From: a virus
IMG/VR virus record: IMGVR_UViG_3300007541_000026
Span: 1-54,654 of that record
DNA length: 54,654 bases
Direction: 5' to 3' (one strand)
Under the pieces are notes generated by a model. That model searched no databases. It worked only from the letters and a program-made list of their open reading frames with translations, and had not been told where the DNA came from. The position numbers were made by a program, and so were the translations under genes. This document shows positions 1-54,654 of this stretch, piece by piece (position 1 is the first letter of the stretch; each line of letters starts with the position of its first letter).

Positions 1-1
1 C

Positions 2-46
2 TGGAACTGGCTGGAGAACCAGCTCTGTGAGCCCGAGGCTCAGTAG
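2..46 (+). CDS. possible 3' end of a gene cut by the window edge
   Basis: Reading from base 2 gives WNWLENQLCEPEAQ followed by two TAG stop codons (44-49). The peptide looks coding, so a gene may run in from the left; the small terminase subunit usually lies in this place before TerL. Bases 28-42 also form a 6-bp hairpin (TGAGCC/GGCTCA), so this could instead be untranslated. Only 14 residues are visible and no function can be given. Confidence 0.3.
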   Translation, partial: WNWLENQLCEPEAQ

Positions 47-156
47 TAGAACTAATCACCCGAACCCCCACAGGAGTGACACATACCTACTGGCAAAAAT
101 ATTTCGCAAGTCACCCAGCTCGACACAACGGACTCTGTTGGGACGAAGGGAACATC

Positions 157-471
157 ATGGCAGCAAAGAAAAAGGCCGCGGCGAGGAAGACCAAGTATTC
201 GGGTGTGACCCGGACTTCCAGCGGCAAACTCAAGAAGGCCGGTGAGACCTTCTCTGGCTTCAACAAGCCGAAGCGCACCCCCGGCAAGAGCAAGAAGTTC
301 GCCGTCCTCGCGAAGGAAGGCGACAAGGTGAAGATCGTCCGATTCGGCGACCCGAACATGACGATCAAAAAGTCCAACCCGGAGCGCCGGAAGTCCTTCC
401 GCGCCCGTCACAAGTGCGACGAAAAGAAGTCCAAGCTGACGGCCGGGTACTGGAGCTGCAAGAAGTGGTAG
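157..471 (+). CDS. small basic conserved phage protein (104 aa)
   Basis: A very basic protein. Its N-terminus is a Lys/Ala/Arg tail (MAAKKKAAARK) and its C-terminal half holds the pattern RFGDPNMTIKK, RRKSFRARHKCD and YWSCKKW. I know this pattern from small proteins or domains linked to phage head genes (I think DUF6321, not verified). A GTG 81 bases upstream would add 27 residues, but the ATG at 157 follows a GAAGGG Shine-Dalgarno and starts the basic tail, so I prefer it. The two Cys and one His could bind metal. It lies 10 bases before TerL and is probably co-transcribed; a DNA- or head-associated role is inferred. Confidence 0.75.
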   Translation: MAAKKKAAARKTKYSGVTRTSSGKLKKAGETFSGFNKPKRTPGKSKKFAVLAKEGDKVKIVRFGDPNMTIKKSNPERRKSFRARHKCDEKKSKLTAGYWSCKKW

Positions 472-481
472 GAGGTCCATC

Positions 482-2140
482 ATGTCCTTGAGAGCTAACG
501 GGTACGACCCGAACACTCCGTACACTCCGAATACAAAGTACGTGTCGCCCTACGCGGTCGACTTCAGGAACATGGATTACTCCGTTATCTTCCGCAAGCG
601 TGCCCAGAAGCTCGAAAAGATCCGAGAGGATGGGGCCTGGGACATCGTGAAGCGGTACTACGCTGATGGGAACGCCTGCGCGTTCATTGAGGACTGGCTT
701 GTGACTTACGATCCTCGCCTCGGTGCGCGCGGGCTTCCCACCACCGTACCCCTCATTCTTTTCCCTCGCCAGATCGAGTACATCGAGGCGCTCGAAGAGG
801 CATACGCGGCAGGCCAAGACATGGTCGTCGGCAAGTCTCGCGATATGGGCGTCTCGGTTGTGTCCCTGGCTTGGTTCACATACAAGTGGCTTTTCTCGCC
901 CGGATTCAAGGGATCGGTCGGTTCGCGCAAAGAGGACCTCGTCGACAAGATTGGCAGCCCGGACTCCCTGCTTGAGAAGGTCCGAATCTATCTGCGCTAC
1001 CTTCCGAAGGAGCTACTGCCCTACGGCTACAAGGAGCGCGAGGACGCGCGACGCCTCAATATCGTCAACCCGGTCACGGGATCGTCAATCACGGGCGAAG
1101 CTGGCGACAACATCGGCCGCGGTGGCCGATCTACCGCCTACCTCGTAGACGAAGCGGCGTTCATCGACCGCCCCGAGGCAGTCGACGCGGCCCTTTCCCA
1201 GAACTGCAACATGCGGATCGACGTATCGACCCCGAACGGGCCCGCGAATCCGTTCGCGGACAAGTGGTTCCACAATGAGGCTGTCCGCGCGTTCGCGTTT
1301 CACTGGACTCAGGACCCGCGCAAGGACCGCGAGTGGTACGAGAAGGAGCGAAAGCGCCTTCAAGACCCGCGCGTGATCGCGCAGGAGCTGGACTTGGACT
1401 TCGACACCTCGGGTGAGGAGTCCACGGTGCGTCAGGAGTGGGTCGACTCGTCCGTGGCGCTGCGAAAATACCTCCAGAGCCGAGGCGAACTGCCCGACAA
1501 GAGCCGGTACACGCCCGTCGCGGGCGCGGACATCGGCGGCGGGGTGGCTGAGAACACCTACATCGCCCTCTACGGGCCGATCGTGGGCGACCTTGTGTCT
1601 TGGGTCGACGGGGACACAACCCGGACGGCTGAGAAGCTCTCACGACTAGCCACGCAGGACAAGGTCACGCGCCTCAAGTTCGACTCGATCGGGGTTGGCA
1701 AGGGCGTCGCGTCCACTTTGCGGAGGCTTCCGGTCGTTTCGAGCGGAATCAACGTCGGAAACTCTCCGACGACCAACATGTGGCCCGACGGTCGCCGCGC
1801 GAAGGACAAGTTCCGCAACCTGAAAGCGGAGGTCTGGTGGACGCTGCGCGATCGGCTCCGAAAAACGCACGAACACTGGTGCTGGCTGAACGACCCCGAG
1901 ACGGGCGCACAGTACGACATCGACGAACTGCTCCTTTTGCCGGATTCGGACAAGGACTTCCTCCTCCAGATCACCCTTCCCGGCTACAAGACGCTGGATA
2001 CGGGCAAGATCGCGATCGAGTCCAAGGATGAGCTGTCGAGACGGGGCGTAAAATCTCCTGACCGGGCTGAGGCGCTCATAATCGCCCTCTCACCGTTCAG
2101 AAAGCCCGCCACGTTCGGCAACACGGCCGGGATGGTCTAG
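482..2140 (+). CDS. terL: terminase large subunit
   Basis: The 552-residue ATP-driven motor and nuclease that packages DNA into the prohead through the portal. The ATPase half has a P-loop variant GKSRDMGVS (about 117-125), a Walker B strand AYLVDEAAF (219-227; D223, E224) and a coupling motif VSTPNGP (248-254). The RNase H-like nuclease half starts at AGADIGGG (D350), continues with KFDSIGVG (D401) and ends with SPDRAEALI. AGGAGG lies 7 bases before the ATG. The length is normal for the family. The next gene is the portal, as expected. Confidence 0.95.
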   Translation: MSLRANGYDPNTPYTPNTKYVSPYAVDFRNMDYSVIFRKRAQKLEKIREDGAWDIVKRYYADGNACAFIEDWLVTYDPRLGARGLPTTVPLILFPRQIEYIEALEEAYAAGQDMVVGKSRDMGVSVVSLAWFTYKWLFSPGFKGSVGSRKEDLVDKIGSPDSLLEKVRIYLRYLPKELLPYGYKEREDARRLNIVNPVTGSSITGEAGDNIGRGGRSTAYLVDEAAFIDRPEAVDAALSQNCNMRIDVSTPNGPANPFADKWFHNEAVRAFAFHWTQDPRKDREWYEKERKRLQDPRVIAQELDLDFDTSGEESTVRQEWVDSSVALRKYLQSRGELPDKSRYTPVAGADIGGGVAENTYIALYGPIVGDLVSWVDGDTTRTAEKLSRLATQDKVTRLKFDSIGVGKGVASTLRRLPVVSSGINVGNSPTTNMWPDGRRAKDKFRNLKAEVWWTLRDRLRKTHEHWCWLNDPETGAQYDIDELLLLPDSDKDFLLQITLPGYKTLDTGKIAIESKDELSRRGVKSPDRAEALIIALSPFRKPATFGNTAGMV

Positions 2141-2146
2141 CAAAAC

Positions 2147-2175
2147 TAGAACTTTCTCGCATTTCGTGCTATAAT
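2147..2175 (+). promoter_or_regulatory. class A promoter before the portal gene
   Basis: A -35 TAGAAC (2147-2152), 17-bp spacer ending CGTGC, then -10 TATAAT (2170-2175). This is the only + strand member of a seven-copy family. It lies in the 128-base gap between TerL and portal, so it probably drives the structural operon. A second TATAAT at 2181 has no good -35. Confidence 0.75.
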
Positions 2176-2268
2176 ATGGGTATAATGGCGAATCCCGCCA
2201 TCCCGCCGTACATTACTATTGCAAAAAAATCGCGGCGGGGGCCAACTCCCCGGCAAGGAGGACAGACA

Positions 2269-3771
2269 ATGGCAACATTAGACGTGGCGCACCCGCTGTA
2301 TGAGGCATTCCGCCTCGATTACGACCAGATGGCGCATTGCTACGCAGGCAGCCGGGTCGTGAAAATGCACGGCACAAGGTACCTCCCCGCGACCCGCTCG
2401 ATGCTCATCGACGGCGGCCCGAATCTGGACCGCGAGCCGGGGAAATCTGCGTACGAGGCGTACAAGACCCGGGCAATCTTCCCCGACTTGGTCGGGAATG
2501 CCGCTCGGACTCTCACGGGGCTCGCCTTCAAGGACCCCAGCGTCTATGAGCTGCCTGCGGGCATGGAGGAGCTGTTCGACAGCGCCACGCTGGAGGGCGA
2601 ATCGCTCGAAACGCTGCACAGACGGATTGTCGAGCAGATTCTGATCTACGGGCGTTTCGGCCTCGCGATCGACGTGCCGGAGGGCGAAGGCCTCCCCTAC
2701 TTCGTCTCGTACGAAGGCCGATCCATTTTGAACTGGGACGATAGCCTTATCTCCCGCGGGCGACAGAACCCCTTCAACTTCGTTGTGACAGCTGAGGAGG
2801 TATTCCGCCGCAGCGACACGTACGACTGGACCACGGACATCCTCTACCGCAGCTTCGAGTTGCGGGATGGGGTGTACCAGACCTGGACCGAGGAAGACGC
2901 GCTCGTGACGTCTCCGGTGGCGCCCAGCTATCGGGGCCGAACGCTCGACTTCGTTCCTTTCACAATCATCGGGTCCCAAGACCTTAGCGCAACCCCCAAT
3001 CCAATCCCGTTGCTCGGGCTCTCCGAGTCCGCTCTGGCGATCTACCGCGGAGAGGCGGACTACCGGCAGGCTCTGCATCTCACCGCTCAGGACACGCTCG
3101 TTCTGATTGGTGTCGGGGATGGAACTGAGGACGACGACGACCAGCCGATCCGCGTAGGGGCCGGAGCCGTCGTGAGGCTTCCGCCGGACGGAGACGCGAA
3201 ATTCATCGGCGTGACCTCAGAGGGTCTCACTGAGCAGCGCCTAACATTGGGAGACGATTACCGAAACGCTTCGAGCGAGGGCTCGCGCCTTCTGGAAAAC
3301 ACGGCAGCACAGGCCGAGTCCGGTGAGGCGCTCAAGGTCCGAATCGCAGCGAAGACTACAACTTTGACGACAGTGGCTCTCACTGCCGCCTCCGGGTTGG
3401 AGCAGGCACTTCGACAAATGGCCCTCTGGGTGGGCGCTGACCCCAACGAGGTCCGCGTGAAGCCGAACCTAGACTTCACCCAAGACCATCTAGCGGCACA
3501 AGACGTGCTGAATCTGCAACAGGCTCAAAATGAAGGACTCCCGATTTCTGCACAGTCCATCCACGACAAGCTCCGCGACCGCGACTACACGGAGCTTACC
3601 TTCGAGGAGGAAATCGATCTGATCCGAAAGGAAAAGGCCGACGGGATCACCGAGTTGCTGAAGCCAGCTCCCCCGACTCCGGCTCTGGTGGCCGGGGTCG
3701 AACAACCGGGCGACGAGTCGACCCCTGCGGACGCGCAGGACGACGAGGAGCCCACGGGTGACGACGCGTAG
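2269..3771 (+). CDS. portal protein (DUF4055-like)
   Basis: A 500-residue protein directly after TerL. The N-terminal part, with YEAYKTRAIFPDLVGNAART and LTGLAFKDP, matches what I know of DUF4055-type portal proteins, which form the dodecameric ring at the head vertex through which DNA passes. The frame is open for 31 more codons upstream, but CAAGGAGGACAGACA puts a strong Shine-Dalgarno before the ATG at 2269, and the upstream residues look like leader. The tail is acidic and Pro-rich (DDEEPTGDDA). The family call comes from sequence character and synteny. Confidence 0.85.
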   Translation: MATLDVAHPLYEAFRLDYDQMAHCYAGSRVVKMHGTRYLPATRSMLIDGGPNLDREPGKSAYEAYKTRAIFPDLVGNAARTLTGLAFKDPSVYELPAGMEELFDSATLEGESLETLHRRIVEQILIYGRFGLAIDVPEGEGLPYFVSYEGRSILNWDDSLISRGRQNPFNFVVTAEEVFRRSDTYDWTTDILYRSFELRDGVYQTWTEEDALVTSPVAPSYRGRTLDFVPFTIIGSQDLSATPNPIPLLGLSESALAIYRGEADYRQALHLTAQDTLVLIGVGDGTEDDDDQPIRVGAGAVVRLPPDGDAKFIGVTSEGLTEQRLTLGDDYRNASSEGSRLLENTAAQAESGEALKVRIAAKTTTLTTVALTAASGLEQALRQMALWVGADPNEVRVKPNLDFTQDHLAAQDVLNLQQAQNEGLPISAQSIHDKLRDRDYTELTFEEEIDLIRKEKADGITELLKPAPPTPALVAGVEQPGDESTPADAQDDEEPTGDDA

Positions 3772-3783
3772 TCACCCTCCCTG

Positions 3784-3807
3784 CCCGGCCCCTTAGCGGG
3801 GGCCGGG
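3784..3807 (+). terminator. hairpin after the portal gene
   Basis: A 9-bp GC-only stem CCCGGCCCC/GGGGCCGGG with loop TTAGCG. It has no T run, so it is more likely an mRNA-stabilising or partial termination structure than a full terminator. Confidence 0.5.
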
Positions 3808-3905
3808 TGGGTACCCAACGATTTCAGCGGGATAACCCCGTAAGGCCGGAGGCATGTTGCCCGAGGCCGACCAGACGCGCATGATGCGCGAAAGGACAAA
3901 CGACA

Positions 3906-4730
3906 ATGCTAAAGCGAAGGATTACTTCACTCGAAGAGGCGCCGGAGGGTCTGGCGAAGTTTTACGTAGAGGACGGCGACGGATTCGCCCTAGAGATCGA
4001 CGGCCCCGGACAGGACGATGTCGACAAACTGAAGGCGGCACTCGCGAATGAGCGTGAAGCTCACAAAGCGACCAAGTCGCGGTTCAGCGGCGTTGACATG
4101 ACTGCGGACGAGATCCAGCAGCTCCGCGACGAGGCGGACGATCTCCGATTCCAACTGGAGAACGCCCCGAAGGCCCGCGATCCGCAAGAGATGGAAGACC
4201 GGGCCGAGCTGCTCGCGGCCCGCAAGACGCGCGAACTCGACCGTGAGCTTCAGGCCCTGCGGGAGCAGAACAGCTCCTTCAGCGAGGCCATCAAGCTGCA
4301 CGAGGCTGCCGCCAATCAGCGCATGCTGCGCGATGCGGCGATGGACGCGATCTCCGGCGACAAGGGCGTCAAGCTGGTCGACTCGGCCCGCGAGGATTTG
4401 ATCCCGTTCGTCGAGCGCAACTTCGAGACGAACGACCTCGGAGAGATCGTCTCCAAGGACGGAGTCGGGCTGGAGCCCGGGCTGACCATCCGAGAGACGC
4501 TGAACGAGATGCAGGCGTCGGGGCGACGCAGCCACTGGTTCGCCGGGAACACCTCCGCTGGCGCGGCGGGTTCCAAGGGCGGAGCCGCGGCAGGCGGCCC
4601 CAATCCGTTCGCGAAGGACACTTTCTCCATGACTGAGATCGGTAGGCTTGTCAAATCCGATCCCGCGCGAGCCAAGGCTTTGGCGAAAGCCGCTGGCGAG
4701 TCTCCCGCCAAGTTCGGACTGGGAAACTAA
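3906..4730 (+). CDS. capsid scaffolding protein
   Basis: A 274-residue, strongly charged, helical protein between portal and major capsid genes, the standard scaffold position. Residues about 60-150 look like a long coiled coil rich in Glu, Lys and Arg. A Gly/Ala/Ser linker (about 215-235) leads to a short C-terminal helical domain (TEIGRLVKSDPARAKALAKA), the part that binds coat protein in other scaffolds. I see no serine protease motif here or nearby, so assembly may proceed without a prohead protease. The start follows AAAGGAC. Confidence 0.8.
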   Translation: MLKRRITSLEEAPEGLAKFYVEDGDGFALEIDGPGQDDVDKLKAALANEREAHKATKSRFSGVDMTADEIQQLRDEADDLRFQLENAPKARDPQEMEDRAELLAARKTRELDRELQALREQNSSFSEAIKLHEAAANQRMLRDAAMDAISGDKGVKLVDSAREDLIPFVERNFETNDLGEIVSKDGVGLEPGLTIRETLNEMQASGRRSHWFAGNTSAGAAGSKGGAAAGGPNPFAKDTFSMTEIGRLVKSDPARAKALAKAAGESPAKFGLGN

Positions 4731-4747
4731 TCGCGCAACAGACTCAC

Positions 4748-4799
4748 CCGAGCGGCGCATGTAGCGCCGCTCGGTTGAACTGTGCGAGAACCTCGCACA
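4748..4799 (+). terminator. two hairpins before the major capsid gene
   Basis: CCGAGCGGCGC/GCGCCGCTCGG (4748-4774, loop ATGTA) is followed by TGTGCGAG/CTCGCACA (4781-4799, loop AAC). Neither has a T run. With the terminator after the capsid gene they bracket it, which would suit a stable, abundant capsid mRNA. Confidence 0.5.
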
Positions 4800-4885
4800 C
4801 CACGCCACACAACTGAATAAACAACCTAATGGGCAAAGGAGCCGAGTGGCACCACCGCCCGAATCCTGAGAAGGAAAAAATAGCA

Positions 4886-5893
4886 ATGGCTACGACTCAG
4901 ATTGCAGACGTGGTTGTGCCCGAGGTGTTCTCGGCGTACACCCAGGAACTCAGCACGGAGCTGAGCCTCCTCGTTCGATCCGGCGTGATCGCACGCAACC
5001 CAGCCCTCGACGCGTTCCTCGCGGGCGGTGGCAACTTCATCCAGATGCCGATGTGGGAAGACCTCTCGGACACCGAGGCGAACATCTCGGGCGACTCCGG
5101 TACCGCTGGCACCGAGAAGATCGGGTCTCACAAGGAGATCGGGATCCGACACAACCGGAACCAGGCTTGGGCCTCGATGGACCTCAGCGCGCAGCTCGCT
5201 GGCTCGGACCCGATGGACGCCATCGCTCGCCGCGTCGCCGCGTACTGGGTGCGCCAGGAGCAATTGATGGTCAACAGCATGATCGCTGGTCTGATCGCGG
5301 GCACGGCCTCGCTGCTCAACGACATCGCTGCGGCGGACAACGTCGACGTGGCTGCGGGCAACCTCGCGACGGGCTCGGACTTCCTCGACACGTTCCAGCT
5401 CCTCGGCGACCACAAGAGCAACGTGACGGCGATCGCGCTGCACTCGGTTGTTCACACGAACCTCCAGAAGGCGAACCTGATCGACTTCATCCCGGAGAGC
5501 CGGGCGGACGTCGGTTTCGGCACCTACATGGGCAAGACCCTGCTGGTTGACGACGGCCTGACCGTCGACACGAGCCGAACCGCGGCCGACACGACCACGG
5601 TTCAGCCGATGTACACCTCGGTTGTCTTCGGCCCCGGCGCGTTCCAGTACGGCGTCGGTTCTCCCCGCGTGGGAACCGAGATCGACCGCAACCCGCTCGC
5701 CGGAACCGGCGGTGGTGAGGAGTACCTCGTGAACCGACGCGAGTTCGTGCTGCACCCGGCCGGATTCTCGGTCGCACTCAACGTCGCTGCGGGCGAGAGC
5801 CCGACCAACGCAGAGCTGGCGGCCTCCACGGCCTACACGCTCGTTGGACAGCGCAAGCAGGTCCCGCTCGCGGTTCTGCGCTCGAACGGCTGA
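4886..5893 (+). CDS. major capsid protein
   Basis: A 335-residue protein after the scaffold gene and bracketed by hairpins, as expected for the most abundant virion protein. The N-terminus (VVVPEVFSAYTQELSTELSLL) and the later IRHNRNQAWASMDLSAQLAG and GPGAFQYG fit HK97-fold coat proteins of siphophages; the fold is inferred. The frame is open 19 codons further upstream, but the ATG at 4886 starts the recognisable coat sequence and has AAGGA about 10 bases upstream. There is no obvious N-terminal delta domain, in keeping with a separate scaffold. Confidence 0.88.
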   Translation: MATTQIADVVVPEVFSAYTQELSTELSLLVRSGVIARNPALDAFLAGGGNFIQMPMWEDLSDTEANISGDSGTAGTEKIGSHKEIGIRHNRNQAWASMDLSAQLAGSDPMDAIARRVAAYWVRQEQLMVNSMIAGLIAGTASLLNDIAAADNVDVAAGNLATGSDFLDTFQLLGDHKSNVTAIALHSVVHTNLQKANLIDFIPESRADVGFGTYMGKTLLVDDGLTVDTSRTAADTTTVQPMYTSVVFGPGAFQYGVGSPRVGTEIDRNPLAGTGGGEEYLVNRREFVLHPAGFSVALNVAAGESPTNAELAASTAYTLVGQRKQVPLAVLRSNG

Positions 5894-5899
5894 TAGACT

Positions 5900-5930
5900 G
5901 AGGGGGCACTTCGGTGCCCCCTCTTTCTCT
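5900..5930 (+). terminator. intrinsic terminator after the major capsid gene
   Basis: GAGGGGGCAC-TTCG-GTGCCCCCTC, a perfect 10-bp stem with a stable UUCG loop, followed by TTTCTCT. It should end or thin out transcription after the capsid gene. Confidence 0.85.
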
Positions 5931-5983
5931 CGCATCTCATGTGGGATGCACCCCTCCAATCTGTGATAGTGAAGGAGTTCACA

Positions 5984-6361
5984 ATGTCCGAAGAGACCCC
6001 CATCGAAGAAGTAGCCGCCGAAGAGGCGGCCCCCAAGAAAGAAAATCGCGCCAAGGCCCCGAAGCGCGAAAACCCGATTCCGGGCTCACCAGAGATCGAC
6101 GACCTGTTCCCCGGCGACGAGGGCTACCGCTTCGGCACGGCCTTCGAGATGATCGTGGAGCGGATCAACGACCTCGAAGACGAGATCAAGGAACTGCACG
6201 AGCTGCGAAGAAAGATCGCGGCCGTCCAGCCGAAAGCGAAGCAACTGGACAGCGTTGAGATGTGGCAGAGCCAGCAGGCGATCCAGCGTCGGCTCAAGGC
6301 TGAAGAGGACGAGCGCAAGCTCAAGGTCCAGGCAGTCCTCAGAGAGATGAAACTTCTCTAA
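5984..6361 (+). CDS. helical head-region protein, unknown function (125 aa)
   Basis: Not recognised. An acidic Ala/Glu/Lys-rich N-terminus (about 1-40) is followed by a predicted coiled coil (about 50-125; VERINDLEDEIKELHELRRK and KAEEDERKLKVQAVLREMK). The start has AAGGAG 7 bases upstream. It lies between the capsid terminator and another terminator, so it is a single-gene unit in the head region. A head completion or minor capsid role is possible. Confidence 0.7.
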   Translation: MSEETPIEEVAAEEAAPKKENRAKAPKRENPIPGSPEIDDLFPGDEGYRFGTAFEMIVERINDLEDEIKELHELRRKIAAVQPKAKQLDSVEMWQSQQAIQRRLKAEEDERKLKVQAVLREMKLL

Positions 6362-6413
6362 ACACGAACCCGGAGCGGCGAGGTTGAGCCACAGGCTCCC
6401 CAGCTCCCACCAC

Positions 6414-6470
6414 GCGGCGGAGGTCGGATAGGTAGTGCAGATACCTCTTCCGGCCTCCGCCGCTTTTTTT
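6414..6470 (+). terminator. intrinsic terminator with a branched loop
   Basis: GCGGCGGAGG (6414-6423) pairs with CCTCCGCCGC (6454-6463), followed directly by seven T. The 30-base loop can form two inner helices (CGG/CCG and AGGTA/TACCT). Confidence 0.85.
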
Positions 6471-6496
6471 GTTCTACCACCCCCATGGAGGCCGAC

Positions 6497-6733
6497 ATGG
6501 CACGACTCAAGAGAGGGCGAGGTGCTACGCTCGCCATGCAGAACTGGTACATCGTCCAGAGGCGACGCGGCGACCTCGGGGATGGCGTTAACTCTGGCAA
6601 CAACGGCGGCACCCCGACGGCGGCGACCTACGGACCAAACTACATTGAGCCTCGGGACATTCCCGCAGGCGCACTTCTGGACGAGAACGGCAACCCGATC
6701 CTCGATGAGAACGGCGACTTCATCATCGTCTAA
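6497..6733 (+). CDS. small structural-region protein, unknown function (78 aa)
   Basis: Not recognised. The basic N-terminal third (MARLKRGRG ... YIVQRRRGD) is followed by a Gly/Asn/Thr linker and a repeated acidic motif (LLDENGNPILDENGDFII). Two starts are possible. The ATG at 6485 has no Shine-Dalgarno, whereas GGAGG inside that region lies 5 bases before the ATG at 6497, so I use 6497. It ends 16 bases before the large signal-peptide protein and may work with it; a short tail- or neck-associated protein is possible. Confidence 0.65.
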   Translation: MARLKRGRGATLAMQNWYIVQRRRGDLGDGVNSGNNGGTPTAATYGPNYIEPRDIPAGALLDENGNPILDENGDFIIV

Positions 6734-6749
6734 CGAAAAAGGACACACA

Positions 6750-9266
6750 ATGTTCAAGTATTTCCTGACGGCGATTCTGGTCGCCATGCTCCCGGGGTCC
6801 GCACTCGCGGTCACTGCCAATGTAGATCAATCAAGCACTCCGATCCTGACGTACACTGTGCGTGCGAGGGACACGTCGCCTTCGACGATTCTGTCGATGG
6901 GCGGCGCTGGGGAGTGTTCCATTCAGCTTCAATCGAACGGAGCTACCCTTCAGGTGGCCCCCCGTGCCGACGCCACGGTACCCCACAGCACGGCCATGGG
7001 CGACGCGGCCGCGGTGTCAACCTCTACCTCTGGCAATCACACGTTCACCTCTGGCGCAGGGCAGTTCTCCGTCGCATTCACCGCGGCTGACAACTCATCT
7101 GTCTCGATCACCTGCAACCCGACCGCGTCCGCGGGTGCGGGTTCGAGTTCGACTTTGCAGGGAGACTGGCCCGCGTCTAGTGTGGAAAACGTCTACGGCA
7201 TCAACAACATCCTACTCGGTGATGGCCTTAATGACTTCGTCGAGACGACGGTGCTATCACCTAAGTGGGTATCGGGACTCAAGTTCGAGCCCATCTTCAA
7301 CCTCGATGGCGAGAAGGTGTGGTGTGCGGGGGGCTCGGACTTGACCAAGCCTTGGTTCGACTGCGGTGTCCGTACCGGACTCTACAAGACCAAGTCCAAC
7401 GCCTTGTATATGCAGATGACAAATTTGTCACCCGGCGAAGCGCACATGATTAACGCGGAGTTGTTGGGCGGCGGAGACACGGACCCTAATGGTATGCACC
7501 TGAGAGTCTTGCAGTCAGGCGGAAGCCAGACTGGTGGGGATGAGGGCATTAACGGTATCCGCTTGGTCACGAATGTCAACTGGGGAGCCAGCTTCGGCAC
7601 TCTTGACGGCGACCTGTCTGCGGCCACGGGAAATGAGGTACCTGTAGACATTACTGGCGTCTCGGAATATGAGACGAACTTCGTCGGTGTAGGTAAGTTG
7701 CTCGTCATCTCTGGGTCGCCGGAAGTGTTCTCGGTGACGCTCGCGGACCAGAGCAGCAGCAGCCCGCAGCGTCCGAAGCAGTCCGTCCTGCGAGGCTTCG
7801 CCAACAACGGCGGCGTCAGGGGCTCTTTCCTTCTGGACAGTGACCTCCCGGCTACGGTAGACGCGGGTAACTGGTGCATGTACGATCCGGCGATGGACTA
7901 CTTCGCTGGAGGTACTGGCCCGGCGGACACCCACTACTGGCTCCGCATCAGCGAGGTTGCGCGGAGTACGGATTCCGGCAACCCGGCCCCGTCATTCACT
8001 ACTTCGTGGTATGTGCAAGGGCAAGACCTCAAGTACCCAAACTACATAATGTGGTCTGGTGAGTACCACTTCGCGCCTTGCTACACCATCACGAAGGTTG
8101 AGCAGGACCCGTCCACCAAGGTGACGAACCGAGTCTACGTCGAGAAGACGGTGAACCACACGGAGCTTTCTGGCGCGAACTGGGAGGTGACGCCATACGG
8201 CGAACTGAAGCAGACCGGCATCAAGGTTCTCCAGACGGCCAACATCAACCCTGCGTTCTCTGGGGCGGCGGTCAGCGCAGTCCATGAGGTGGGCACGGCG
8301 TCCGGCAGCCGATACCAGTTGCCCGCAGCTTTTTCCGTCGAACACTCTAGTAACTGCGTCACGGCGGATCGGGCCACGTCCTGTATTGAGGATGGCACTT
8401 TCGGCGCATTTGGTGTCGGAATGGAAATCGGGGAGTGGTCCGCGAACAAGGGTATCCGGTATCGCTACCCTGATGCGGACTCTTCGCTTGGGTTCGCCCC
8501 GCTTGAGATCCGACCGACTACGGGTCAGAGCGGCCTCAACTGGGGCTTGACTGGGTCGACTGGAAGGTTCCACACCGTCATCGACGTGTATCAGCACGTC
8601 GACAAGAGCATCATCCTGAACGGAACGTACGGGTGGGGCGTTGGACGAACGGGCACCAAGTGGTTCCCTCTGATCTCAACGGCCACGGTGACCGGCCACA
8701 CGGACGGACAGTTCCTGACGTGGTCGAACACAGACAGCGCATACGTCGAGACGGCTCCTGGCTTGGATGACCTGACGGGCGTAGATCTGACGACTACGGC
8801 TCCGACGAACGGCGACGTTCTGTCCTTCGACGGCACCAACTGGGTGCCCGGCGCTGGCGGCGGCGGGACCAACACCTCGTTCTCAAACTTCCAAGCTATC
8901 GGGTCGGGCGAGGCGGCGATATTTAACGGTGGCGCCGCGATTTCCACATGGAATGCCTCGTACACGGCGTTCTCATTTGCAGGAGCCTCCTACACGGCGA
9001 CCTTGCCGGAGATCACAGGGACAAGCGACCGACAAAAGCGATTGGAGATATGGGTTCAGCCCGGCGTGACCTTGACAATCCAAGGGCACACCAATGATGC
9101 GACCGCCTTGGGATTCAACTTGGTCACGACAGGTCCGGGGACGGCGAGCATGACGTTCACCGCTCCGGCGACTGACATCGCGTGCAAGGTTGAGGTGTTC
9201 GTCCGAAATGACAACGCGGTCATGACGTCGAGCACCTGCCCGACGCAGACTCTGAGCAACCCATAG
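6750..9266 (+). CDS. large fibre-like protein with a Sec signal peptide (838 aa)
   Basis: The N-terminus MFKYFLTAILVAMLPGSALA is a textbook signal peptide: a Lys, an 11-residue hydrophobic core and an ALA cleavage site after about residue 20. The body is Ser/Thr/Gly-rich and beta-like with scattered Cys pairs (WCAGGSD, WFDCG). Near residues 690-715 there is DDLTGVDLTTTAPTNGDVLS then WVPGAGGGG, a segment typical of phage tail fibres and appendages. Signal peptides are not expected on virion proteins, which assemble in the cytoplasm. It could be a secreted or surface-displayed adhesin-like protein made late, or a virion protein with a membrane step. It is flanked by terminators. The start has AAAAAGGA 8 bases upstream. 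Confidence 0.75.
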   Translation: MFKYFLTAILVAMLPGSALAVTANVDQSSTPILTYTVRARDTSPSTILSMGGAGECSIQLQSNGATLQVAPRADATVPHSTAMGDAAAVSTSTSGNHTFTSGAGQFSVAFTAADNSSVSITCNPTASAGAGSSSTLQGDWPASSVENVYGINNILLGDGLNDFVETTVLSPKWVSGLKFEPIFNLDGEKVWCAGGSDLTKPWFDCGVRTGLYKTKSNALYMQMTNLSPGEAHMINAELLGGGDTDPNGMHLRVLQSGGSQTGGDEGINGIRLVTNVNWGASFGTLDGDLSAATGNEVPVDITGVSEYETNFVGVGKLLVISGSPEVFSVTLADQSSSSPQRPKQSVLRGFANNGGVRGSFLLDSDLPATVDAGNWCMYDPAMDYFAGGTGPADTHYWLRISEVARSTDSGNPAPSFTTSWYVQGQDLKYPNYIMWSGEYHFAPCYTITKVEQDPSTKVTNRVYVEKTVNHTELSGANWEVTPYGELKQTGIKVLQTANINPAFSGAAVSAVHEVGTASGSRYQLPAAFSVEHSSNCVTADRATSCIEDGTFGAFGVGMEIGEWSANKGIRYRYPDADSSLGFAPLEIRPTTGQSGLNWGLTGSTGRFHTVIDVYQHVDKSIILNGTYGWGVGRTGTKWFPLISTATVTGHTDGQFLTWSNTDSAYVETAPGLDDLTGVDLTTTAPTNGDVLSFDGTNWVPGAGGGGTNTSFSNFQAIGSGEAAIFNGGAAISTWNASYTAFSFAGASYTATLPEITGTSDRQKRLEIWVQPGVTLTIQGHTNDATALGFNLVTTGPGTASMTFTAPATDIACKVEVFVRNDNAVMTSSTCPTQTLSNP

Positions 9267-9272
9267 GCTTCT

Positions 9273-9305
9273 GGCCGGTGAGCCTAAATCACCGGCCCCT
9301 TTTTT
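9273..9305 (+). terminator. intrinsic terminator after the signal-peptide protein
   Basis: GGCCGGTGA/TCACCGGCC, a 9-bp perfect stem with a 7-base loop, followed by CC and six T. Confidence 0.88.
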
Positions 9306-9325
9306 CCCGTACACAGGAGTGTCCC

Positions 9326-10336
9326 ATGATTGAACGAGCTGAGGAACTCCTCGAACGGTATGTTTCTAACCACCAAGTCGACGGCGTGGCCTACACGAGG
9401 CACTCTCACGGGCTGTACTGGACTGACGACGACAATGCGCTGTACACGGGCCTGATGCTCGGGGCGATGGCGTACCGCTGGGCGGCTGATCCGTCTGACG
9501 ACAAGCTGGACGCGATCCGCATGTCCCTGCGGGGAACGGATCTGCTGCTCCGGGCGACCGGCGACCCCGGCGTCCTGGTTCGCCGTGCGATGCACCGGGA
9601 CCAGATCAAGGAGTTCGGCGGCGCGGCGTACCTCGACCAGAAGCCCTGCGAGCTGATCGGCGACTACTGGGTCCAACTGAAGACGACCCGCGATCAGGTC
9701 ACGGGCGTCATGTTCGGGCTGGCCTGCTGCATCGCCTTGGTGCGCGGCGCGGACCCGATGATCGACGAGGTCGTAGACCGACAGGTGATGACCCTCTACA
9801 CGGCCCTGAAGCGCCGCCAATGGTCTCTCCGGGACCACAACTACGAGACTCACGGGACGAGCGCGCACAAGCTGGACGCGGGCCTGCGGCTCCTCATAAG
9901 GGTCATGGCGAAGGCCGTCGGCGCGGAGGGCGAGGTCGAGACCGAGAGCTGGTTCGACTGGCAATGGATCACGACGGCCCACTACAATGTGAGCTTCCAA
10001 GCCGCGTATAGCCACGGCCTGAACGCGATCAACGCCCACGCCCTCTGGCTACTCCGGCCGTGGAACCCTCAGTACCGTCAGACGAAGCGGTGGATGAGCC
10101 GGATCGAGTCCGTCGTCCGCGACGAGTTCAACCCGTTCTGGCAGATGCTGCTTGACTTCCGCCTGAGCCCCGAGGGGGACATCCGGCTGATGGAGGCGGG
10201 TGAGGATACCTACAGCCGGTTCTTCAGGTGGAACCGCTACAGGAAGGAACTGACGATGCGGCAGGACACGGAAGGTCCGGGCATCGACTACATGATCGTG
10301 GCCTACATGGCTGCATATTGGGACGGAAGGAACTGA
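9326..10336 (+). CDS. alpha/alpha-toroid-like protein, possible glycan-active enzyme (336 aa)
   Basis: Helical throughout, with repeated small-residue helices and aromatic/acidic loops (HGLYWTDDDNALYTGLMLGA; DHNYETHGTSAH; WFDWQWITTAHYN). This resembles six-hairpin glycosidases, epimerases and lyases with an (alpha/alpha) barrel; the fold is a guess. No catalytic pair can be assigned with confidence. AGGAG lies 6 bases before the ATG. It sits between the fibre-like secreted protein and the head-tail connectors, an odd place for an enzyme, so a role in breaking surface polysaccharide is worth testing. It lacks a signal peptide. Confidence 0.6.
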   Translation: MIERAEELLERYVSNHQVDGVAYTRHSHGLYWTDDDNALYTGLMLGAMAYRWAADPSDDKLDAIRMSLRGTDLLLRATGDPGVLVRRAMHRDQIKEFGGAAYLDQKPCELIGDYWVQLKTTRDQVTGVMFGLACCIALVRGADPMIDEVVDRQVMTLYTALKRRQWSLRDHNYETHGTSAHKLDAGLRLLIRVMAKAVGAEGEVETESWFDWQWITTAHYNVSFQAAYSHGLNAINAHALWLLRPWNPQYRQTKRWMSRIESVVRDEFNPFWQMLLDFRLSPEGDIRLMEAGEDTYSRFFRWNRYRKELTMRQDTEGPGIDYMIVAYMAAYWDGRN

Positions 10337-10337
10337 C

Positions 10338-10889
10338 ATGCCCACATCATCCGATATGGTCGTCGAGAACGGCACGGGCCGACTCGACGCGAACAGCTAC
10401 GTCTCGATCATCGAGGCAGACACGTACCACAGCCTGCGCGGGAACACGATCTGGGCCTCGGCCACCGAGTCCGACAAGGTCGTCGCTCTGGTTCGCGCTA
10501 CGGACTACGTGGACGCCCGATGGAAGTTCACGGGCGAGCCGGTCAAGTCGACTCAGGCGCTCACGTTCCCTCGCAAGAGTGAGTACCTGAACAAGAATGG
10601 CGACGACGTCTCCGCATCTGTTCCGGTCGAGATCGCGAGTGCGACCATGGAATACGCCCTGCTCGTCCTCGGCGACGGCACGGCCCTCATCGAGCTTTCT
10701 CCGGCAGCGGAGGACGCGACCCAGAGCCGGGTCATCATGCAGCGGGACAAGGTCGGATCTCTGGAGACCGAGACTCGCTGGGACTCGGGTTTGTCGGCTA
10801 GGGTCACGGTATCCTACCCCGCTGCGGATCGAATCATCAAGTCCTCCGGCTTTCTCGCCTACGGCGGCAATGGAGGCACGATGCGATGA
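10338..10889 (+). CDS. head-tail connector, DnaT-like family (183 aa)
   Basis: The opening VVENGTGRLDANSYVSIIEA followed by ALVRATDYVDARW and QALTFPRKSEYL matches phage proteins often labelled putative DnaT-like ssDNA-binding, which sit where the portal-adaptor belongs. The start overlaps the end of the previous gene's stop region (TGACATG) with GGAAGGA upstream, and the end overlaps the next gene as ATGA. Position at the head of a connector-connector-terminator-tube series supports the adaptor role. Confidence 0.75.
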   Translation: MPTSSDMVVENGTGRLDANSYVSIIEADTYHSLRGNTIWASATESDKVVALVRATDYVDARWKFTGEPVKSTQALTFPRKSEYLNKNGDDVSASVPVEIASATMEYALLVLGDGTALIELSPAAEDATQSRVIMQRDKVGSLETETRWDSGLSARVTVSYPAADRIIKSSGFLAYGGNGGTMR

Positions 10890-11290
10890 GTGACATCTAC
10901 ACTCGGCTGGGCGACACCGCACAGAAGCTGGTGTTGAGCTACGGCCGACCCATTCAACTCTCCCAGAGTGAACTCACTCTGGCAGATCCCGCGAAGCCTT
11001 GGGGCTCCGCTGGAGACACGACCACCGAAACAACCTACTCGACCTACGGAGCGTTCGTGCAGGAAGACGCTGGGGACCTGACAGCCCGCCTGTCTGCCGT
11101 TTCGCGGCTCGTCCTCTCCCCCGTGGAGACGAACGACGCGCAGGTCATTATCGCGGCCAAGGGCCTTGGCGTGGAACCTACGATCGCGATGAAGTTGGTG
11201 GATGGTGATCGCACCTTGGAGATCAAGAAGGTCGTCACGGTGAAACCAGGTCCGACTGCTGTCATGTACATCCTAACGGTGGAGAACTAA
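10886..11290 (+). CDS. head closure (stopper)-like protein (134 aa)
   Basis: A small beta-rich protein (YGAFVQEDAGDLTARLSAVS, then ILTVEN at the end) in the usual place for the head stopper, between adaptor and tail terminator. ATGA overlap with the adaptor gene means coupled translation. The family is inferred from order and size, not from a recognised motif. Confidence 0.6.
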   Translation: MSDIYTRLGDTAQKLVLSYGRPIQLSQSELTLADPAKPWGSAGDTTTETTYSTYGAFVQEDAGDLTARLSAVSRLVLSPVETNDAQVIIAAKGLGVEPTIAMKLVDGDRTLEIKKVVTVKPGPTAVMYILTVEN

Positions 11291-11292
11291 TC

Positions 11293-11706
11293 ATGGCGTC
11301 GAACCAAATCGAAGCGCAGGATGCCCTGCTGACGCAGATCACGAATGTGTGGAGTGCGAACGCGAACGGGGCTCCCCTGTACTACGACAATCAGGACGTG
11401 GATCGTCCCGAACGTCCCTCGATGTTCGGACGGGCCATTGTCAGGCACGCGACCGCAACCCGGACCACAGTCGGGAACAATCGTTTCCGAAGGTTCGGGA
11501 CGGTCTACGTCCAGCTCTTCGTGCCTCAAGGTACCGGGACAACGATCATCCGGGAGTTGAGCGATGCCATCGCGCACAGCCTGGAAGAGTCCCCCTCATC
11601 GCTCGGCATACGGATCGGCGATGTTGACATCAACGAACTAGGCTCAGACGGAACGTACTTTCAGATCAACGTCTCTGCCGACTTTAACTACGACCGAGTG
11701 GCGTAG
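11293..11706 (+). CDS. tail terminator (lambda gpU-like, DUF4128-type)
   Basis: A 137-residue protein with the profile of phage tail terminators: an N-terminal helix (EAQDALLTQITNVW), a central FGTVYVQLFVPQGTG strand-loop, the helix IIRELSDAIAHSLEE and a final beta strand (YFQINVSADFNYDRV). Such proteins cap the tail tube and join it to the head. It starts 2 bases after the stopper gene and is followed by the tube gene. Confidence 0.7.
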   Translation: MASNQIEAQDALLTQITNVWSANANGAPLYYDNQDVDRPERPSMFGRAIVRHATATRTTVGNNRFRRFGTVYVQLFVPQGTGTTIIRELSDAIAHSLEESPSSLGIRIGDVDINELGSDGTYFQINVSADFNYDRVA

Positions 11707-11717
11707 GAAGGAATCAA

Positions 11718-12860
11718 ATGTCTGATACAAATCGAGTAGCCCTGCGAGCCGCACAAGAGACGGTCCTGGGCACCCTGGAAGTCGGGGCATACACCGACAT
11801 CCCGTTCACGGGCTCCAGTGATCTCGGCGCGACGCCGGAGACGGTGACTTCCGAGGTCATCCGCTCGGATCGCCAAGTCACGGACCTCGTCAAGGTGAAT
11901 GAATCCGTCGGCGGTGGGTTCGATTCCGAACTCATCCCCACCGCGTTCGACCTCTTCCTGCCGGGCATCATGCAGTCTGCGGCAGCGACGTCCAGCGGCG
12001 CGACGCTCGACGCGGATGCGAATGTGTCCGGGTCTGCTGTCACGGGCGGCGCGGGCGACTTCGCGACCATCGTGGGTGGCGACTTCGTGCGGCTCACGGG
12101 CATCGTGTCTGGCGTAATTAACAGGTCAGTGTTCCGCGTCTTCTCGAAGGCCGGGGACACCCTGACCCTCGAAGGCAACGTACCGACTTACACGGGGCCC
12201 GTGGCGGTCGAGTCCGGTGATAAGTGGGAGAACGGCACGACGCCGACCTCCTTCTCGTTCGAGCGCCAGTTCCTGGATCACGCGACGGTGACCTCTGAGT
12301 ACATGAACGGCTGTCAGATCGACACGTTCAGCGTCTCGGCGTCGTCGAGCGCGATCGTGACCTGCTCGTTCGGCATCCTCGGCATGGGCCACACCGTGCA
12401 GGACGGCCGCCTCGGTGGCCTCTCGACGACGGCTGCGCCCGACGACGGCCCGTTCAACTCCAGCTCCAACGTCGCGACGCTCGGTGTCGGCGGCAGCGAG
12501 CTGACGGTTGTGACCGACCTCAGCCTTGAGATTGCGAACAACCTCCGCGAGCGCAACGCTCTCGGCACGGTGGGTGCGATCTCGATCGGCTCCGGCGAGT
12601 TCAACGTGACCGGATCGCTCAGCGTCTACTTCGAGGACAAGACTCTCCTCGACCAGTTGCTGAACAACACGGCCACCCGCCTGTCCTTCGGCTTCACGGC
12701 CGCGGACGGCAAGTCCATCGTGTTCGACCTCCCCTCGATTAAGTTCAGCGAGGGCGTGCCGGACATCTCGGGCAAGAACTCCGACGTCATGCTGGCCCTC
12801 TCGTTCCAGGCTTTCCGGGACGTGACGGTTGGTAAGACGATGCGGATCTTTGTGTTCTGA
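11718..12860 (+). CDS. major tail tube protein
   Basis: A 380-residue protein with the features of the siphophage tube family (Phage_tube_2 type): N-terminal VTSEVIRSDRQV, central FSFERQFLDHA and SVSASSSAIVTCSFG, and C-terminal SLSVYFEDKTLLDQLLN and PDISGKNSDVM. It forms the stacked hexamers of the tail. GGAAGGA precedes the ATG, and a perfect terminator follows. The next gene is a paralogue. Confidence 0.85.
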   Translation: MSDTNRVALRAAQETVLGTLEVGAYTDIPFTGSSDLGATPETVTSEVIRSDRQVTDLVKVNESVGGGFDSELIPTAFDLFLPGIMQSAAATSSGATLDADANVSGSAVTGGAGDFATIVGGDFVRLTGIVSGVINRSVFRVFSKAGDTLTLEGNVPTYTGPVAVESGDKWENGTTPTSFSFERQFLDHATVTSEYMNGCQIDTFSVSASSSAIVTCSFGILGMGHTVQDGRLGGLSTTAAPDDGPFNSSSNVATLGVGGSELTVVTDLSLEIANNLRERNALGTVGAISIGSGEFNVTGSLSVYFEDKTLLDQLLNNTATRLSFGFTAADGKSIVFDLPSIKFSEGVPDISGKNSDVMLALSFQAFRDVTVGKTMRIFVF

Positions 12861-12868
12861 TCCTTTTA

Positions 12869-12900
12869 GGGCGGCGGGGTTCGAACCCCGCCGCCCTTTT
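12869..12900 (+). terminator. intrinsic terminator between the two tail tube genes
   Basis: A 28-bp perfect palindrome: GGGCGGCGGGG, TTCGAA, CCCCGCCGCCC, then TTTT. It separates expression of the first tube gene from the second. Confidence 0.88.
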
Positions 12901-12911
12901 CGGAGACACTC

Positions 12912-14117
12912 ATGTCAGATACAAACAGAACAAGAATCTTTTTTTCGGGCGTGATTTCCAATATCAGCCCGTTCGCTTTTGACGCCAAACTCATCAACTC
13001 CAGCGACCTCTCAGAGAAGCCGGAGTTCGTCACCTCCGAGGTGATTCGATCTGACCGCCAAGTCTCCGACCTCGTCCTCGTAGACAAGTCCATAGGGGGC
13101 TCGATAGAGGTCGAGGCGTCCTACAACCGCGACAATAACCTACTCGGGCGGCTCGCGCTCATGCCCAGCGGCGTACCGATCGGATCGTATGCCTCTCGCG
13201 CAGAGGGTAGCCTGTCCGTGTCAGGTACGAACTGGACCAAGTCCGGGGCCACTCTGACCGCGGATGGCGCGGGTGCTACGAACTCTTCCCTCTTCGGCGC
13301 CGGGGACTGGATCCATATCCCGACCGGAAATGTGGCCCCCTGGGAGCACGGATTCTACAAGATCATCGACGATGCCGGGGCGCCTTTCAGCTACGTGCTA
13401 CACCGGGACATCGATGAGGACGTCACGGTCTTGAGTGGTGAGGTGATCCACTACGCGGGAATCCGCGACAACGGGCAGACCCACTACCCGTTCAAGGTTG
13501 AAAAGCAGTACCTGGACATCGGCGTCTATGAGTACATGACTGGCGTCGAGATCGACTCGATGAGCGTCTCGATCAGCAGCGGGGCGATCGGCACGGTCTC
13601 CTATGATTTCATCGGGGAGACATATCAGGTGTCCAACGCCTCGCAGACCTTCCCGGTGTTAGGGGAGACGATTGTCTATGGCCCCTCGACGGGAGCCAGC
13701 GACTCGATCCTACTCCTCAACGACCAACCCTTGGACATGGTCACGGACGCATCCTTCACCCTCTCGAACAATCTGCGAGAGCTGAAGCGGGTCGGCAAGC
13801 TCGGCACGGAATCCATCGGAGCGGGCGAGTGCTCGGTGACCGGCTCGATCTCGATGTACTTCGAGGACAAGACGCAGGTCCAGAGACTACTGGACAACGA
13901 GCAGTTCTCGTTGTCCTTCGGGTACACGAGCTACGGCGTCGGCGGAAGCAACACTGGCGAGAACGCCATCATCTATGACTTCCCGGTGGTGAAGTTCTCC
14001 TCTGGCACGCCCGACATCTCAGGCAAGAACTCCGACGTCATGGTGACGCTGGAGTGGACAGCTTTCCGTCACCCGACGGCAGGCTACACGGTGCGAATGA
14101 GCACCTTGTCCGCGTAG
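12912..14117 (+). CDS. second tail tube protein paralogue (401 aa)
   Basis: Shares with the preceding gene the start MSDTNR, the block VTSEVIRSDRQVSDLV, MYFEDKT and PDISGKNSDVM, but differs in the middle (WIHIPTGNVAPWEHGFYKII). This points to a tandem duplication with divergence. It may form a minor tube section, for example next to the tip or terminator, or a special ring. The intervening terminator implies lower expression. GGAGA lies 5 bases before the ATG. Confidence 0.82.
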   Translation: MSDTNRTRIFFSGVISNISPFAFDAKLINSSDLSEKPEFVTSEVIRSDRQVSDLVLVDKSIGGSIEVEASYNRDNNLLGRLALMPSGVPIGSYASRAEGSLSVSGTNWTKSGATLTADGAGATNSSLFGAGDWIHIPTGNVAPWEHGFYKIIDDAGAPFSYVLHRDIDEDVTVLSGEVIHYAGIRDNGQTHYPFKVEKQYLDIGVYEYMTGVEIDSMSVSISSGAIGTVSYDFIGETYQVSNASQTFPVLGETIVYGPSTGASDSILLLNDQPLDMVTDASFTLSNNLRELKRVGKLGTESIGAGECSVTGSISMYFEDKTQVQRLLDNEQFSLSFGYTSYGVGGSNTGENAIIYDFPVVKFSSGTPDISGKNSDVMVTLEWTAFRHPTAGYTVRMSTLSA

Positions 14118-14154
14118 TCGGACACAAAAACCCCCAACGGACAAGGAGTCCACA

Positions 14155-14565
14155 ATGAGCATTTATGACCTTTTTGAAGAGAACGTGGACGAGGCCGACG
14201 GCTTCATCCTCGAAGTGCAGGACGGAGACACCTCCGTTGAGTTCAAGCTGGCCCGGGCGGGCTCGCAGAACAAGAAGTACGTGACGCGCCTTCAGGCGCT
14301 CATGAAGCCCTACAAGTACCAGATCGACCGCGGCACGATGAAGGAAGACGTGGCCGAGGCGATCATGGCTCAGGTGATCGCCGAGACGATCATCCTCGGC
14401 TGGAATGGCGTCACGGATCGGGACGGTGAGGAGATGGAGTACACGCCCGAGCTGGCGAAGCAGCTCCTGCTGGACCTCCCGGCCCTGCGGAATCTCATCA
14501 TGGAGGAGTCGCAGAACGTCGCTAACTTCCTGCGCGAGAAGCGGGAGGAGCGCGAGGGAAACTAG
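14155..14565 (+). CDS. tail assembly chaperone G
   Basis: A 136-residue protein between tail tube and tape measure genes, the fixed place of G-type chaperones that coat the tape measure during tube assembly. It ends in a charged helix (REKREEREGN) encoded over the slippery heptamer GGGAAAC, directly before its TAG stop. A fraction of ribosomes should shift -1 and continue into the T part. AAGGAG lies 8 bases before the ATG. Confidence 0.85.
   Translation: MSIYDLFEENVDEADGFILEVQDGDTSVEFKLARAGSQNKKYVTRLQALMKPYKYQIDRGTMKEDVAEAIMAQVIAETIILGWNGVTDRDGEEMEYTPELAKQLLLDLPALRNLIMEESQNVANFLREKREEREGN
14556..14562 (+). promoter_or_regulatory. -1 programmed frameshift site GGGAAAC
   Basis: Read in the G frame as G GGA AAC, then TAG (14563-14565). 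It fits the X XXY YYZ rule exactly. Slipping back one base lets the ribosome read CTA GCA GAG onward in the frame that stays open to 14927. Confidence 0.88.
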
Positions 14566-14927
14566 CAGAGTACCTGCGCTGGTCTCTCGTCTATGGCGAG
14601 AAGGCGGCTGCGGTCATCGAGGCGGCTACGGAAGCCGGAAGGCTCCCGCCCGCCTCGATGATCCCGCCGGACCTAGACGACGACGAAGCGGGGTACGTGC
14701 AGGCGTTCTGGGATTTGTGTCGGGATCGGATCTACACCGCTGGAGGAGCGGCTGCGATCCCGTGGACAGCATGTCACACATACGCTCTACATCTGGGCCT
14801 GGGTCGCTACGAGGACCTATACGACGACTTCATGCACGCCATGCGGGTCATGGATTCAGTGTACCTCAAGGAGGTCGCTGAGGAGGCCGAGAGGCAGAAG
14901 CGGGCAGCCGAGAGGAAACGGAGATAG
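14562..14927 (+). CDS. T extension of the GT tail assembly chaperone (frameshift product)
   Basis: After the -1 shift the frame reads LAEYLRWSLVYGEKAAAVIE and ends with EEAERQKRAAERKRR, giving about 121 residues and a GT fusion of about 257. The frame is closed just upstream by TAA at 14523, so the part before the slip site cannot carry a long independent start. An internal ATG at 14658 could give an 89-residue protein, but it has no good Shine-Dalgarno. In lambda the GT form recruits tube protein to the tape measure. Confidence 0.85.
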   Translation, partial: LAEYLRWSLVYGEKAAAVIEAATEAGRLPPASMIPPDLDDDEAGYVQAFWDLCRDRIYTAGGAAAIPWTACHTYALHLGLGRYEDLYDDFMHAMRVMDSVYLKEVAEEAERQKRAAERKRR

Positions 14928-14938
14928 GGGGCAGGGGG

Positions 14939-15382
14939 ATGATTAAGACCAACATATCCTCCGTGATACGAGACATCACGGCGGACGTTGAAGAGAAACT
15001 GTCGAAGGACTCGGTCAAACGGGTCTCCGGGGCTATCGTCACAGAGTTGATGAGCAACCCCCCGGAGGGCACGCCACGCGACACGCTGCGTGCGACCAAC
15101 GGCTGGAACATCGCAGATGGCACCAGCCCTGACTTCTCCGAAGGGGGCCCCGGCACCTATGACGAGCCGGACCCGGAGGGGGAGATCGCGAAGCTGCCGG
15201 AGGACACGGAGCGCGCAACGATCGCGAACGGTGTCCACTACATCGGAAAACTGGAGTTCGGCTCGTCCAAACAGGCCCCGACCAACTACGTCCGCAAGGC
15301 GATCATCGTCGCACTGAAGTCCGTGGACGTCGGCTCGCGTGGCAAGGCTGGGTATGGCGGAAGCAGAATGGAGAGGAGGTAG
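14939..15382 (+). CDS. HK97 gp10-like tail completion protein (147 aa)
   Basis: The C-terminal half has IANGVHYIGKLEFGSSKQAP followed by NYVRKAI, the pattern I associate with HK97 gp10/lambda Z-type neck and tail completion proteins. These usually sit before the tail terminator gene, whereas here it lies after the chaperones and just before the tape measure. The ATG follows AGGGGG. It overlaps no neighbour. Confidence 0.65.
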   Translation: MIKTNISSVIRDITADVEEKLSKDSVKRVSGAIVTELMSNPPEGTPRDTLRATNGWNIADGTSPDFSEGGPGTYDEPDPEGEIAKLPEDTERATIANGVHYIGKLEFGSSKQAPTNYVRKAIIVALKSVDVGSRGKAGYGGSRMERR

Positions 15383-15385
15383 CCC

Positions 15386-18300
15386 ATGGCAACGAATACA
15401 CACAAGGTCGTCATCTCCGTCTCCTCGATGGGTGCCGACAAGGTAACCAAGCAGATCAAGGGCCTCAAGATCGCGATGGCCGCCCTCGCTGCCACCGCCG
15501 CGGCGGTTGGCAAGGCGCTCGTCAACGCGACGGACGACATGACGAACCTCTCGAACAAGGCCAAGGTCTTCGCTCGGGACAACGCCGAAGCAGCGAACCG
15601 TATGCAGACGGTGGTCGCGGTTGCTCGGAAGATGCACATGCCCCTAGATGGCGTGGGCGACACCATGCAGCGGATCTCCATGTCGGCCGATCAGGTCGGC
15701 CTGAGTGGAGAGGGCGTCACGAAGATGGTGACGAACCTCGCGATGGCGGTCAAGCTGTCCGGTGCGACCTCGCAGGAAGCCACGGGCGCCCTGCGGCAGT
15801 TCGGTCAGGCCCTCGCGGCGAACCGACTGTCTGGTCAGGAATTGAACTCGATTCTGGAGCAGACCCCCATGATCGCCCGCGTGATCGCGGACTCAATGGG
15901 AGTGGCTGTCGGCGAGTTGCGCGCCCTCGGCAAAGAGGGCAAGATCACCGCAGAGGTGATGACCGACGCGCTGGGCGGGACGGTCGAAGATCTGGAGGAG
16001 AAGTTCAAGAAGTTCGAGTTCCCGATCTCAGATCAACTCGTCAGCATCCGGCGGGAAATGACGTTCCTCATGGACAGTATCTCCCGGTTCTCTGGGTTCG
16101 CTGATATGTCGAAGGGAGCGATCGGCGGGATGGTCGACTACCTGAACGACCTGAACCACGCGTTCGCCACGGGCGGCGAGATGGCCCAGAAGTTCATGAA
16201 GAACATCATGACCGCCTTCGATGTGTTCAAGGTGGCGGCAACCATAACCGTCGCTGGTCTGACAGCGATGAAGATTCAGGCGTTCCTCGCTGGCGAGGCG
16301 TTCTTGAGGTTCGCCAAGGCTGTTCGGACGTTCGGGCTTGCCACGGCCGTGCTGAGGCTCAACCCGGTGATCCTCGCGATGACGGCGCTGGGGGCGGTTG
16401 CCATGGCGCTCGTCCCGGCGCTGAACCGGGCCAGCGGCAAGTACGAGGATATGGTCGAGCCGATGTCCAAGCTGGAGCAGGCTCAGGCCGCTCTAGCCGC
16501 GCAGACCACAGGAGACGCGAAGGCGGTAAAGCGGTGGGCGGACACGTGGGGCGTCGCGGCCGAAGAGATCGAAGAGCACGCTCGGAAGTTGATGAATATC
16601 AGCATCGAAACGCAGGTCATGAAGGGCCAAGTGGGAGATGTGCAGTTCACCTACCAGCGCAAACTAGGGGAAAGCGCCGCAGAATCCTTCCGGCGAGGAT
16701 TCTCGGAGTCCATCGTGGCTCAGGATCTGATGGGTCAGATCGAGACGCTGACCAAGGGTCGCCTGCAATTCCTGGAGAACCTGCCGCAGAACGTCACTGG
16801 CGAGGCTATCCAGCAGGTTCTGGCGGTAATTGACCAGCAGATCTCGGCGGCGCAGCAGAAGCTCACTGGTATGCTCGACGCTGTGGAGCAGCGGGCCCAA
16901 GAACTGAACAAGGACGCAACGCCTCTGGCTGCGTTCAGCGATGCGGACATCAACAAACTGGCAGGGTTCTTGGAGGACTGGGACCCTGAGGAGAAGCTCA
17001 GGAAAGCCGAGAACGCGGCTGCGAACCTACAAGATCAGGTTGAAAAGCTGATCAGCAGCCAGACAAAACTGACCCGGGAACAGTCGATCAGCGCGCTCGG
17101 AGATCGCTACACACAGGCGATGCGGTCGATCAAGAACGCAGCCGGTGAGGCGTTCGAGACGATGCTGGATCTCGGCCAGATCGAACTCAAATATGACGAG
17201 CAGACTCAGGCCATCGAACTCCAAGGCGAGGGGTTGGCCCGGCTGAACGAGCTGCTGGCGAAGCACAACCTCACGGTCGACGAACTCGTCCAGTACCAAG
17301 AGGCCGCAACTGATGCGATCGACGATGCCGCAGAGGCTCAGAAGCGGCTCCAGTCAGCGGCTGACCGCACGGCGCGTGACATCCGCACGCTCAACAAGGA
17401 CCTCTCGACGGGGCTCGACCCCATGCGGGAGCTGGGTGAGCAGATCAAGAACCTTGAGACGCGGCTTCAGAACCTCGCGGACAAGGGGGTCGACGTCAGC
17501 GATCTGGTGGATCGCCTAGGGGAGTTTGAGCAATTCAGGGAGATGCAGATCCGCTTCGAGATCACAGGGTTGTCCGCAGCGTCTCAGTACGGTGCTGCTA
17601 TCCAAAAGATCAACGAGGAGATCGCGAAGTTGCAGGGGCTGTCCGGCACGGACGTCGGCCAGCAGATGGACCAACTCGGCCTCCAACGTGCCCAGATCAT
17701 GGGCAGCATGATGTCGGAGAACGCTCCGGGCTCCATGTTCGCAGAGGGCTTCGGTATCGAGTCGCAGTTCCAGCAGCAGCAGATGAATCTCGGACAGATG
17801 CGGGCCATCCCCGGCGTGGATCAAGAGACCATCGACCTGCTCATGGAGTACAACCAGCTTCAGCGCGACAACGAGATGGCCGAACTGGAGAACAAGACGG
17901 CCCTGTTCGAGATGAATCAGGGTCTGATGGACCAGACCTTGACCATGGGTGAACTCTCCGCAGGCGTCACGACCGCGATGGCGGAGGGGTTCGGGCAGGT
18001 TGCCAAGTCGGCCCTGGACCTGAGCAGCAATATCGCCAACTTCACCTCCACGGTGGTCGGCGGCTTGTCGAATGAGATCGCCACGCTCGCGACGACCGGC
18101 AAGGCCAACTTCAAGCAGCTCGGGGTTTCGTTCGTGCAGATGCTCGCGCAGATGATCATCAAGCTGACGCTCATGTTGGCGGTCATCACGGCCATCAGCA
18201 TGATCCCCGGCGGCTCGGCCGTGCTCCAGATGATGGGCATGGGAGCCGCCTCGGCTGGCGGAACAGCGGCGGCCGGAGTCGGTGCGGCTGGTGGCGGAGG

Positions 18301-18619
18301 AGCGACTCTCGCGAACCCGGACTTGTTCGCTGGAGCGTCGATCGCGGGTGTCCCGATGCGAGCAGCAGGCGGACCCGTCTACGGCGGCGAGCCCGTTTTG
18401 GTTGGGGAGCGTGGGCCGGAGCTTTTCGTGCCTCCGGTCAGCGGCTCGATCAGGAACAACTCGGCCACGATGGGGATGCAGCAGCAGGCCCCGCAGGTCA
18501 CGGTGGTCAACGTGGACTCCACGCAGAACACCTTGGACGCGCTCGGCTCGGAAGAGGGCGAGCAGATCATCATGAACGTCATTCATCGGAACCCGGAGGT
18601 CCTGCGGACCATCGGGTAA
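15386..18619 (+). CDS. tape measure protein
   Basis: A 1,077-residue protein that sets tail length. The N-terminal domain (NKAKVFARDNAEAANRMQTV ... GALRQFGQALAANRLSGQEL ... GELRALGKEGKITAEVMTDA) is the known tape-measure N-terminal domain. A hydrophobic segment lies at about 270-350, long coiled coils fill the middle, and a second hydrophobic stretch with Gly/Ala repeats leads to GGEPVLVGERGPELFVPP near the C-terminus, also typical. AGGAGG lies 7 bases before the ATG. At about 1.5 angstroms per residue the tail would be near 160 nm, an estimate only. Confidence 0.93.
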   Translation: MATNTHKVVISVSSMGADKVTKQIKGLKIAMAALAATAAAVGKALVNATDDMTNLSNKAKVFARDNAEAANRMQTVVAVARKMHMPLDGVGDTMQRISMSADQVGLSGEGVTKMVTNLAMAVKLSGATSQEATGALRQFGQALAANRLSGQELNSILEQTPMIARVIADSMGVAVGELRALGKEGKITAEVMTDALGGTVEDLEEKFKKFEFPISDQLVSIRREMTFLMDSISRFSGFADMSKGAIGGMVDYLNDLNHAFATGGEMAQKFMKNIMTAFDVFKVAATITVAGLTAMKIQAFLAGEAFLRFAKAVRTFGLATAVLRLNPVILAMTALGAVAMALVPALNRASGKYEDMVEPMSKLEQAQAALAAQTTGDAKAVKRWADTWGVAAEEIEEHARKLMNISIETQVMKGQVGDVQFTYQRKLGESAAESFRRGFSESIVAQDLMGQIETLTKGRLQFLENLPQNVTGEAIQQVLAVIDQQISAAQQKLTGMLDAVEQRAQELNKDATPLAAFSDADINKLAGFLEDWDPEEKLRKAENAAANLQDQVEKLISSQTKLTREQSISALGDRYTQAMRSIKNAAGEAFETMLDLGQIELKYDEQTQAIELQGEGLARLNELLAKHNLTVDELVQYQEAATDAIDDAAEAQKRLQSAADRTARDIRTLNKDLSTGLDPMRELGEQIKNLETRLQNLADKGVDVSDLVDRLGEFEQFREMQIRFEITGLSAASQYGAAIQKINEEIAKLQGLSGTDVGQQMDQLGLQRAQIMGSMMSENAPGSMFAEGFGIESQFQQQQMNLGQMRAIPGVDQETIDLLMEYNQLQRDNEMAELENKTALFEMNQGLMDQTLTMGELSAGVTTAMAEGFGQVAKSALDLSSNIANFTSTVVGGLSNEIATLATTGKANFKQLGVSFVQMLAQMIIKLTLMLAVITAISMIPGGSAVLQMMGMGAASAGGTAAAGVGAAGGGGATLANPDLFAGASIAGVPMRAAGGPVYGGEPVLVGERGPELFVPPVSGSIRNNSATMGMQQQAPQVTVVNVDSTQNTLDALGSEEGEQIIMNVIHRNPEVLRTIG

Positions 18620-18627
18620 CAACTCGC

Positions 18628-18658
18628 GCCCCGGTCCACTTCGGTGGGCCGGGGCCCT
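18628..18658 (+). terminator. hairpin after the tape measure gene
   Basis: GCCCCGGTCCAC-TTCG-GTGGGCCGGGGC, a 12-bp stem with one G-T pair and a UUCG loop. The trailing bases are CCTTA, so termination may be partial. Confidence 0.6.
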
Positions 18659-18676
18659 TACCCCCGGAGATCCCTA

Positions 18677-20638
18677 ATGGAAGATAAGATCGTCGTTACA
18701 GTACCGCAGGTCTACGGCAGCTCGAATTGGGAGCACATAGACGCCCCGGCCGGATGGACGCAGCAGCTCGGCCGACACATGACAAGCCACAGCGCGCTCA
18801 CCCGACAGATCATGCAGTTCCTGACGGGCTCCCCCGTGGTGGACTACGGGTCCATCACATACGGCGGGACGGCCCCGACCTCCGACGCACGGATCGGGTT
18901 CATCGACACCATTCAGCGTTGTGCGTCCACAGTTCCTACCCCGCCAGCCCAGCCCAGTGGGACCGTTGGCGAGGACTACCTCAGCCCCTCCTCCGCTTCA
19001 TCCTACGACGCCTACACGGACTATCTGTACCAGAACAATCAGTACCGATCCTCTGCCCCCGCAGGGACGTACACCCTCTTTTACATCGCGGCCCAGAATG
19101 GGTTTGCCCTAGCTCTCCCGGGCGGTGGACTTGCCGCCGATTCGGGTGGGTCGACTTTGTTTATCCAGTTCGGGGATCGTGATGATTTCTACATCGCAGG
19201 TGAGTATGCGCTGTCCGTCGGAATCGGGTACCAGACAAGCGGCTCGTGGGTGGATGGCTCCTACATCACTTTCGACGTCATCGCCCCGAACTACACCGAA
19301 GAACTCAACTGGTCAAAGTTCAGCAGCCATTGGGGCCTACTCGACGCCACTGTCGGGGGTAACGGGTCCGGCAACGTCGGTTCATCCCACCCGCTCGGAC
19401 CAACCGCAGCCTACGGGTATCTGGCCTACGACACGGGCCGACTCGGGCCGCACACCAGCTCCGATACGCTCGCTGATGCGAACTTCGTGACCTTGAACTT
19501 CCACGCACTGACGACGGGGACGGCGGTCGCGCCCGTCGACAAATGGCATCCCCATCTTACAAATGCCTCTGAGGAGTTCTGGGGAAGTGGGGCTCCCCTC
19601 AACCCCATTGACGCGAACCTAATCCAGGCTTGCTTCACGGCGGGGTTGTCCAGTTCAGCTACGCAGGCTACGGCCAACCGAGCGCCCGACAAGTTCACGA
19701 TATTCCGTGGGCCGGGATATGTCCGAATCATGGGAGAGACTCGTGACTACGCGAACCCCGGGCAGACGGTAAACCCCGAGCTGGACAGCATGTACTTCTT
19801 CGGGATGATGGCCCCCTACTCTGAGGTGGGTGCTTATCCGTCACCCGTGGCGTACTTGGGCAACTTCGGGTTCTCGACGACGGGATCGGTTTCGGTTCGC
19901 CCTTGGTGGCGAGCGGGGGTCAATTCGACCACAACCGCTGACTCCCAGATCTGGGCTGAGTACCTATCCACAGGGTACTGGAGAGCGACCGCTCCGTTCA
20001 TCCTGCGACCCTCGTTCAACCTGAACACGGGCGCGGCGGGCGCACCCTACGTGTTCCAGCTTCAATCCAACAACGGGGTGGTCCCTCTCCTATCTGGGTC
20101 GGGAAATGTGACCGCGTCGTCCGCGGGGGCGAGCTTCGGTAACAGTGAGGAGACGGCGGTTACAGACTTCAACCCGATCCGGGTTGACCTCAGCTACTCA
20201 ACGTGGACCGGGTTCGCAGGACCTCGGCTTGGGGCCTTGAACATGATCGACCTCGGCGGCCCGCAGATCCGGCCGCTGGCGTTTTTTGACTACTCAGACG
20301 ACGCTTACTGGTATGCCCATCCGGGGACACTCGGTATCTCCGGCGCAGCCGCGACGTACCTCGGAGAGGACATCTTGGCGAATGGTACGGCGGGTCTTGA
20401 TGACCGCATCGAGACCTACGGAGTGCTGCCGGGAGTGTACCATGGAACAGAGACCACGAGCATTGCTACCGGCGGCACTCGGACGGATGTCACACCGGGG
20501 GCCACGGTCGAGTACCGAGGGCGGCAGTTGCGCGTAATCGTCGGAGCGGATGCTTCATGGAATGGGACTTGGTCGAAGATCAGTGGATCGGGAAGTTATA
20601 ACAGAGGCGTCATCCTGTTCGACATGAACGAGGTGTGA
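18677..20638 (+). CDS. large tail protein A, unknown function (653 aa)
   Basis: Not assigned to a family. The N-terminus has IDAPAGWTQQLGRHMTSHSA; the rest is Gly/Ser/Thr/Tyr-rich, low in Lys and beta-like, as in distal tail or fibre proteins. The C-terminal part has VLPGVYHGTETTSIATGG then VEYRGRQLRVIVG; a related arrangement (VPGVFRGTALG ... DGRPVRKAG) ends the next protein, suggesting a shared domain. An upstream in-frame ATG at 18644 overlaps the hairpin and lacks a ribosome site, so I take the ATG at 18677 with GGAG before it. Confidence 0.8.
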   Translation: MEDKIVVTVPQVYGSSNWEHIDAPAGWTQQLGRHMTSHSALTRQIMQFLTGSPVVDYGSITYGGTAPTSDARIGFIDTIQRCASTVPTPPAQPSGTVGEDYLSPSSASSYDAYTDYLYQNNQYRSSAPAGTYTLFYIAAQNGFALALPGGGLAADSGGSTLFIQFGDRDDFYIAGEYALSVGIGYQTSGSWVDGSYITFDVIAPNYTEELNWSKFSSHWGLLDATVGGNGSGNVGSSHPLGPTAAYGYLAYDTGRLGPHTSSDTLADANFVTLNFHALTTGTAVAPVDKWHPHLTNASEEFWGSGAPLNPIDANLIQACFTAGLSSSATQATANRAPDKFTIFRGPGYVRIMGETRDYANPGQTVNPELDSMYFFGMMAPYSEVGAYPSPVAYLGNFGFSTTGSVSVRPWWRAGVNSTTTADSQIWAEYLSTGYWRATAPFILRPSFNLNTGAAGAPYVFQLQSNNGVVPLLSGSGNVTASSAGASFGNSEETAVTDFNPIRVDLSYSTWTGFAGPRLGALNMIDLGGPQIRPLAFFDYSDDAYWYAHPGTLGISGAAATYLGEDILANGTAGLDDRIETYGVLPGVYHGTETTSIATGGTRTDVTPGATVEYRGRQLRVIVGADASWNGTWSKISGSGSYNRGVILFDMNEV

Positions 20639-20654
20639 CCAGGAGAAACCCCCA

Positions 20655-22805
20655 ATGGCTTACAAGACTGGATACTCAAAATCGCCGGACCAACTGTATG
20701 AGGCGATCAGAAACTTCGCCATCAACACCGTCGGTGGGTTCACGGACCCCTTCGATGGTAATCGAGGGCTCAGCTCGTTCCTGTCGAGCGGGGCGACCGG
20801 GTCCAACGTGTTCTCGACGTTCGCACTCCAACATAGCGACACGGGCGCTATGTACCTGTTCGACTTCGTGCCCGGCAACTTCATGAACAATGGGGCCACC
20901 GAGCACGTACTCGTCGGTCAGTTGCTAGATGAGCCGTCCGGGTCTCTTGTCATCAACTACGAGAACTACGTCGACTCAAAATTACAGGAGCCGCAGAGCG
21001 ACTGCACCTGGACCCTGACCGAGTTGTCGGGGGTGTACACCTTCACGGCTTCCATGACCCTGAACGGCCTCGGCGCGCTGAGTACGGTCGAAGAGGGGTA
21101 CGCTCTGGTCCTGATCGACCAAGGGACGCCCACGCTTCGGCACATTTTCCAGATCGAAACGGCCAGCGTGGCTGAGGCGGCGCTCCCGTACGACCAGACT
21201 CTGACCTGCACGTACCTCGGGTCCTACGACGAGGTCACTTCGGTGACGTCTTCGACGCCTCCGGCGATGCCCGCCAACGCGAGCGGGGATCAGGATGACT
21301 TCCTGCTCTCGGACTTCTCCGCGTACGACACGGAGCTTCTGGTGCAGACGCGTTTCGGCGAGTTCCAGTCGAACATGTGGGGTGAGGTACTCTCTCAGGA
21401 TGACATCCGAGCTGGCTGGTTGCCTCGCTCGGGTCGCCTAAACTTCAACACTACTCTCGGAGTGCAGTACCACTTCTACGGTGGCCCGACTGTCGGTGAG
21501 CATTACTTCCACATGGTCCTCTACAGCTCCGCAGGCGGCGCGTCCCATTGGTGGATGGGTCGGGTGTCCTCGGTTGGCGGCCCGGCGACGTACCCGGAAT
21601 CCAACGCTGGCGTGTTCTTGGCAACAACTGGCCCGCACACCGACGAGTACGGGACGGACACGTTCCAGTACGCGATGGACTTCAAGGGCCAAGACCGAAC
21701 GTGGAAGAACCCGAGCGTCATGTTGACACCCTACGTCAACGCGGCCTCCTCGACCACGGCGATCCCGCTCGTGGATGGGGGGTACCTTGGCGTCGGCCCG
21801 ACTGGGGCGAACCACAAGAACGAGTATGGCCCGACCAAGGTTTACCGCAAGACCCTAGAGTCTACGCGGTACTCGATCCAGAATGGGTTGAACGGGTTCG
21901 AGGGTCCGGTTGAGTGGAACATGGATGGCGGTCGGGGTCGCACCCGATACCCGCTGAGGCCCGCGTCCCCCAACGGTGACGACGTCTTGGAGAATAAAAG
22001 CCACTACATCAACCCCTTCTCGGGGGTCAGCGCCATCCTGTACCAGTCCACGACACCGGAGTTCTACACGACGCCTTCCTCGGTACCCTTCTGGTACCTG
22101 GATGACGTCGCCAACAACTGGACACCGACTGGGTCTTCCCTCTCGACCAACGCCGGGTACACGCGATGCACAAACTCTGCGACGAACGCGGCAATCGTAT
22201 CTGACCAGTTCGCGTCCTTCTCCACCTCGGTCAACACGGATGTGGTCGAAATGAGGCTGCGGCTTGTGAGTGGCGACGCGTCAACTTGGGTTGGCAGGCT
22301 ACTCGCCCGTGACCTTAGCGTCAGCTCGACCTATGACTTCAACCCCACCAATTCCCCCGACTGGTCTGTGAGGCCCGAACCGGCTGGACTCAGTAGCAAC
22401 GAGTGGGTCACCGTCCAGTGGGTTGTCGGAAACGACGCCACCTATTGGCAGGGCAACACTTTCGATCAAATCCGTTTCGAGCTGTTCAGCGGCGTCGGGT
22501 CTGATAGCGTGGTGTTCGACATCGAGTACGTGACCTTCATGGTGACCAAAGAGCAGATCGAGGGCATGAGCGGTAGCTCCGGGAATCACAGCAACTACCT
22601 GTACCTAGGCGAGGTTCCCGGAGTATTCCGCGGCACGGCGCTGGGAGTCGGGTCGGAAGCCTTCTCGGAGGAGGTCGCACTCGGAGACGATGTCTTCGAC
22701 GGTCGGCCGGTACGCAAGGCCGGGGCAGTTGGCGACCGTGCGAGACCGCCCCATCTTGAGGAACGTGAGAACAGCGGCCTTTCCAGCTATATCTACAAGA
22801 GGTGA
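20655..22805 (+). CDS. large tail protein B, unknown function (716 aa)
   Basis: Not assigned to a family. It starts MAYKTGYSKSPDQLYEAI and is rich in Ser, Thr, Gly, Tyr and Trp, probably beta-structured. Residues about 480-640 look like a carbohydrate-binding-type beta sandwich (WVTVQWVVGNDATYWQG, FELFSGVGSDSVVFDIEYV); this is an impression only. The C-terminus shares the PGVFRGT segment with tail protein A. AGGAG lies 8 bases before the ATG. Its last codons and stop (AAG AGG TGA) also give the ribosome site of the next gene. Confidence 0.8.
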   Translation: MAYKTGYSKSPDQLYEAIRNFAINTVGGFTDPFDGNRGLSSFLSSGATGSNVFSTFALQHSDTGAMYLFDFVPGNFMNNGATEHVLVGQLLDEPSGSLVINYENYVDSKLQEPQSDCTWTLTELSGVYTFTASMTLNGLGALSTVEEGYALVLIDQGTPTLRHIFQIETASVAEAALPYDQTLTCTYLGSYDEVTSVTSSTPPAMPANASGDQDDFLLSDFSAYDTELLVQTRFGEFQSNMWGEVLSQDDIRAGWLPRSGRLNFNTTLGVQYHFYGGPTVGEHYFHMVLYSSAGGASHWWMGRVSSVGGPATYPESNAGVFLATTGPHTDEYGTDTFQYAMDFKGQDRTWKNPSVMLTPYVNAASSTTAIPLVDGGYLGVGPTGANHKNEYGPTKVYRKTLESTRYSIQNGLNGFEGPVEWNMDGGRGRTRYPLRPASPNGDDVLENKSHYINPFSGVSAILYQSTTPEFYTTPSSVPFWYLDDVANNWTPTGSSLSTNAGYTRCTNSATNAAIVSDQFASFSTSVNTDVVEMRLRLVSGDASTWVGRLLARDLSVSSTYDFNPTNSPDWSVRPEPAGLSSNEWVTVQWVVGNDATYWQGNTFDQIRFELFSGVGSDSVVFDIEYVTFMVTKEQIEGMSGSSGNHSNYLYLGEVPGVFRGTALGVGSEAFSEEVALGDDVFDGRPVRKAGAVGDRARPPHLEERENSGLSSYIYKR

Positions 22806-22808
22806 TTC

Positions 22809-24404
22809 ATGGAGTTCCATACCTACTTCTCACCCCACTCCTACGTGGTTCGCGACGAGACCTCCATAGACCTCAATGAGGTGACGGATGGGGATTCGTT
22901 CACGGTTGAGTTGTACAACGCCCAGAACGCAGTCACCACCGCTCCGGTGGTCTTCGGCCTGCCCGACTCGACTTTTGACATCACGTGGCCCGGCCAGACC
23001 GCCTTGTCTACCAAGGCGGAGCTGGAGGCCAACCCGTTGACGATCCCGGCGTACAACCAGGTCACGGTCACGGTGACCTTCCGAGAGGCCAAGCAGGACA
23101 GCTCCGACAGCGGGCTGACGTTCTCGTGGGGTGACGCGAGCATCCCGGTCGAGTTCACGCGGTACTATCTCGTGAAGGAGAAGCCTCAGCGAGACATGGT
23201 CGAAGTCATCGAGTTCAAGACGGACGTGGCGGAGGCGTGGGACGGAACGGAGAAGCGCACGAGGGTGCGAGCCAACCCGAGGTCAACCGTCAAGCAGGAC
23301 TTCCTCGTTTCTGGGGATGACCGCCAAGCGGGCATATCGCTCCAAGCCAAGATGATGGCCTTGCCGGGACGGACCGCGAAGGTTGTCGCTTGGCATCGGG
23401 AGCAGGCGGTGGCGTCCTCCTCGGCTACAATCGACGGCCGGGCGTTGACGGTCAGCGGGGCCCTAGAGCCCGAGCTGGCTGCGCTCGATACGGGCGACCG
23501 GGTCTGGTACAGGATCCCCAGCACGGGGAACCTCGGAAGCGGGGTGACCTCAAGGGGATCTACCACCACCACATTGTACCTAGACCCCATACTGGGGTAC
23601 GACTACGCCACAAACGTCAACGCAGGGGACGTTTCGCTCCTGCCCACGACATCCTCGTACATGCGAGAGAAGCCTTCGGTCAAGCTGTTCCCCTCTGGAG
23701 CTACCTCATACTCCACGGAGTGGTTGACACCGAACCTTGAGACGCCTAGTGGCAACGCGCTGGACTCCTCCACCTCGTGGGAAGACTTGTGTGGCTCAGA
23801 GAGCTACCAGTCTCGCCCGGTTCTCCGGGAAGGCCAGTACATCCGTGACTCGCTCAAGTTCGCGTCGGATTCCGGCTCGGTCTGGTTCGACCAGACGATC
23901 GGTACGGTCAGCACGTTCAATAGGAAGGAGTCCTCTGCGGTCACCTTCGAGCGCATGTTCGAGTACGCATATGAGGACGGTCGCGTCAGCGATCTCCGCA
24001 ACTTCATCCACTGGACGTGGGGCAGGCAGCGGTCCTTCTGGGTGCCTTCGGGCGCTGACGACCTGCTGATCCTGTCCGCCGCGGCGGACGGTCTGTCGGC
24101 CACGTTCTACGGGGATGACATGGGTCTACTGGCACCTCTGCTGGATGGCTACTCGCATCTTGAGGCTGATTTTGGCAACGGGACGCGCAAGCGAGCGCAG
24201 GTCACCGGGCAGGACTCGGACGGCACGAACGTCACCTTGACGTTCGGTAGTGCCTTCGTGACCAGCGCGGACCTGGCGTCCTACCCGAACATGACGGTCT
24301 CGTTCCTGTACCACGTACGGCTAGGGTCCGACAAGGTCAAGATTCAATACGACGGCACGGAGGCGGTCTCCTGCCGGATCAATGTGGTGACTGTGAAGCA
24401 ATAA
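22809..24404 (+). CDS. distal tail protein (531 aa)
   Basis: It has two parts. Residues 1-115 are a beta domain (VTVTVTFREA, SIPVEFTRYYLV). From about 127 it reads MVEVIEFKTDVAEAWDGTEK then RTRVRANPRSTVKQDFLV, followed by NFIHWTWGRQRSFWVPS near 405. The latter resembles minor tail proteins that surround the hub in GTA-like and YuA-like siphophages. The next gene is the BR0599-type hub protein, which supports this. It starts 3 bases after the previous stop. Confidence 0.75.
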   Translation: MEFHTYFSPHSYVVRDETSIDLNEVTDGDSFTVELYNAQNAVTTAPVVFGLPDSTFDITWPGQTALSTKAELEANPLTIPAYNQVTVTVTFREAKQDSSDSGLTFSWGDASIPVEFTRYYLVKEKPQRDMVEVIEFKTDVAEAWDGTEKRTRVRANPRSTVKQDFLVSGDDRQAGISLQAKMMALPGRTAKVVAWHREQAVASSSATIDGRALTVSGALEPELAALDTGDRVWYRIPSTGNLGSGVTSRGSTTTTLYLDPILGYDYATNVNAGDVSLLPTTSSYMREKPSVKLFPSGATSYSTEWLTPNLETPSGNALDSSTSWEDLCGSESYQSRPVLREGQYIRDSLKFASDSGSVWFDQTIGTVSTFNRKESSAVTFERMFEYAYEDGRVSDLRNFIHWTWGRQRSFWVPSGADDLLILSAAADGLSATFYGDDMGLLAPLLDGYSHLEADFGNGTRKRAQVTGQDSDGTNVTLTFGSAFVTSADLASYPNMTVSFLYHVRLGSDKVKIQYDGTEAVSCRINVVTVKQ

Positions 24405-24419
24405 GGAAGGAAACCCCCG

Positions 24420-25271
24420 ATGCCCTACGATTCACAAGAAGGCTCCGCCGAGAGCGGAGCGCCGATCGAGCTGTATCGGATACAGGGAGCTGATACGTAC
24501 TACTACACGTCGTCTGCGTTCCCGTACGTCGATGGCAGTACGGTATACCAGCCGGTCCCGATCAAACGGACGGCACCCACCCTCAACGGAAAGGAGTCCT
24601 CTGCGAACATCTCGCTGAAGTTCCCCTTCAACAACCCGTTCGTGTCCCGGTACCTCGGCGGCGTCCCGCCGCAGCCGGACACGATCACGATCTACCGGGT
24701 CCACCGGAGCGACTCGACGGAAGAGATCCGGCGGTTCTGGTATGGGACGGTCAGTTCGGTGAAGTTCGCGGACACCACGGCGACGGTGACGCTGCTGGGC
24801 GTCATGTCCAAACTGGGCGCCCAGATCCCCGTGGAGACCTTCTCCTGGATGTGCGACCACGCCCTGTTTGACAGCCGATGCGCGGTCAGCAAGTCCGCGA
24901 ACACCCTCACCCTGACGGTGAAGGCAGTGTCGGCCGACGGTGTGACCGTGACCCTCCAAGACTTCGGTCAGGCCACGACCAAACTGGCAGACACGACGTT
25001 CTTCAACGGCGGGATCTTCTCTGTACCGGGCAGCGTCGGGGAGAGGACGATCCTACGCATGGAGGAAGTCGCGGGCGGAGACGACAACGACTACACCGTA
25101 GTGTTACTGGTCCCCACCTCGGGCCTAGAAGTGGGCCAGCAGGTGACAGTGACAGCCGGATGTGACCACTCGATCCAGACGTGCTTCAGCCGCTTTGACA
25201 ACGTAGGGAACTACGGCGGCTTCCCATACATCCCGACGCTGAACCCCTTCAGCACCGACAAGAAGAGGTGA
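24420..25271 (+). CDS. tail hub/tip protein with four conserved Cys (BR0599/DUF2163, lambda gpL-like)
   Basis: A 283-residue protein with the known C-terminal signature AGCDHSIQTCFSRFDNVGNY then GGFPYIP. The four Cys are C145 and C154 (spacing x8) and C248 and C255 (spacing x6). Lambda gpL uses the same x8 and x6 spacing to bind an iron-sulfur cluster, so a cluster is likely here (inference). It would join the distal tail to the tip. GGAAGGA precedes the ATG; the end codons AAGAAGAGGTGA provide the ribosome site for the tip gene. Confidence 0.85.
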   Translation: MPYDSQEGSAESGAPIELYRIQGADTYYYTSSAFPYVDGSTVYQPVPIKRTAPTLNGKESSANISLKFPFNNPFVSRYLGGVPPQPDTITIYRVHRSDSTEEIRRFWYGTVSSVKFADTTATVTLLGVMSKLGAQIPVETFSWMCDHALFDSRCAVSKSANTLTLTVKAVSADGVTVTLQDFGQATTKLADTTFFNGGIFSVPGSVGERTILRMEEVAGGDDNDYTVVLLVPTSGLEVGQQVTVTAGCDHSIQTCFSRFDNVGNYGGFPYIPTLNPFSTDKKR

Positions 25272-25274
25272 ACC

Positions 25275-28200
25275 ATGGAAACCATGTTCATTGAAGGCAT
25301 CGGTGAGGTGGCGGTTTATACCGCGGAACCCATCACCTTGACAATGGTCCTGATCGCGATGGCGGTCAGCGTGGTGATGGCGGGGTTGGCAAGCGGCCTA
25401 TCCTACCTGCTCGCCCCCAAGCCCGACATCGAGGACCAAGAGCCGAGCGGGCTGGGCGACTACAGCTTCCCGACGAACCTTGAAAGCCGGTACATCCCGG
25501 TGATCTGGGGTACATCCAAGGTGAAGGGCCAGAACGTCATCTGGTACGGAGACTTCTCGGCCAGAGAGCTGGACACGGCGGACCAAGTCGTCGGCTATGA
25601 ATACTCGCTCGGCATGGATCTGGCCTTGTGCTGGGGTCCGATCGACGCGATCACCGAGATCACGATCGACGAGGACTACGCACTCAAGGCGGGTGAGAAG
25701 TACGCCCTGTGGGACACCACAACGGGCATCGCCCCTACGGCTCCGCTGGGGGGCTACGCCCTTCCCGTCTCAGGCGAGCGCCTGATTGAGTTCCGGGATA
25801 CACAGTTCTTCGGCGGTACCAAGCGCGGCGGACGACTGATAGGCGGGCTCCGGTTCTACTTCGGGACCGAGACCCAGACTTCCAACTCCTACATCGCAGG
25901 AGTCGAGCGCGAGAATACGCTCGACATCGACGGTACTCCTATCAGTAAGGGCCTACTCGTGCCCCGCTACGCTGGCCTATGCCATGCGGTCTGGGAGGGC
26001 GGCGTCCTGTCGGACCATGCGGTTCTCAAGAGCTGGTCGTTCACCGTGCATCGGTATCCTACGTCCCTCACCCCTTCCTACTCCAAGGTCGGGACGGATG
26101 CAAACGGCATCGCGGACGCGAACCCCGCCCATGTGATCTTCGAGATCCTGACGGACACGAACTGGGGCTTGGGCGTACCGGAGGAGAACATCGACAGGGA
26201 AGGCTTCATCGCCGTTGCAAAGAAGTGCTTCGACGAGCAGAACGGATTCAGCTTCACAATGGACTCACCCAAGTCGTCCAAGACTGTGATCGACGACATC
26301 CTCGCTCAGGTGAATGGCGTGTTGGTTCAAGACAGCGAGGGCCGGTTCAGCCTGCGCCTCCTCCGCCGCACCTACCGAACTTCGGACAACGCGGAGCTGG
26401 ATTACGATGGAGTGCTGACCGGCAATACGATCCTGACGGTCGGGCCTTCGGACATCATCAAAATGGTCTCGGCTTCCCGGCAGGCGTGGAGTGAGACGTT
26501 CAACGTCGTCCAAGTCCATTACAATGACCGGAACGACGAGTTCAAGGAGGCCGTAGCCACCGCGCACGACCTCGCGAATATGTCGATCCAGAACGGACTG
26601 AGGCGAGTGAAGCAGATCAAGTCCAAGGGCGTCCGTACGGCTCAGGCCGCTGCGGTTGTGGCTCAGCGTAACCTGGTTACCGTCGCCTACCCGATCACGT
26701 CCGCTGCGTTCGAGGTGTCGCGGGAGTTCAGTAGCTTGCGCCCTGGAGACATCATCGAGGTCAACCACCCGGACTTCGGGCTCGAATCCTTCTACATGCG
26801 GATCTTCGAGGTCGGCCTCCCCAAGGACACGGACGGCAACATCCTGCTCAAGGGGATGAGAGATGTGTTCGACGAGCCTGCGTTCGACGAGGTGATGCAC
26901 ACGGGCGGCGACACGACTTCACTGTCGCTCATCGGCTCGGTGAGGGCGGAGGAGGCGACTTCGGTCGAGTTGACCGGGTTGCCATACTTCTTCCACAGCC
27001 GAGAAGGCTTGGACCCCAGCGAGTTCCACACGTGGCATATCGTTGCGGCCCCGACGCCCACTTCTCGTGCAGGGCAACCTCACATCGAAGACCCAGCGGC
27101 TCCGGGGTCCGGCGTCTGGAACGCCGTCGGCTCGGTGAAGACGCTGTGCCCATCCGGTACGGTCATCGCCAACCCGTCGGACCTCTGGCAGGACCGATCG
27201 TTTGCGAGGAGATATGTCAACGACTCGATCGCAACATCCAACAATCTCGGAGGCCCTTACAGCCGAATCCCTGGTCCGATGACCAACCCGATCATGCACA
27301 ACTCGAACATCGAGAAGGCCACAAGCAACACGATGAACGAAGGGTTTACCCAAGGTCTGATGACGACGTATTCTCTGCGGACGAACACGAGCTTGAGGAC
27401 CGACGGCTGCCTCTGGGTGACCGGACTGAATGACCCGGAGGCGCTGGTCAGCACCTTCACGGATGACCAGCTTCGCTACTACGGTTTCGGTATGGCCTTG
27501 GTTCGCCCTGCGTGGGCGGACGGGGATGAGCGGTTCACCGAGATCATCAGCTACAAGGTCGCCCGAACCATGATCGTGGAGGTTATCGACTTCTACGATC
27601 GGTCAATCTCGGCTCGGAACAGAGAGGTCATTTTCGACGGCGTGTACAACCAGAAGTCCTGGAGTGACATTCAGATTCTCGAATCCTATAAAGTCCTAGT
27701 GCTCGATCAGGTCTACCGTGGCTGCATGGACACCGGGATTCAGTGCGTCAACTCTGGATCTGAGATCGTGTTCATAGATCCCAGTCAGGTCATGTACGAT
27801 GTGGATGGGGTACTCAGCTCTGATCTCCAGTCTGGGGGCGCGTGGCTGACTTCCGGGGACGTGACCTACCGTGAGCAGGTGCTGGCGGTTGGCGGCGTGT
27901 CGGACCTCGACACCTCCGCTGACCACACGGTCACCGCGAGCCAGAGGTACCGCAAGGAAGCCCCGTCGTCCATGGTGAAGCTGACGCATCTGCCGTGGTC
28001 GGGGTCGACTTGGACCAACCCGGATGAGTTCTGGGGCCGGTCGTACTACGACAACGGTGAGTTTCAGGGCTACTACTTCCCGAGATCGTCCGAGACGACC
28101 GGAGGGAACGAGGCGCGGTTCAGGATGCAGTTCGAGCATCAAGACGTGCTCGGCGCGGTCACGCCCAAGGTCTGGTTCTACAACGAGTCCACGGTCGGCG

Positions 28201-28613
28201 GTGTGACGAACCAAGGCAGCGCAGTCACGTTCCACTTGCTCGAAGACGACACGTCTGCGTCCGCGACGGTCGGCAAGTCCGGCTGGACCGCAGAGGTTCT
28301 CCGGTACCACAATGCGATGGCGAGGTTCAAGGAGGGCTGGATGCCCACGAACCCGCCGCTGGAGCATGGCGAGGTCGGTGCTGTCGACGAGCCGTTCAAG
28401 TACACGTTGACAGCTACTCATAACTCTCAGGGCTCGACCTCGGGCCACTCGTGGGATCTGGATGCGCTGTTCACGAGCGCGGGCGCGACGTTCACGCCGG
28501 ACGAAAAGTACTACGTCGAGATCTGGATTCAGATGGCGAGATTCGATGGGGGTAACCCGATCGAAAAGTCGTACGGCGCGCAACGAATCATGTACGAGAT
28601 CACCGCCAAGTAG
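25275..28613 (+). CDS. central tail tip protein (gpJ-like, 1,112 aa)
   Basis: Starts with a short domain and a hydrophobic helix (about 22-50, MVLIAMAVSVVMAGLASGLS then YLLAP) followed by SRYIPVIWGTSKVKGQNVIW and YGDF, the hallmark of tail-tip proteins that join an I-like N-terminal helix to a J-like body. The middle has PAHVIFEILTDTNWGLGVPE and the C-terminal third is Gly/Thr/Ser-rich and beta-like, probably the receptor-facing part. The helix may enter the host membrane during DNA delivery. It is the last tail gene and is followed by a terminator-like hairpin. Confidence 0.88.
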   Translation: METMFIEGIGEVAVYTAEPITLTMVLIAMAVSVVMAGLASGLSYLLAPKPDIEDQEPSGLGDYSFPTNLESRYIPVIWGTSKVKGQNVIWYGDFSARELDTADQVVGYEYSLGMDLALCWGPIDAITEITIDEDYALKAGEKYALWDTTTGIAPTAPLGGYALPVSGERLIEFRDTQFFGGTKRGGRLIGGLRFYFGTETQTSNSYIAGVERENTLDIDGTPISKGLLVPRYAGLCHAVWEGGVLSDHAVLKSWSFTVHRYPTSLTPSYSKVGTDANGIADANPAHVIFEILTDTNWGLGVPEENIDREGFIAVAKKCFDEQNGFSFTMDSPKSSKTVIDDILAQVNGVLVQDSEGRFSLRLLRRTYRTSDNAELDYDGVLTGNTILTVGPSDIIKMVSASRQAWSETFNVVQVHYNDRNDEFKEAVATAHDLANMSIQNGLRRVKQIKSKGVRTAQAAAVVAQRNLVTVAYPITSAAFEVSREFSSLRPGDIIEVNHPDFGLESFYMRIFEVGLPKDTDGNILLKGMRDVFDEPAFDEVMHTGGDTTSLSLIGSVRAEEATSVELTGLPYFFHSREGLDPSEFHTWHIVAAPTPTSRAGQPHIEDPAAPGSGVWNAVGSVKTLCPSGTVIANPSDLWQDRSFARRYVNDSIATSNNLGGPYSRIPGPMTNPIMHNSNIEKATSNTMNEGFTQGLMTTYSLRTNTSLRTDGCLWVTGLNDPEALVSTFTDDQLRYYGFGMALVRPAWADGDERFTEIISYKVARTMIVEVIDFYDRSISARNREVIFDGVYNQKSWSDIQILESYKVLVLDQVYRGCMDTGIQCVNSGSEIVFIDPSQVMYDVDGVLSSDLQSGGAWLTSGDVTYREQVLAVGGVSDLDTSADHTVTASQRYRKEAPSSMVKLTHLPWSGSTWTNPDEFWGRSYYDNGEFQGYYFPRSSETTGGNEARFRMQFEHQDVLGAVTPKVWFYNESTVGGVTNQGSAVTFHLLEDDTSASATVGKSGWTAEVLRYHNAMARFKEGWMPTNPPLEHGEVGAVDEPFKYTLTATHNSQGSTSGHSWDLDALFTSAGATFTPDEKYYVEIWIQMARFDGGNPIEKSYGAQRIMYEITAK

Positions 28614-28618
28614 CAAAT

Positions 28619-28648
28619 AGCCCCGGGGGCCTTCGGGCCTCCGGGGCT
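28619..28648 (+). terminator. terminator-like hairpin after the tail tip gene
   Basis: AGCCCCGGGGGCC-TTCG-GGCCTCCGGGGCT, a 13-bp stem with one G-T pair, followed by TGG rather than a T run. It separates tail genes from lysis genes. Confidence 0.65.
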
Positions 28649-28660
28649 TGGAGGGCGCCT

Positions 28661-29053
28661 ATGCCCGAGTTCGGCAGAAGGTCACTAGAGGCCCTAGAAT
28701 ACGTTGAGCCGAGACTTCGCCTCGTACTGGAGGAAGTCATCAGGTACTGGGATTTCTCGGTCCTAGAGGGCTTCAGAGGGCCTGAGAGACAGGACGAGCT
28801 GTTCGAGCAGGGGGCCACGAAGGTCCGCTGGCCCGGATCGGCTCACAACGCCCTGCCCAGCAGGGCCGTAGACATCGCACCGTACCCGATCGACTGGGAG
28901 GATACCGAGAGGTTCGTCCAGCTCGCCGGGGCCGTGCTGACCGTCGCCCGGCAGTTCGGAGTCGAGCTGCGCTGGGGCGGCGACTGGGATCGGGACGGAC
29001 GCATGGCGGACGAGAGATTCCGGGACTTGGTCCATTTCGAGATTGTGGAGTAG
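28661..29053 (+). CDS. endolysin, M15 L-alanyl-D-glutamate peptidase type
   Basis: A 130-residue protein with the layout of T5-type endolysins: RSLEALEYVEPRL, DFSVLEGFRGPERQDELFEQ (R39), the zinc motif SAHNALPSRAVDIAP (H62, D71) and RDLVHFEIVE (H125) near the C-terminus. It cuts the peptide stem of peptidoglycan. No signal peptide or membrane helix is visible, so it needs a holin. GGAGGG lies 5 bases before the ATG. The holin-like gene follows 11 bases downstream. Confidence 0.88.
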   Translation: MPEFGRRSLEALEYVEPRLRLVLEEVIRYWDFSVLEGFRGPERQDELFEQGATKVRWPGSAHNALPSRAVDIAPYPIDWEDTERFVQLAGAVLTVARQFGVELRWGGDWDRDGRMADERFRDLVHFEIVE

Positions 29054-29064
29054 GAGGGACGTTA

Positions 29065-29373
29065 TTGGACAACACCACCCTGGAGGTCATCGGGTTGTTT
29101 GCCGCCTTCGGCTTGCCGTTGGTAGGTGTGCTGAGTTACTTACGAGCCCAGCTCTCGCGGCTGGATCAAAAGATTGATGAGCTGAATATCCGAGTGACAG
29201 AGCATCGCAAGAACACCGACGCCCATGTGACCAGAGAATGGATTCAGGATCTGGGCGCTCGGATCGGTGGCCCCACGGACAGGGAGTGGGGCGAGTACGT
29301 AAACGAGATGAGAGAGATCCGGCACGACCTGCGGAATCTCTCCACCCAAGTGCGACTATTGGAGGATGAATGA
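29065..29373 (+). CDS. holin-like membrane protein with coiled coil (102 aa, TTG start)
   Basis: One N-terminal membrane helix (about 7-27, VIGLFAAFGLPLVGVLSYL) is followed by a charged coiled coil (LSRLDQKIDELNIRVTEH; EMREIRHDLRNLSTQVRLLE). It starts with TTG after AGGAGG (8 bases). Beside the endolysin it could be a holin or an inner-membrane spanin, and the topology fits the spanin as well. The end overlaps the next start (ATGAATGA). Confidence 0.65.
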   Translation: MDNTTLEVIGLFAAFGLPLVGVLSYLRAQLSRLDQKIDELNIRVTEHRKNTDAHVTREWIQDLGARIGGPTDREWGEYVNEMREIRHDLRNLSTQVRLLEDE

Positions 29374-29744
29374 ACCTGAACATGTTCATGGCTGTGCCCA
29401 CGGTGGACCAATGGCATGACGAGATCGAGGGGGGCTGGCGTGGCCCGGACGGATCGAGTATGTCGACGGACCACATGATGGGCGTGCGGATCGGGCGCAC
29501 GAGTATGGACTACAAGCACGCGAAGCTGCCCGCCAATCTTCACGACTGGCGGTACCAACGAGGGCGGCGCCTGCGTCTCGGCGGGCGATTCAGACATGCC
29601 GCAGACGTCGCGTATCGCGACGACTGCATCACTTACATCCAGCGAAAGCTGGACGGCCGCACGATGATTGCCATCGGCGTGGCCCGCGCATGGGTGCGCT
29701 ACTTTGTCCTCCGCCTCTTCGGCTGGAAGGCGTGGCGCCCCTAA
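29370..29744 (+). CDS. DUF1353-like protein (124 aa)
   Basis: Contains PANLHDWRYQRGRR, then AADVAYRDDC and ARAWVRYFVLRLFGWKAW, matching the HDW ... AD..YR...C ... R....R.FG.AW pattern I recall from DUF1353 proteins of phages. The function is unknown. It is the last gene of the late operon, coupled to the holin-like gene by a 4-base overlap with GGAGG upstream, so it probably acts at or near lysis. Confidence 0.6.
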   Translation: MNLNMFMAVPTVDQWHDEIEGGWRGPDGSSMSTDHMMGVRIGRTSMDYKHAKLPANLHDWRYQRGRRLRLGGRFRHAADVAYRDDCITYIQRKLDGRTMIAIGVARAWVRYFVLRLFGWKAWRP

Positions 29745-29953
29745 CAATTTAGTACGGCTTCGGGGGTTGCCGTGCGTTCGACGGGGGGAGTCCAAAGTGG
29801 GCTCCCCCCGTCTTTTTGCGTTTGGGGTCTCCGATCTCCGTCACGAGACCAGTATCCCCATGTTGGCGGGCCTTACCTCTACCTCGCCCTAACCGGGTCC
29901 ACCGTGACGGGCGTCCGGGACTGGCGCAGCAGGCGGTCTCCGCACAGGAGTTG
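29745..29953. other. convergent junction between late and early arms
   Basis: A gap of 209 bases between the ends of two opposing operons. Apart from the terminator at 29,780-29,817, it holds a weaker inverted repeat (GGTCTC ... GAGACC, 29,826-29,850 region) that could stop leftward transcripts. I see no gene in it. Confidence 0.6.
29780..29817 (+). terminator. strong late-operon terminator
   Basis: GACGGGGGGAG (29780-29790) pairs with CTCCCCCCGTC (29802-29812), an 11-base loop, then TTTTT. It closes the + strand arm. Confidence 0.9.
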
Positions 29954-30172
29954 TCAGAGGTCAGGATCCCAGTTGCCGCGGACGGTGAGGGTCAGCGACA
30001 CGTCACCGATGCAGAAAGCCGCGTCGTCATTCAGCTCGACGCCGTGGCAGCCGAAGTGGTCGTTGACTGACCGGACGCTCGCCTTGATGTCTCTGTAGGC
30101 CATCTTGGTCGTCGAGCACCCACCGAGCAGGACCATGATCGCGGTCAGAACCAGAATGCCGAAGGCTAACAT
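29954..30172 (-). CDS. small lipoprotein (72 aa)
   Basis: The N-terminus MLAFGILVLTAIMVLLGGCS is a lipoprotein signal with lipobox LGGC (acylated Cys 19). The mature part is about 54 residues with two further Cys (C42, C54) that may form a disulfide. The ATG overlaps the preceding stop as TAATG. It is the last gene of the leftward early arm, next to but opposite the lysis genes. It could be a superinfection-exclusion lipoprotein like T5 Llp or an outer-membrane spanin; expression with the early genes favours exclusion. Confidence 0.75.
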   Translation of the reverse strand: MLAFGILVLTAIMVLLGGCSTTKMAYRDIKASVRSVNDHFGCHGVELNDDAAFCIGDVSLTLTVRGNWDPDL

Positions 30173-30375
30173 TAGGAGTCGCACTTCAGCCACCCGACCA
30201 CCACGAGGTTCGCGTCGTACACGCCCACAGCCCACCGGCCCTCCTCCGTCACAACGGGCAGGGCCTGAAAGCCCTCCTCGAAGCCTTCCGCGAAGGGCAG
30301 GCAGTTGCGCGCCGTCCCCGCAGTCTCGCTGTACTCATACTCCGTTCGCTCTTCGATGTCCTTCGTGATCCTCAT
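30172..30375 (-). CDS. small protein, unknown function (67 aa)
   Basis: Not recognised. MRITKDIEERTEYEYSETAG opens a mixed alpha/beta protein ending in VGVYDANLVVVGWLKCDS. An ATG 15 bases upstream exists, but GGAGGA inside that stretch lies 7 bases before the ATG at 30375, which also overlaps the upstream stop (TGATG). Confidence 0.65.
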   Translation of the reverse strand: MRITKDIEERTEYEYSETAGTARNCLPFAEGFEEGFQALPVVTEEGRWAVGVYDANLVVVGWLKCDS

Positions 30376-31007
30376 CACACACTCCTCCATCCAATGAACC
30401 GGAGCGCCGTGTCGACCGCCCCTCGTTGAAGCAACTCGATCTCGCCGTCGCCGATGAACAGCTCTTGGTCCACCTTGATCTGGTTGCCCTGCCGCTCCGA
30501 GATGTGCGCCGAGGCAGCCGTGCCCTCGGTAGTGCCTTCCCTATGGATGCGAACCACTCGCACCCGTTGGAACTTCTCGCGCAGGAACTGGACCTCGTTG
30601 AGGAAACGCGCATCCGTCACGACCCACAGTCGGCTCGGACCGTCGGCCATCTCTGCCTGCACCACGTCATGGAGCGCAGCGTAAAGCCAGACGTCGTCAT
30701 TGAGCTGCCGGAAGATGTCGGTCCCCACATGCTGGAGGATCTGGCGTCGCGTCAGCGTCTCGCCTCCGCGGACCACCTGCGGTGTTCCGTCGAAGTACAA
30801 CGCCTGCGCCTCCTTGTAGGTCAGGTCCGTGTCGAGCTTCTCGCGGTTCCACCCGTAGATGCGAGCCGTGGCGTCCTTGAGCGCCGACGCGAACTTGAGG
30901 TTGCGAGAACCTGGGATCGCATCCAGCACCGCGGCAGCCGCGGTGTCCTTCCCGGCGCCAGCCGCGCCAACAAAGACAAGTGCGTTCTGCATGATGTCGT
31001 CATCCAT
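30375..31007 (-). CDS. deoxynucleoside monophosphate kinase
   Basis: A 210-residue kinase that converts dNMPs to dNDPs for phage DNA synthesis. The P-loop is GAAGAGKDT (14-22), and LTRRQILQHVGTDIFRQLND then VWL and VTDARFLNEVQFL match T4 gp1-type enzymes. GGAGGAG precedes the ATG by 6 bases. It works with ThyA and NrdJ encoded in the same arm. Confidence 0.88.
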   Translation of the reverse strand: MDDDIMQNALVFVGAAGAGKDTAAAAVLDAIPGSRNLKFASALKDATARIYGWNREKLDTDLTYKEAQALYFDGTPQVVRGGETLTRRQILQHVGTDIFRQLNDDVWLYAALHDVVQAEMADGPSRLWVVTDARFLNEVQFLREKFQRVRVVRIHREGTTEGTAASAHISERQGNQIKVDQELFIGDGEIELLQRGAVDTALRFIGWRSV

Positions 31008-31458
31008 TTTTCTCTCCTCCCATCGCGTCTGCCAGCTTCTGGATCAGCCGCTCCTTAGTGTTCTCGTCGATACCGAGGTACTCGAACGCGTCGCCCTGCA
31101 GTGATGATACGACGTCATTATATGCTGCCGCGAACTTGATACCCCACTCGGCATCATGGTCCTGTTCGCGCTCTGCCTCGTACCGACCGGATCGGTACTG
31201 GGCGGCGTGGGCCAGCTCGTGGACGAAGATCTGTCGCTGGAGCAGGGCGACCAGCTCCTCCCGGCTGAACTCCGCCATCGAAGAGATGCGAATCATCCCG
31301 AAGTCCAGCTCGCCATCGCCCTCTACGTCCCACGTCTCCACCTCGAACTCCCCGAGGTTGTCCAGATCGTCCATGATCTGGACTTCGACCTCGTCGAAGC
31401 TATAGGGGTGCAGCTCGCCGAAACTCTCGGCCATGCGTTGCATATCTTTTCTGGTCAT
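31000..31458 (-). CDS. HExxH zinc metalloprotein, SprT-like (152 aa)
   Basis: Residues 79-84 read VHELAH (zinc ligands H80 and H84, catalytic E81), with a likely third ligand H101 in EQDHDAEWG. This is the arrangement of SprT/Spartan-type and related proteases. An acidic N-terminal half precedes it. I see no zinc ribbon, unlike the other SprT-like gene at 49,754. GGAGG lies 8 bases before the ATG, which overlaps the upstream stop (ATGA). The substrate is unknown; protein-DNA crosslink repair is the family role. Confidence 0.7.
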   Translation of the reverse strand: MTRKDMQRMAESFGELHPYSFDEVEVQIMDDLDNLGEFEVETWDVEGDGELDFGMIRISSMAEFSREELVALLQRQIFVHELAHAAQYRSGRYEAEREQDHDAEWGIKFAAAYNDVVSSLQGDAFEYLGIDENTKERLIQKLADAMGGEKNG

Positions 31459-31700
31459 TGTCGGGGCCTCCACATCTCCATCAGGCGGAAAGCCTCGTGA
31501 CGCGCATCCTCTGCGACGCCCATGACCATCTCCGCGGCGATAACCTCCATGGGGTAGTCATGCCCCGGCGCGTAATCAAGGAAACCTCTGAGCCAGGACA
31601 GGGCTCCGATGAGGTCGACCACAGTCTGCGTGGCGCCAACGTGCTCGGCCTCCTTGATCCGCTGCTGGATCGCAGCTTCGAGCTTCTCTCCGTTCGTCAT
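31455..31700 (-). CDS. small helical protein, unknown function (81 aa)
   Basis: Not recognised. Amphipathic helices (EKLEAAIQQRIKEAEHVG; EVIAAEMVMGVAEDARHEAF). The frame is open 10 codons further up to a GTG inside the promoter, but AGGAGG lies just before the ATG at 31700. It is the first gene downstream of the class A promoter at 31,721. Confidence 0.65.
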   Translation of the reverse strand: MTNGEKLEAAIQQRIKEAEHVGATQTVVDLIGALSWLRGFLDYAPGHDYPMEVIAAEMVMGVAEDARHEAFRLMEMWRPRQ

Positions 31701-31720
31701 CAACTCCTCCTTTCTCTTCC

Positions 31721-31749
31721 AGTATAGCACGGGGTGCTCATTTCTTCAA
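31721..31749 (-). promoter_or_regulatory. class A promoter before the metalloprotein/kinase operon
   Basis: -35 TTGAAG (31744-31749), 17-bp spacer ending CGTGC, -10 TATACT (31721-31726). The -35 lies inside the end of the helicase gene. Confidence 0.7.
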
Positions 31750-33123
31750 TTCCAGGAGCAGCTTTCGCTGCGTCGCATCCTTGCGGCTCAGCGCCCGGAA
31801 CGCCTTCCTGTCGACCGTACCCTGCGCGACCGCGTGGTGGATGAACACCCCCTGCGTCTGGCCCTGCCTCCAGAGCCTCGCGTTGAACTGCTTATACAGC
31901 TCAAGGTTCCAGATGATCGAGTACCAGTAGACGTGGTGGCCGCCCGCCTGAAGGTTCAGGCCGTGGCTGGCCGCTGCCGGATTGATGAGCAGCATGGCTA
32001 GATCGCCCGCGTTCCACTGCTCGATCAACGCCGCGTCGTCTTCGGCCTTGGTCGTCTCCCCGATGTAGCGCGGGGTGAAACCGAACCGCTCCTTGACCTC
32101 CAGCTTGATCTGGCTCAGGTCATGCTTGAACTCGTACGCCACTAGGAGCGGCTTCCCGCCGAGCTGTTCGTACAGGTCGCACATGTCGACCGCCTTCTCT
32201 CGGTGGAGCCACTCGATCCGCCTCGACTCGGAGTCTACCGCGAACCCATCGTCGGAGAGATAGACCGCGCCGTTTGCGACCTGCCTGCACTTGGAGGTCG
32301 CCACGCCAGCGTTGGCTGCGACGACCTGCCCACCTTCGACCTCGACCCACATCTCACTCTCCAGCTCCTTGTACAGCTTCTTGGCCTCGGTGGGCAGCGT
32401 GATCGTGCGTTCGACCATGACCATGTCGGGGAGGTTCAGGTGATCGAGGGCGTCCAGTCGCACCGAGTGAGGGGCGATCGCCTTCGTCACGGAGTCGTAG
32501 CTCGCCGAGGATGGCTCCCAGATCGTACCGAACGGCAGCACCTTGGCCCGGAAATAGTGGTCTCCGCGGAACTTCGACAGAGATCGGCCGAGGATGTCAT
32601 CCCCAAGAACTTTGAACTGCCCGAAGAGGTCTTCGACGCCGTTCGGCGCAGGTGTCCCGGTCAAGATAAACTTGAACGGGATCGCCTTGGCGACCTTGTA
32701 GATAGCCCGAGATCGACTCGACGTGCTGTTCTTGAACAGCGTCGACTCGTCGACGTAGAGGACGTCGAAGTCGAACAGCGCCGTGTGGTTCTGGACCAGC
32801 CACGTGAGGCCCTCCGGGTTGATGACCGTGATGTCCGCTGCGTTGACCTTGTTGATGTCCTTGCCCTTGCCGTGAGCGACGTGGACGCTGAACTTCTGAA
32901 AGTTGGACCACTTCTTGACCTCGGTCGGCCAAGTAGAGTGGCACACACGCAGGGGTGCGACGATCAGGGCACGCTCAGCGATGAAGGTCTCTCGGCGTCG
33001 CCGAAAGTCCTCAAGGCACGTCGCGGTCTTCCCCATCCCCGGATCTAGGAGTAGAGCCAGTCGGCCCTTGTCCATCATCTGCTCCAGGACTTTCTCCTGA
33101 TACTCGTGAGGCTTGAATCTCAT
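31738..33123 (-). CDS. SNF2-family DNA helicase
   Basis: A 461-residue ATPase with superfamily 2 motifs: DPGMGKT (27-33), VDEST (motif II, D125/E126), LTGTPAP (154-160) and QFNARLWRQGQ (motif VI). HEYQEKVLEQM is the usual Q-like opening. Short SNF2 helicases beside VRR-NUC nucleases are a standard phage replication pair. The upstream frame is open 9 codons more, but GGAG and the helicase opening mark the ATG at 33123. Its first 113 bases overlap the VRR-NUC gene. Confidence 0.88.
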   Translation of the reverse strand: MRFKPHEYQEKVLEQMMDKGRLALLLDPGMGKTATCLEDFRRRRETFIAERALIVAPLRVCHSTWPTEVKKWSNFQKFSVHVAHGKGKDINKVNAADITVINPEGLTWLVQNHTALFDFDVLYVDESTLFKNSTSSRSRAIYKVAKAIPFKFILTGTPAPNGVEDLFGQFKVLGDDILGRSLSKFRGDHYFRAKVLPFGTIWEPSSASYDSVTKAIAPHSVRLDALDHLNLPDMVMVERTITLPTEAKKLYKELESEMWVEVEGGQVVAANAGVATSKCRQVANGAVYLSDDGFAVDSESRRIEWLHREKAVDMCDLYEQLGGKPLLVAYEFKHDLSQIKLEVKERFGFTPRYIGETTKAEDDAALIEQWNAGDLAMLLINPAAASHGLNLQAGGHHVYWYSIIWNLELYKQFNARLWRQGQTQGVFIHHAVAQGTVDRKAFRALSRKDATQRKLLLELKK

Positions 33124-33403
33124 TTCCAAACTCCTCCATGAACTGGTCAACCTGCTCGCGGGTCCAGCAGACTTCTGCCCGGAACCCGAGTTTTTGCAGC
33201 AGATTGAGGTAGAACTTCTGAAGCGGCTGAAAAGCAGAGTCCTTGCTTTTCTTGTATTCGATGAACCCGACCACGCCGCCCTTGAAGAACGTGTGGTCGG
33301 GCCAGCCGCCCCCGCCGAGTACGCCTAGCTTTACAGCGTAGATTCCACGCTTCGCGGCTTGCGCGGCGCCGTACCTCTCCAACGCCTTCTCACTGGAGGC
33401 CAA
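33011..33403 (-). CDS. VRR-NUC domain nuclease (130 aa, TTG start)
   Basis: Residues 6-90 are a VRR-NUC domain: ALERYGAAQAAKRGIYAVKL, GGGWPDHTFF (catalytic D36) and FIEYKKSKD (E49, K51). These enzymes are structure-specific, Holliday-junction-type nucleases. The TTG start has AGGAGGT 5 bases upstream; no ATG fits. The last 38 residues (after about 92) are encoded over the start of the helicase gene in another frame, are Gly/Ser/Asp-rich and are probably disordered. Confidence 0.82.
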   Translation of the reverse strand: MASSEKALERYGAAQAAKRGIYAVKLGVLGGGGWPDHTFFKGGVVGFIEYKKSKDSAFQPLQKFYLNLLQKLGFRAEVCWTREQVDQFMEEFGNEIQASRVSGESPGADDGQGPTGSTPRSGDGEDRDVP

Positions 33404-33824
33404 GGCGGACCTCCTCGATCGCGTCGAGCATCGGGCGCAGGCTGAACAGGTTGATGGCCTCCAACTCCCCGCCGACCATCGCGTCAAAGTACTCCGCGCG
33501 CATCTTGTCGCGAATGCTCGACCCGTCTACCCCGGCACCCGCCGCCATCTCGTCGAACTGCAAGCGGAAGGCTCGGCCGGGGGGTGTCTCGTCCCGGAAG
33601 ATCTCATCGTACGCCACGAGAAGCTGGCGGAGGGCCACGATGAGGCGCATAGCCCCGTCTACTTTCCGGGCCGTCAGGTACGCGATCTTCGCCCCGACCA
33701 TGTCGTACACATCGGTGACGTGCCGCAGCCGGTCGAGGTCTCCCTCGACCATCGCGAGCTGCTCTAGGGCGTCTCGGAACTGCCCCACGATCCTCTGAAC
33801 CTCTCCCCCACGGAACTCAAACAT
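33390..33824 (-). CDS. helical protein, unknown function (144 aa)
   Basis: Not recognised. Entirely helical, with segments VGQFRDALEQLAMVEGDLDR and GAMRLIVALRQLLVAYDEIF. AGGAGG lies 6 bases before the ATG. It overlaps the VRR-NUC start by 14 bases, so the two are translationally linked and it may help the nuclease-helicase pair. Confidence 0.68.
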   Translation of the reverse strand: MFEFRGGEVQRIVGQFRDALEQLAMVEGDLDRLRHVTDVYDMVGAKIAYLTARKVDGAMRLIVALRQLLVAYDEIFRDETPPGRAFRLQFDEMAAGAGVDGSSIRDKMRAEYFDAMVGGELEAINLFSLRPMLDAIEEVRLGLQ

Positions 33825-33836
33825 CTTGTCCTCCTT

Positions 33837-34154
33837 TCACGCCTGCTTCATGCAGAATGAGGCGGTGAGCATGAGCCCGACGCCGGTAATGGTCCAGCGG
33901 AGGTCTAGTCCCTCCTCCAGAACCATGTGAGAATTTACCACGCGCAGCACCGACATGGTGACTGTCCACGTGATCCACGCCGTCATCACGTTCGGCGCCT
34001 TGCTGAAAATCGAGTACAAGCAAAACTGCGCGACTATGATGAACGGAAACGCGTAGGCAATGTACTCCAGGAAGGTGTCCTGTGTTCTGGAGTACAGCTC
34101 GACTCTGGTGATACAGAGGGTTCCGATGAGGACCGCTGCCAGTGTTTGCCACAT
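33837..34154 (-). CDS. four-helix membrane protein, unknown function (105 aa)
   Basis: Four hydrophobic segments at about 2-19, 30-50, 55-74 and 85-102. AGGAGG precedes the ATG at 34154; the frame is open 21 codons further, but that part covers the promoter leader and hairpin. The first residues MWQTLAAVLIG resemble those of the 29-residue microprotein at 53,166 (MWETLAAIVGA). It could act in exclusion or membrane remodelling; no function is known. Confidence 0.7.
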   Translation of the reverse strand: MWQTLAAVLIGTLCITRVELYSRTQDTFLEYIAYAFPFIIVAQFCLYSIFSKAPNVMTAWITWTVTMSVLRVVNSHMVLEEGLDLRWTITGVGLMLTASFCMKQA

Positions 34155-34177
34155 CTTTTCCTCCTTTCTCGGGGGTT

Positions 34178-34202
34178 GGCGGGGGCTGTGCAGGCCCCCG
34201 CC
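34178..34202 (-). promoter_or_regulatory. leader hairpin of the membrane-protein operon
   Basis: GGCGGGGGC/GCCCCCGCC, a 9-bp stem with a 7-base loop, lies between the class A promoter at 34,216 and the ribosome site of the membrane protein. It may be an attenuator, or an RNA-stabilising 5' structure. Confidence 0.5.
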
Positions 34203-34215
34203 GTCCCTCTGGTTC

Positions 34216-34244
34216 ACTGTAGCACGAGAACTAGCTGCATTCTC
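34216..34244 (-). promoter_or_regulatory. class A promoter (weaker match) before the membrane-protein operon
   Basis: -35 GAGAAT (34239-34244), 17-bp spacer ending CGTGC, -10 TACAGT (34216-34221). It lies at the 3' end of the reductase gene. Confidence 0.55.
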
Positions 34245-35940
34245 GCCGACCCGTCATCGGATCAATCCCGCAGCTCGCGGCTTCCTCCTCGACCTCCTCG
34301 GGCGTCTCTTCGAGGATTCCGCCCCGAAGGCCACCGACTCGGAAGGTCGTGACGCCCTTGCACCCACGCTTCCAAGCCTGCATGTAGACGTTCTTAAAGT
34401 CCTCCCAAGCGATGTCCGTCGGCACGTTGATCGTCTTCGAGATCGACTGGTCCACGAACGGCTGACACGCTGCGAGCACGTCGAGGTGCTCGGTGGGCGT
34501 CAGCTCGCCCGCGGTCCGGCCCTCGACTCCGAAGATTCGGACGCCGTAGTCCTCGACCGACTCCGTACGCTGACCGTCGGCCAAGTGTACCACGCGGTCG
34601 AAGCGGTGCGCGAACACCGGCTCCAGACCAGACGACACGTTGTCCGCAGTCAGACTGATCGTGCCCGTCGGAGCGATGGCGAGCAGGTGCGAGTTGCGAA
34701 TCCCGTGCTTGAGGATGCCCTCGTGGATCTCCTGCGGCAGCCGCTGAGCGAATCCACTCATCAAGAACTCCTCAGCATTGAGGAGCGGGAACGCGCCCTT
34801 CTCCGCCGCCAAGTCGATCGACGCGCGATAGGCCTCGTCGCGCAGGGTCCGCATGATGAATTGCGTGCCCTTGACGAACGCCTTCGAGCCGTACGGAGCC
34901 CCGAGAGCCTCCAGAGCGTTTGCCAGCCCGGTTATCCCGATGCCGATGCGACGCTTCTGCTTCATCTCGTCTTCCTGCTCCGGCAGGGGCCAGATGGCAG
35001 CCCGGTCGATCACGTTGTCGAGCGCCCGAACCGCCACAGGGATGTCGGCAAGGAACCTCGTCGTATCGAACTCACCGCGGGCCAGATCAACATACTTGAC
35101 GAGGTTGAACGAGCCCAGCAGGCACGCGCCGTACGGCGGCAGCGGGATCTCGCCACAAGGGTTGGTCCCCGTGATCGTCTCGCAGTACGCGAGGTTGTTC
35201 TCCGCGTGGATCCGGTCGATGAAGATCACGCCGGGCTCGGCGTAGTCATACGTGGAGCGCATGATCATTTCCCAGAGCGCACGCGCCCGGACCGTCTTGT
35301 ACACCTTGTCCTCGAAAGTCAGATCGAAATCTAGGTCGTTCTCCACCGCCACCATGAACTGGTTCGTCGCCAAGATGGACATGTTGAAGCCCGTCAGCGC
35401 CGAGGTGTTGTTCTTGGCGTGGATGAACTCCTCGATGTCCGGGTGATCGACACGGATCACACCCATCTGGGCGCCGCGTCGGTGGCCGCTCGAAGCGACA
35501 GCTCGACCCACGGCGTCGAAGATGTGCATGAAGGAAACCGGACCGCTCGACGCCGAGTCCAGCTTTTTGATCGTGGCGCCGCTCGGGCGCAGCGTCGAAA
35601 AGTTGGTCCCGATCCCACCGCCCAGCCGCATCGTCGCCGCCGCCTCGGTGGCGCGCTGCATGATGTTTCCATAGCCATGGACGAAGGAGTCCGAGATGTC
35701 GCCGCTCATATAGCAGTTGATCGGCGTTACGGTCTTCATCGCGCCCATGCTCGCCTGTACGCGCCCGCCCGGGAGGAACCGCTGGTTCACCAGCAGGTCC
35801 TGTAGCGCGCGGAAGTGCGCCTCGTCGTCACGGAGCGCGCCCGCCACTCTGTTCATCGCCTCGGTGAACGTCTCACCTTTGCCTCGATACTTCTGTGCGT
35901 GCAGTTCGTCGCTGAACGCAATCTGCGGCCCTCTAGCCAT
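34231..35940 (-). CDS. nrdJ: ribonucleotide reductase, adenosylcobalamin-dependent (class II) type
   Basis: A 569-residue enzyme that makes deoxyribonucleotides. Recognisable motifs are TPINCYMSGDISDSF, RLGGGIGTNFSTLRPSG, GTNPCGEIPLPPYGACLLGS and IAPTGTISLTADNVSSGLEP. The C-terminal CGIDPMTGRREC gives the redox Cys pair. There is no N-terminal ATP cone and no small-subunit gene, which fits a single-chain class II enzyme. The frame is open 36 codons further upstream, but AGGAGG precedes the ATG at 35940, where the family sequence begins. Confidence 0.88.
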   Translation of the reverse strand: MARGPQIAFSDELHAQKYRGKGETFTEAMNRVAGALRDDEAHFRALQDLLVNQRFLPGGRVQASMGAMKTVTPINCYMSGDISDSFVHGYGNIMQRATEAAATMRLGGGIGTNFSTLRPSGATIKKLDSASSGPVSFMHIFDAVGRAVASSGHRRGAQMGVIRVDHPDIEEFIHAKNNTSALTGFNMSILATNQFMVAVENDLDFDLTFEDKVYKTVRARALWEMIMRSTYDYAEPGVIFIDRIHAENNLAYCETITGTNPCGEIPLPPYGACLLGSFNLVKYVDLARGEFDTTRFLADIPVAVRALDNVIDRAAIWPLPEQEDEMKQKRRIGIGITGLANALEALGAPYGSKAFVKGTQFIMRTLRDEAYRASIDLAAEKGAFPLLNAEEFLMSGFAQRLPQEIHEGILKHGIRNSHLLAIAPTGTISLTADNVSSGLEPVFAHRFDRVVHLADGQRTESVEDYGVRIFGVEGRTAGELTPTEHLDVLAACQPFVDQSISKTINVPTDIAWEDFKNVYMQAWKRGCKGVTTFRVGGLRGGILEETPEEVEEEAASCGIDPMTGRRECS

Positions 35941-35956
35941 TATCTCGATCCTCCTT

Positions 35957-36208
35957 TCAGATACAGTAGTTGTCGACGCCCGGATCGCACTCTGCGATCT
36001 CGTCGTTCTCTTCGCCGTCGAGCAGGTCGGCCAGGGCCCGGAAGTCATCCGAGCAGACCCACACTCCGGTCTCCAGCGCCTTCATGCAGACGTCGCCGGT
36101 CTCGACATTGAGCCGATAGAACATACTGCCCTCCGACCAGACCCGGTAGGGCTCCTTAGCCACCAGCCCGTAGTAGATCGCGGCTGCGATCAAAAGTGCC
36201 CGAATCAT
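35957..36208 (-). CDS. small membrane-anchored protein, unknown function (83 aa)
   Basis: N-terminal hydrophobic helix (MIRALLIAAAIYYGLVA) acting as anchor or signal, then YRLNVETGDVCMKA, a strand-turn-Cys segment common in short envelope proteins, and an acidic tail with two more Cys (CDPGVDNYC). It overlaps the polymerase stop as ATGA. Confidence 0.65.
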   Translation of the reverse strand: MIRALLIAAAIYYGLVAKEPYRVWSEGSMFYRLNVETGDVCMKALETGVWVCSDDFRALADLLDGEENDEIAECDPGVDNYCI

Positions 36209-38388
36209 TTTCGGTACCTCTTCCCAATCCAGCCGTCCGCGGCGGCGACCGGGAACCCATCGGCCCAGTCCGGTACGCGCGACAGCATCTCTTCAAACTC
36301 CTCGACCGATCCCTGACCCTCAGGGACCTCTGCGATGACTTCGTCGTGGACTGTCAACAGCGGCATGTACTTGCCGTGCTTGTAGATCTCCAGTAGAGCG
36401 GAGACCATGACGTCTCGACTGACTGCCTGTACGACGTTCTCCGTCAGCTTGCCACCATACGTTTCCTGACGGGAGAACTTGCGAGTCTGCGAGTTGAGGC
36501 CCATGAACGTGAGTTGGGTTTTGACTTTCAGCCCCTCCCACTCGGCCTTCTGCACAGACCAGCCCTCTCGGAGGGCCGTGGCGTACATCTCCTGCTTGTC
36601 ATCATCCTGCCACTTCGAGATGATCCTCTGGACGCGCGGCTCGTAGTAGTGCAAGCACCGCCCAGACGGCAGCCGGATCTTCAGGAAGTCGTCCTCGACG
36701 AACAGCCGAAGCCGACCGAACGTGACCCCGGGGCTCCCCGGAGAGGCTGCCTCCTGCGCCGCGCGCTCGATGCCGTACCAGAACTGCTTGACGGCCTGAT
36801 GTGAAGACCTGTACGTATTCACGACCCGCTTTGCAAAGTCCTCGTCGATGTCGATGCCATAACCTTGGCAAGTGTCGGCGAACTTCGCCGCGCCCATCTG
36901 GTAGCCCAAGCCGAGAATGGCCTGCTTGCCCATCTGTCTCTGGTCCTTCGTCACCTCCTCGTACGGGATGCCGTAGATGTCGACGGCCATCTGCTTGTAG
37001 ATGTCTTTGCCTTGCCGGAAGATTTCCAGCGCGGCCTTGTCATCTGCGATCCAGAAAGTCCCACGCGCCTCGATCGACGAATAGTCCGAGCAAATCAGGT
37101 CATAGCCCGGCGCAGCCATAATCGCGCCGCGCAGTGCCGACGAAAGCACCTCCATCGTGGAGCCATAGAGCAGCTCGATCATGTCTCGGTCGCCATCCAG
37201 AATCAGCCCGCACAGGTCCTCGATGTCGGCGTTGACCGAACCGCGAGGCATGTTCTGGGGCTGAATCAGACGACCTGCCCAACGACCCGTGTCTGCGCCG
37301 TGGTATTGCAGGAGGCCTCTCGTTCGCCCGTCAGCACCGACCGTCTTGAGCATGGCCGGATACTTCTTGACCGAAGACTTCGCTTGGTACAGGCGAACCT
37401 GGAGAGCCTGACGGGCCGTCTCGCCCCACGACGGGTCCTGAACCGCGGCCTCCAGCGTCGGGCGCTGGGTGTCCGGGAGGACGCCCTCGCCCAAGCCATT
37501 GATCCAGTTGAGGAGAGCCTCACGCTGCGTAATGCTCGTGACGTGACCATCAGTCAGCCTAGCCATCTCGTCGTTGGCCTCGTCCGCGCACTGCTCGGCC
37601 ATCGAGATGGCCTGCCGAGCGAGATCCGTATCGATCGTCACGCCGCGGGCGTTCATCTCCTGATCCATGGCCCAGACTTCGTGCTCGACGCCAAGGTCGC
37701 CGCCGAGGCGCTCGGACAGGGCGTGCTCAGTCTCGACGTCACGGAGGCAGTACTGGAACAGCAGCTCCAGCTCGTCGACCTTCTCGTGCCAGACATTGAG
37801 CGCCGAGACTGCGGGGACGTTGCGGTAGAGCCTCTTCAGCTCGTACATGTTCTTGGGCTTGGCGACGTCCTTCCACTCATCGCGTGAGCCAAACAGGTGG
37901 GCAGCGATCAGCTCCAGATCCGCCTTGAGGGGGAGACGAGGCCGACTGATCTTTTTCATGATGCGCGCGCCTTTCTCGTCCTTGCGGACGTCGAGGCCGA
38001 GGGCCTCGGCGGCGGCGCCGAGAGATCGGGGGAGTGCATGCATCGAAGCGAGGGCCATGGAGCAGCGCCACTGCTCCGGCTGCACGGAGGGCCAGCCCAG
38101 CTTCGGGACGCAGTGCTTCTCCCAAAGGGCACGCTCGAACCCCACGTTGTGGGCTTCAAGGATCGCGCCGTCGCGGATGGCCTCGAAGAACTCTTCGAGC
38201 AGTCCGCGGTTCGTTTCGATGATTCCGACGGAGGGGTAGTCAGGGTGCCAGAGGAAAGAAGTGCCATCAGGCCGGAGCACAGCGAGGCACATGAGTTCAG
38301 TCGTCTCGTCTTCGGCGTAGCGCCAAGCGCCCGTTTTGGTCAGGTCAGCGGCCGACCGGGTCTCGAAGTCGATTGTGAAGCGTTCCAT
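36205..38388 (-). CDS. DNA polymerase, family A with 3'-5' exonuclease
   Basis: A 727-residue replicative polymerase. The N-terminal exonuclease has FTIDFETRS (Exo I), EAHNVGFERALW (Exo II) and YCLRDVETEHAL (Exo III). The polymerase has motif A CSDYSSIEARG, motif B QRQMGKQAILGLGYQMG and motif C LLTVHDEVIAE. AAGGAG lies 9 bases before the ATG at 38388. It works with the prim-pol/helicase and SSB encoded upstream in the same arm. Motif B is of the GK..ILGLGY phage type and not the classic K...NFG.YG. Confidence 0.93.
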   Translation of the reverse strand: MERFTIDFETRSAADLTKTGAWRYAEDETTELMCLAVLRPDGTSFLWHPDYPSVGIIETNRGLLEEFFEAIRDGAILEAHNVGFERALWEKHCVPKLGWPSVQPEQWRCSMALASMHALPRSLGAAAEALGLDVRKDEKGARIMKKISRPRLPLKADLELIAAHLFGSRDEWKDVAKPKNMYELKRLYRNVPAVSALNVWHEKVDELELLFQYCLRDVETEHALSERLGGDLGVEHEVWAMDQEMNARGVTIDTDLARQAISMAEQCADEANDEMARLTDGHVTSITQREALLNWINGLGEGVLPDTQRPTLEAAVQDPSWGETARQALQVRLYQAKSSVKKYPAMLKTVGADGRTRGLLQYHGADTGRWAGRLIQPQNMPRGSVNADIEDLCGLILDGDRDMIELLYGSTMEVLSSALRGAIMAAPGYDLICSDYSSIEARGTFWIADDKAALEIFRQGKDIYKQMAVDIYGIPYEEVTKDQRQMGKQAILGLGYQMGAAKFADTCQGYGIDIDEDFAKRVVNTYRSSHQAVKQFWYGIERAAQEAASPGSPGVTFGRLRLFVEDDFLKIRLPSGRCLHYYEPRVQRIISKWQDDDKQEMYATALREGWSVQKAEWEGLKVKTQLTFMGLNSQTRKFSRQETYGGKLTENVVQAVSRDVMVSALLEIYKHGKYMPLLTVHDEVIAEVPEGQGSVEEFEEMLSRVPDWADGFPVAAADGWIGKRYRK

Positions 38389-38436
38389 GTTTTTTTTCTC
38401 CTTATCGCCCACCGCCGTGGCTGGGGCTGGAAAGGA

Positions 38437-38495
38437 GACGGGCGACCCGGGCGGCTCTTGGGACCTGTGTATGGTCAGCCGCGGGGTCGCCCGTC
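38437..38495 (-). terminator. long stem structure between ssb and polymerase genes
   Basis: Arms GACGGGCGACCC (38484-38495) and GGGTCGCCCGTC (38437-38448) pair perfectly, and inner GC-rich bases extend the stem; in the leftward direction TCTCCTTTCC follows. A second small stem (CCCGG/CCGGG) lies just upstream. The 171-base gap has no gene. It may be a terminator for the ssb transcript or a processed leader of the polymerase mRNA. Confidence 0.6.
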
Positions 38496-38559
38496 TCGGT
38501 GTTCAGAGGCCCCCCGGACCCGGCGGAGGGGACCGGGCCCAGAGGGCAGGGGGGAAGTG

Positions 38560-39081
38560 CTACAGGAGGTCGTCCGTGTCGATCGCGCCGAACACGTCCT
38601 CGGCAGCGACCGCGCCGTCGAGGCGTGCGCCGTCACCGGCCTTCTGCACGTTGTCGAGGCCGATGCCGATGCCGCGGTTCCCGTCCGTGCTGTAGTAGAA
38701 CGCGTGGATCTGGAAGCGAACCAGAGCGCCGGGGTACAGCTCGTCCGCGACGTTCATGATCGGCTGGCGATCCGGGCCCACCACGCCGGGCTGGAAGTTG
38801 GACTTCGCCTCGAAGAACTTCGCGCCGTCGACGTACGGACCGCCGAGGTGCGACTTCTCCGCGCCGTCCCGCTGCATCGGGAGTCGGAGCGACTTCGGGT
38901 TGACGTCGGCCGGGACGAGCGTCTCGACCGCGGTCTGAATCAGACCCTCGATGACCGACACGTCCGTGCCGGGCGCGAAGACGATCGACGCGCTGAACTT
39001 GCCCTTCTCGTTCTTCGTGACGAGGGAGGGGAACGAAAGCGTTCCGACCGGGGTGATAACCTTGTTCGTTGCCTTTGCCAT
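38560..39081 (-). CDS. ssDNA-binding protein, Enc34 type (DUF2815)
   Basis: A 173-residue protein: VITPVGTLSFPSLVTKNEKG, KFFEAKSNFQPGVV, and ALVRFQIHAFYYS then GIGIGLDNVQKAG match the Enc34 ssDNA-binding family with its OB-like fold. The acidic C-terminus GAIDTDDLL resembles the protein-contact tails of other SSBs. AAGGAG lies 9 bases before the ATG. It is the first gene after the class A promoter at 39,136. Confidence 0.88.
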   Translation of the reverse strand: MAKATNKVITPVGTLSFPSLVTKNEKGKFSASIVFAPGTDVSVIEGLIQTAVETLVPADVNPKSLRLPMQRDGAEKSHLGGPYVDGAKFFEAKSNFQPGVVGPDRQPIMNVADELYPGALVRFQIHAFYYSTDGNRGIGIGLDNVQKAGDGARLDGAVAAEDVFGAIDTDDLL

Positions 39082-39135
39082 TTCTTGTTTCTCCTTGTTC
39101 CGTTTCGGCTCGGATCATTCCGGCCGACTGTTTAT

Positions 39136-39164
39136 ATTATAGCACGCGCTCTCGGAAAGTTCTA
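39136..39164 (-). promoter_or_regulatory. class A promoter before ssb and polymerase
   Basis: -35 TAGAAC (39159-39164), 17-bp spacer starting TTTC and ending CGTGC, -10 TATAAT (39136-39141). Both hexamers are identical to those of the + strand promoter before the portal gene. Confidence 0.82.
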
Positions 39165-40481
39165 TTCGATTTCCGAGAAAGCCGCTATCGCCGGTTCGAC
39201 GGCCTTCCGTCGATCCGACTCGGGCGCCAGTGTGAGGGCGCCTTCGGGCTTGACCGACAGCTCCTCCACTTGCTCCTTGGACAGCGCACCGGATTTCTCC
39301 ATCTGCGCCGGGGACTTAGGAGAAACGGTCACTCCGCCCTCGTACGTCCCCTCGTCCTTCAGGCGGCCGAGGACCGCGTCCTTGTCCGCCCACTGCCTGT
39401 GGGTCACTTTCCTCACCAGCTTGAACCCAGGGATCGCCTGCGTCTTGGCTGCGTGATCCGCCATCTCTTGTACGCGATCCGCCCAGATCTTCACGACCTT
39501 GCCGATCTTCAGTGCCGCTGCGAGTTGAGTCGGGTCCGACGGGTCGGGCAAGATCAGCTCTACGTCCGGGATGTCCTCGAACTTCAAGGTTTCGAGATCG
39601 TCCGCGAACGCTTCCTGAGCGGCCCTCAGCGCCTCCTTCTGCATCAGAGGGCAAACACCAGCCGCCGGGCAGAACTCGCACCAACTGCCGACCTTGTACT
39701 CCGCGAGCGCAGGCACCTGCGTCGCCTTCACTGCGACCTTGAGCACATCGTCCACCCAAGCGAGCGTGTGGGCGACCGAGTACTCGCAGTCCGAGATCCT
39801 CCGGCCATCTGCAAACTCACCCCTCGGCTGAACGATGACCAGCTTGACCGTGGCGCCACCGTGTGTCGGGAACTCCTCGATCGCGCCAGCAGCGTAGAAG
39901 AGAGCCTGCGGGTTGCCAAGCGCGGACACCAGACGGTGCCCATACTTGAAGTCGAGGACCCAGAGATTGCCGCTGCCGTGGTCGAACACGACGCAGTCTG
40001 ATGTCCCGAACACCCGGTCGTCGTCGAAGATCGGATAGCAGACCGTCTCGGGCCGGATGGACACCTCCCCGGTACACTCTTCGATCGCTTCGATGACATT
40101 CACAAGATAGAACCGGACGCCCTCTTCCATCTCCTCGTCGCACACGAACACGTTGCCCGCCAAGTCGACATCGCTTTCGCCCGCCAGTGGCTGGCCTGTG
40201 AAGGGATTGTTTCCAACCACTTCCCAGTCACGGCTCTCTACAAGCTGGGCGATCCGAGTCCCGACGAGGGGGATGTCCAGTACGTCCCGTCGAGCATCGC
40301 CCAGCTCGACGATCTTCTGGACGCCCAGGTCCGCAAGTCGGTGGGCCGATGACCCCTCTTCCGCGGCTCTGGACGATCGGTTCTGAAGCGGGGGCGGGAG
40401 CGTGGCGATCAGCGACGGGCTCATCGTGCAATTCGCCCAGCGGTGCATCGCCGACGCCCCGACCAGAGAGTGCCTAGCCAT
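39162..40481 (-). CDS. RecB-like PD-(D/E)XK nuclease with Fe-S Cys (DUF2800)
   Basis: A 439-residue DUF2800-type protein. It opens with HSLVGASAMHRWANCTM (C18) and EEGSSAHRLADLG; the nuclease core has GTSDCVVFD (D162) and LWVLDFKYG (D177, K179). C268, C271 and C277 in SWCEFCPAAGVCPLM complete the four-Cys iron-sulfur cluster used by Cas4/AddB-type nucleases. It probably acts as an exonuclease in recombination or replication with the SSB. The ATG overlaps the end of the upstream gene by 8 bases. Confidence 0.85.
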   Translation of the reverse strand: MARHSLVGASAMHRWANCTMSPSLIATLPPPLQNRSSRAAEEGSSAHRLADLGVQKIVELGDARRDVLDIPLVGTRIAQLVESRDWEVVGNNPFTGQPLAGESDVDLAGNVFVCDEEMEEGVRFYLVNVIEAIEECTGEVSIRPETVCYPIFDDDRVFGTSDCVVFDHGSGNLWVLDFKYGHRLVSALGNPQALFYAAGAIEEFPTHGGATVKLVIVQPRGEFADGRRISDCEYSVAHTLAWVDDVLKVAVKATQVPALAEYKVGSWCEFCPAAGVCPLMQKEALRAAQEAFADDLETLKFEDIPDVELILPDPSDPTQLAAALKIGKVVKIWADRVQEMADHAAKTQAIPGFKLVRKVTHRQWADKDAVLGRLKDEGTYEGGVTVSPKSPAQMEKSGALSKEQVEELSVKPEGALTLAPESDRRKAVEPAIAAFSEIE

Positions 40482-40782
40482 TTACGCACCTCTCCTCGAT
40501 CGCGTCGATCACCGCCCCGATCTTGTTCTCGGCCACCTCGGGCACCTTCTTCGCACCGAACTCCTTGAGCACGGCCTTGATGATGTCCTTGTTCTGGCTA
40601 CCGACGGCGGGCTCGACCCCCTTGATCTTGGCGTTGACCAGTGCGACCAGATCCTCCCGCTTCGCGGTGAACTGCTTCGGCGCCGGGCCCCGATCGACCT
40701 TCTTGATTCGGACCATCTCCGCGGCGATAGCCTCGGCCAGCTTCGCGATCGTGTCCTCTCCGATGTTGATCGTGATTTCCAT
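40474..40782 (-). CDS. small protein, unknown function (102 aa)
   Basis: Not recognised. N-terminal MEITINIGEDTIAKLAEAIA, a central Lys-rich stretch (KKVDRGPAPKQFTAKREDL) and a C-terminal helical half. GGGAG lies 5 bases before the ATG, which is 2 bases after the upstream stop. It sits between a possible DNA-binding protein and the nuclease gene, so a replication or recombination accessory role is possible. Confidence 0.65.
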   Translation of the reverse strand: MEITINIGEDTIAKLAEAIAAEMVRIKKVDRGPAPKQFTAKREDLVALVNAKIKGVEPAVGSQNKDIIKAVLKEFGAKKVPEVAENKIGAVIDAIEERCVNG

Positions 40783-40784
40783 GT

Positions 40785-41162
40785 CTACTCCCATTTGAAG
40801 TGGATGCCGAGCCTGTGAAGGTACGTCCCCCACACGCTCCGGCCTGCATCCACGCTTTTCCTAACCGCGTACATCGTACCACCGGTCTTCTCGGTCAGCT
40901 CCTTGAACGTGAACCCGGCGACCGCTTTCGACAAGTAGATCACCGCGTCGTCTCCCGATTCAAGGAACTCCGCGAATGCCCGCTTGAGGTCGAAGTTCAT
41001 GCACATATGGAGGTCGGCTTCACCCTTACTCCGGCTGCGCTGAACAGTGACCCCGAGCGGGTTCCCGCCCTCGTCGAACGTGCTGTACGCCTGCGCCGCG
41101 ACGTCTGACCCGTTGACCAGCTCGTACGCGACCACCGCCCACTCGTCTGTCGTTCGGATCAT
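40785..41162 (-). CDS. protein with possible C-terminal helix-turn-helix (125 aa)
   Basis: The N-terminal half is alpha/beta (EWAVVAYELVNGSDVAAQAY). The C-terminal half, FTFKELTEKTGGTMYAVRKS then VDAGRSVWGTYL, could fold as helix-turn-helix; this is a pattern guess. ATGA overlap with the primase stop gives coupled translation. It may be a replication-linked DNA-binding protein. Confidence 0.62.
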   Translation of the reverse strand: MIRTTDEWAVVAYELVNGSDVAAQAYSTFDEGGNPLGVTVQRSRSKGEADLHMCMNFDLKRAFAEFLESGDDAVIYLSKAVAGFTFKELTEKTGGTMYAVRKSVDAGRSVWGTYLHRLGIHFKWE

Positions 41163-43309
41163 CGCTTCACGACCCCCTGTGTCGGCAGCCCGCCGACGTT
41201 CCGGCGGCCACCGCGCCAGCCCATCGGCTCTCCGACAGCTTGTACCGCCCGAGACAACCGACGAACGTCAGCCTGATCGGACTGGCCCGGAAGCTGCGAC
41301 AGCACGTTGAGCAGAAGCTCGTCGGTCGCCACGAAGTCCACGCCGTCCTTCTCCGCTTGGCTCAGGACCATCGCGAGTTTCGTCTCGATCGGGTCGTACA
41401 ACCGACGCTGTGACTGCTCTTCCGCCGCCACGCCCCACAAGGACTCGTCCAGCATCAGCGCCTGCTCGGTCGGGTTCGTTCGCCACATGCTCAGGGCCTG
41501 CGCCCAGATCTGATCCCGGTCATCCCGGATCTGCTCCAGAGCCACAAACTCGACCGCGATTGGAAGGAACCGTCGGTTCCCAGTGCTGTCGAGCAGGTAC
41601 TGAGCATCGTTCGTCGTACCGATGAACACGCACTGCCGCGGATACTCTTTCGCTTCTCGGGCGTAGGCGAACCGCGCCTTGTCAGACGTCCTAGACAGGA
41701 ACGCCTTGATCGAATCAATCTCTCCTTTCCTCATGACTGCCAGCTCCTCGACCTCGACGAGCCAGTGGCCTTGGATGGCCTGGATGACATCCTTGTTATT
41801 CAGATCGGCCTTGTTGGGCAGACCTTCGAGGGCGAACTCGCCTCCGAGGATCTGGATCAGGGTCGACTTGCCACATCCCTGAGTGCCCTCCAGCACGACC
41901 ATCGTGTCGAACTTGACTCCCGGCCGGTAGACTCGGCCGATCGCCGCCTTGAACATGACCTCCGCAACCGCCGTGGCGTACGGAGTCGGCTGGGTCCCGC
42001 AGTACCGAGTGAAGAACTCGGAGATGCGGTCATGCCCATCCCACTCCAGCTTGTTGAGGTAGTCCCGGATCGGGTGGAACTGGTTCTTGAGCGACAACGC
42101 GGAGATAGCCTCCGAGACCTGCTGGATGCTGGGCTCGAACCTATACTTTTCCGTGATCGCGGAGCGCACAGCGTGGAGTACATCGTCGTCAACGATGCCG
42201 GACACGCTCGTGTGGTGCTCCGTCAAGTCGCTCAGGTTCCCGTCGAGGTAGTTGGTGTCGGTCAGCAGATTCCTCCTGACTGTGATCCCCATGTCCTCAA
42301 TCGCCACCCTCACGTTGTAGACCGTCCTCTTCGGCCTGTTATTGCCATCCGCCTCGAACTTCGGCTTGAGTTTCTCAAGCTCAAGGGCCTTCGCGTCCTG
42401 TTCCGTCAGCCCGACGTCGAACGCCTCTTCAGGCCGCTCGCGGATCAGGTCTCCGTGGCCTCGGTCGATCACCTCCTTGAACAGCGTGCCCGCCGAGATC
42501 CCCGTCCCTTGGAATGAGTCCCAGCGGTCCCCGATCAGCTCTGCGTGGTCTGCATAGTCCTCGTCCTGTGTCGACCATGCGATGAACGCCTCCCGGCCCA
42601 AGCCCCCGGTCGCTGCGTGGCATGACATCGCCAAGCGGAGCCAGGATTCATTATCGTTGAACTCCGTCGGGTCGATCGTCGCCAGCATCTCTTCGAGTTG
42701 GTCGACGGTGATCTCCCGGTCGATCTTACTCGGGTCGACGTCAGGCTTCCGCAGCGCCGTCAGGAGCTTGACCGAGACCTCCGGTGTACTGCTCATCGCC
42801 CCAGAATCGGGCGTGGGCGAGTAGTACGTTCCGTTCGGATGCCTCGACCCCGAGGCGACGACCTGACGTCCCAACCCCTTGAACTCGACTCCGGGCAAGA
42901 CCTCCAGCTCGTTTCGCAGCTTGATGCCGACCCAGTCCGCGGGCACCCGCAGGTAAATATGAAGTCCGCCGGAGCCTGTGCTCACAATCGGAGCGCCGTC
43001 CGTGGTCATGCCGAACTCACCGCGGAGGAAGGCAATGGCCTCATCCAGAGACCGATCCATGTTCCGCGGGTCCATGTCGACCACGAGATCCCGATCGGTG
43101 AGCCGAAAGCCCAGATTGCAGCCCGCCTCGATCGCCGAGGTCAGTGCCGCCGAGGAGTACCCCTTGGTCCGCCAGTCGTTGTCTCTCGGGGACTTGCCGC
43201 GCTCGCGGTCACGATTGTCCCGGAAGTCCCAGCGATTCAGCGGGATCAACTGGTCGACCTTCTCGCCGTAAAACCCCAGATTCTCTTCCTTGAAGACAGC
43301 TCTCGTCAC
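41159..43309 (-). CDS. bifunctional prim-pol primase and VapE/VirE-type helicase (GTG start)
   Basis: A 716-residue fusion. The N-terminal prim-pol domain has catalytic D78 and D80 (LVVDMD) and H117 (SGGLHIYL). A PriCT-like linker follows (about 205-280; ESWLRLAMSCHA). The C-terminal superfamily 3-like ATPase has Walker A LEGTQGCGKST (473-483), Walker B HWLVEVEEL (515-523), sensor FIGTTNDAQYL and arginine finger GNRRF (577-581). It primes and unwinds at the phage origin. AGGAGG lies 5 bases before GTG. It is the first gene after the promoter-palindrome at 43,333. Confidence 0.92.
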   Translation of the reverse strand: MTRAVFKEENLGFYGEKVDQLIPLNRWDFRDNRDRERGKSPRDNDWRTKGYSSAALTSAIEAGCNLGFRLTDRDLVVDMDPRNMDRSLDEAIAFLRGEFGMTTDGAPIVSTGSGGLHIYLRVPADWVGIKLRNELEVLPGVEFKGLGRQVVASGSRHPNGTYYSPTPDSGAMSSTPEVSVKLLTALRKPDVDPSKIDREITVDQLEEMLATIDPTEFNDNESWLRLAMSCHAATGGLGREAFIAWSTQDEDYADHAELIGDRWDSFQGTGISAGTLFKEVIDRGHGDLIRERPEEAFDVGLTEQDAKALELEKLKPKFEADGNNRPKRTVYNVRVAIEDMGITVRRNLLTDTNYLDGNLSDLTEHHTSVSGIVDDDVLHAVRSAITEKYRFEPSIQQVSEAISALSLKNQFHPIRDYLNKLEWDGHDRISEFFTRYCGTQPTPYATAVAEVMFKAAIGRVYRPGVKFDTMVVLEGTQGCGKSTLIQILGGEFALEGLPNKADLNNKDVIQAIQGHWLVEVEELAVMRKGEIDSIKAFLSRTSDKARFAYAREAKEYPRQCVFIGTTNDAQYLLDSTGNRRFLPIAVEFVALEQIRDDRDQIWAQALSMWRTNPTEQALMLDESLWGVAAEEQSQRRLYDPIETKLAMVLSQAEKDGVDFVATDELLLNVLSQLPGQSDQADVRRLSRAVQAVGEPMGWRGGRRNVGGLPTQGVVKR

Positions 43310-43332
43310 TATTTCCTCCTCTCGTTCAATAA

Positions 43333-43364
43333 GGGCTCACCATACATTATAGCATGGTGAGCCC
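43333..43364. repeat. perfect inverted repeat around the -10 of a class A promoter
   Basis: GGGCTCACCAT (43333-43343) and ATGGTGAGCCC (43354-43364), 11 bp each with a 10-base centre that contains the -10. It is a candidate operator or, as RNA, a hairpin ending the upstream gene. It changes the usual CGTGC to CATGC. Confidence 0.7.
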
Positions 43365-43374
43365 CTATTTTCTA
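43346..43374 (-). promoter_or_regulatory. class A promoter before the primase-helicase gene
   Basis: -35 TAGAAA (43369-43374), 17-bp spacer ending CATGC, -10 TATAAT (43346-43351). Confidence 0.8.
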
Positions 43375-43375
43375 T

Positions 43376-45037
43376 CTACGCGCGCCACTTCCCGTCGATG
43401 ATGGGGAGTAGCTGCCGTTTGCCGTTCGCGTGGATAACGCAGTGGCAGTGGAGCCAGCTCGACGGCCCATTCAAGTACTCCAGATCCATCCTCGAACTCG
43501 TCCCAACCTGCCAGCATCCGCCGACGATCCCAGGTGCGTGCGAGTGGCCGATGACCGTCTTCGCGCCGATCTTCGACAAGTTGTTCCGAGACCCACGCGA
43601 GCCATTCGGGCCGCTGTGTCCATGTTGGCTGACGTCGATGTCGTGGATCATAAAAGCGCGCTTGCCGCTCAGGAACTCGATGGACCCCTGCTGGCCGAAG
43701 TAGCCCTCTGCGTACGCCTCGAACGGGTTGACTGTCGAGACGCCCGTCTCGTGCCTCTCCGCTGACAGCAGCACCTTCACCATCAGCTCGTGGTAGAGCA
43801 GGGTGTTCTCGGGGGTGACCCCACGCTCGCCGCCCGCGAGCCATTGACTCAGGTGGTTGTTGTGGTTCGACGAGACAATCAGATTCGTGAAGTCACCGAC
43901 CGTCGTCTCCGCTATATGATCCAATGTGTCCTCGATCTCCTTCCGCAGATCGCCCCATCCGAAGAGGGCCTTGTTCCGCTGGATCAAGGCGTTCCCCTCG
44001 TGGTGGTGCGAGACGCTGTAGCAGTCCAGAACGTCGTGACGCACAACGTACTCTGGGCAACCGACTGCGACCATCGAGTCAGCATCCATGTAGGTGGCCG
44101 CCTTGACCTTCTGGTCGACGAACCACGCGTGCTCGTCCCCGGTCACCAGCGCCGACCACCGAGGCGCGTCGTTCGCGCCCGAGGCCGTGTACTGCCTGTC
44201 GATGTCGATGAATGACTCGCCGTCCCACGTAACCGACCGAAGGAACGTCCGGCTCTTGCGGTCCTGCTCGACGATGATCGCCGCCATCGAGTGATGGAAC
44301 TCCGCGAGGTTGCCCGACTTCGTCGTCGAGTAGTTCGGGACCGTGACCGCGCCCGTGCTGTAGAGGATCTTCGGGAGATTCTCATAGAGCGTCGCCACTG
44401 TCTTCATCGCCAACTGGGTCGCGCCGTAGATCCCGTGCTTCATCCCCGAACGAGCGTCGAGCCCGGTCAGCGGGTTGCCGCTCGTGGCCGCGATCCGCAC
44501 GTCCGGGATCACCACGTCCTTCAGCTCGATCTCATCGTCAACAAGGTACGCGGCCAGCGCCGGGTCCCACCACATGCCTTCCGGCACCTCGTGCTCGGGC
44601 ACGACGTTGCTCGTCGGGTTCTTGTAGCGAATCGGTCGGACGATGATCTCTGCCTTGTTCTCCGCAGCGTAGTTCTCCAGCGCCGCGAGGAACTCCGCGT
44701 CGACCGGGGTGTTATTCTGCGCCGCAGTCACGATCCAGCGCCGAGCCCTGCGAATCGCCTTGGCGCGCGAGCGCGTCAAGCTGTGGCACTCCAGGCGGTC
44801 GGCCACAGGCGGAGCCTCGGCCACCAGCACGCGCCGCTCCATCCCGTGCGCCTTCAGATGGCGCACCAGTGAAGGTTCGCTCGTGAAGGGGAAGCCGTGC
44901 TCCTGCTGGAGGCGATGTAGGAAATCGAGCACCGACGTCGGGTCTCCGGCCTTGCGGTCCTTGATGAACCGCAGAACCGTAGCCTGCGCCGCTTTGTTAT
45001 TGGCGAACCATTCCGCCATGCTTGAGCCTCGACTCAT
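43376..45037 (-). CDS. A1-like calcineurin-type metallophosphoesterase (553 aa)
   Basis: The N-terminal 75 residues look like a helix-turn-helix domain (WFANNKAAQATVLRFIKDRK; EPSLVRHLKAHGMERR). The C-terminal 260 residues carry metallophosphoesterase motifs: GDEH (300-303), D335, SNHNNH (390-395), HGHSG (472-476) and GHSHAPG (497-503). From memory, size and layout match the T5 A1 family, whose founder is needed for host DNA degradation and second-step DNA transfer. That role is known for T5 only; here it is inferred. The start overlaps the pentapeptide gene stop (ATGA) with GGAGGA upstream. Confidence 0.75.
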   Translation of the reverse strand: MSRGSSMAEWFANNKAAQATVLRFIKDRKAGDPTSVLDFLHRLQQEHGFPFTSEPSLVRHLKAHGMERRVLVAEAPPVADRLECHSLTRSRAKAIRRARRWIVTAAQNNTPVDAEFLAALENYAAENKAEIIVRPIRYKNPTSNVVPEHEVPEGMWWDPALAAYLVDDEIELKDVVIPDVRIAATSGNPLTGLDARSGMKHGIYGATQLAMKTVATLYENLPKILYSTGAVTVPNYSTTKSGNLAEFHHSMAAIIVEQDRKSRTFLRSVTWDGESFIDIDRQYTASGANDAPRWSALVTGDEHAWFVDQKVKAATYMDADSMVAVGCPEYVVRHDVLDCYSVSHHHEGNALIQRNKALFGWGDLRKEIEDTLDHIAETTVGDFTNLIVSSNHNNHLSQWLAGGERGVTPENTLLYHELMVKVLLSAERHETGVSTVNPFEAYAEGYFGQQGSIEFLSGKRAFMIHDIDVSQHGHSGPNGSRGSRNNLSKIGAKTVIGHSHAPGIVGGCWQVGTSSRMDLEYLNGPSSWLHCHCVIHANGKRQLLPIIDGKWRA

Positions 45038-45807
45038 CTCATATCCTCCTCCGTGAAGGGGTCATTCCAGATCATCCCCTGTTGGTTTGCTTGGGCCATG
45101 CCCCAATTCTCGGTGAAATCATGGTTCTGGAAGTTCGCATCGCTGAAGTCCGCCCCCACGAGTTCCGAGAACTCGAAGCAGCTCGACTCCGTTCTGGCAA
45201 ACCTACACCAAGACGACCGGAGGCTGCACCGCCGCACGACCAGTCCCGTGAACGCGGTCCGGCTCAGGACCGCCTCCGGTAGGTCGCATCTGTCGAACAG
45301 CACGTTCGTGCCCGCGGCCATTTCCAGAGAAATTCCGCCCATCTCGCACATCGTGAACTTCGCGTCTGACAGCAGCGACTCATCCGCCATCATCTGCGCC
45401 GCGGTGTTCGACATGATGCAGCTCCTGAATCTGGATCGGTGCAAGTTCGAGTACGACCAGTCCGACCCGACCATCACGCAGCCGATGAACGTGCAGCCCT
45501 TCGCTTCCGCTTCGGACAGGCACGAATCATGGAGGCCACAGGTCTCGAAGGTGGACTCCGAGAACTTCGCGCCCTTGGCTCGCAACCTCTGGAGGTTGCA
45601 ACTGTCGAAGTGGCACCGCGAGATCTCCGCCCCGTCCAGCCACGCGCCATAGAAGCTACAATCGAGGAATGTGACGTCCCGGATCTCGGCCCACCGCAGG
45701 TCCGCTCCATGGAAGTCATATCCGACTATCGTGATCCGCTCGGGCCACTCGCGCACCCCCGAGTCGAGGATCGCGTCGACCCGTCCTTTGTCGACAATCT
45801 CAGACAT
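45034..45807 (-). CDS. pentapeptide-repeat protein 1 (257 aa)
   Basis: From about residue 35 to 235 it repeats a five-residue pattern centred on Leu or Phe (DFHGADLRWAEIRDVTFLDC, KGAKFSESTFETCG), giving a right-handed quadrilateral beta helix. It is rich in Cys and Phe, unlike the three Leu-type copies at 51,421-52,929, so it is not a recent duplicate of them. Some members of the fold mimic DNA and bind gyrase. GGAGGAG lies 5 bases before the ATG. Its start is overlapped 82 bases by the upstream gene. Confidence 0.82.
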   Translation of the reverse strand: MSEIVDKGRVDAILDSGVREWPERITIVGYDFHGADLRWAEIRDVTFLDCSFYGAWLDGAEISRCHFDSCNLQRLRAKGAKFSESTFETCGLHDSCLSEAEAKGCTFIGCVMVGSDWSYSNLHRSRFRSCIMSNTAAQMMADESLLSDAKFTMCEMGGISLEMAAGTNVLFDRCDLPEAVLSRTAFTGLVVRRCSLRSSWCRFARTESSCFEFSELVGADFSDANFQNHDFTENWGMAQANQQGMIWNDPFTEEDMR

Positions 45808-46184
45808 TTGGGCTCCTCCCTCCACTCCCACTTCTGCCCACGGTAGAAGCGGTACAGCTTGTTGTACTCATCTTTGCTCAGCGCCTTGTCTCGGCCCCTC
45901 GTGTAGAACCTTCGGAACGCTTTGATCTCCGTCACGCCCCTTTCCCGGGCGTACACGTTGACCCAGTGCTCCATCTCTCGGCTCAGCCGCTTCAGCACGC
46001 GATCGTTATCGACGCTCTCGACCATCCTCTGGTAGATCCCTTTCATCATTCCGAGCGGCACCTTCCACCTCGGGAAGGGGGGTTCGGGAGAGTCTTCGAG
46101 GGCTTTCCTCTTGACGTTCGCCAGAAGCACGGTTCCCGGTAGCAGCGGCGCGAGATGCGCGTATACCCGCCACCAGTAGTTCAC
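45726..46184 (-). CDS. basic protein, unknown function (152 aa, GTG start)
   Basis: Not recognised. The N-terminus is MNYWWRVYAHLAPLLPGTVL, possibly membrane-associated. A Lys/Arg-rich helical middle follows (RVLKRLSREMEHWVNVYARE; DEYNKLYRFYRGQKWEW). The C-terminal 27 residues are encoded over the start of the pentapeptide gene and look like low-complexity Ser/Gly/Arg. GTG starts 2 bases after the upstream stop with a weak GGGGGT site; no ATG near the front fits. Confidence 0.55.
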   Translation of the reverse strand: MNYWWRVYAHLAPLLPGTVLLANVKRKALEDSPEPPFPRWKVPLGMMKGIYQRMVESVDNDRVLKRLSREMEHWVNVYARERGVTEIKAFRRFYTRGRDKALSKDEYNKLYRFYRGQKWEWREEPKCLRLSTKDGSTRSSTRGCASGPSGSR

Positions 46185-46186
46185 AG

Positions 46187-46579
46187 TCAGTACCCCCAAG
46201 CTGCCGTGTGTACGACGTCCCGGCAGAACTCGCGAGCGATGTGGTGTCCGTGGGCGGCCATCCGGCAGATCTCTGCGATCTCCGCAGCGCCTCCGTGGGG
46301 CAGGGTCGCGTAGGTGCCAAGAGACCACACGTTCTCCAGGGCGTTCCAGAGGTCGACTCCGAGGACGTCCTCACAGGCCGTGCCTCCGCCTTCGCTCTCG
46401 AAGCAGAGCGTCGCCATCTTACCTTCCTGCACGAGCTGTACTGCCACTTCCTCCGGGTCCGACTCGTCATAGTCGCCGATCACCTCGACGAGCGAATACT
46501 CATAGAGTGGTAGCGTGTCGCGGAGGCCCATCGCCACCATCACCGAGAAGATCTGCTTTTCCGTATCAGTTCGTTCCAT
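46187..46579 (-). CDS. small acidic protein, unknown function (130 aa)
   Basis: Not recognised. Acidic, alpha/beta, with Cys and His in the C-terminal part (AEICRMAAHGHHIAREFCRD) that could bind metal. GGAGG lies 9 bases before the ATG; it overlaps the membrane protein gene by 14 bases. Confidence 0.65.
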   Translation of the reverse strand: MERTDTEKQIFSVMVAMGLRDTLPLYEYSLVEVIGDYDESDPEEVAVQLVQEGKMATLCFESEGGGTACEDVLGVDLWNALENVWSLGTYATLPHGGAAEIAEICRMAAHGHHIAREFCRDVVHTAAWGY

Positions 46580-47003
46580 TTCCGTTGTCCTCCTTGTCCG
46601 TGTTGTAAGACCAGATGAAAGCGATCGAGATGAGCACCATACCAGTGCCCAGTGTGAACGCCATAAACTCCAGTGGTGAGGCCCTGTCGCCGACCAGCAT
46701 CCACAGGAAGATCCCGAACGGGGCTCCGCAGAGCAGGATCGATGGCATCACGCCGATCGTTTCCATACCCCGGTTGAGCAGGTAGAAGGGGATGGCGATG
46801 ACCAGCCCAATCGCGTGGCTGGCCGCCATCAGCCGGAAGTGGCGCCGGGCGCCCCGGACTGTCTTAAGTAGCTCCGAGTCGCCGGTCGCCTTGAGCGTCG
46901 GCCCCAGCTTTTTCATGATGCTGCTGCACTCCCGGGCACGCGCCCACGCGTCCTTCGCCGCAGCGTATCCATCGGCCATGATCTCGTTCGCAGTCTTGTC
47001 CAT
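46566..47003 (-). CDS. three-helix membrane protein, unknown function (145 aa)
   Basis: An N-terminal cytoplasmic helical stretch (1-55) is followed by membrane helices at about 58-77, 84-104 and 111-131 and a hydrophilic tail (NTDKEDNGNGTN). GGAGGT lies 5 bases before the ATG at 47003. A possible inner-membrane exclusion or takeover protein; no family recognised. Confidence 0.7.
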   Translation of the reverse strand: MDKTANEIMADGYAAAKDAWARARECSSIMKKLGPTLKATGDSELLKTVRGARRHFRLMAASHAIGLVIAIPFYLLNRGMETIGVMPSILLCGAPFGIFLWMLVGDRASPLEFMAFTLGTGMVLISIAFIWSYNTDKEDNGNGTN

Positions 47004-47004
47004 C

Positions 47005-47250
47005 TCACACCTCCTTCTTTCGCGGCACCGGCCGCTCATAATCCCCGCGCAGGCTCGCGGGCTGGGGGTCGACCCCAGGCTTCACGAACCGCACCGCGGT
47101 CTGGTTGTCAAAGGAAACCCGCTGCCCGCCATCGACCGTGATGATGGTCAGGACCTTGCCCTTCTTGACCTTGGTGGCCCGGTACCACGGACCATTCCAG
47201 TCCGAAGAAAAGATCATCCCCTTTTCGATCTCGACTGCGTGGCCCAGCAT
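47005..47250 (-). CDS. small beta-rich protein, unknown function (81 aa)
   Basis: Not recognised. A short barrel-like pattern (KVKKGKVLTIITVDGGQRVS) with a basic C-terminus (RPVPRKKEV). TGATG overlap with the upstream gene. Confidence 0.62.
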   Translation of the reverse strand: MLGHAVEIEKGMIFSSDWNGPWYRATKVKKGKVLTIITVDGGQRVSFDNQTAVRFVKPGVDPQPASLRGDYERPVPRKKEV

Positions 47251-47429
47251 CAGCGGAGCCCCGCCTGCGCTATCCGCATATCGTGGATGGTGGTCTCTAG
47301 GCGACTGTGAACCCGGTGCAGCTTGTGAAGCTCCGCCGTGAGCCCCTGCGTCGCAGCGCGCTCGATGTGCAGCTTCGTTTGATAGAGCAGGCGCTCCAGC
47401 TCCTCGGCAACTCGTTCAGCGTGATTCAC
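47250..47429 (-). CDS. small coiled-coil protein (59 aa, GTG start)
   Basis: Helical throughout (AERVAEELERLLYQTKLHIE; ELHKLHRVHSRLETTIHDMR), probably dimeric. The GTG at 47429 has GGAG about 9 bases upstream and overlaps the previous gene by 14 bases. No function recognised. Confidence 0.6.
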   Translation of the reverse strand: MNHAERVAEELERLLYQTKLHIERAATQGLTAELHKLHRVHSRLETTIHDMRIAQAGLR

Positions 47430-47619
47430 CGTTCGTCTCTCCTCTGATCGCCCGCAGTCTATCATCGAGGCTCGGCTTGTATCCGGGACGCAGCCCGTCG
47501 TTCCAGTCAGCGGTCACGTAGCCCTTCGCGGACAGCATGGCCTTCAGCCCATCATCGTTCTTTTTCTCGCTCGTGAACCGCACCCAGCCGCCCGCGAGGT
47601 ACGCCCAGACTCTGCCCAT
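47416..47619 (-). CDS. small protein, unknown function (67 aa)
   Basis: Not recognised. MGRVWAYLAGGWVRFTSEKK opens a small alpha/beta protein with a basic C-terminal helix. AGGAGG lies 6 bases before the ATG. It is the first gene of the operon driven by the class A promoter at 47,638. Confidence 0.65.
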   Translation of the reverse strand: MGRVWAYLAGGWVRFTSEKKNDDGLKAMLSAKGYVTADWNDGLRPGYKPSLDDRLRAIRGETNGESR

Positions 47620-47637
47620 GTTGTCCTCCTCTCTTAC

Positions 47638-47666
47638 ATTATAGCACGGAGGCTATTGTGATTCTA
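47638..47666 (-). promoter_or_regulatory. class A promoter before the 47-43 kb operon
   Basis: -35 TAGAAT (47661-47666), 17-bp spacer ending CCGTGC, -10 TATAAT (47638-47643). One of the two best family members. Confidence 0.85.
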
Positions 47667-47999
47667 GCCGAGGATCTCGGGCCAGTATTTGGCCTCCAAC
47701 CGCCGAGCCTCGGCCTCACCGTGGACCTCGGTCCAGAGGCGTACTACATGAGGCCGGTTCTGACGATCCACCTCGACCGTAAGCAAGCGGCGGTTTCGAT
47801 CGTGGAAACCATCTCCCACCGCAGAGCAGGTGTAGATGAACCCTCCGCCGTCAATCTCCTGATCTCCGCAAGTGCGGTGAATGAAACCCCGGACGCCCTC
47901 GGTGGTGGCGGGCACAATCTCGCGGAAAGGGTCATCGCCCCACCACAGCGTCAGCTCGTTTTCAGCAATGGGCTCGCAGTGAAGGATCTCGGTCTGCAT
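47664..47999 (-). CDS. small protein, unknown function (111 aa)
   Basis: Not recognised. Beta-rich with Cys (HRTCGDQEI, FIYTCSAVGDG) and a final helix (EAEARRLEAKYWPEIL). AAGGAG lies 10 bases before the ATG. It lies directly after the sigma gene in the same transcript. Confidence 0.62.
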   Translation of the reverse strand: MQTEILHCEPIAENELTLWWGDDPFREIVPATTEGVRGFIHRTCGDQEIDGGGFIYTCSAVGDGFHDRNRRLLTVEVDRQNRPHVVRLWTEVHGEAEARRLEAKYWPEILG

Positions 48000-48019
48000 G
48001 GTCTCGGTTCTCCTTGTCC

Positions 48020-48625
48020 CTAGTTGAGGATTTCGCGCTCGGCTTCCGCCCTGATCTGTGCGACGCGCTGGAAACTCAGCCCGACCGTCTCCGCGATCTG
48101 CTTCAGCGTCTTCGGCACGTCGCCGTCGAAACCGTAGTACAGGCTGACCACCTGCTGGTGCTTCTCCGACATTGTGCTCAGGCGAGCGAGCACATACTCG
48201 CGCATCAGGCTGCGTTCTGCCAGATCGTCAGGTCGCTCCAGGGCGCACGCCGGGTCGACGAAGCCCTCCTCACCGGAGGTCGCTGCCGGGACCAGTACAG
48301 GGCGATCCTCGTCGTCTGAGCGGTCGTTGATGGCCCGGTCGAGTACGCGACTCTTCTGGACCGCTCGCCGGACGTGGTGCGTGACCCACTGGGTCGCGAT
48401 CGTTGTGAACCGGCCCTTGTCCGGGTCGAACTTGCCTGCCGCGACCATGAGCCCCTCGATCGCCTCCTGCCGGAGATCGTCGAAGTCGACATCGTTGCCG
48501 CGCCACTTGTTCGCGATGAAAAAGGCGAGGCGCAGGTTCCGGGTGACCAGCTCGTCGCGCGTGGCCTCTCGCTCCTCTTCCGAGGTCATCAGCTTCATGC
48601 TCTTTGCTTCGTCGTAATCGAACAA
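48020..48625 (-). CDS. phage sigma-70-family factor (201 aa, TTG start)
   Basis: Region 2 is clear: RNLRLAFFIANKWRG, DFDDLRQEAIEGLMVAAGKF and TTIATQWVTHHVRRA, for -10 recognition and core binding. Region 4 is SEKHQQVVSLYYGFDG and TLKQIAETVGLSFQRVAQIR, for the -35. An acidic linker replaces region 3, as in group 3/4-like sigmas. AGGAGG lies 7 bases before TTG at 48625, which starts the protein MFDYDEAKSMKLM; upstream codons in this frame cover the leader. It is probably made early and redirects host polymerase to phage promoters. The leader contains a large inverted repeat. Confidence 0.85.
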   Translation of the reverse strand: MFDYDEAKSMKLMTSEEEREATRDELVTRNLRLAFFIANKWRGNDVDFDDLRQEAIEGLMVAAGKFDPDKGRFTTIATQWVTHHVRRAVQKSRVLDRAINDRSDDEDRPVLVPAATSGEEGFVDPACALERPDDLAERSLMREYVLARLSTMSEKHQQVVSLYYGFDGDVPKTLKQIAETVGLSFQRVAQIRAEAEREILN

Positions 48626-48646
48626 ATGTGTACCTCCTAGATAAAG

Positions 48647-48720
48647 GGCCGGGGAGCCCTCGCGGCCTGCGCCGTCTTTTTCAGTTTTTTGGCTACCTTG
48701 CCCTCTCGGGCTCCCCGGCC
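48647..48720 (-). promoter_or_regulatory. structured leader of the sigma factor gene
   Basis: GGCCGGGGAGCCC (48647-48659) and GGGCTCCCCGGCC (48708-48720) form a perfect 13-bp stem enclosing 48 bases rich in A runs and small GC helices. It begins about 10 bases after the predicted transcript start and ends 8 bases before the AGGAGG of the sigma gene. No known riboswitch class was recognised. Confidence 0.65.
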
Positions 48721-48737
48721 GCTTTTCGTTTTCGGAT

Positions 48738-48766
48738 ACCTTAGACGGGAACTTTAGGGTTGTCAA
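48738..48766 (-). promoter_or_regulatory. sigma-70 type promoter of the sigma factor gene
   Basis: -35 TTGACA (48761-48766, full consensus), 17-bp spacer, -10 TAAGGT (48738-48743). Distinct from the class A and B families, so likely read by the host polymerase. Confidence 0.6.
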
Positions 48767-49200
48767 CGGGTTTGGTGTCGGATCGCGTTGAGCAGGAAGC
48801 AGACGCAGACGCCGAGCCATAGGGCCGTCTCGAAGACCGGCTCCGACACCGCGATCGGGTTGCTCCACACCGAGCACTCGTCCGCTTTGCAGGCTCGGGC
48901 CTGAACCCATCCGTTGGTCGCCGGGTGCTCGATGGTCGCCTCGTGGCACTCGTACCAGTTGTCGACCACGCAGAGGTCGACGTCGGACTGCGCGGGCGGA
49001 GTGCCGTCGGCGGTCGTGAGCACCTCGATGCAGACCTCCTCGACGACGTCCAGAGGGCACTCAAAGCCGCCTAGTTCGTCGAGGATCGGAGCAGCCGTGC
49101 CGAGGCCATGCCCGGGCGCGAACCCCAGCTCCTCGGTGAACCGCCATTCGTGGTGGTCGGCGCCAGGCGCTGGCTGGAAGTATCTGAATATGTTGATCAT
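48763..49200 (-). CDS. Cys-rich protein with FN3-like domain and C-terminal membrane anchor (145 aa)
   Basis: Residues about 48-120 look like a fibronectin III-type domain ending in ARACKADECSVWSNPIAVSE, with six or more Cys. Then comes an Glu-Pro followed by a hydrophobic stretch (about 123-140, VFETALWLGVCVCFLLNAI) and a basic tail (RHQTR). That order resembles PEP-CTERM-like or tail-anchored proteins, but no N-terminal signal peptide is present. GGGAG lies 8 bases before the ATG. Function unknown; an envelope-facing role is inferred. Confidence 0.62.
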   Translation of the reverse strand: MINIFRYFQPAPGADHHEWRFTEELGFAPGHGLGTAAPILDELGGFECPLDVVEEVCIEVLTTADGTPPAQSDVDLCVVDNWYECHEATIEHPATNGWVQARACKADECSVWSNPIAVSEPVFETALWLGVCVCFLLNAIRHQTR

Positions 49201-49289
49201 TGGAACGCTCCCATCTCGTACATGAACCACGTCCATGCGATCGCGTACACTGTGAACCAAGTCAGGAAAATCCGGTCTGCCTGTTTCAT
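49197..49289 (-). CDS. 30-residue transmembrane microprotein
   Basis: Reads MKQADRIFLTWFTVYAIAWT then WFMYEMGAFQ, one membrane helix at about 7-24. GAGGAG lies 9 bases before the ATG; both ends overlap neighbours as ATGA, which strongly suggests a real coupled gene. No family known. It may partner the anchored protein that follows. Confidence 0.65.
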   Translation of the reverse strand: MKQADRIFLTWFTVYAIAWTWFMYEMGAFQ

Positions 49290-49504
49290 TTCAATTTGCT
49301 CCTCTCGCGCTCCAGCCGACCGAAGAGGTCCACCAGCGGCATGTTGAGATCCGCGTCCTCCGCCTCCAGCGCGTCGGCCACTCGGCCGAGGCTGGCTTCG
49401 AGGAAGTCGATGAACTCGATCTTCTCCTCGTTCGTTCGGTAGTCATTCCCGAGCACTCTGTCGAGCAACTTGGGCGCGGCCTTCACCAGTTCGTGCTTCG
49501 TCAC
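49286..49504 (-). CDS. small acidic helical protein (72 aa, GTG start)
   Basis: Not recognised. Helices TKHELVKAAPKLLDRVLG and EKIEFIDFLEASLGRVADAL. GTGA overlap with the upstream stop and GGAG upstream set the start; the open frame before it belongs to the previous gene's region. Confidence 0.6.
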   Translation of the reverse strand: MTKHELVKAAPKLLDRVLGNDYRTNEEKIEFIDFLEASLGRVADALEAEDADLNMPLVDLFGRLERERSKLK

Positions 49505-49701
49505 CCTGTGAACTCCTCGTCGTCGAAGAACAGGACCGAGTCGACCTCGGCCTGCCACATCCGGCGGGTATTTCGGACCGACTCCTGAATCTGGTCCAGG
49601 CCCCGGAGGGTCCGGTCGGCCGGGAGCTTCGTCCGGCCCGTCCGCTTTCCAGCGGTCCGGTTCTTGATGTATCGTACTTCGTCGTCGTGCAGGTTCTTCA
49701 T
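49501..49701 (-). CDS. small basic-to-acidic protein, unknown function (66 aa)
   Basis: Not recognised. The N-terminal half is Lys/Arg-rich (RYIKNRTAGKRTGRTKLP), the C-terminus acidic (FFDDEEFTG). AAAGGAG precedes the ATG. First gene after the class B promoter at 49,738. Confidence 0.62.
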   Translation of the reverse strand: MKNLHDDEVRYIKNRTAGKRTGRTKLPADRTLRGLDQIQESVRNTRRMWQAEVDSVLFFDDEEFTG

Positions 49702-49737
49702 GGGTCTCCTTTGTGGTTGTTGAGTCACTCTTCGGCC

Positions 49738-49765
49738 AGTCTAGCAGCAGACTTTAGCCCTGCAA
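49738..49765 (-). promoter_or_regulatory. class B promoter
   Basis: -35 TTGCAG (49760-49765), 16-bp spacer ending TGC, -10 TAGACT (49738-49743), then GGCCGA as in the promoter at 50,389. Confidence 0.62.
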
Positions 49766-50359
49766 GACATAACCTCCGAGATAGTGCGAGAATTTCTCAC
49801 GCTCCTCCCGGTTCGCGAAGACGTTGACGACCTTGGCGCCGTCGCACTTGAGGTGCGTGTAGCCCGTGAAGTCCTTGCGTCGCTGTCGGAACCACTGGCG
49901 GCCGCAGGATGAGCACTGGGCGACCGGCTTGCGGAACTCGTTGATCGCGGCCCGGAAGACCGGGTCCTCGTGGCAAGCCTCGGGTCTCGCGCCGACGATC
50001 CTCGCCCACCGCTTCCAGTTGGCGTCGTGGTTCGTTCGGCCCCTCTGGAGGTCGTCCAGAAGGTGCGCCACCTCGTGCAGGAACGTGTCCCGCATCTGGC
50101 CCATCTCCGACACCGGGAGGTGCGTCAGTGCGATCTTCCGCTCGGCGCCGGTTCGCTGATACCAGCCGTAGCAGCTCTCCTTCCGCCCCGTCGAGATGAC
50201 GCGAGCGTGTAGGAAGATGCTTCGAGCCTCCGCAGTCAGCTCGGTGCGAGGCATCGACCAAGCGGCTTCCTCGACCCGATCCCGCACGCCGAAGAAGTCG
50301 GCGAGGGTCAGGATCGTCTGGCTGCCGTCGATGAGGTGCTTGGGCATCTGGAAAGTCAT
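49754..50359 (-). CDS. SprT-like zinc metalloprotein with zinc ribbon (201 aa)
   Basis: Residues 94-99 read LHEVAH (H95, E96, H99) with H111 as likely third ligand, the SprT/Spartan protease core. A C-terminal zinc ribbon follows: C149, C152 (CSSCGRQW) and H169, C172 (HLKC). In cells, such proteases cut proteins crosslinked to DNA. Being early, it could clear host proteins from phage DNA or attack a host factor (inference). GGAGG lies 8 bases before the ATG at 50359; the frame is open upstream but covers a promoter. Confidence 0.78.
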   Translation of the reverse strand: MTFQMPKHLIDGSQTILTLADFFGVRDRVEEAAWSMPRTELTAEARSIFLHARVISTGRKESCYGWYQRTGAERKIALTHLPVSEMGQMRDTFLHEVAHLLDDLQRGRTNHDANWKRWARIVGARPEACHEDPVFRAAINEFRKPVAQCSSCGRQWFRQRRKDFTGYTHLKCDGAKVVNVFANREEREKFSHYLGGYVLQG

Positions 50360-50388
50360 TTTCGGGTCCTCCGTGTTGGTTCTCGGCC

Positions 50389-50416
50389 AGTATATCCAGC
50401 TTATCGGGCGGCGCAA
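50389..50416 (-). promoter_or_regulatory. class B promoter before the SprT-like gene
   Basis: -35 TTGCGC (50411-50416), 16-bp spacer, -10 TATACT (50389-50394). About four fifths of its bases agree with the right-end promoter at 54,609. The -35 lies in one arm of an inverted repeat. Confidence 0.68.
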
Positions 50417-50459
50417 CCTGTTCTTTAGGTTTTTTTTTACGCGCCGCCCGATTTTTTTT
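50403..50459 (+). terminator. nested double terminator pointing rightward in the leftward arm
   Basis: Outer stem ATCGGGCGGCGC/GCGCCGCCCGAT (50403-50414, 50441-50452) is followed by eight T. Inside it, AACCT/AGGTT (50415-50431) is followed by its own T run. Both T runs are on the + strand, opposite to the genes around it. The site starts just beyond the thyA stop. Confidence 0.7.
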
Positions 50460-51244
50460 CATACTGCCACCGGAGCCGGGATCGCGGGCATCGGGTTGTA
50501 TCCGATGATCTCGAAGTCCTGCGGCTCGTACGCGCCCGCCCGACCAAACTGCCGGTTCACGGAGAGCCTCGGCAGGCTCGGCCAGTGCCTGTTGACCAGC
50601 TCGTACGCTTTGTCGACGTGGTTCGAGTAGATGTGCGCGTCCCCGACGTTCACCCGCAGCTTCCTCGGCTGCGCCCCGATCGGAGCCGCCAGGATGTGCG
50701 CCAGAGCTGCGTACGACGCGATGTTGAATGGCACGCCGAGGAACATGTCCGCAGAGCGCATGTCGAACAGCATGTCGAGATGCCCATCGCGGCTGACGTA
50801 GACTTGGAACGACCTATGGCACGGCGGGAGCGCCATGTCGGGGATCTCAGCCGGGTTCCAAGCGGAGACGACGTGGCGGCGACTGAACGGGTCGTGAGCG
50901 AGCGCCCACTGAAGCTCTTCGATCTGGTCGACACCACCAAAGTCACGCCACTGAGCGCCGTAGATGGGCCCAAGCTCGCCGTTCTCGTCCGCCCACTCGT
51001 CCCAGATCGAGACTCCCCGCTCGTTCAGGTAGTTGACGTTTGTATGGCCCTGAAGGAACCAGCAGAGTTCGGTGATGATGCTCTTCCAGTGGGTCCGCTT
51101 GCCCGTGAGCAGTGGGAACTCTCGGTGGATGTCGTTGAACTCCATCGAGATCCCGAAGACGCTACGCGTGCCCACGCCGGTCCGGTCTTCGCGCTCCTCT
51201 CCATTGAAAAGGATGTGCCTCAGAGCGTTCCTGTAGTCTTCCAT
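50459..51244 (-). CDS. thyA: thymidylate synthase
   Basis: A 261-residue ThyA: REDRTGVGTRSVFG, the catalytic Cys142 in LPPCHRSFQ, GVPFNIASYA and VGDAHIYSNHVD are all present. It methylates dUMP to dTMP with methylenetetrahydrofolate. AAGGAGG lies in the end of the upstream small gene. It forms a nucleotide set with dNMP kinase and NrdJ. The final motif is of normal length (ending PAPVAV). Confidence 0.95.
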   Translation of the reverse strand: MEDYRNALRHILFNGEEREDRTGVGTRSVFGISMEFNDIHREFPLLTGKRTHWKSIITELCWFLQGHTNVNYLNERGVSIWDEWADENGELGPIYGAQWRDFGGVDQIEELQWALAHDPFSRRHVVSAWNPAEIPDMALPPCHRSFQVYVSRDGHLDMLFDMRSADMFLGVPFNIASYAALAHILAAPIGAQPRKLRVNVGDAHIYSNHVDKAYELVNRHWPSLPRLSVNRQFGRAGAYEPQDFEIIGYNPMPAIPAPVAV

Positions 51245-51245
51245 G

Positions 51246-51428
51246 TCAGTCCTCCTTCAGCCGTCTCGCCAGCTCGCTGCACGCCGTCCCGAGAGACATC
51301 CCTGTCTTAGCGGGCCTTCCGCCACTCCAGATTTCCCATGCGAATGTTTCGTTCATCGCATCGCGCTTACGGCGCAGCTCGTAGTCGCCCGCTGCGAGCG
51401 CGATGTCGCTCCCACTCATGTTAATCAA
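51246..51428 (-). CDS. small protein, unknown function (60 aa, TTG start)
   Basis: Not recognised. [20 protein letters not shown] then [20 protein letters not shown], a short alpha/beta protein. AGGAGG lies 6 bases before TTG (51428); an ATG 9 bases later is the alternative. It overlaps the pentapeptide gene end by 8 bases and leads into thyA. Confidence 0.6.
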
Positions 51429-51918
51429 GTCGGTCCTCCTTTCTCGGCGGCATGAGATCTCGCCTCTCGCGGAGACGAGTGCCCTCTAGGTTCGACCCAC
51501 GGAGCTTCGCGCCGCTCAGCTCGGCTCCGAGAAGGTCTGCCCCGCGTAGGTCAGCGTGGCGAAAGTCCGCTGCACGGAGGTCGGCATGGCGGAGACCCGC
51601 AACAACGAGGTCCGCGCTGCGGAGGTCCGCGCTGCGTAGATCTGCGCAGCAGAGATCTGCGTTAGTTAGGCTCGCATAAGAGAGATCAGCCCATCGGAGG
51701 TCTGCGCCGCGGAGGTTCGCGCCGCGGAGGTCGGCGTGCCTCAGAGTGGCTCCTCTCAAGGTCGCCCCAGCGAGATCCGCGCGTCGCAGATCAACTCCAG
51801 GTAGGTACATGCCTTGTAGGTCCGCGGCGCCGAGGTCTGCGTATCGGCCCCCCTCGGCGTTGTCGAGGAACAGCCTGTGCCGCCTGAGGATCTCATCCAG
51901 TTCGTCTTGGTCCATCAT
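51421..51918 (-). CDS. pentapeptide-repeat protein 2 (165 aa)
   Basis: An N-terminal cap [17 protein letters not shown] is followed by about 22 Leu-type pentapeptides ([20 protein letters not shown]), forming a right-handed beta helix with negative charge, and a basic tail ([16 protein letters not shown]). The cap is shared with copies 3 and 4. The helix size is close to that of gyrase-binding MfpA/Qnr proteins, but a gyrase role is only a possibility. AAGGAG precedes the ATG. Confidence 0.85.
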
Positions 51919-51942
51919 GTTGTCGCTCCTTTCTGCTACCCT

Positions 51943-52425
51943 TTAGAAGCGGGTGCGCTTGTCGAGTAGAACGTCGGTCAGGTTCGCGTCAGACAAATCC
52001 GCGCTGCGAAGATCCGCGCTGCGAAGGTCCGCGCCGGTCAGGTCCGCGTCGGCTAGGTTCGCGCCGGTCAGGTCCGCTCCGTTCAGGTTCGCGCCGGTCA
52101 GGTTCGCACTGATCAGGCTCGCGTAGTCCAAGTTCGCGTCGGTCAGGTTCGCGAAGGTCAGGTGCGCGCCGGTCAGGTGCGCGTCGGAAAGGTCCGCGCC
52201 GTCAAGGTCCGCTCGGCGAAGATCCGCGCCGGTCAGGTCCGCCCCGCGGAGATTTGCCCCGCGAAGATCCGCCCCGCGGAGATCCGCGCCGTCGAGGTCC
52301 GCGTCGGTCAGGTCCGCGTCGCGCAGGTTCGCGCCAGCCAAGTTCGCGCGTTCGCCACCTTCGCTTTTATCAACCCAGAGCCCGTGTAGCCTGAGGATCT
52401 CATCCAGTTCGTCTTGGTCCATCAT
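51943..52425 (-). CDS. pentapeptide-repeat protein 3 (160 aa)
   Basis: Same cap ([19 protein letters not shown]), about 25 Leu-type repeats and the C-terminal SDANLTDVLLDKRTRF shared with copy 4. The base-level repeat is a 15-mer close to GGTCAGGTTCGCGCC read on the + strand, so the gene can grow or shrink by slippage. AAGGAG precedes the ATG. An in-frame ATG 24 bases upstream lacks a site. Confidence 0.85.
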   Translation of the reverse strand: MMDQDELDEILRLHGLWVDKSEGGERANLAGANLRDADLTDADLDGADLRGADLRGANLRGADLTGADLRRADLDGADLSDAHLTGAHLTFANLTDANLDYASLISANLTGANLNGADLTGANLADADLTGADLRSADLRSADLSDANLTDVLLDKRTRF

Positions 52426-52449
52426 TCTGTTACTCCTTTCTGCTCCCAT

Positions 52450-52929
52450 TCAGAAGCGGGTGTGCTCGTCGATTAGAACGTCGGTCAGGTTCGCGTCAGA
52501 CAAGTCCGCGCCGCGAAGGTTCGCGGAGCGCAGGTTCGCGCCGGGAAGGTACGCGTCGGTCAGGTTCGCGCCGGGAAGGTACGCGTCGGACAGGTTCGCG
52601 TCGGTCAGGATCGCGCCGGACAGGTACGCGCCGGTCAGGGTCGCGTCGGACAGGTTCGCGCCTTGGAGGTCCGCGTCGGAAAGGTCCGCGCTGGTCAGGT
52701 CCGCCCCGCGGAGATTTGCCCCGCGGAGATCCGCCCCGCGGAGATCCGCGCCGTCGAGGTCCGCCCCGCGGAGATCCGCCCCGCGGAGATCCGCGCCGTC
52801 GAGGTCCGCGACGGTCAGGTCCGCGTCGCGCAGGTTCGCGCCAGCCAGGTTCGCGCGTTTGCCACTGTCTGCTCCTTCGGCCCAGAGTTTGTGCAGCCTG
52901 AGGATCTCGTCTAGCTCGTCTTGGTCCAT
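52450..52929 (-). CDS. pentapeptide-repeat protein 4 (159 aa)
   Basis: Cap [19 protein letters not shown], repeats such as [20 protein letters not shown], and end SDANLTDVLIDEHTRF. Nearly identical in plan to copy 3, and the two probably arose by tandem duplication. GGAGG lies 9 bases before the ATG. The repeated bases also open a long false reading frame on the + strand. Confidence 0.85.
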   Translation of the reverse strand: MDQDELDEILRLHKLWAEGADSGKRANLAGANLRDADLTVADLDGADLRGADLRGADLDGADLRGADLRGANLRGADLTSADLSDADLQGANLSDATLTGAYLSGAILTDANLSDAYLPGANLTDAYLPGANLRSANLRGADLSDANLTDVLIDEHTRF

Positions 52930-52933
52930 CTCC

Positions 52934-53152
52934 TCAATCCTCCATCACTTCAACTTCAAAGTTGGGATCGTCGTTTTCGGCTACCCATCGCGCATCATCA
53001 GAACCGTTTGCTGGTCGAAGAGACAGAAACGGTCCTTTTGCTCCCGGGCGAGCAAGAATTGTCTCGCGTTTTCTTTCGACGAGCCAAAACGCACCATGTT
53101 CACGAACACGGTTCTTGCCGTGTCTCGTTTTGCCGATCAATCGAACTTTCAT
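52934..53152 (-). CDS. small basic protein, unknown function (72 aa)
   Basis: Not recognised. MKVRLIGKTRHGKNRVREHG and FWLVERKRETILARPGAKGP suggest a small beta-barrel such as an SH3- or KOW-like fold (guess). Its bases are visibly richer in A+T than the neighbours, which may mean recent acquisition. GAGGAG lies 7 bases before the ATG. Confidence 0.65.
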   Translation of the reverse strand: MKVRLIGKTRHGKNRVREHGAFWLVERKRETILARPGAKGPFLSLRPANGSDDARWVAENDDPNFEVEVMED

Positions 53153-53165
53153 TCTATTACTCCTC

Positions 53166-53255
53166 TCACATCTGCATTCTGATCTCGTCGATCAGTACGT
53201 ACAGGAAGGTCACCATGATAGCCGCCCCGACGATCGCCGCCAGTGTCTCCCACAT
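53166..53255 (-). CDS. 29-residue transmembrane microprotein
   Basis: Reads MWETLAAIVGAAIMVTFLYV then LIDEIRMQM. One membrane helix at about 4-21, N-out or N-in unclear. The ATG overlaps the upstream stop as TGATG. The opening resembles that of the four-helix membrane protein at 33,837 (MWQTLAAVLIG). Confidence 0.65.
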   Translation of the reverse strand: MWETLAAIVGAAIMVTFLYVLIDEIRMQM

Positions 53256-53518
53256 CAGAGGTAGGCCCCGCCCGAGCCGATCTCTTCGCCCTCAGCCTTC
53301 TGGCTCGCCTCGTACGCCTGCTGCTTCACGCACTGGGGGTCTCCGCAGTCGCAGGGCTCCAGCTTGCCGAACTCGCCGCTCGCGGCCTTGGACAACACCA
53401 TCTGCTTCAGGACCGCCTCCAGAGCCGTGAGCATCTCGCGGACCGTCGCCTCCAGCTTCTCGACTCGCTTCTCCAGCTCCTCGCCACCGCTCTCCGTAAT
53501 CGTCACATTGATCGCCAT
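53255..53518 (-). CDS. small coiled-coil protein with Cys cluster (87 aa)
   Basis: Coiled coil at about 10-45 (EELEKRVEKLEATVREMLTA), then CDCGDPQC (C56, C58, C63), a possible metal site. AGGAGG lies 6 bases before the ATG. Not recognised. It stands between a lipoprotein gene and the microprotein and is coupled to both. Confidence 0.65.
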   Translation of the reverse strand: MAINVTITESGGEELEKRVEKLEATVREMLTALEAVLKQMVLSKAASGEFGKLEPCDCGDPQCVKQQAYEASQKAEGEEIGSGGAYL

Positions 53519-53521
53519 ATC

Positions 53522-53809
53522 TCAGTCCTCCTTGTGCTCGGTGCAAGCCACCGAGATGCTTCCGTCGTCGTTCGCCACCAGCTTTGCGGACGCCGTGCCC
53601 GCCGGACAGACGTCCTCGATGATGCTGAGCGGGATCGGCCCGTTCAGCTCGTGGGTCCCCGGCGACCCGCAGGCCACCTGCGTGCGGTTGTCGAGATCGA
53701 CGATCCGCGCCCCGTCGGTGCAGAGGCCAGTTACTGCGGCCACCTGATGCGTCGCGCAGCCCGCCGTTGCCAAGATGATGCCCGCGAGGGCCGTCGTGAA
53801 GAATTTCAT
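53522..53809 (-). CDS. lipoprotein (95 aa)
   Basis: Signal MKFFTTALAGIILATAGCAT with lipobox TAGC (Cys 18). The mature part has four more Cys (LCTDG, ACGSPG, VCPAG, ACTEH), likely two disulfides, and is otherwise Ala/Gly/Asp-rich. AGGAGG lies 6 bases before the ATG at 53809. Made early near the right end; an outer-membrane superinfection-exclusion role is possible. Confidence 0.72.
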   Translation of the reverse strand: MKFFTTALAGIILATAGCATHQVAAVTGLCTDGARIVDLDNRTQVACGSPGTHELNGPIPLSIIEDVCPAGTASAKLVANDDGSISVACTEHKED

Positions 53810-53825
53810 GTCTGTCTCCTCCTTC

Positions 53826-54026
53826 TCAGTTGAGCGCGTCAATCGCTCGGTCCATGATCCCAGCGACTGCGTCGCGCAGATCGTCCCCTTCGCCGGGGAA
53901 GCAGAGGTCGATCTCGGCCATCAGTCTATCTGCCCGTCGGAAGATCTCCCGAATGCCGTCCCTGTCCTGATCCTCTACAAAGAATCCCAGCTCCTCGTCC
54001 ATGCTCCGAATCTCGTTCTCAAACAC
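53826..54026 (-). CDS. small acidic protein, unknown function (66 aa, GTG start)
   Basis: Not recognised. Acidic and helical (EELGFFVEDQDRDGIREIFR; DDLRDAVAGIMDRAIDAL). AGGAGG lies 6 bases before the GTG at 54026. It is the first gene after the class A promoter at 54,049, whose transcript would start about 15 bases upstream. Confidence 0.62.
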   Translation of the reverse strand: MFENEIRSMDEELGFFVEDQDRDGIREIFRRADRLMAEIDLCFPGEGDDLRDAVAGIMDRAIDALN

Positions 54027-54048
54027 CCTGTTCCTCCTCTCTCTGTGC

Positions 54049-54077
54049 ATTATAGCACGGTTCGCCAAATCATTCTA
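54049..54077 (-). promoter_or_regulatory. class A promoter near the right end
   Basis: -35 TAGAAT (54072-54077), 17-bp spacer ending CCGTGC, -10 TATAAT (54049-54054). Hexamers identical to the promoter at 47,638. Confidence 0.85.
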
Positions 54078-54196
54078 CTAGGGAGATCCGATCGCCGCTC
54101 CGGGAGATCGACTGCACGTCGTCCGTTGTGAAGCTGATAGCTGCCCCCTCGCCGTCCGGGGCGAAGGCCGGTTCGGATCGTCGTGAAGGTCGTCAT
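54070..54196 (-). pseudogene. possible small gene split by a +1 shift (about 41 aa)
   Basis: The ATG at 54196 opens MTTFTTIRTG but that frame soon reads Arg/Gly/Pro-rich nonsense. One base later the frame reads FAPDGEGAAISFTTDDVQSI then SRSGDRISLVE and stops at 54070, a sensible small protein. The second frame has no start of its own. A single-base change, a read error or a programmed +1 shift near 54,160 would join them. It lies between two coupled small genes, where a gene is expected. Confidence 0.4.
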
Positions 54197-54197
54197 T

Positions 54198-54350
54198 CTA
54201 CCACTCTCCCTTCTCACGCTTCGCGTGCTTCACCTTGCGGCTCCGCGCCTTGTCCTTCTTGGACTTGTGGCGCCCGCCCTTCGGCATCTCGCGAAACAGC
54301 TCGCGCGACGCCTTCTTGATAGCCTTGATCGTGTCGCTCTTCTGGTCCAT
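54198..54350 (-). CDS. small very basic protein (50 aa)
   Basis: MDQKSDTIKAIKKASRELFR then GGRHKSKKDKARSRKVKHAK; about 40 percent Lys/Arg. AGGAAGG lies 4 bases before the ATG, which overlaps the upstream stop as TAATG. It probably binds nucleic acid. Not recognised. Confidence 0.62.
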   Translation of the reverse strand: MDQKSDTIKAIKKASRELFREMPKGGRHKSKKDKARSRKVKHAKREKGEW

Positions 54351-54586
54351 TAGCCCTTCCTCATGTTTGCGAGCCGGTGCTCCAGCTCGGCGATGTTCAT
54401 CCGCCCGACGGGGCCCACACCCCCCGCCTCGATGTACTGGCGCTGGAGCGACTCCAGGTAGTACCCGTCCACGACGTCCTTCAGCTCCTGCATCGTGAAG
54501 TCGCTGTAGTCGGTCCGATCTCGGAAGCCGCGGGCGTCCTTCGAGATGTCGGAAATGATGTTCAGCAGTTCAGCTCGTTCGTCCAT
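54350..54586 (-). CDS. small helical protein, first gene of the right-end operon (78 aa)
   Basis: Not recognised. MDERAELLNIISDISKDARG and FTMQELKDVVDGYYLESLQR, acidic and helical. GGAGG lies 8 bases before the ATG at 54586; upstream codons in the frame belong to the promoter region. As the first product after the class B promoter it may be among the earliest phage proteins. Confidence 0.65.
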   Translation of the reverse strand: MDERAELLNIISDISKDARGFRDRTDYSDFTMQELKDVVDGYYLESLQRQYIEAGGVGPVGRMNIAELEHRLANMRKG

Positions 54587-54608
54587 CGTCTTGTCCTCCT
54601 GTTCCTTG

Positions 54609-54636
54609 ATTATATTCATCTCATCGGCCGACGCAA
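54609..54636 (-). promoter_or_regulatory. class B promoter at the right end
   Basis: -35 TTGCGT (54631-54636), 16-bp spacer CGGCCGATGAGATGAA, -10 TATAAT (54609-54614). It faces the whole leftward arm, so it is a candidate for the earliest promoter. Confidence 0.72.
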
Positions 54637-54654
54637 GGGCCACTTGAGGAAAAA

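Follow-up and report, generated by a model that had tools for sequence, protein, structure and literature searches.

The virus record under study is a partial, siphophage-like genome of 54,654 bp (61.6% GC) with both ends open; the whole of this stretch was analysed and is called the window below. An earlier note on this DNA had described seven promoter-like sites, each made of a -35 box, a 17-bp spacer ending in CGTGC (CATGC once) and a -10 box, and all of these elements were confirmed in the window. The sites are named here, as in that note, by their plus-strand starts; 2147 alone is on the plus strand, the other six reading on the minus strand. The promoter sites and the elements around the phage sigma factor gene are as follows.

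2147..2175, plus strand: promoter TAGAAC-N17(CGTGC)-TATAAT, before the portal gene (start 2269)
31721..31749, minus strand: promoter TTGAAG-N17(CGTGC)-TATACT, before the gene 31455-31700, overlapping the helicase 3' end
34216..34244, minus strand: promoter GAGAAT-N17(CGTGC)-TACAGT, before the gene 33837-34154
39136..39164, minus strand: promoter TAGAAC-N17(CGTGC)-TATAAT, before the ssDNA-binding protein gene (38560-39081)
43346..43374, minus strand: promoter TAGAAA-N17(CATGC)-TATAAT, before the primase/helicase gene (41159-43309)
47638..47666, minus strand: promoter TAGAAT-N17(CGTGC)-TATAAT, before the gene 47416-47619, just downstream of the sigma gene
48020..48625, minus strand: phage sigma factor gene (201 residues, regions 2 and 4), with a TTG start after AGGAGG
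48647..48720, minus strand: predicted hairpin in the sigma mRNA leader (z -3.95), just before the ribosome-binding site
48738..48766, minus strand: candidate host-type promoter TTGACA-N17-TAAGGT, upstream of the sigma gene
54049..54077, minus strand: promoter TAGAAT-N17(CGTGC)-TATAAT, before the gene 53826-54026

The placement of the sites before operons, in gaps or gene ends, holds for all seven: the -10 ends 94, 21, 62, 55, 37, 19 and 23 nt (in coordinate order) before the called start codon, and every site falls within the 7% of strand positions that precede a start by at most 120 nt. In several cases, the -35 box shares bases with the 3' end of the preceding gene. The site at 2147 directly follows TerL (482-2140), the one at 34216, the weakest of the seven (23.5 bits), overlaps the ribonucleotide reductase 3' end, and the operon of site 54049 reads toward thyA and the sigma gene. 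Inverted repeats specific to single sites were found at 39136 and 43346; the latter is a 16-bp repeat whose loop contains the -10.

We then scanned the genome with a matrix built from the sites, as the earlier note had proposed. The seven sites score 23.5-32.1 bits, while the next in the window with the same spacing reaches 9.4 bits; leave-one-out scores are 17.2-31.1, compared with 7.8-10.4 for the best non-family score, and only 8e-4 sites per window are expected at random at 23.4 bits or more. In addition, the window contains exactly seven copies of CRTGCTAYAVT, each at one of these sites. All seven have exactly 17 bp between the boxes and [T/A]GAA at -34 to -31 (p ~3e-17 given the -10, from base composition and uncorrected for motif choice), with an invariant G at -33 and A at -31. 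TGC directly precedes the -10 in every case, as in host sigma70 extended -10 promoters (TGn before TATAAT), and none has the TTGACA-like -35 of host sigma70 promoters. The seven sites form a closed family whose -35 is conserved but is not TTGACA: a promoter group unlike the host consensus, located before phage operons and nowhere else in the genome.

Other descriptions of these sites were also considered. The spacer interiors show a mean identity of 0.25, against 0.26 by chance, and the sites are therefore not recent duplicates. A repressor palindrome over the -35 was rejected, as no palindrome is common to the sites, and no conserved flanks shared by the seven were found beyond the promoter elements. 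An ECF-type register (GAAC ... CGT) was discarded too, the gap from GAA to CGT being 13 nt here and about 16 nt in ECF promoters. A generic promoter and terminator scan found no more than in shuffles and picked up only two of the seven sites.

The 201-residue protein belongs to the sigma-70 family and possesses both a region 2 (core binding and -10) and a region 4 (-35), with matches to PF04542 (3.6e-12), PF04545 (1.3e-7), TIGR02937 (2.1e-25) and phrog_351 (8.8e-30) and alignments to PDB sigma structures. No other transcription factor was recognised among the scanned proteins of the minus arm. Region 3, including region 3.0, is not visible in the alignment; in sigma70, the residues reading TG are H455 and E458 of region 3.0. 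In region 2.4, two -10-reading positions differ in the alignment (Q437 to H and T440 to R). In the -35 recognition helix, sigma70 VTRERIRQ aligns with LSFQRVAQ of the phage protein, so that the equivalent of E. coli R584 is a Phe. An R584A sigma70 has been reported to prefer A:T at -31 (PMC2613000). A single-sequence structure model of the protein reaches a mean pLDDT of 55, with region 4 block means of about 70-90, and no claim is built on it.

Upstream of the sigma gene, the TTGACA of the candidate promoter is the sole exact TTGACA in any gap of the window. About 0.9 are expected in the 3486 gap bases on both strands and the -10 (TAAGGT) is poor, so this box is a weak sign of a host-type promoter. 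The leader hairpin has a 13-bp stem (GGCCGGGGAGCCC / GGGCTCCCCGGCC) followed by CUUUAU.

To place the family among related phages, searches for related loci were made with the pol, the TerL alignment and the sigma of the window and gave few matches; relatives were found mainly by hand-made degenerate patterns to pol and TerL. The comparison set comprises three IMG/VR contigs (G011, G001 and G003) with related replication arms and a pol 50-56% identical. Their promoters (TTGACA-N16..18-TGCTATAAT) resemble those of the window in gene module, lying before replication genes, in their GC/TGC-TATAAT-type -10s and in their short distances to genes, but differ in their TTGACA -35 and 16-18 bp spacing, and no sigma-70 family match was detected in these contigs. 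T at -34 is present in 8 of 8 promoters of the relatives and in 1 of 7 in the window, A at -31 in 1 of 8 and 7 of 7, respectively (Fisher P = 0.0014 for each, on a small and partly related sample). From these TTGACA promoters in relatives without a detectable sigma, it follows that the window keeps the -10 and has T-34 changed to A and C-31 changed to A. The fixed 17-bp spacing and the fixed C-17/R-16 are likewise particular to the window. A lack of conservation in related phages, which the earlier note had named as counting against its reading, is what the sequences show: the motif is not kept in the relatives, and the portal promoter keeps its position with a different -35. Two of the sites, including 34216, are missing from a sister contig (G006). 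No relative carrying this same sigma was found, and the co-occurrence of motif and sigma thus compares the window only with relatives that have TTGACA, not the motif, and no detectable sigma. The distant relatives G014, G005 and G002, as well as portions of PaMx28 and NP1, had no strong site of either class under the cut-offs used and therefore have no bearing on this comparison. Searched against IMG/VR, the 17-bp-spacer pattern gave one AT-rich unrelated match and no close promoter copy; a looser pattern against genome contigs gave, among the matches listed, mostly low-GC genomes and is uninformative.

The earlier note had pointed out that the -35 boxes depart from TTGACA in a common way. Because this -35 is conserved far beyond chance and is unlike the TTGACA of relatives without a detectable sigma, a dedicated recogniser for the seven sites is, judging from sequence, well supported. 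Its identity is less clear-cut. We consider it somewhat probable that the host polymerase makes the phage sigma, which would then drive the seven operons. The host polymerase with the host housekeeping sigma would start at host-type promoters, including the candidate before the sigma gene and perhaps others beyond the ends of the record. The phage sigma would then join the host core polymerase; region 4 would recognise the TAGAAY box at -35, and region 2 together with flanking residues would read the CGTGCTATAAT element at exactly 17 bp. This would activate, on the minus arm, six operons for replication and nucleotide metabolism and, on the plus arm, the structural operon that begins with the portal gene. 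The role of the phage sigma as recogniser, the succession of steps and a host-type start for the sigma gene are inferred. The suggestion of the earlier note that the sigma might be the recogniser is thus upheld in part: the sigma is real and its -35 helix is altered at the residue reading -31, the Phe at the R584 position fitting A at -31 in all seven sites. In contrast, G-33 is invariant, although E585Q and changes at R588 relax -33, and the A at -34 is not explained by any residue. The -10 side fits less well, since the extended -10 is ordinary and near-perfect, as in the relatives, despite the changed -10-reading residues and with no region 3.0 visible. Other phage sigmas read quite different -10s (tAATGTAtA for phiEco32 and aCTA for phage 7-11; PMC8948821). 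That the lineage moved host-sigma promoters to its own sigma essentially by the -35 change alone (T-34 to A, C-31 to A), the host-type extended -10 being kept, is possible, and we propose it only tentatively.

The main rival is sigma appropriation modelled on T4 MotA/AsiA at middle promoters, in which host sigma70 would sit on TGC-TATAAT and another phage factor on the TAGAA box would replace region 4. Such an architecture, an excellent sigma70 -10 with a phage box at fixed spacing, is that of T4 middle promoters (PMC2988021), and the lack of a visible region 3.0 for TG in the phage sigma agrees with it. We nevertheless judge it unlikely: the TAGAAY box is exactly at the binding position of sigma region 4, the -31 change fits the R584 position, C-17/R-16 is fixed here and not in the relatives, and no MotA or AsiA homologue was recognised among the minus-arm proteins scanned, although many of the small ones belong to no family and a divergent one could remain. 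Less probable still, the sites would be ordinary host promoters, with the housekeeping sigma acting on the extended -10 alone and a host sigma or regulator behind the -35 resemblance. TGnTATAAT can indeed be active in the absence of a -35 (reviewed in PMC2613000 and PMC2988021). However, an unread -35 would drift, yet [T/A]GAA is fixed in all seven sites, and the relatives use TTGACA in similar gene positions. In the taxa that PMC8407463 compares, primary sigmas share R584, E585 and Q589, so that a preference for A at -34 and -31 would be unexpected in a host sigma. Finally, an operator bound by a repressor or timing protein over a host -35, conserved for silencing rather than for polymerase, is very improbable: conservation of the box does not depend on the spacer interior and two sites carry their own inverted repeats, but the sites have no palindrome in common and no conserved flanks beyond the promoter elements, the distance to the -10 never varies, and the scanned proteins include no recognised repressor or integrase.

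If the phage sigma is the recogniser, this locus would hold a compact sigma/promoter pair whose specificity is unlike that of the host mainly at -35, the relatives showing the ordinary TTGACA state. It would offer a natural case for checking residue-to-base rules of sigma region 4 and would explain the timing of replication and structural genes in an uncultured phage lineage. If essentially only the -35 was changed, the R584-to-Phe sigma would illustrate from nature how -35 specificity can evolve separately from -10 specificity, and the promoters would still be partly readable by the host sigma.

Among known systems, T4 middle promoters (PMC2988021) likewise have a consensus -10, often with TGn, and a phage-specific box in place of the -35; the seven sites show this arrangement of a sigma70-type -10 with a swapped box at fixed spacing. 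The MotA box is TGCTT, centred at -30 and 12 +/- 1 bp from the -10, whereas the box here is TAGAAY at 17 bp; none of the sites has (w)(w)(w)TGCTTtA at the MotA distance and, as opposed to T4, a sigma gene is present in this virus. The gp36 of phiEco32 (PMC8948821) is likewise a phage sigma directing the host core to middle and late promoters but, unlike the situation here, these are single-element promoters (tAATGTAtA) without a -35, and gp36 has no region 4 homology. The late promoters of phage 7-11, read by SaPh711_gp47 (GTAAtg-(16)-aCTA; PMC8948821), belong to a different virus lineage. Both viruses have a phage sigma with region 4, two-element promoters before phage operons for use with the host core, a hairpin that precedes the sigma gene, and arms transcribed in opposite directions. 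Both promoter elements of phage 7-11 differ from those of sigma70, whereas here only the -35 (with -17/-16) does and the -10 is a consensus extended one.

All seven promoter sites proposed in the earlier note were recovered from the window with the boxes claimed for them, each with 17 bp between the -35 and the -10 (named by plus-strand start):

promoter 2147, plus strand: TAGAAC-TTTCTCGCATTTCGTGC-TATAAT
promoter 31721, minus strand: TTGAAG-...CCCGTGC-TATACT
promoter 34216, minus strand: GAGAAT-...TCTCGTGC-TACAGT
promoter 39136, minus strand: TAGAAC-...GCGCGTGC-TATAAT
promoter 43346, minus strand: TAGAAA-...CACCATGC-TATAAT
promoter 47638, minus strand: TAGAAT-...CTCCGTGC-TATAAT
promoter 54049, minus strand: TAGAAT-...AACCGTGC-TATAAT

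The motif CRTGCTAYAVT occurs seven times in the window, at these sites only. The matrix scan that had been called for, with a matrix built on both boxes and CRTGC, gave the seven sites 23.5-32.1 bits, versus 9.4 for the next-best site at the same spacing. All members still outscored every non-family site in leave-one-out, and 8e-4 sites per window are expected by chance at the weakest member's score. With the -10 taken as selection, [T/A]GAA was found at -34 to -31 in 7/7 sites (p ~3e-17, uncorrected). The spacer interiors are unrelated (identity 0.25 vs. 0.26 by chance), and the boxes are thus held by selection rather than by recent copying. A called start codon lies 19-94 nt after the last -10 base in every case, a similar condition applying to about 7% of strand positions. 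The promoter family is real and closed, with a recogniser-specific -35. Some sites have additional features: a second TATAAT (TATAATATGGGTATAAT; 2181-2186, plus strand) with no matching -35 follows the -10 of 2147 at a distance of 11 bp; the -35 of 39136 is bracketed by a perfect 9-bp inverted repeat (TCTCGGAAA / TTTCCGAGA; 39150-39178, minus strand), absent from the other six sites; and an inverted repeat of 16 bp (94%; 43328-43369, minus strand) encloses the -10 of 43346 in its 10-nt loop and may double as the upstream gene's terminator, overlapping the promoter.

The window, an entire IMG/VR virus record (54,654 bp, 61.6% GC, no tRNA), is organised in two arms:

157-29744, plus strand: structural genes, portal included
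482-2140, plus strand: TerL
15386-18619, plus strand: tape measure
29954 to right end, minus strand: replication and nucleotide metabolism
48020-48625, minus strand: phage sigma (201 aa; TTG start after AGGAGG; sigma-70 regions 2 and 4)

The minus arm, read here as the early one, encodes a helicase, ribonucleotide reductase, DNA polymerase, ssDNA-binding protein, exonuclease, primase/helicase and thymidylate synthase, as well as pentapeptide-repeat proteins (45034-45807, 51421-51918 and neighbours, minus strand). The polymerase shares 40-42% identity with those of Pamexvirus and Bradleyvirinae phages, and the portal 37-41% with those of Nipunavirus and others. No end repeats were found on the record, whose last minus-strand gene continues past the right end; as the ends are open, early promoters are possibly missing. 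Strong terminator-like hairpins separate plus-arm structural genes (5900-5923, 9273-9297, 12866-12900, 18630-18670 and 28620-28655, plus strand) with no promoter visible after them, which suggests read-through, antitermination or RNA processing.

We collected 19 IMG/VR records with a degenerate pattern to a polymerase motif, the closest polymerases being those of contigs G006 (63%), G011 (56%), G003 (53%) and G001 (51%). None of the 19 matched sigma-70 region 2, while control genomes came out as expected, and tblastn of the window sigma against eight contigs gave no credible match. G011 and G001 both include the region that holds the sigma in the window, upstream of the DNA-transfer and pentapeptide genes. 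Promoters in G011 are ordinary (TTGACA-16-TATAAT, TTGACA-16-TGCTATACT, TTGACA-17-TATAAT, TTGACA-18-TGCTATATT), and TTGCGC-17-TGATATACT precedes its primase, the gene served by 43346 in the window. TTGACA-16-TGCTATAAT precedes pol in G003 and G001, the latter also having TTGACA-17-TGCTATAAT and TTGCAT-17-TGGTACAAT. Neither promoter type was found in the G006 gaps equivalent to 34216 and 31721, the weakest members of the window family. Set against the ordinary promoters of G011, G003 and G001, the sigma-bearing lineage keeps the -10 and has A in place of T at -34 and of C at -31, with fixed 17-bp spacing and fixed C-17/R-16 (Fisher tests, p 0.0014 at each of -34 and -31, for a small sample of sites that are partly interdependent). 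Few sites have strict positional orthologues, namely the one before the primase (in G011) and the one between TerL and portal. In contigs L001 and L177 (TerL 76-77%, portal 69% identical to the window), the TerL-portal gap holds GTTACC-N17-TATGC-CATAMT. The position of this promoter is kept in these contigs, but the motif is not conserved in relatives: the -35 reads GTTACC in this gap, and the promoters of G001, G003 and G011 carry TTGACA-type boxes. GTTACC-N17-TATGC-CATAAT/CATACT is conserved at L001:2041-2125, at L177:6086-6170 and in L176 (same phage type); this third -35 class may reflect another recogniser in that clade.

The best explanation, somewhat more likely than not, is that the sigma encoded by the phage itself joins host core polymerase and recognises the seven sites. 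Aligned to bacterial SigA, its region 4.2 reads LSFQRVAQIRAEA versus VTRERIRQIEAKA in primary sigmas; in E. coli numbering, R584 is replaced by F, E585 by Q and R588 by A, Q589 being kept. A review gives -31 and -33 as the contacts of R584 and E585 in sigma70 and reports that R584A favours A:T over C:G at -31 (PMC2613000). All seven sites have A at -31, and R584 to F would, by homology, tie the protein to the motif more specifically than any other feature. The substitution does not account for A at -34, and with E585 and R588 changed a looser -33 would be expected, whereas G-33 is invariant. Among all gaps, an exact TTGACA occurs once, just upstream of the sigma gene, as TTGACA-17 bp-TAAGGT (48766-48738, minus strand); as about 0.9 are expected by chance over all gaps, it is only suggestive as the start of a cascade. 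Site 54049 would read toward the sigma gene and might provide positive feedback.

The dedicated recogniser of the earlier note is well supported as regards a closed family with its own -35, and the phage sigma as its reader has weak points. With Q437 replaced by H and T440 by R, the region 2.4 of this sigma differs from that of sigma70, and region 3.0 is not visible in it, yet the -10 is a consensus extended one. These features would fit the chief rival, sigma appropriation, in which host sigma70 reads the extended -10 and another phage factor the -35 box, and T4 middle promoters, with a good sigma70 -10 and a phage box in place of the -35, show exactly this architecture (PMC2988021). Against it, nothing resembling MotA or AsiA turned up among the minus-arm proteins scanned, although most of the small ones are without family. 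Recognition by the phage sigma would place the system in a known kind, a phage sigma with its promoter class. In phage 7-11, a hairpin also precedes the sigma gene (PMC8948821), like the 13-bp leader hairpin of the window (48647-48720, minus strand; z -3.95), downstream of TTGACA-17-TAAGGT and just before the ribosome-binding site. The promoters read by the phage sigmas 7-11 gp47 and phiEco32 gp36 are quite unlike those of sigma70 (PMC8948821), whereas the window keeps a consensus extended -10, which counts among the weak points of this reading; its unusual feature is a change centred on the -35.
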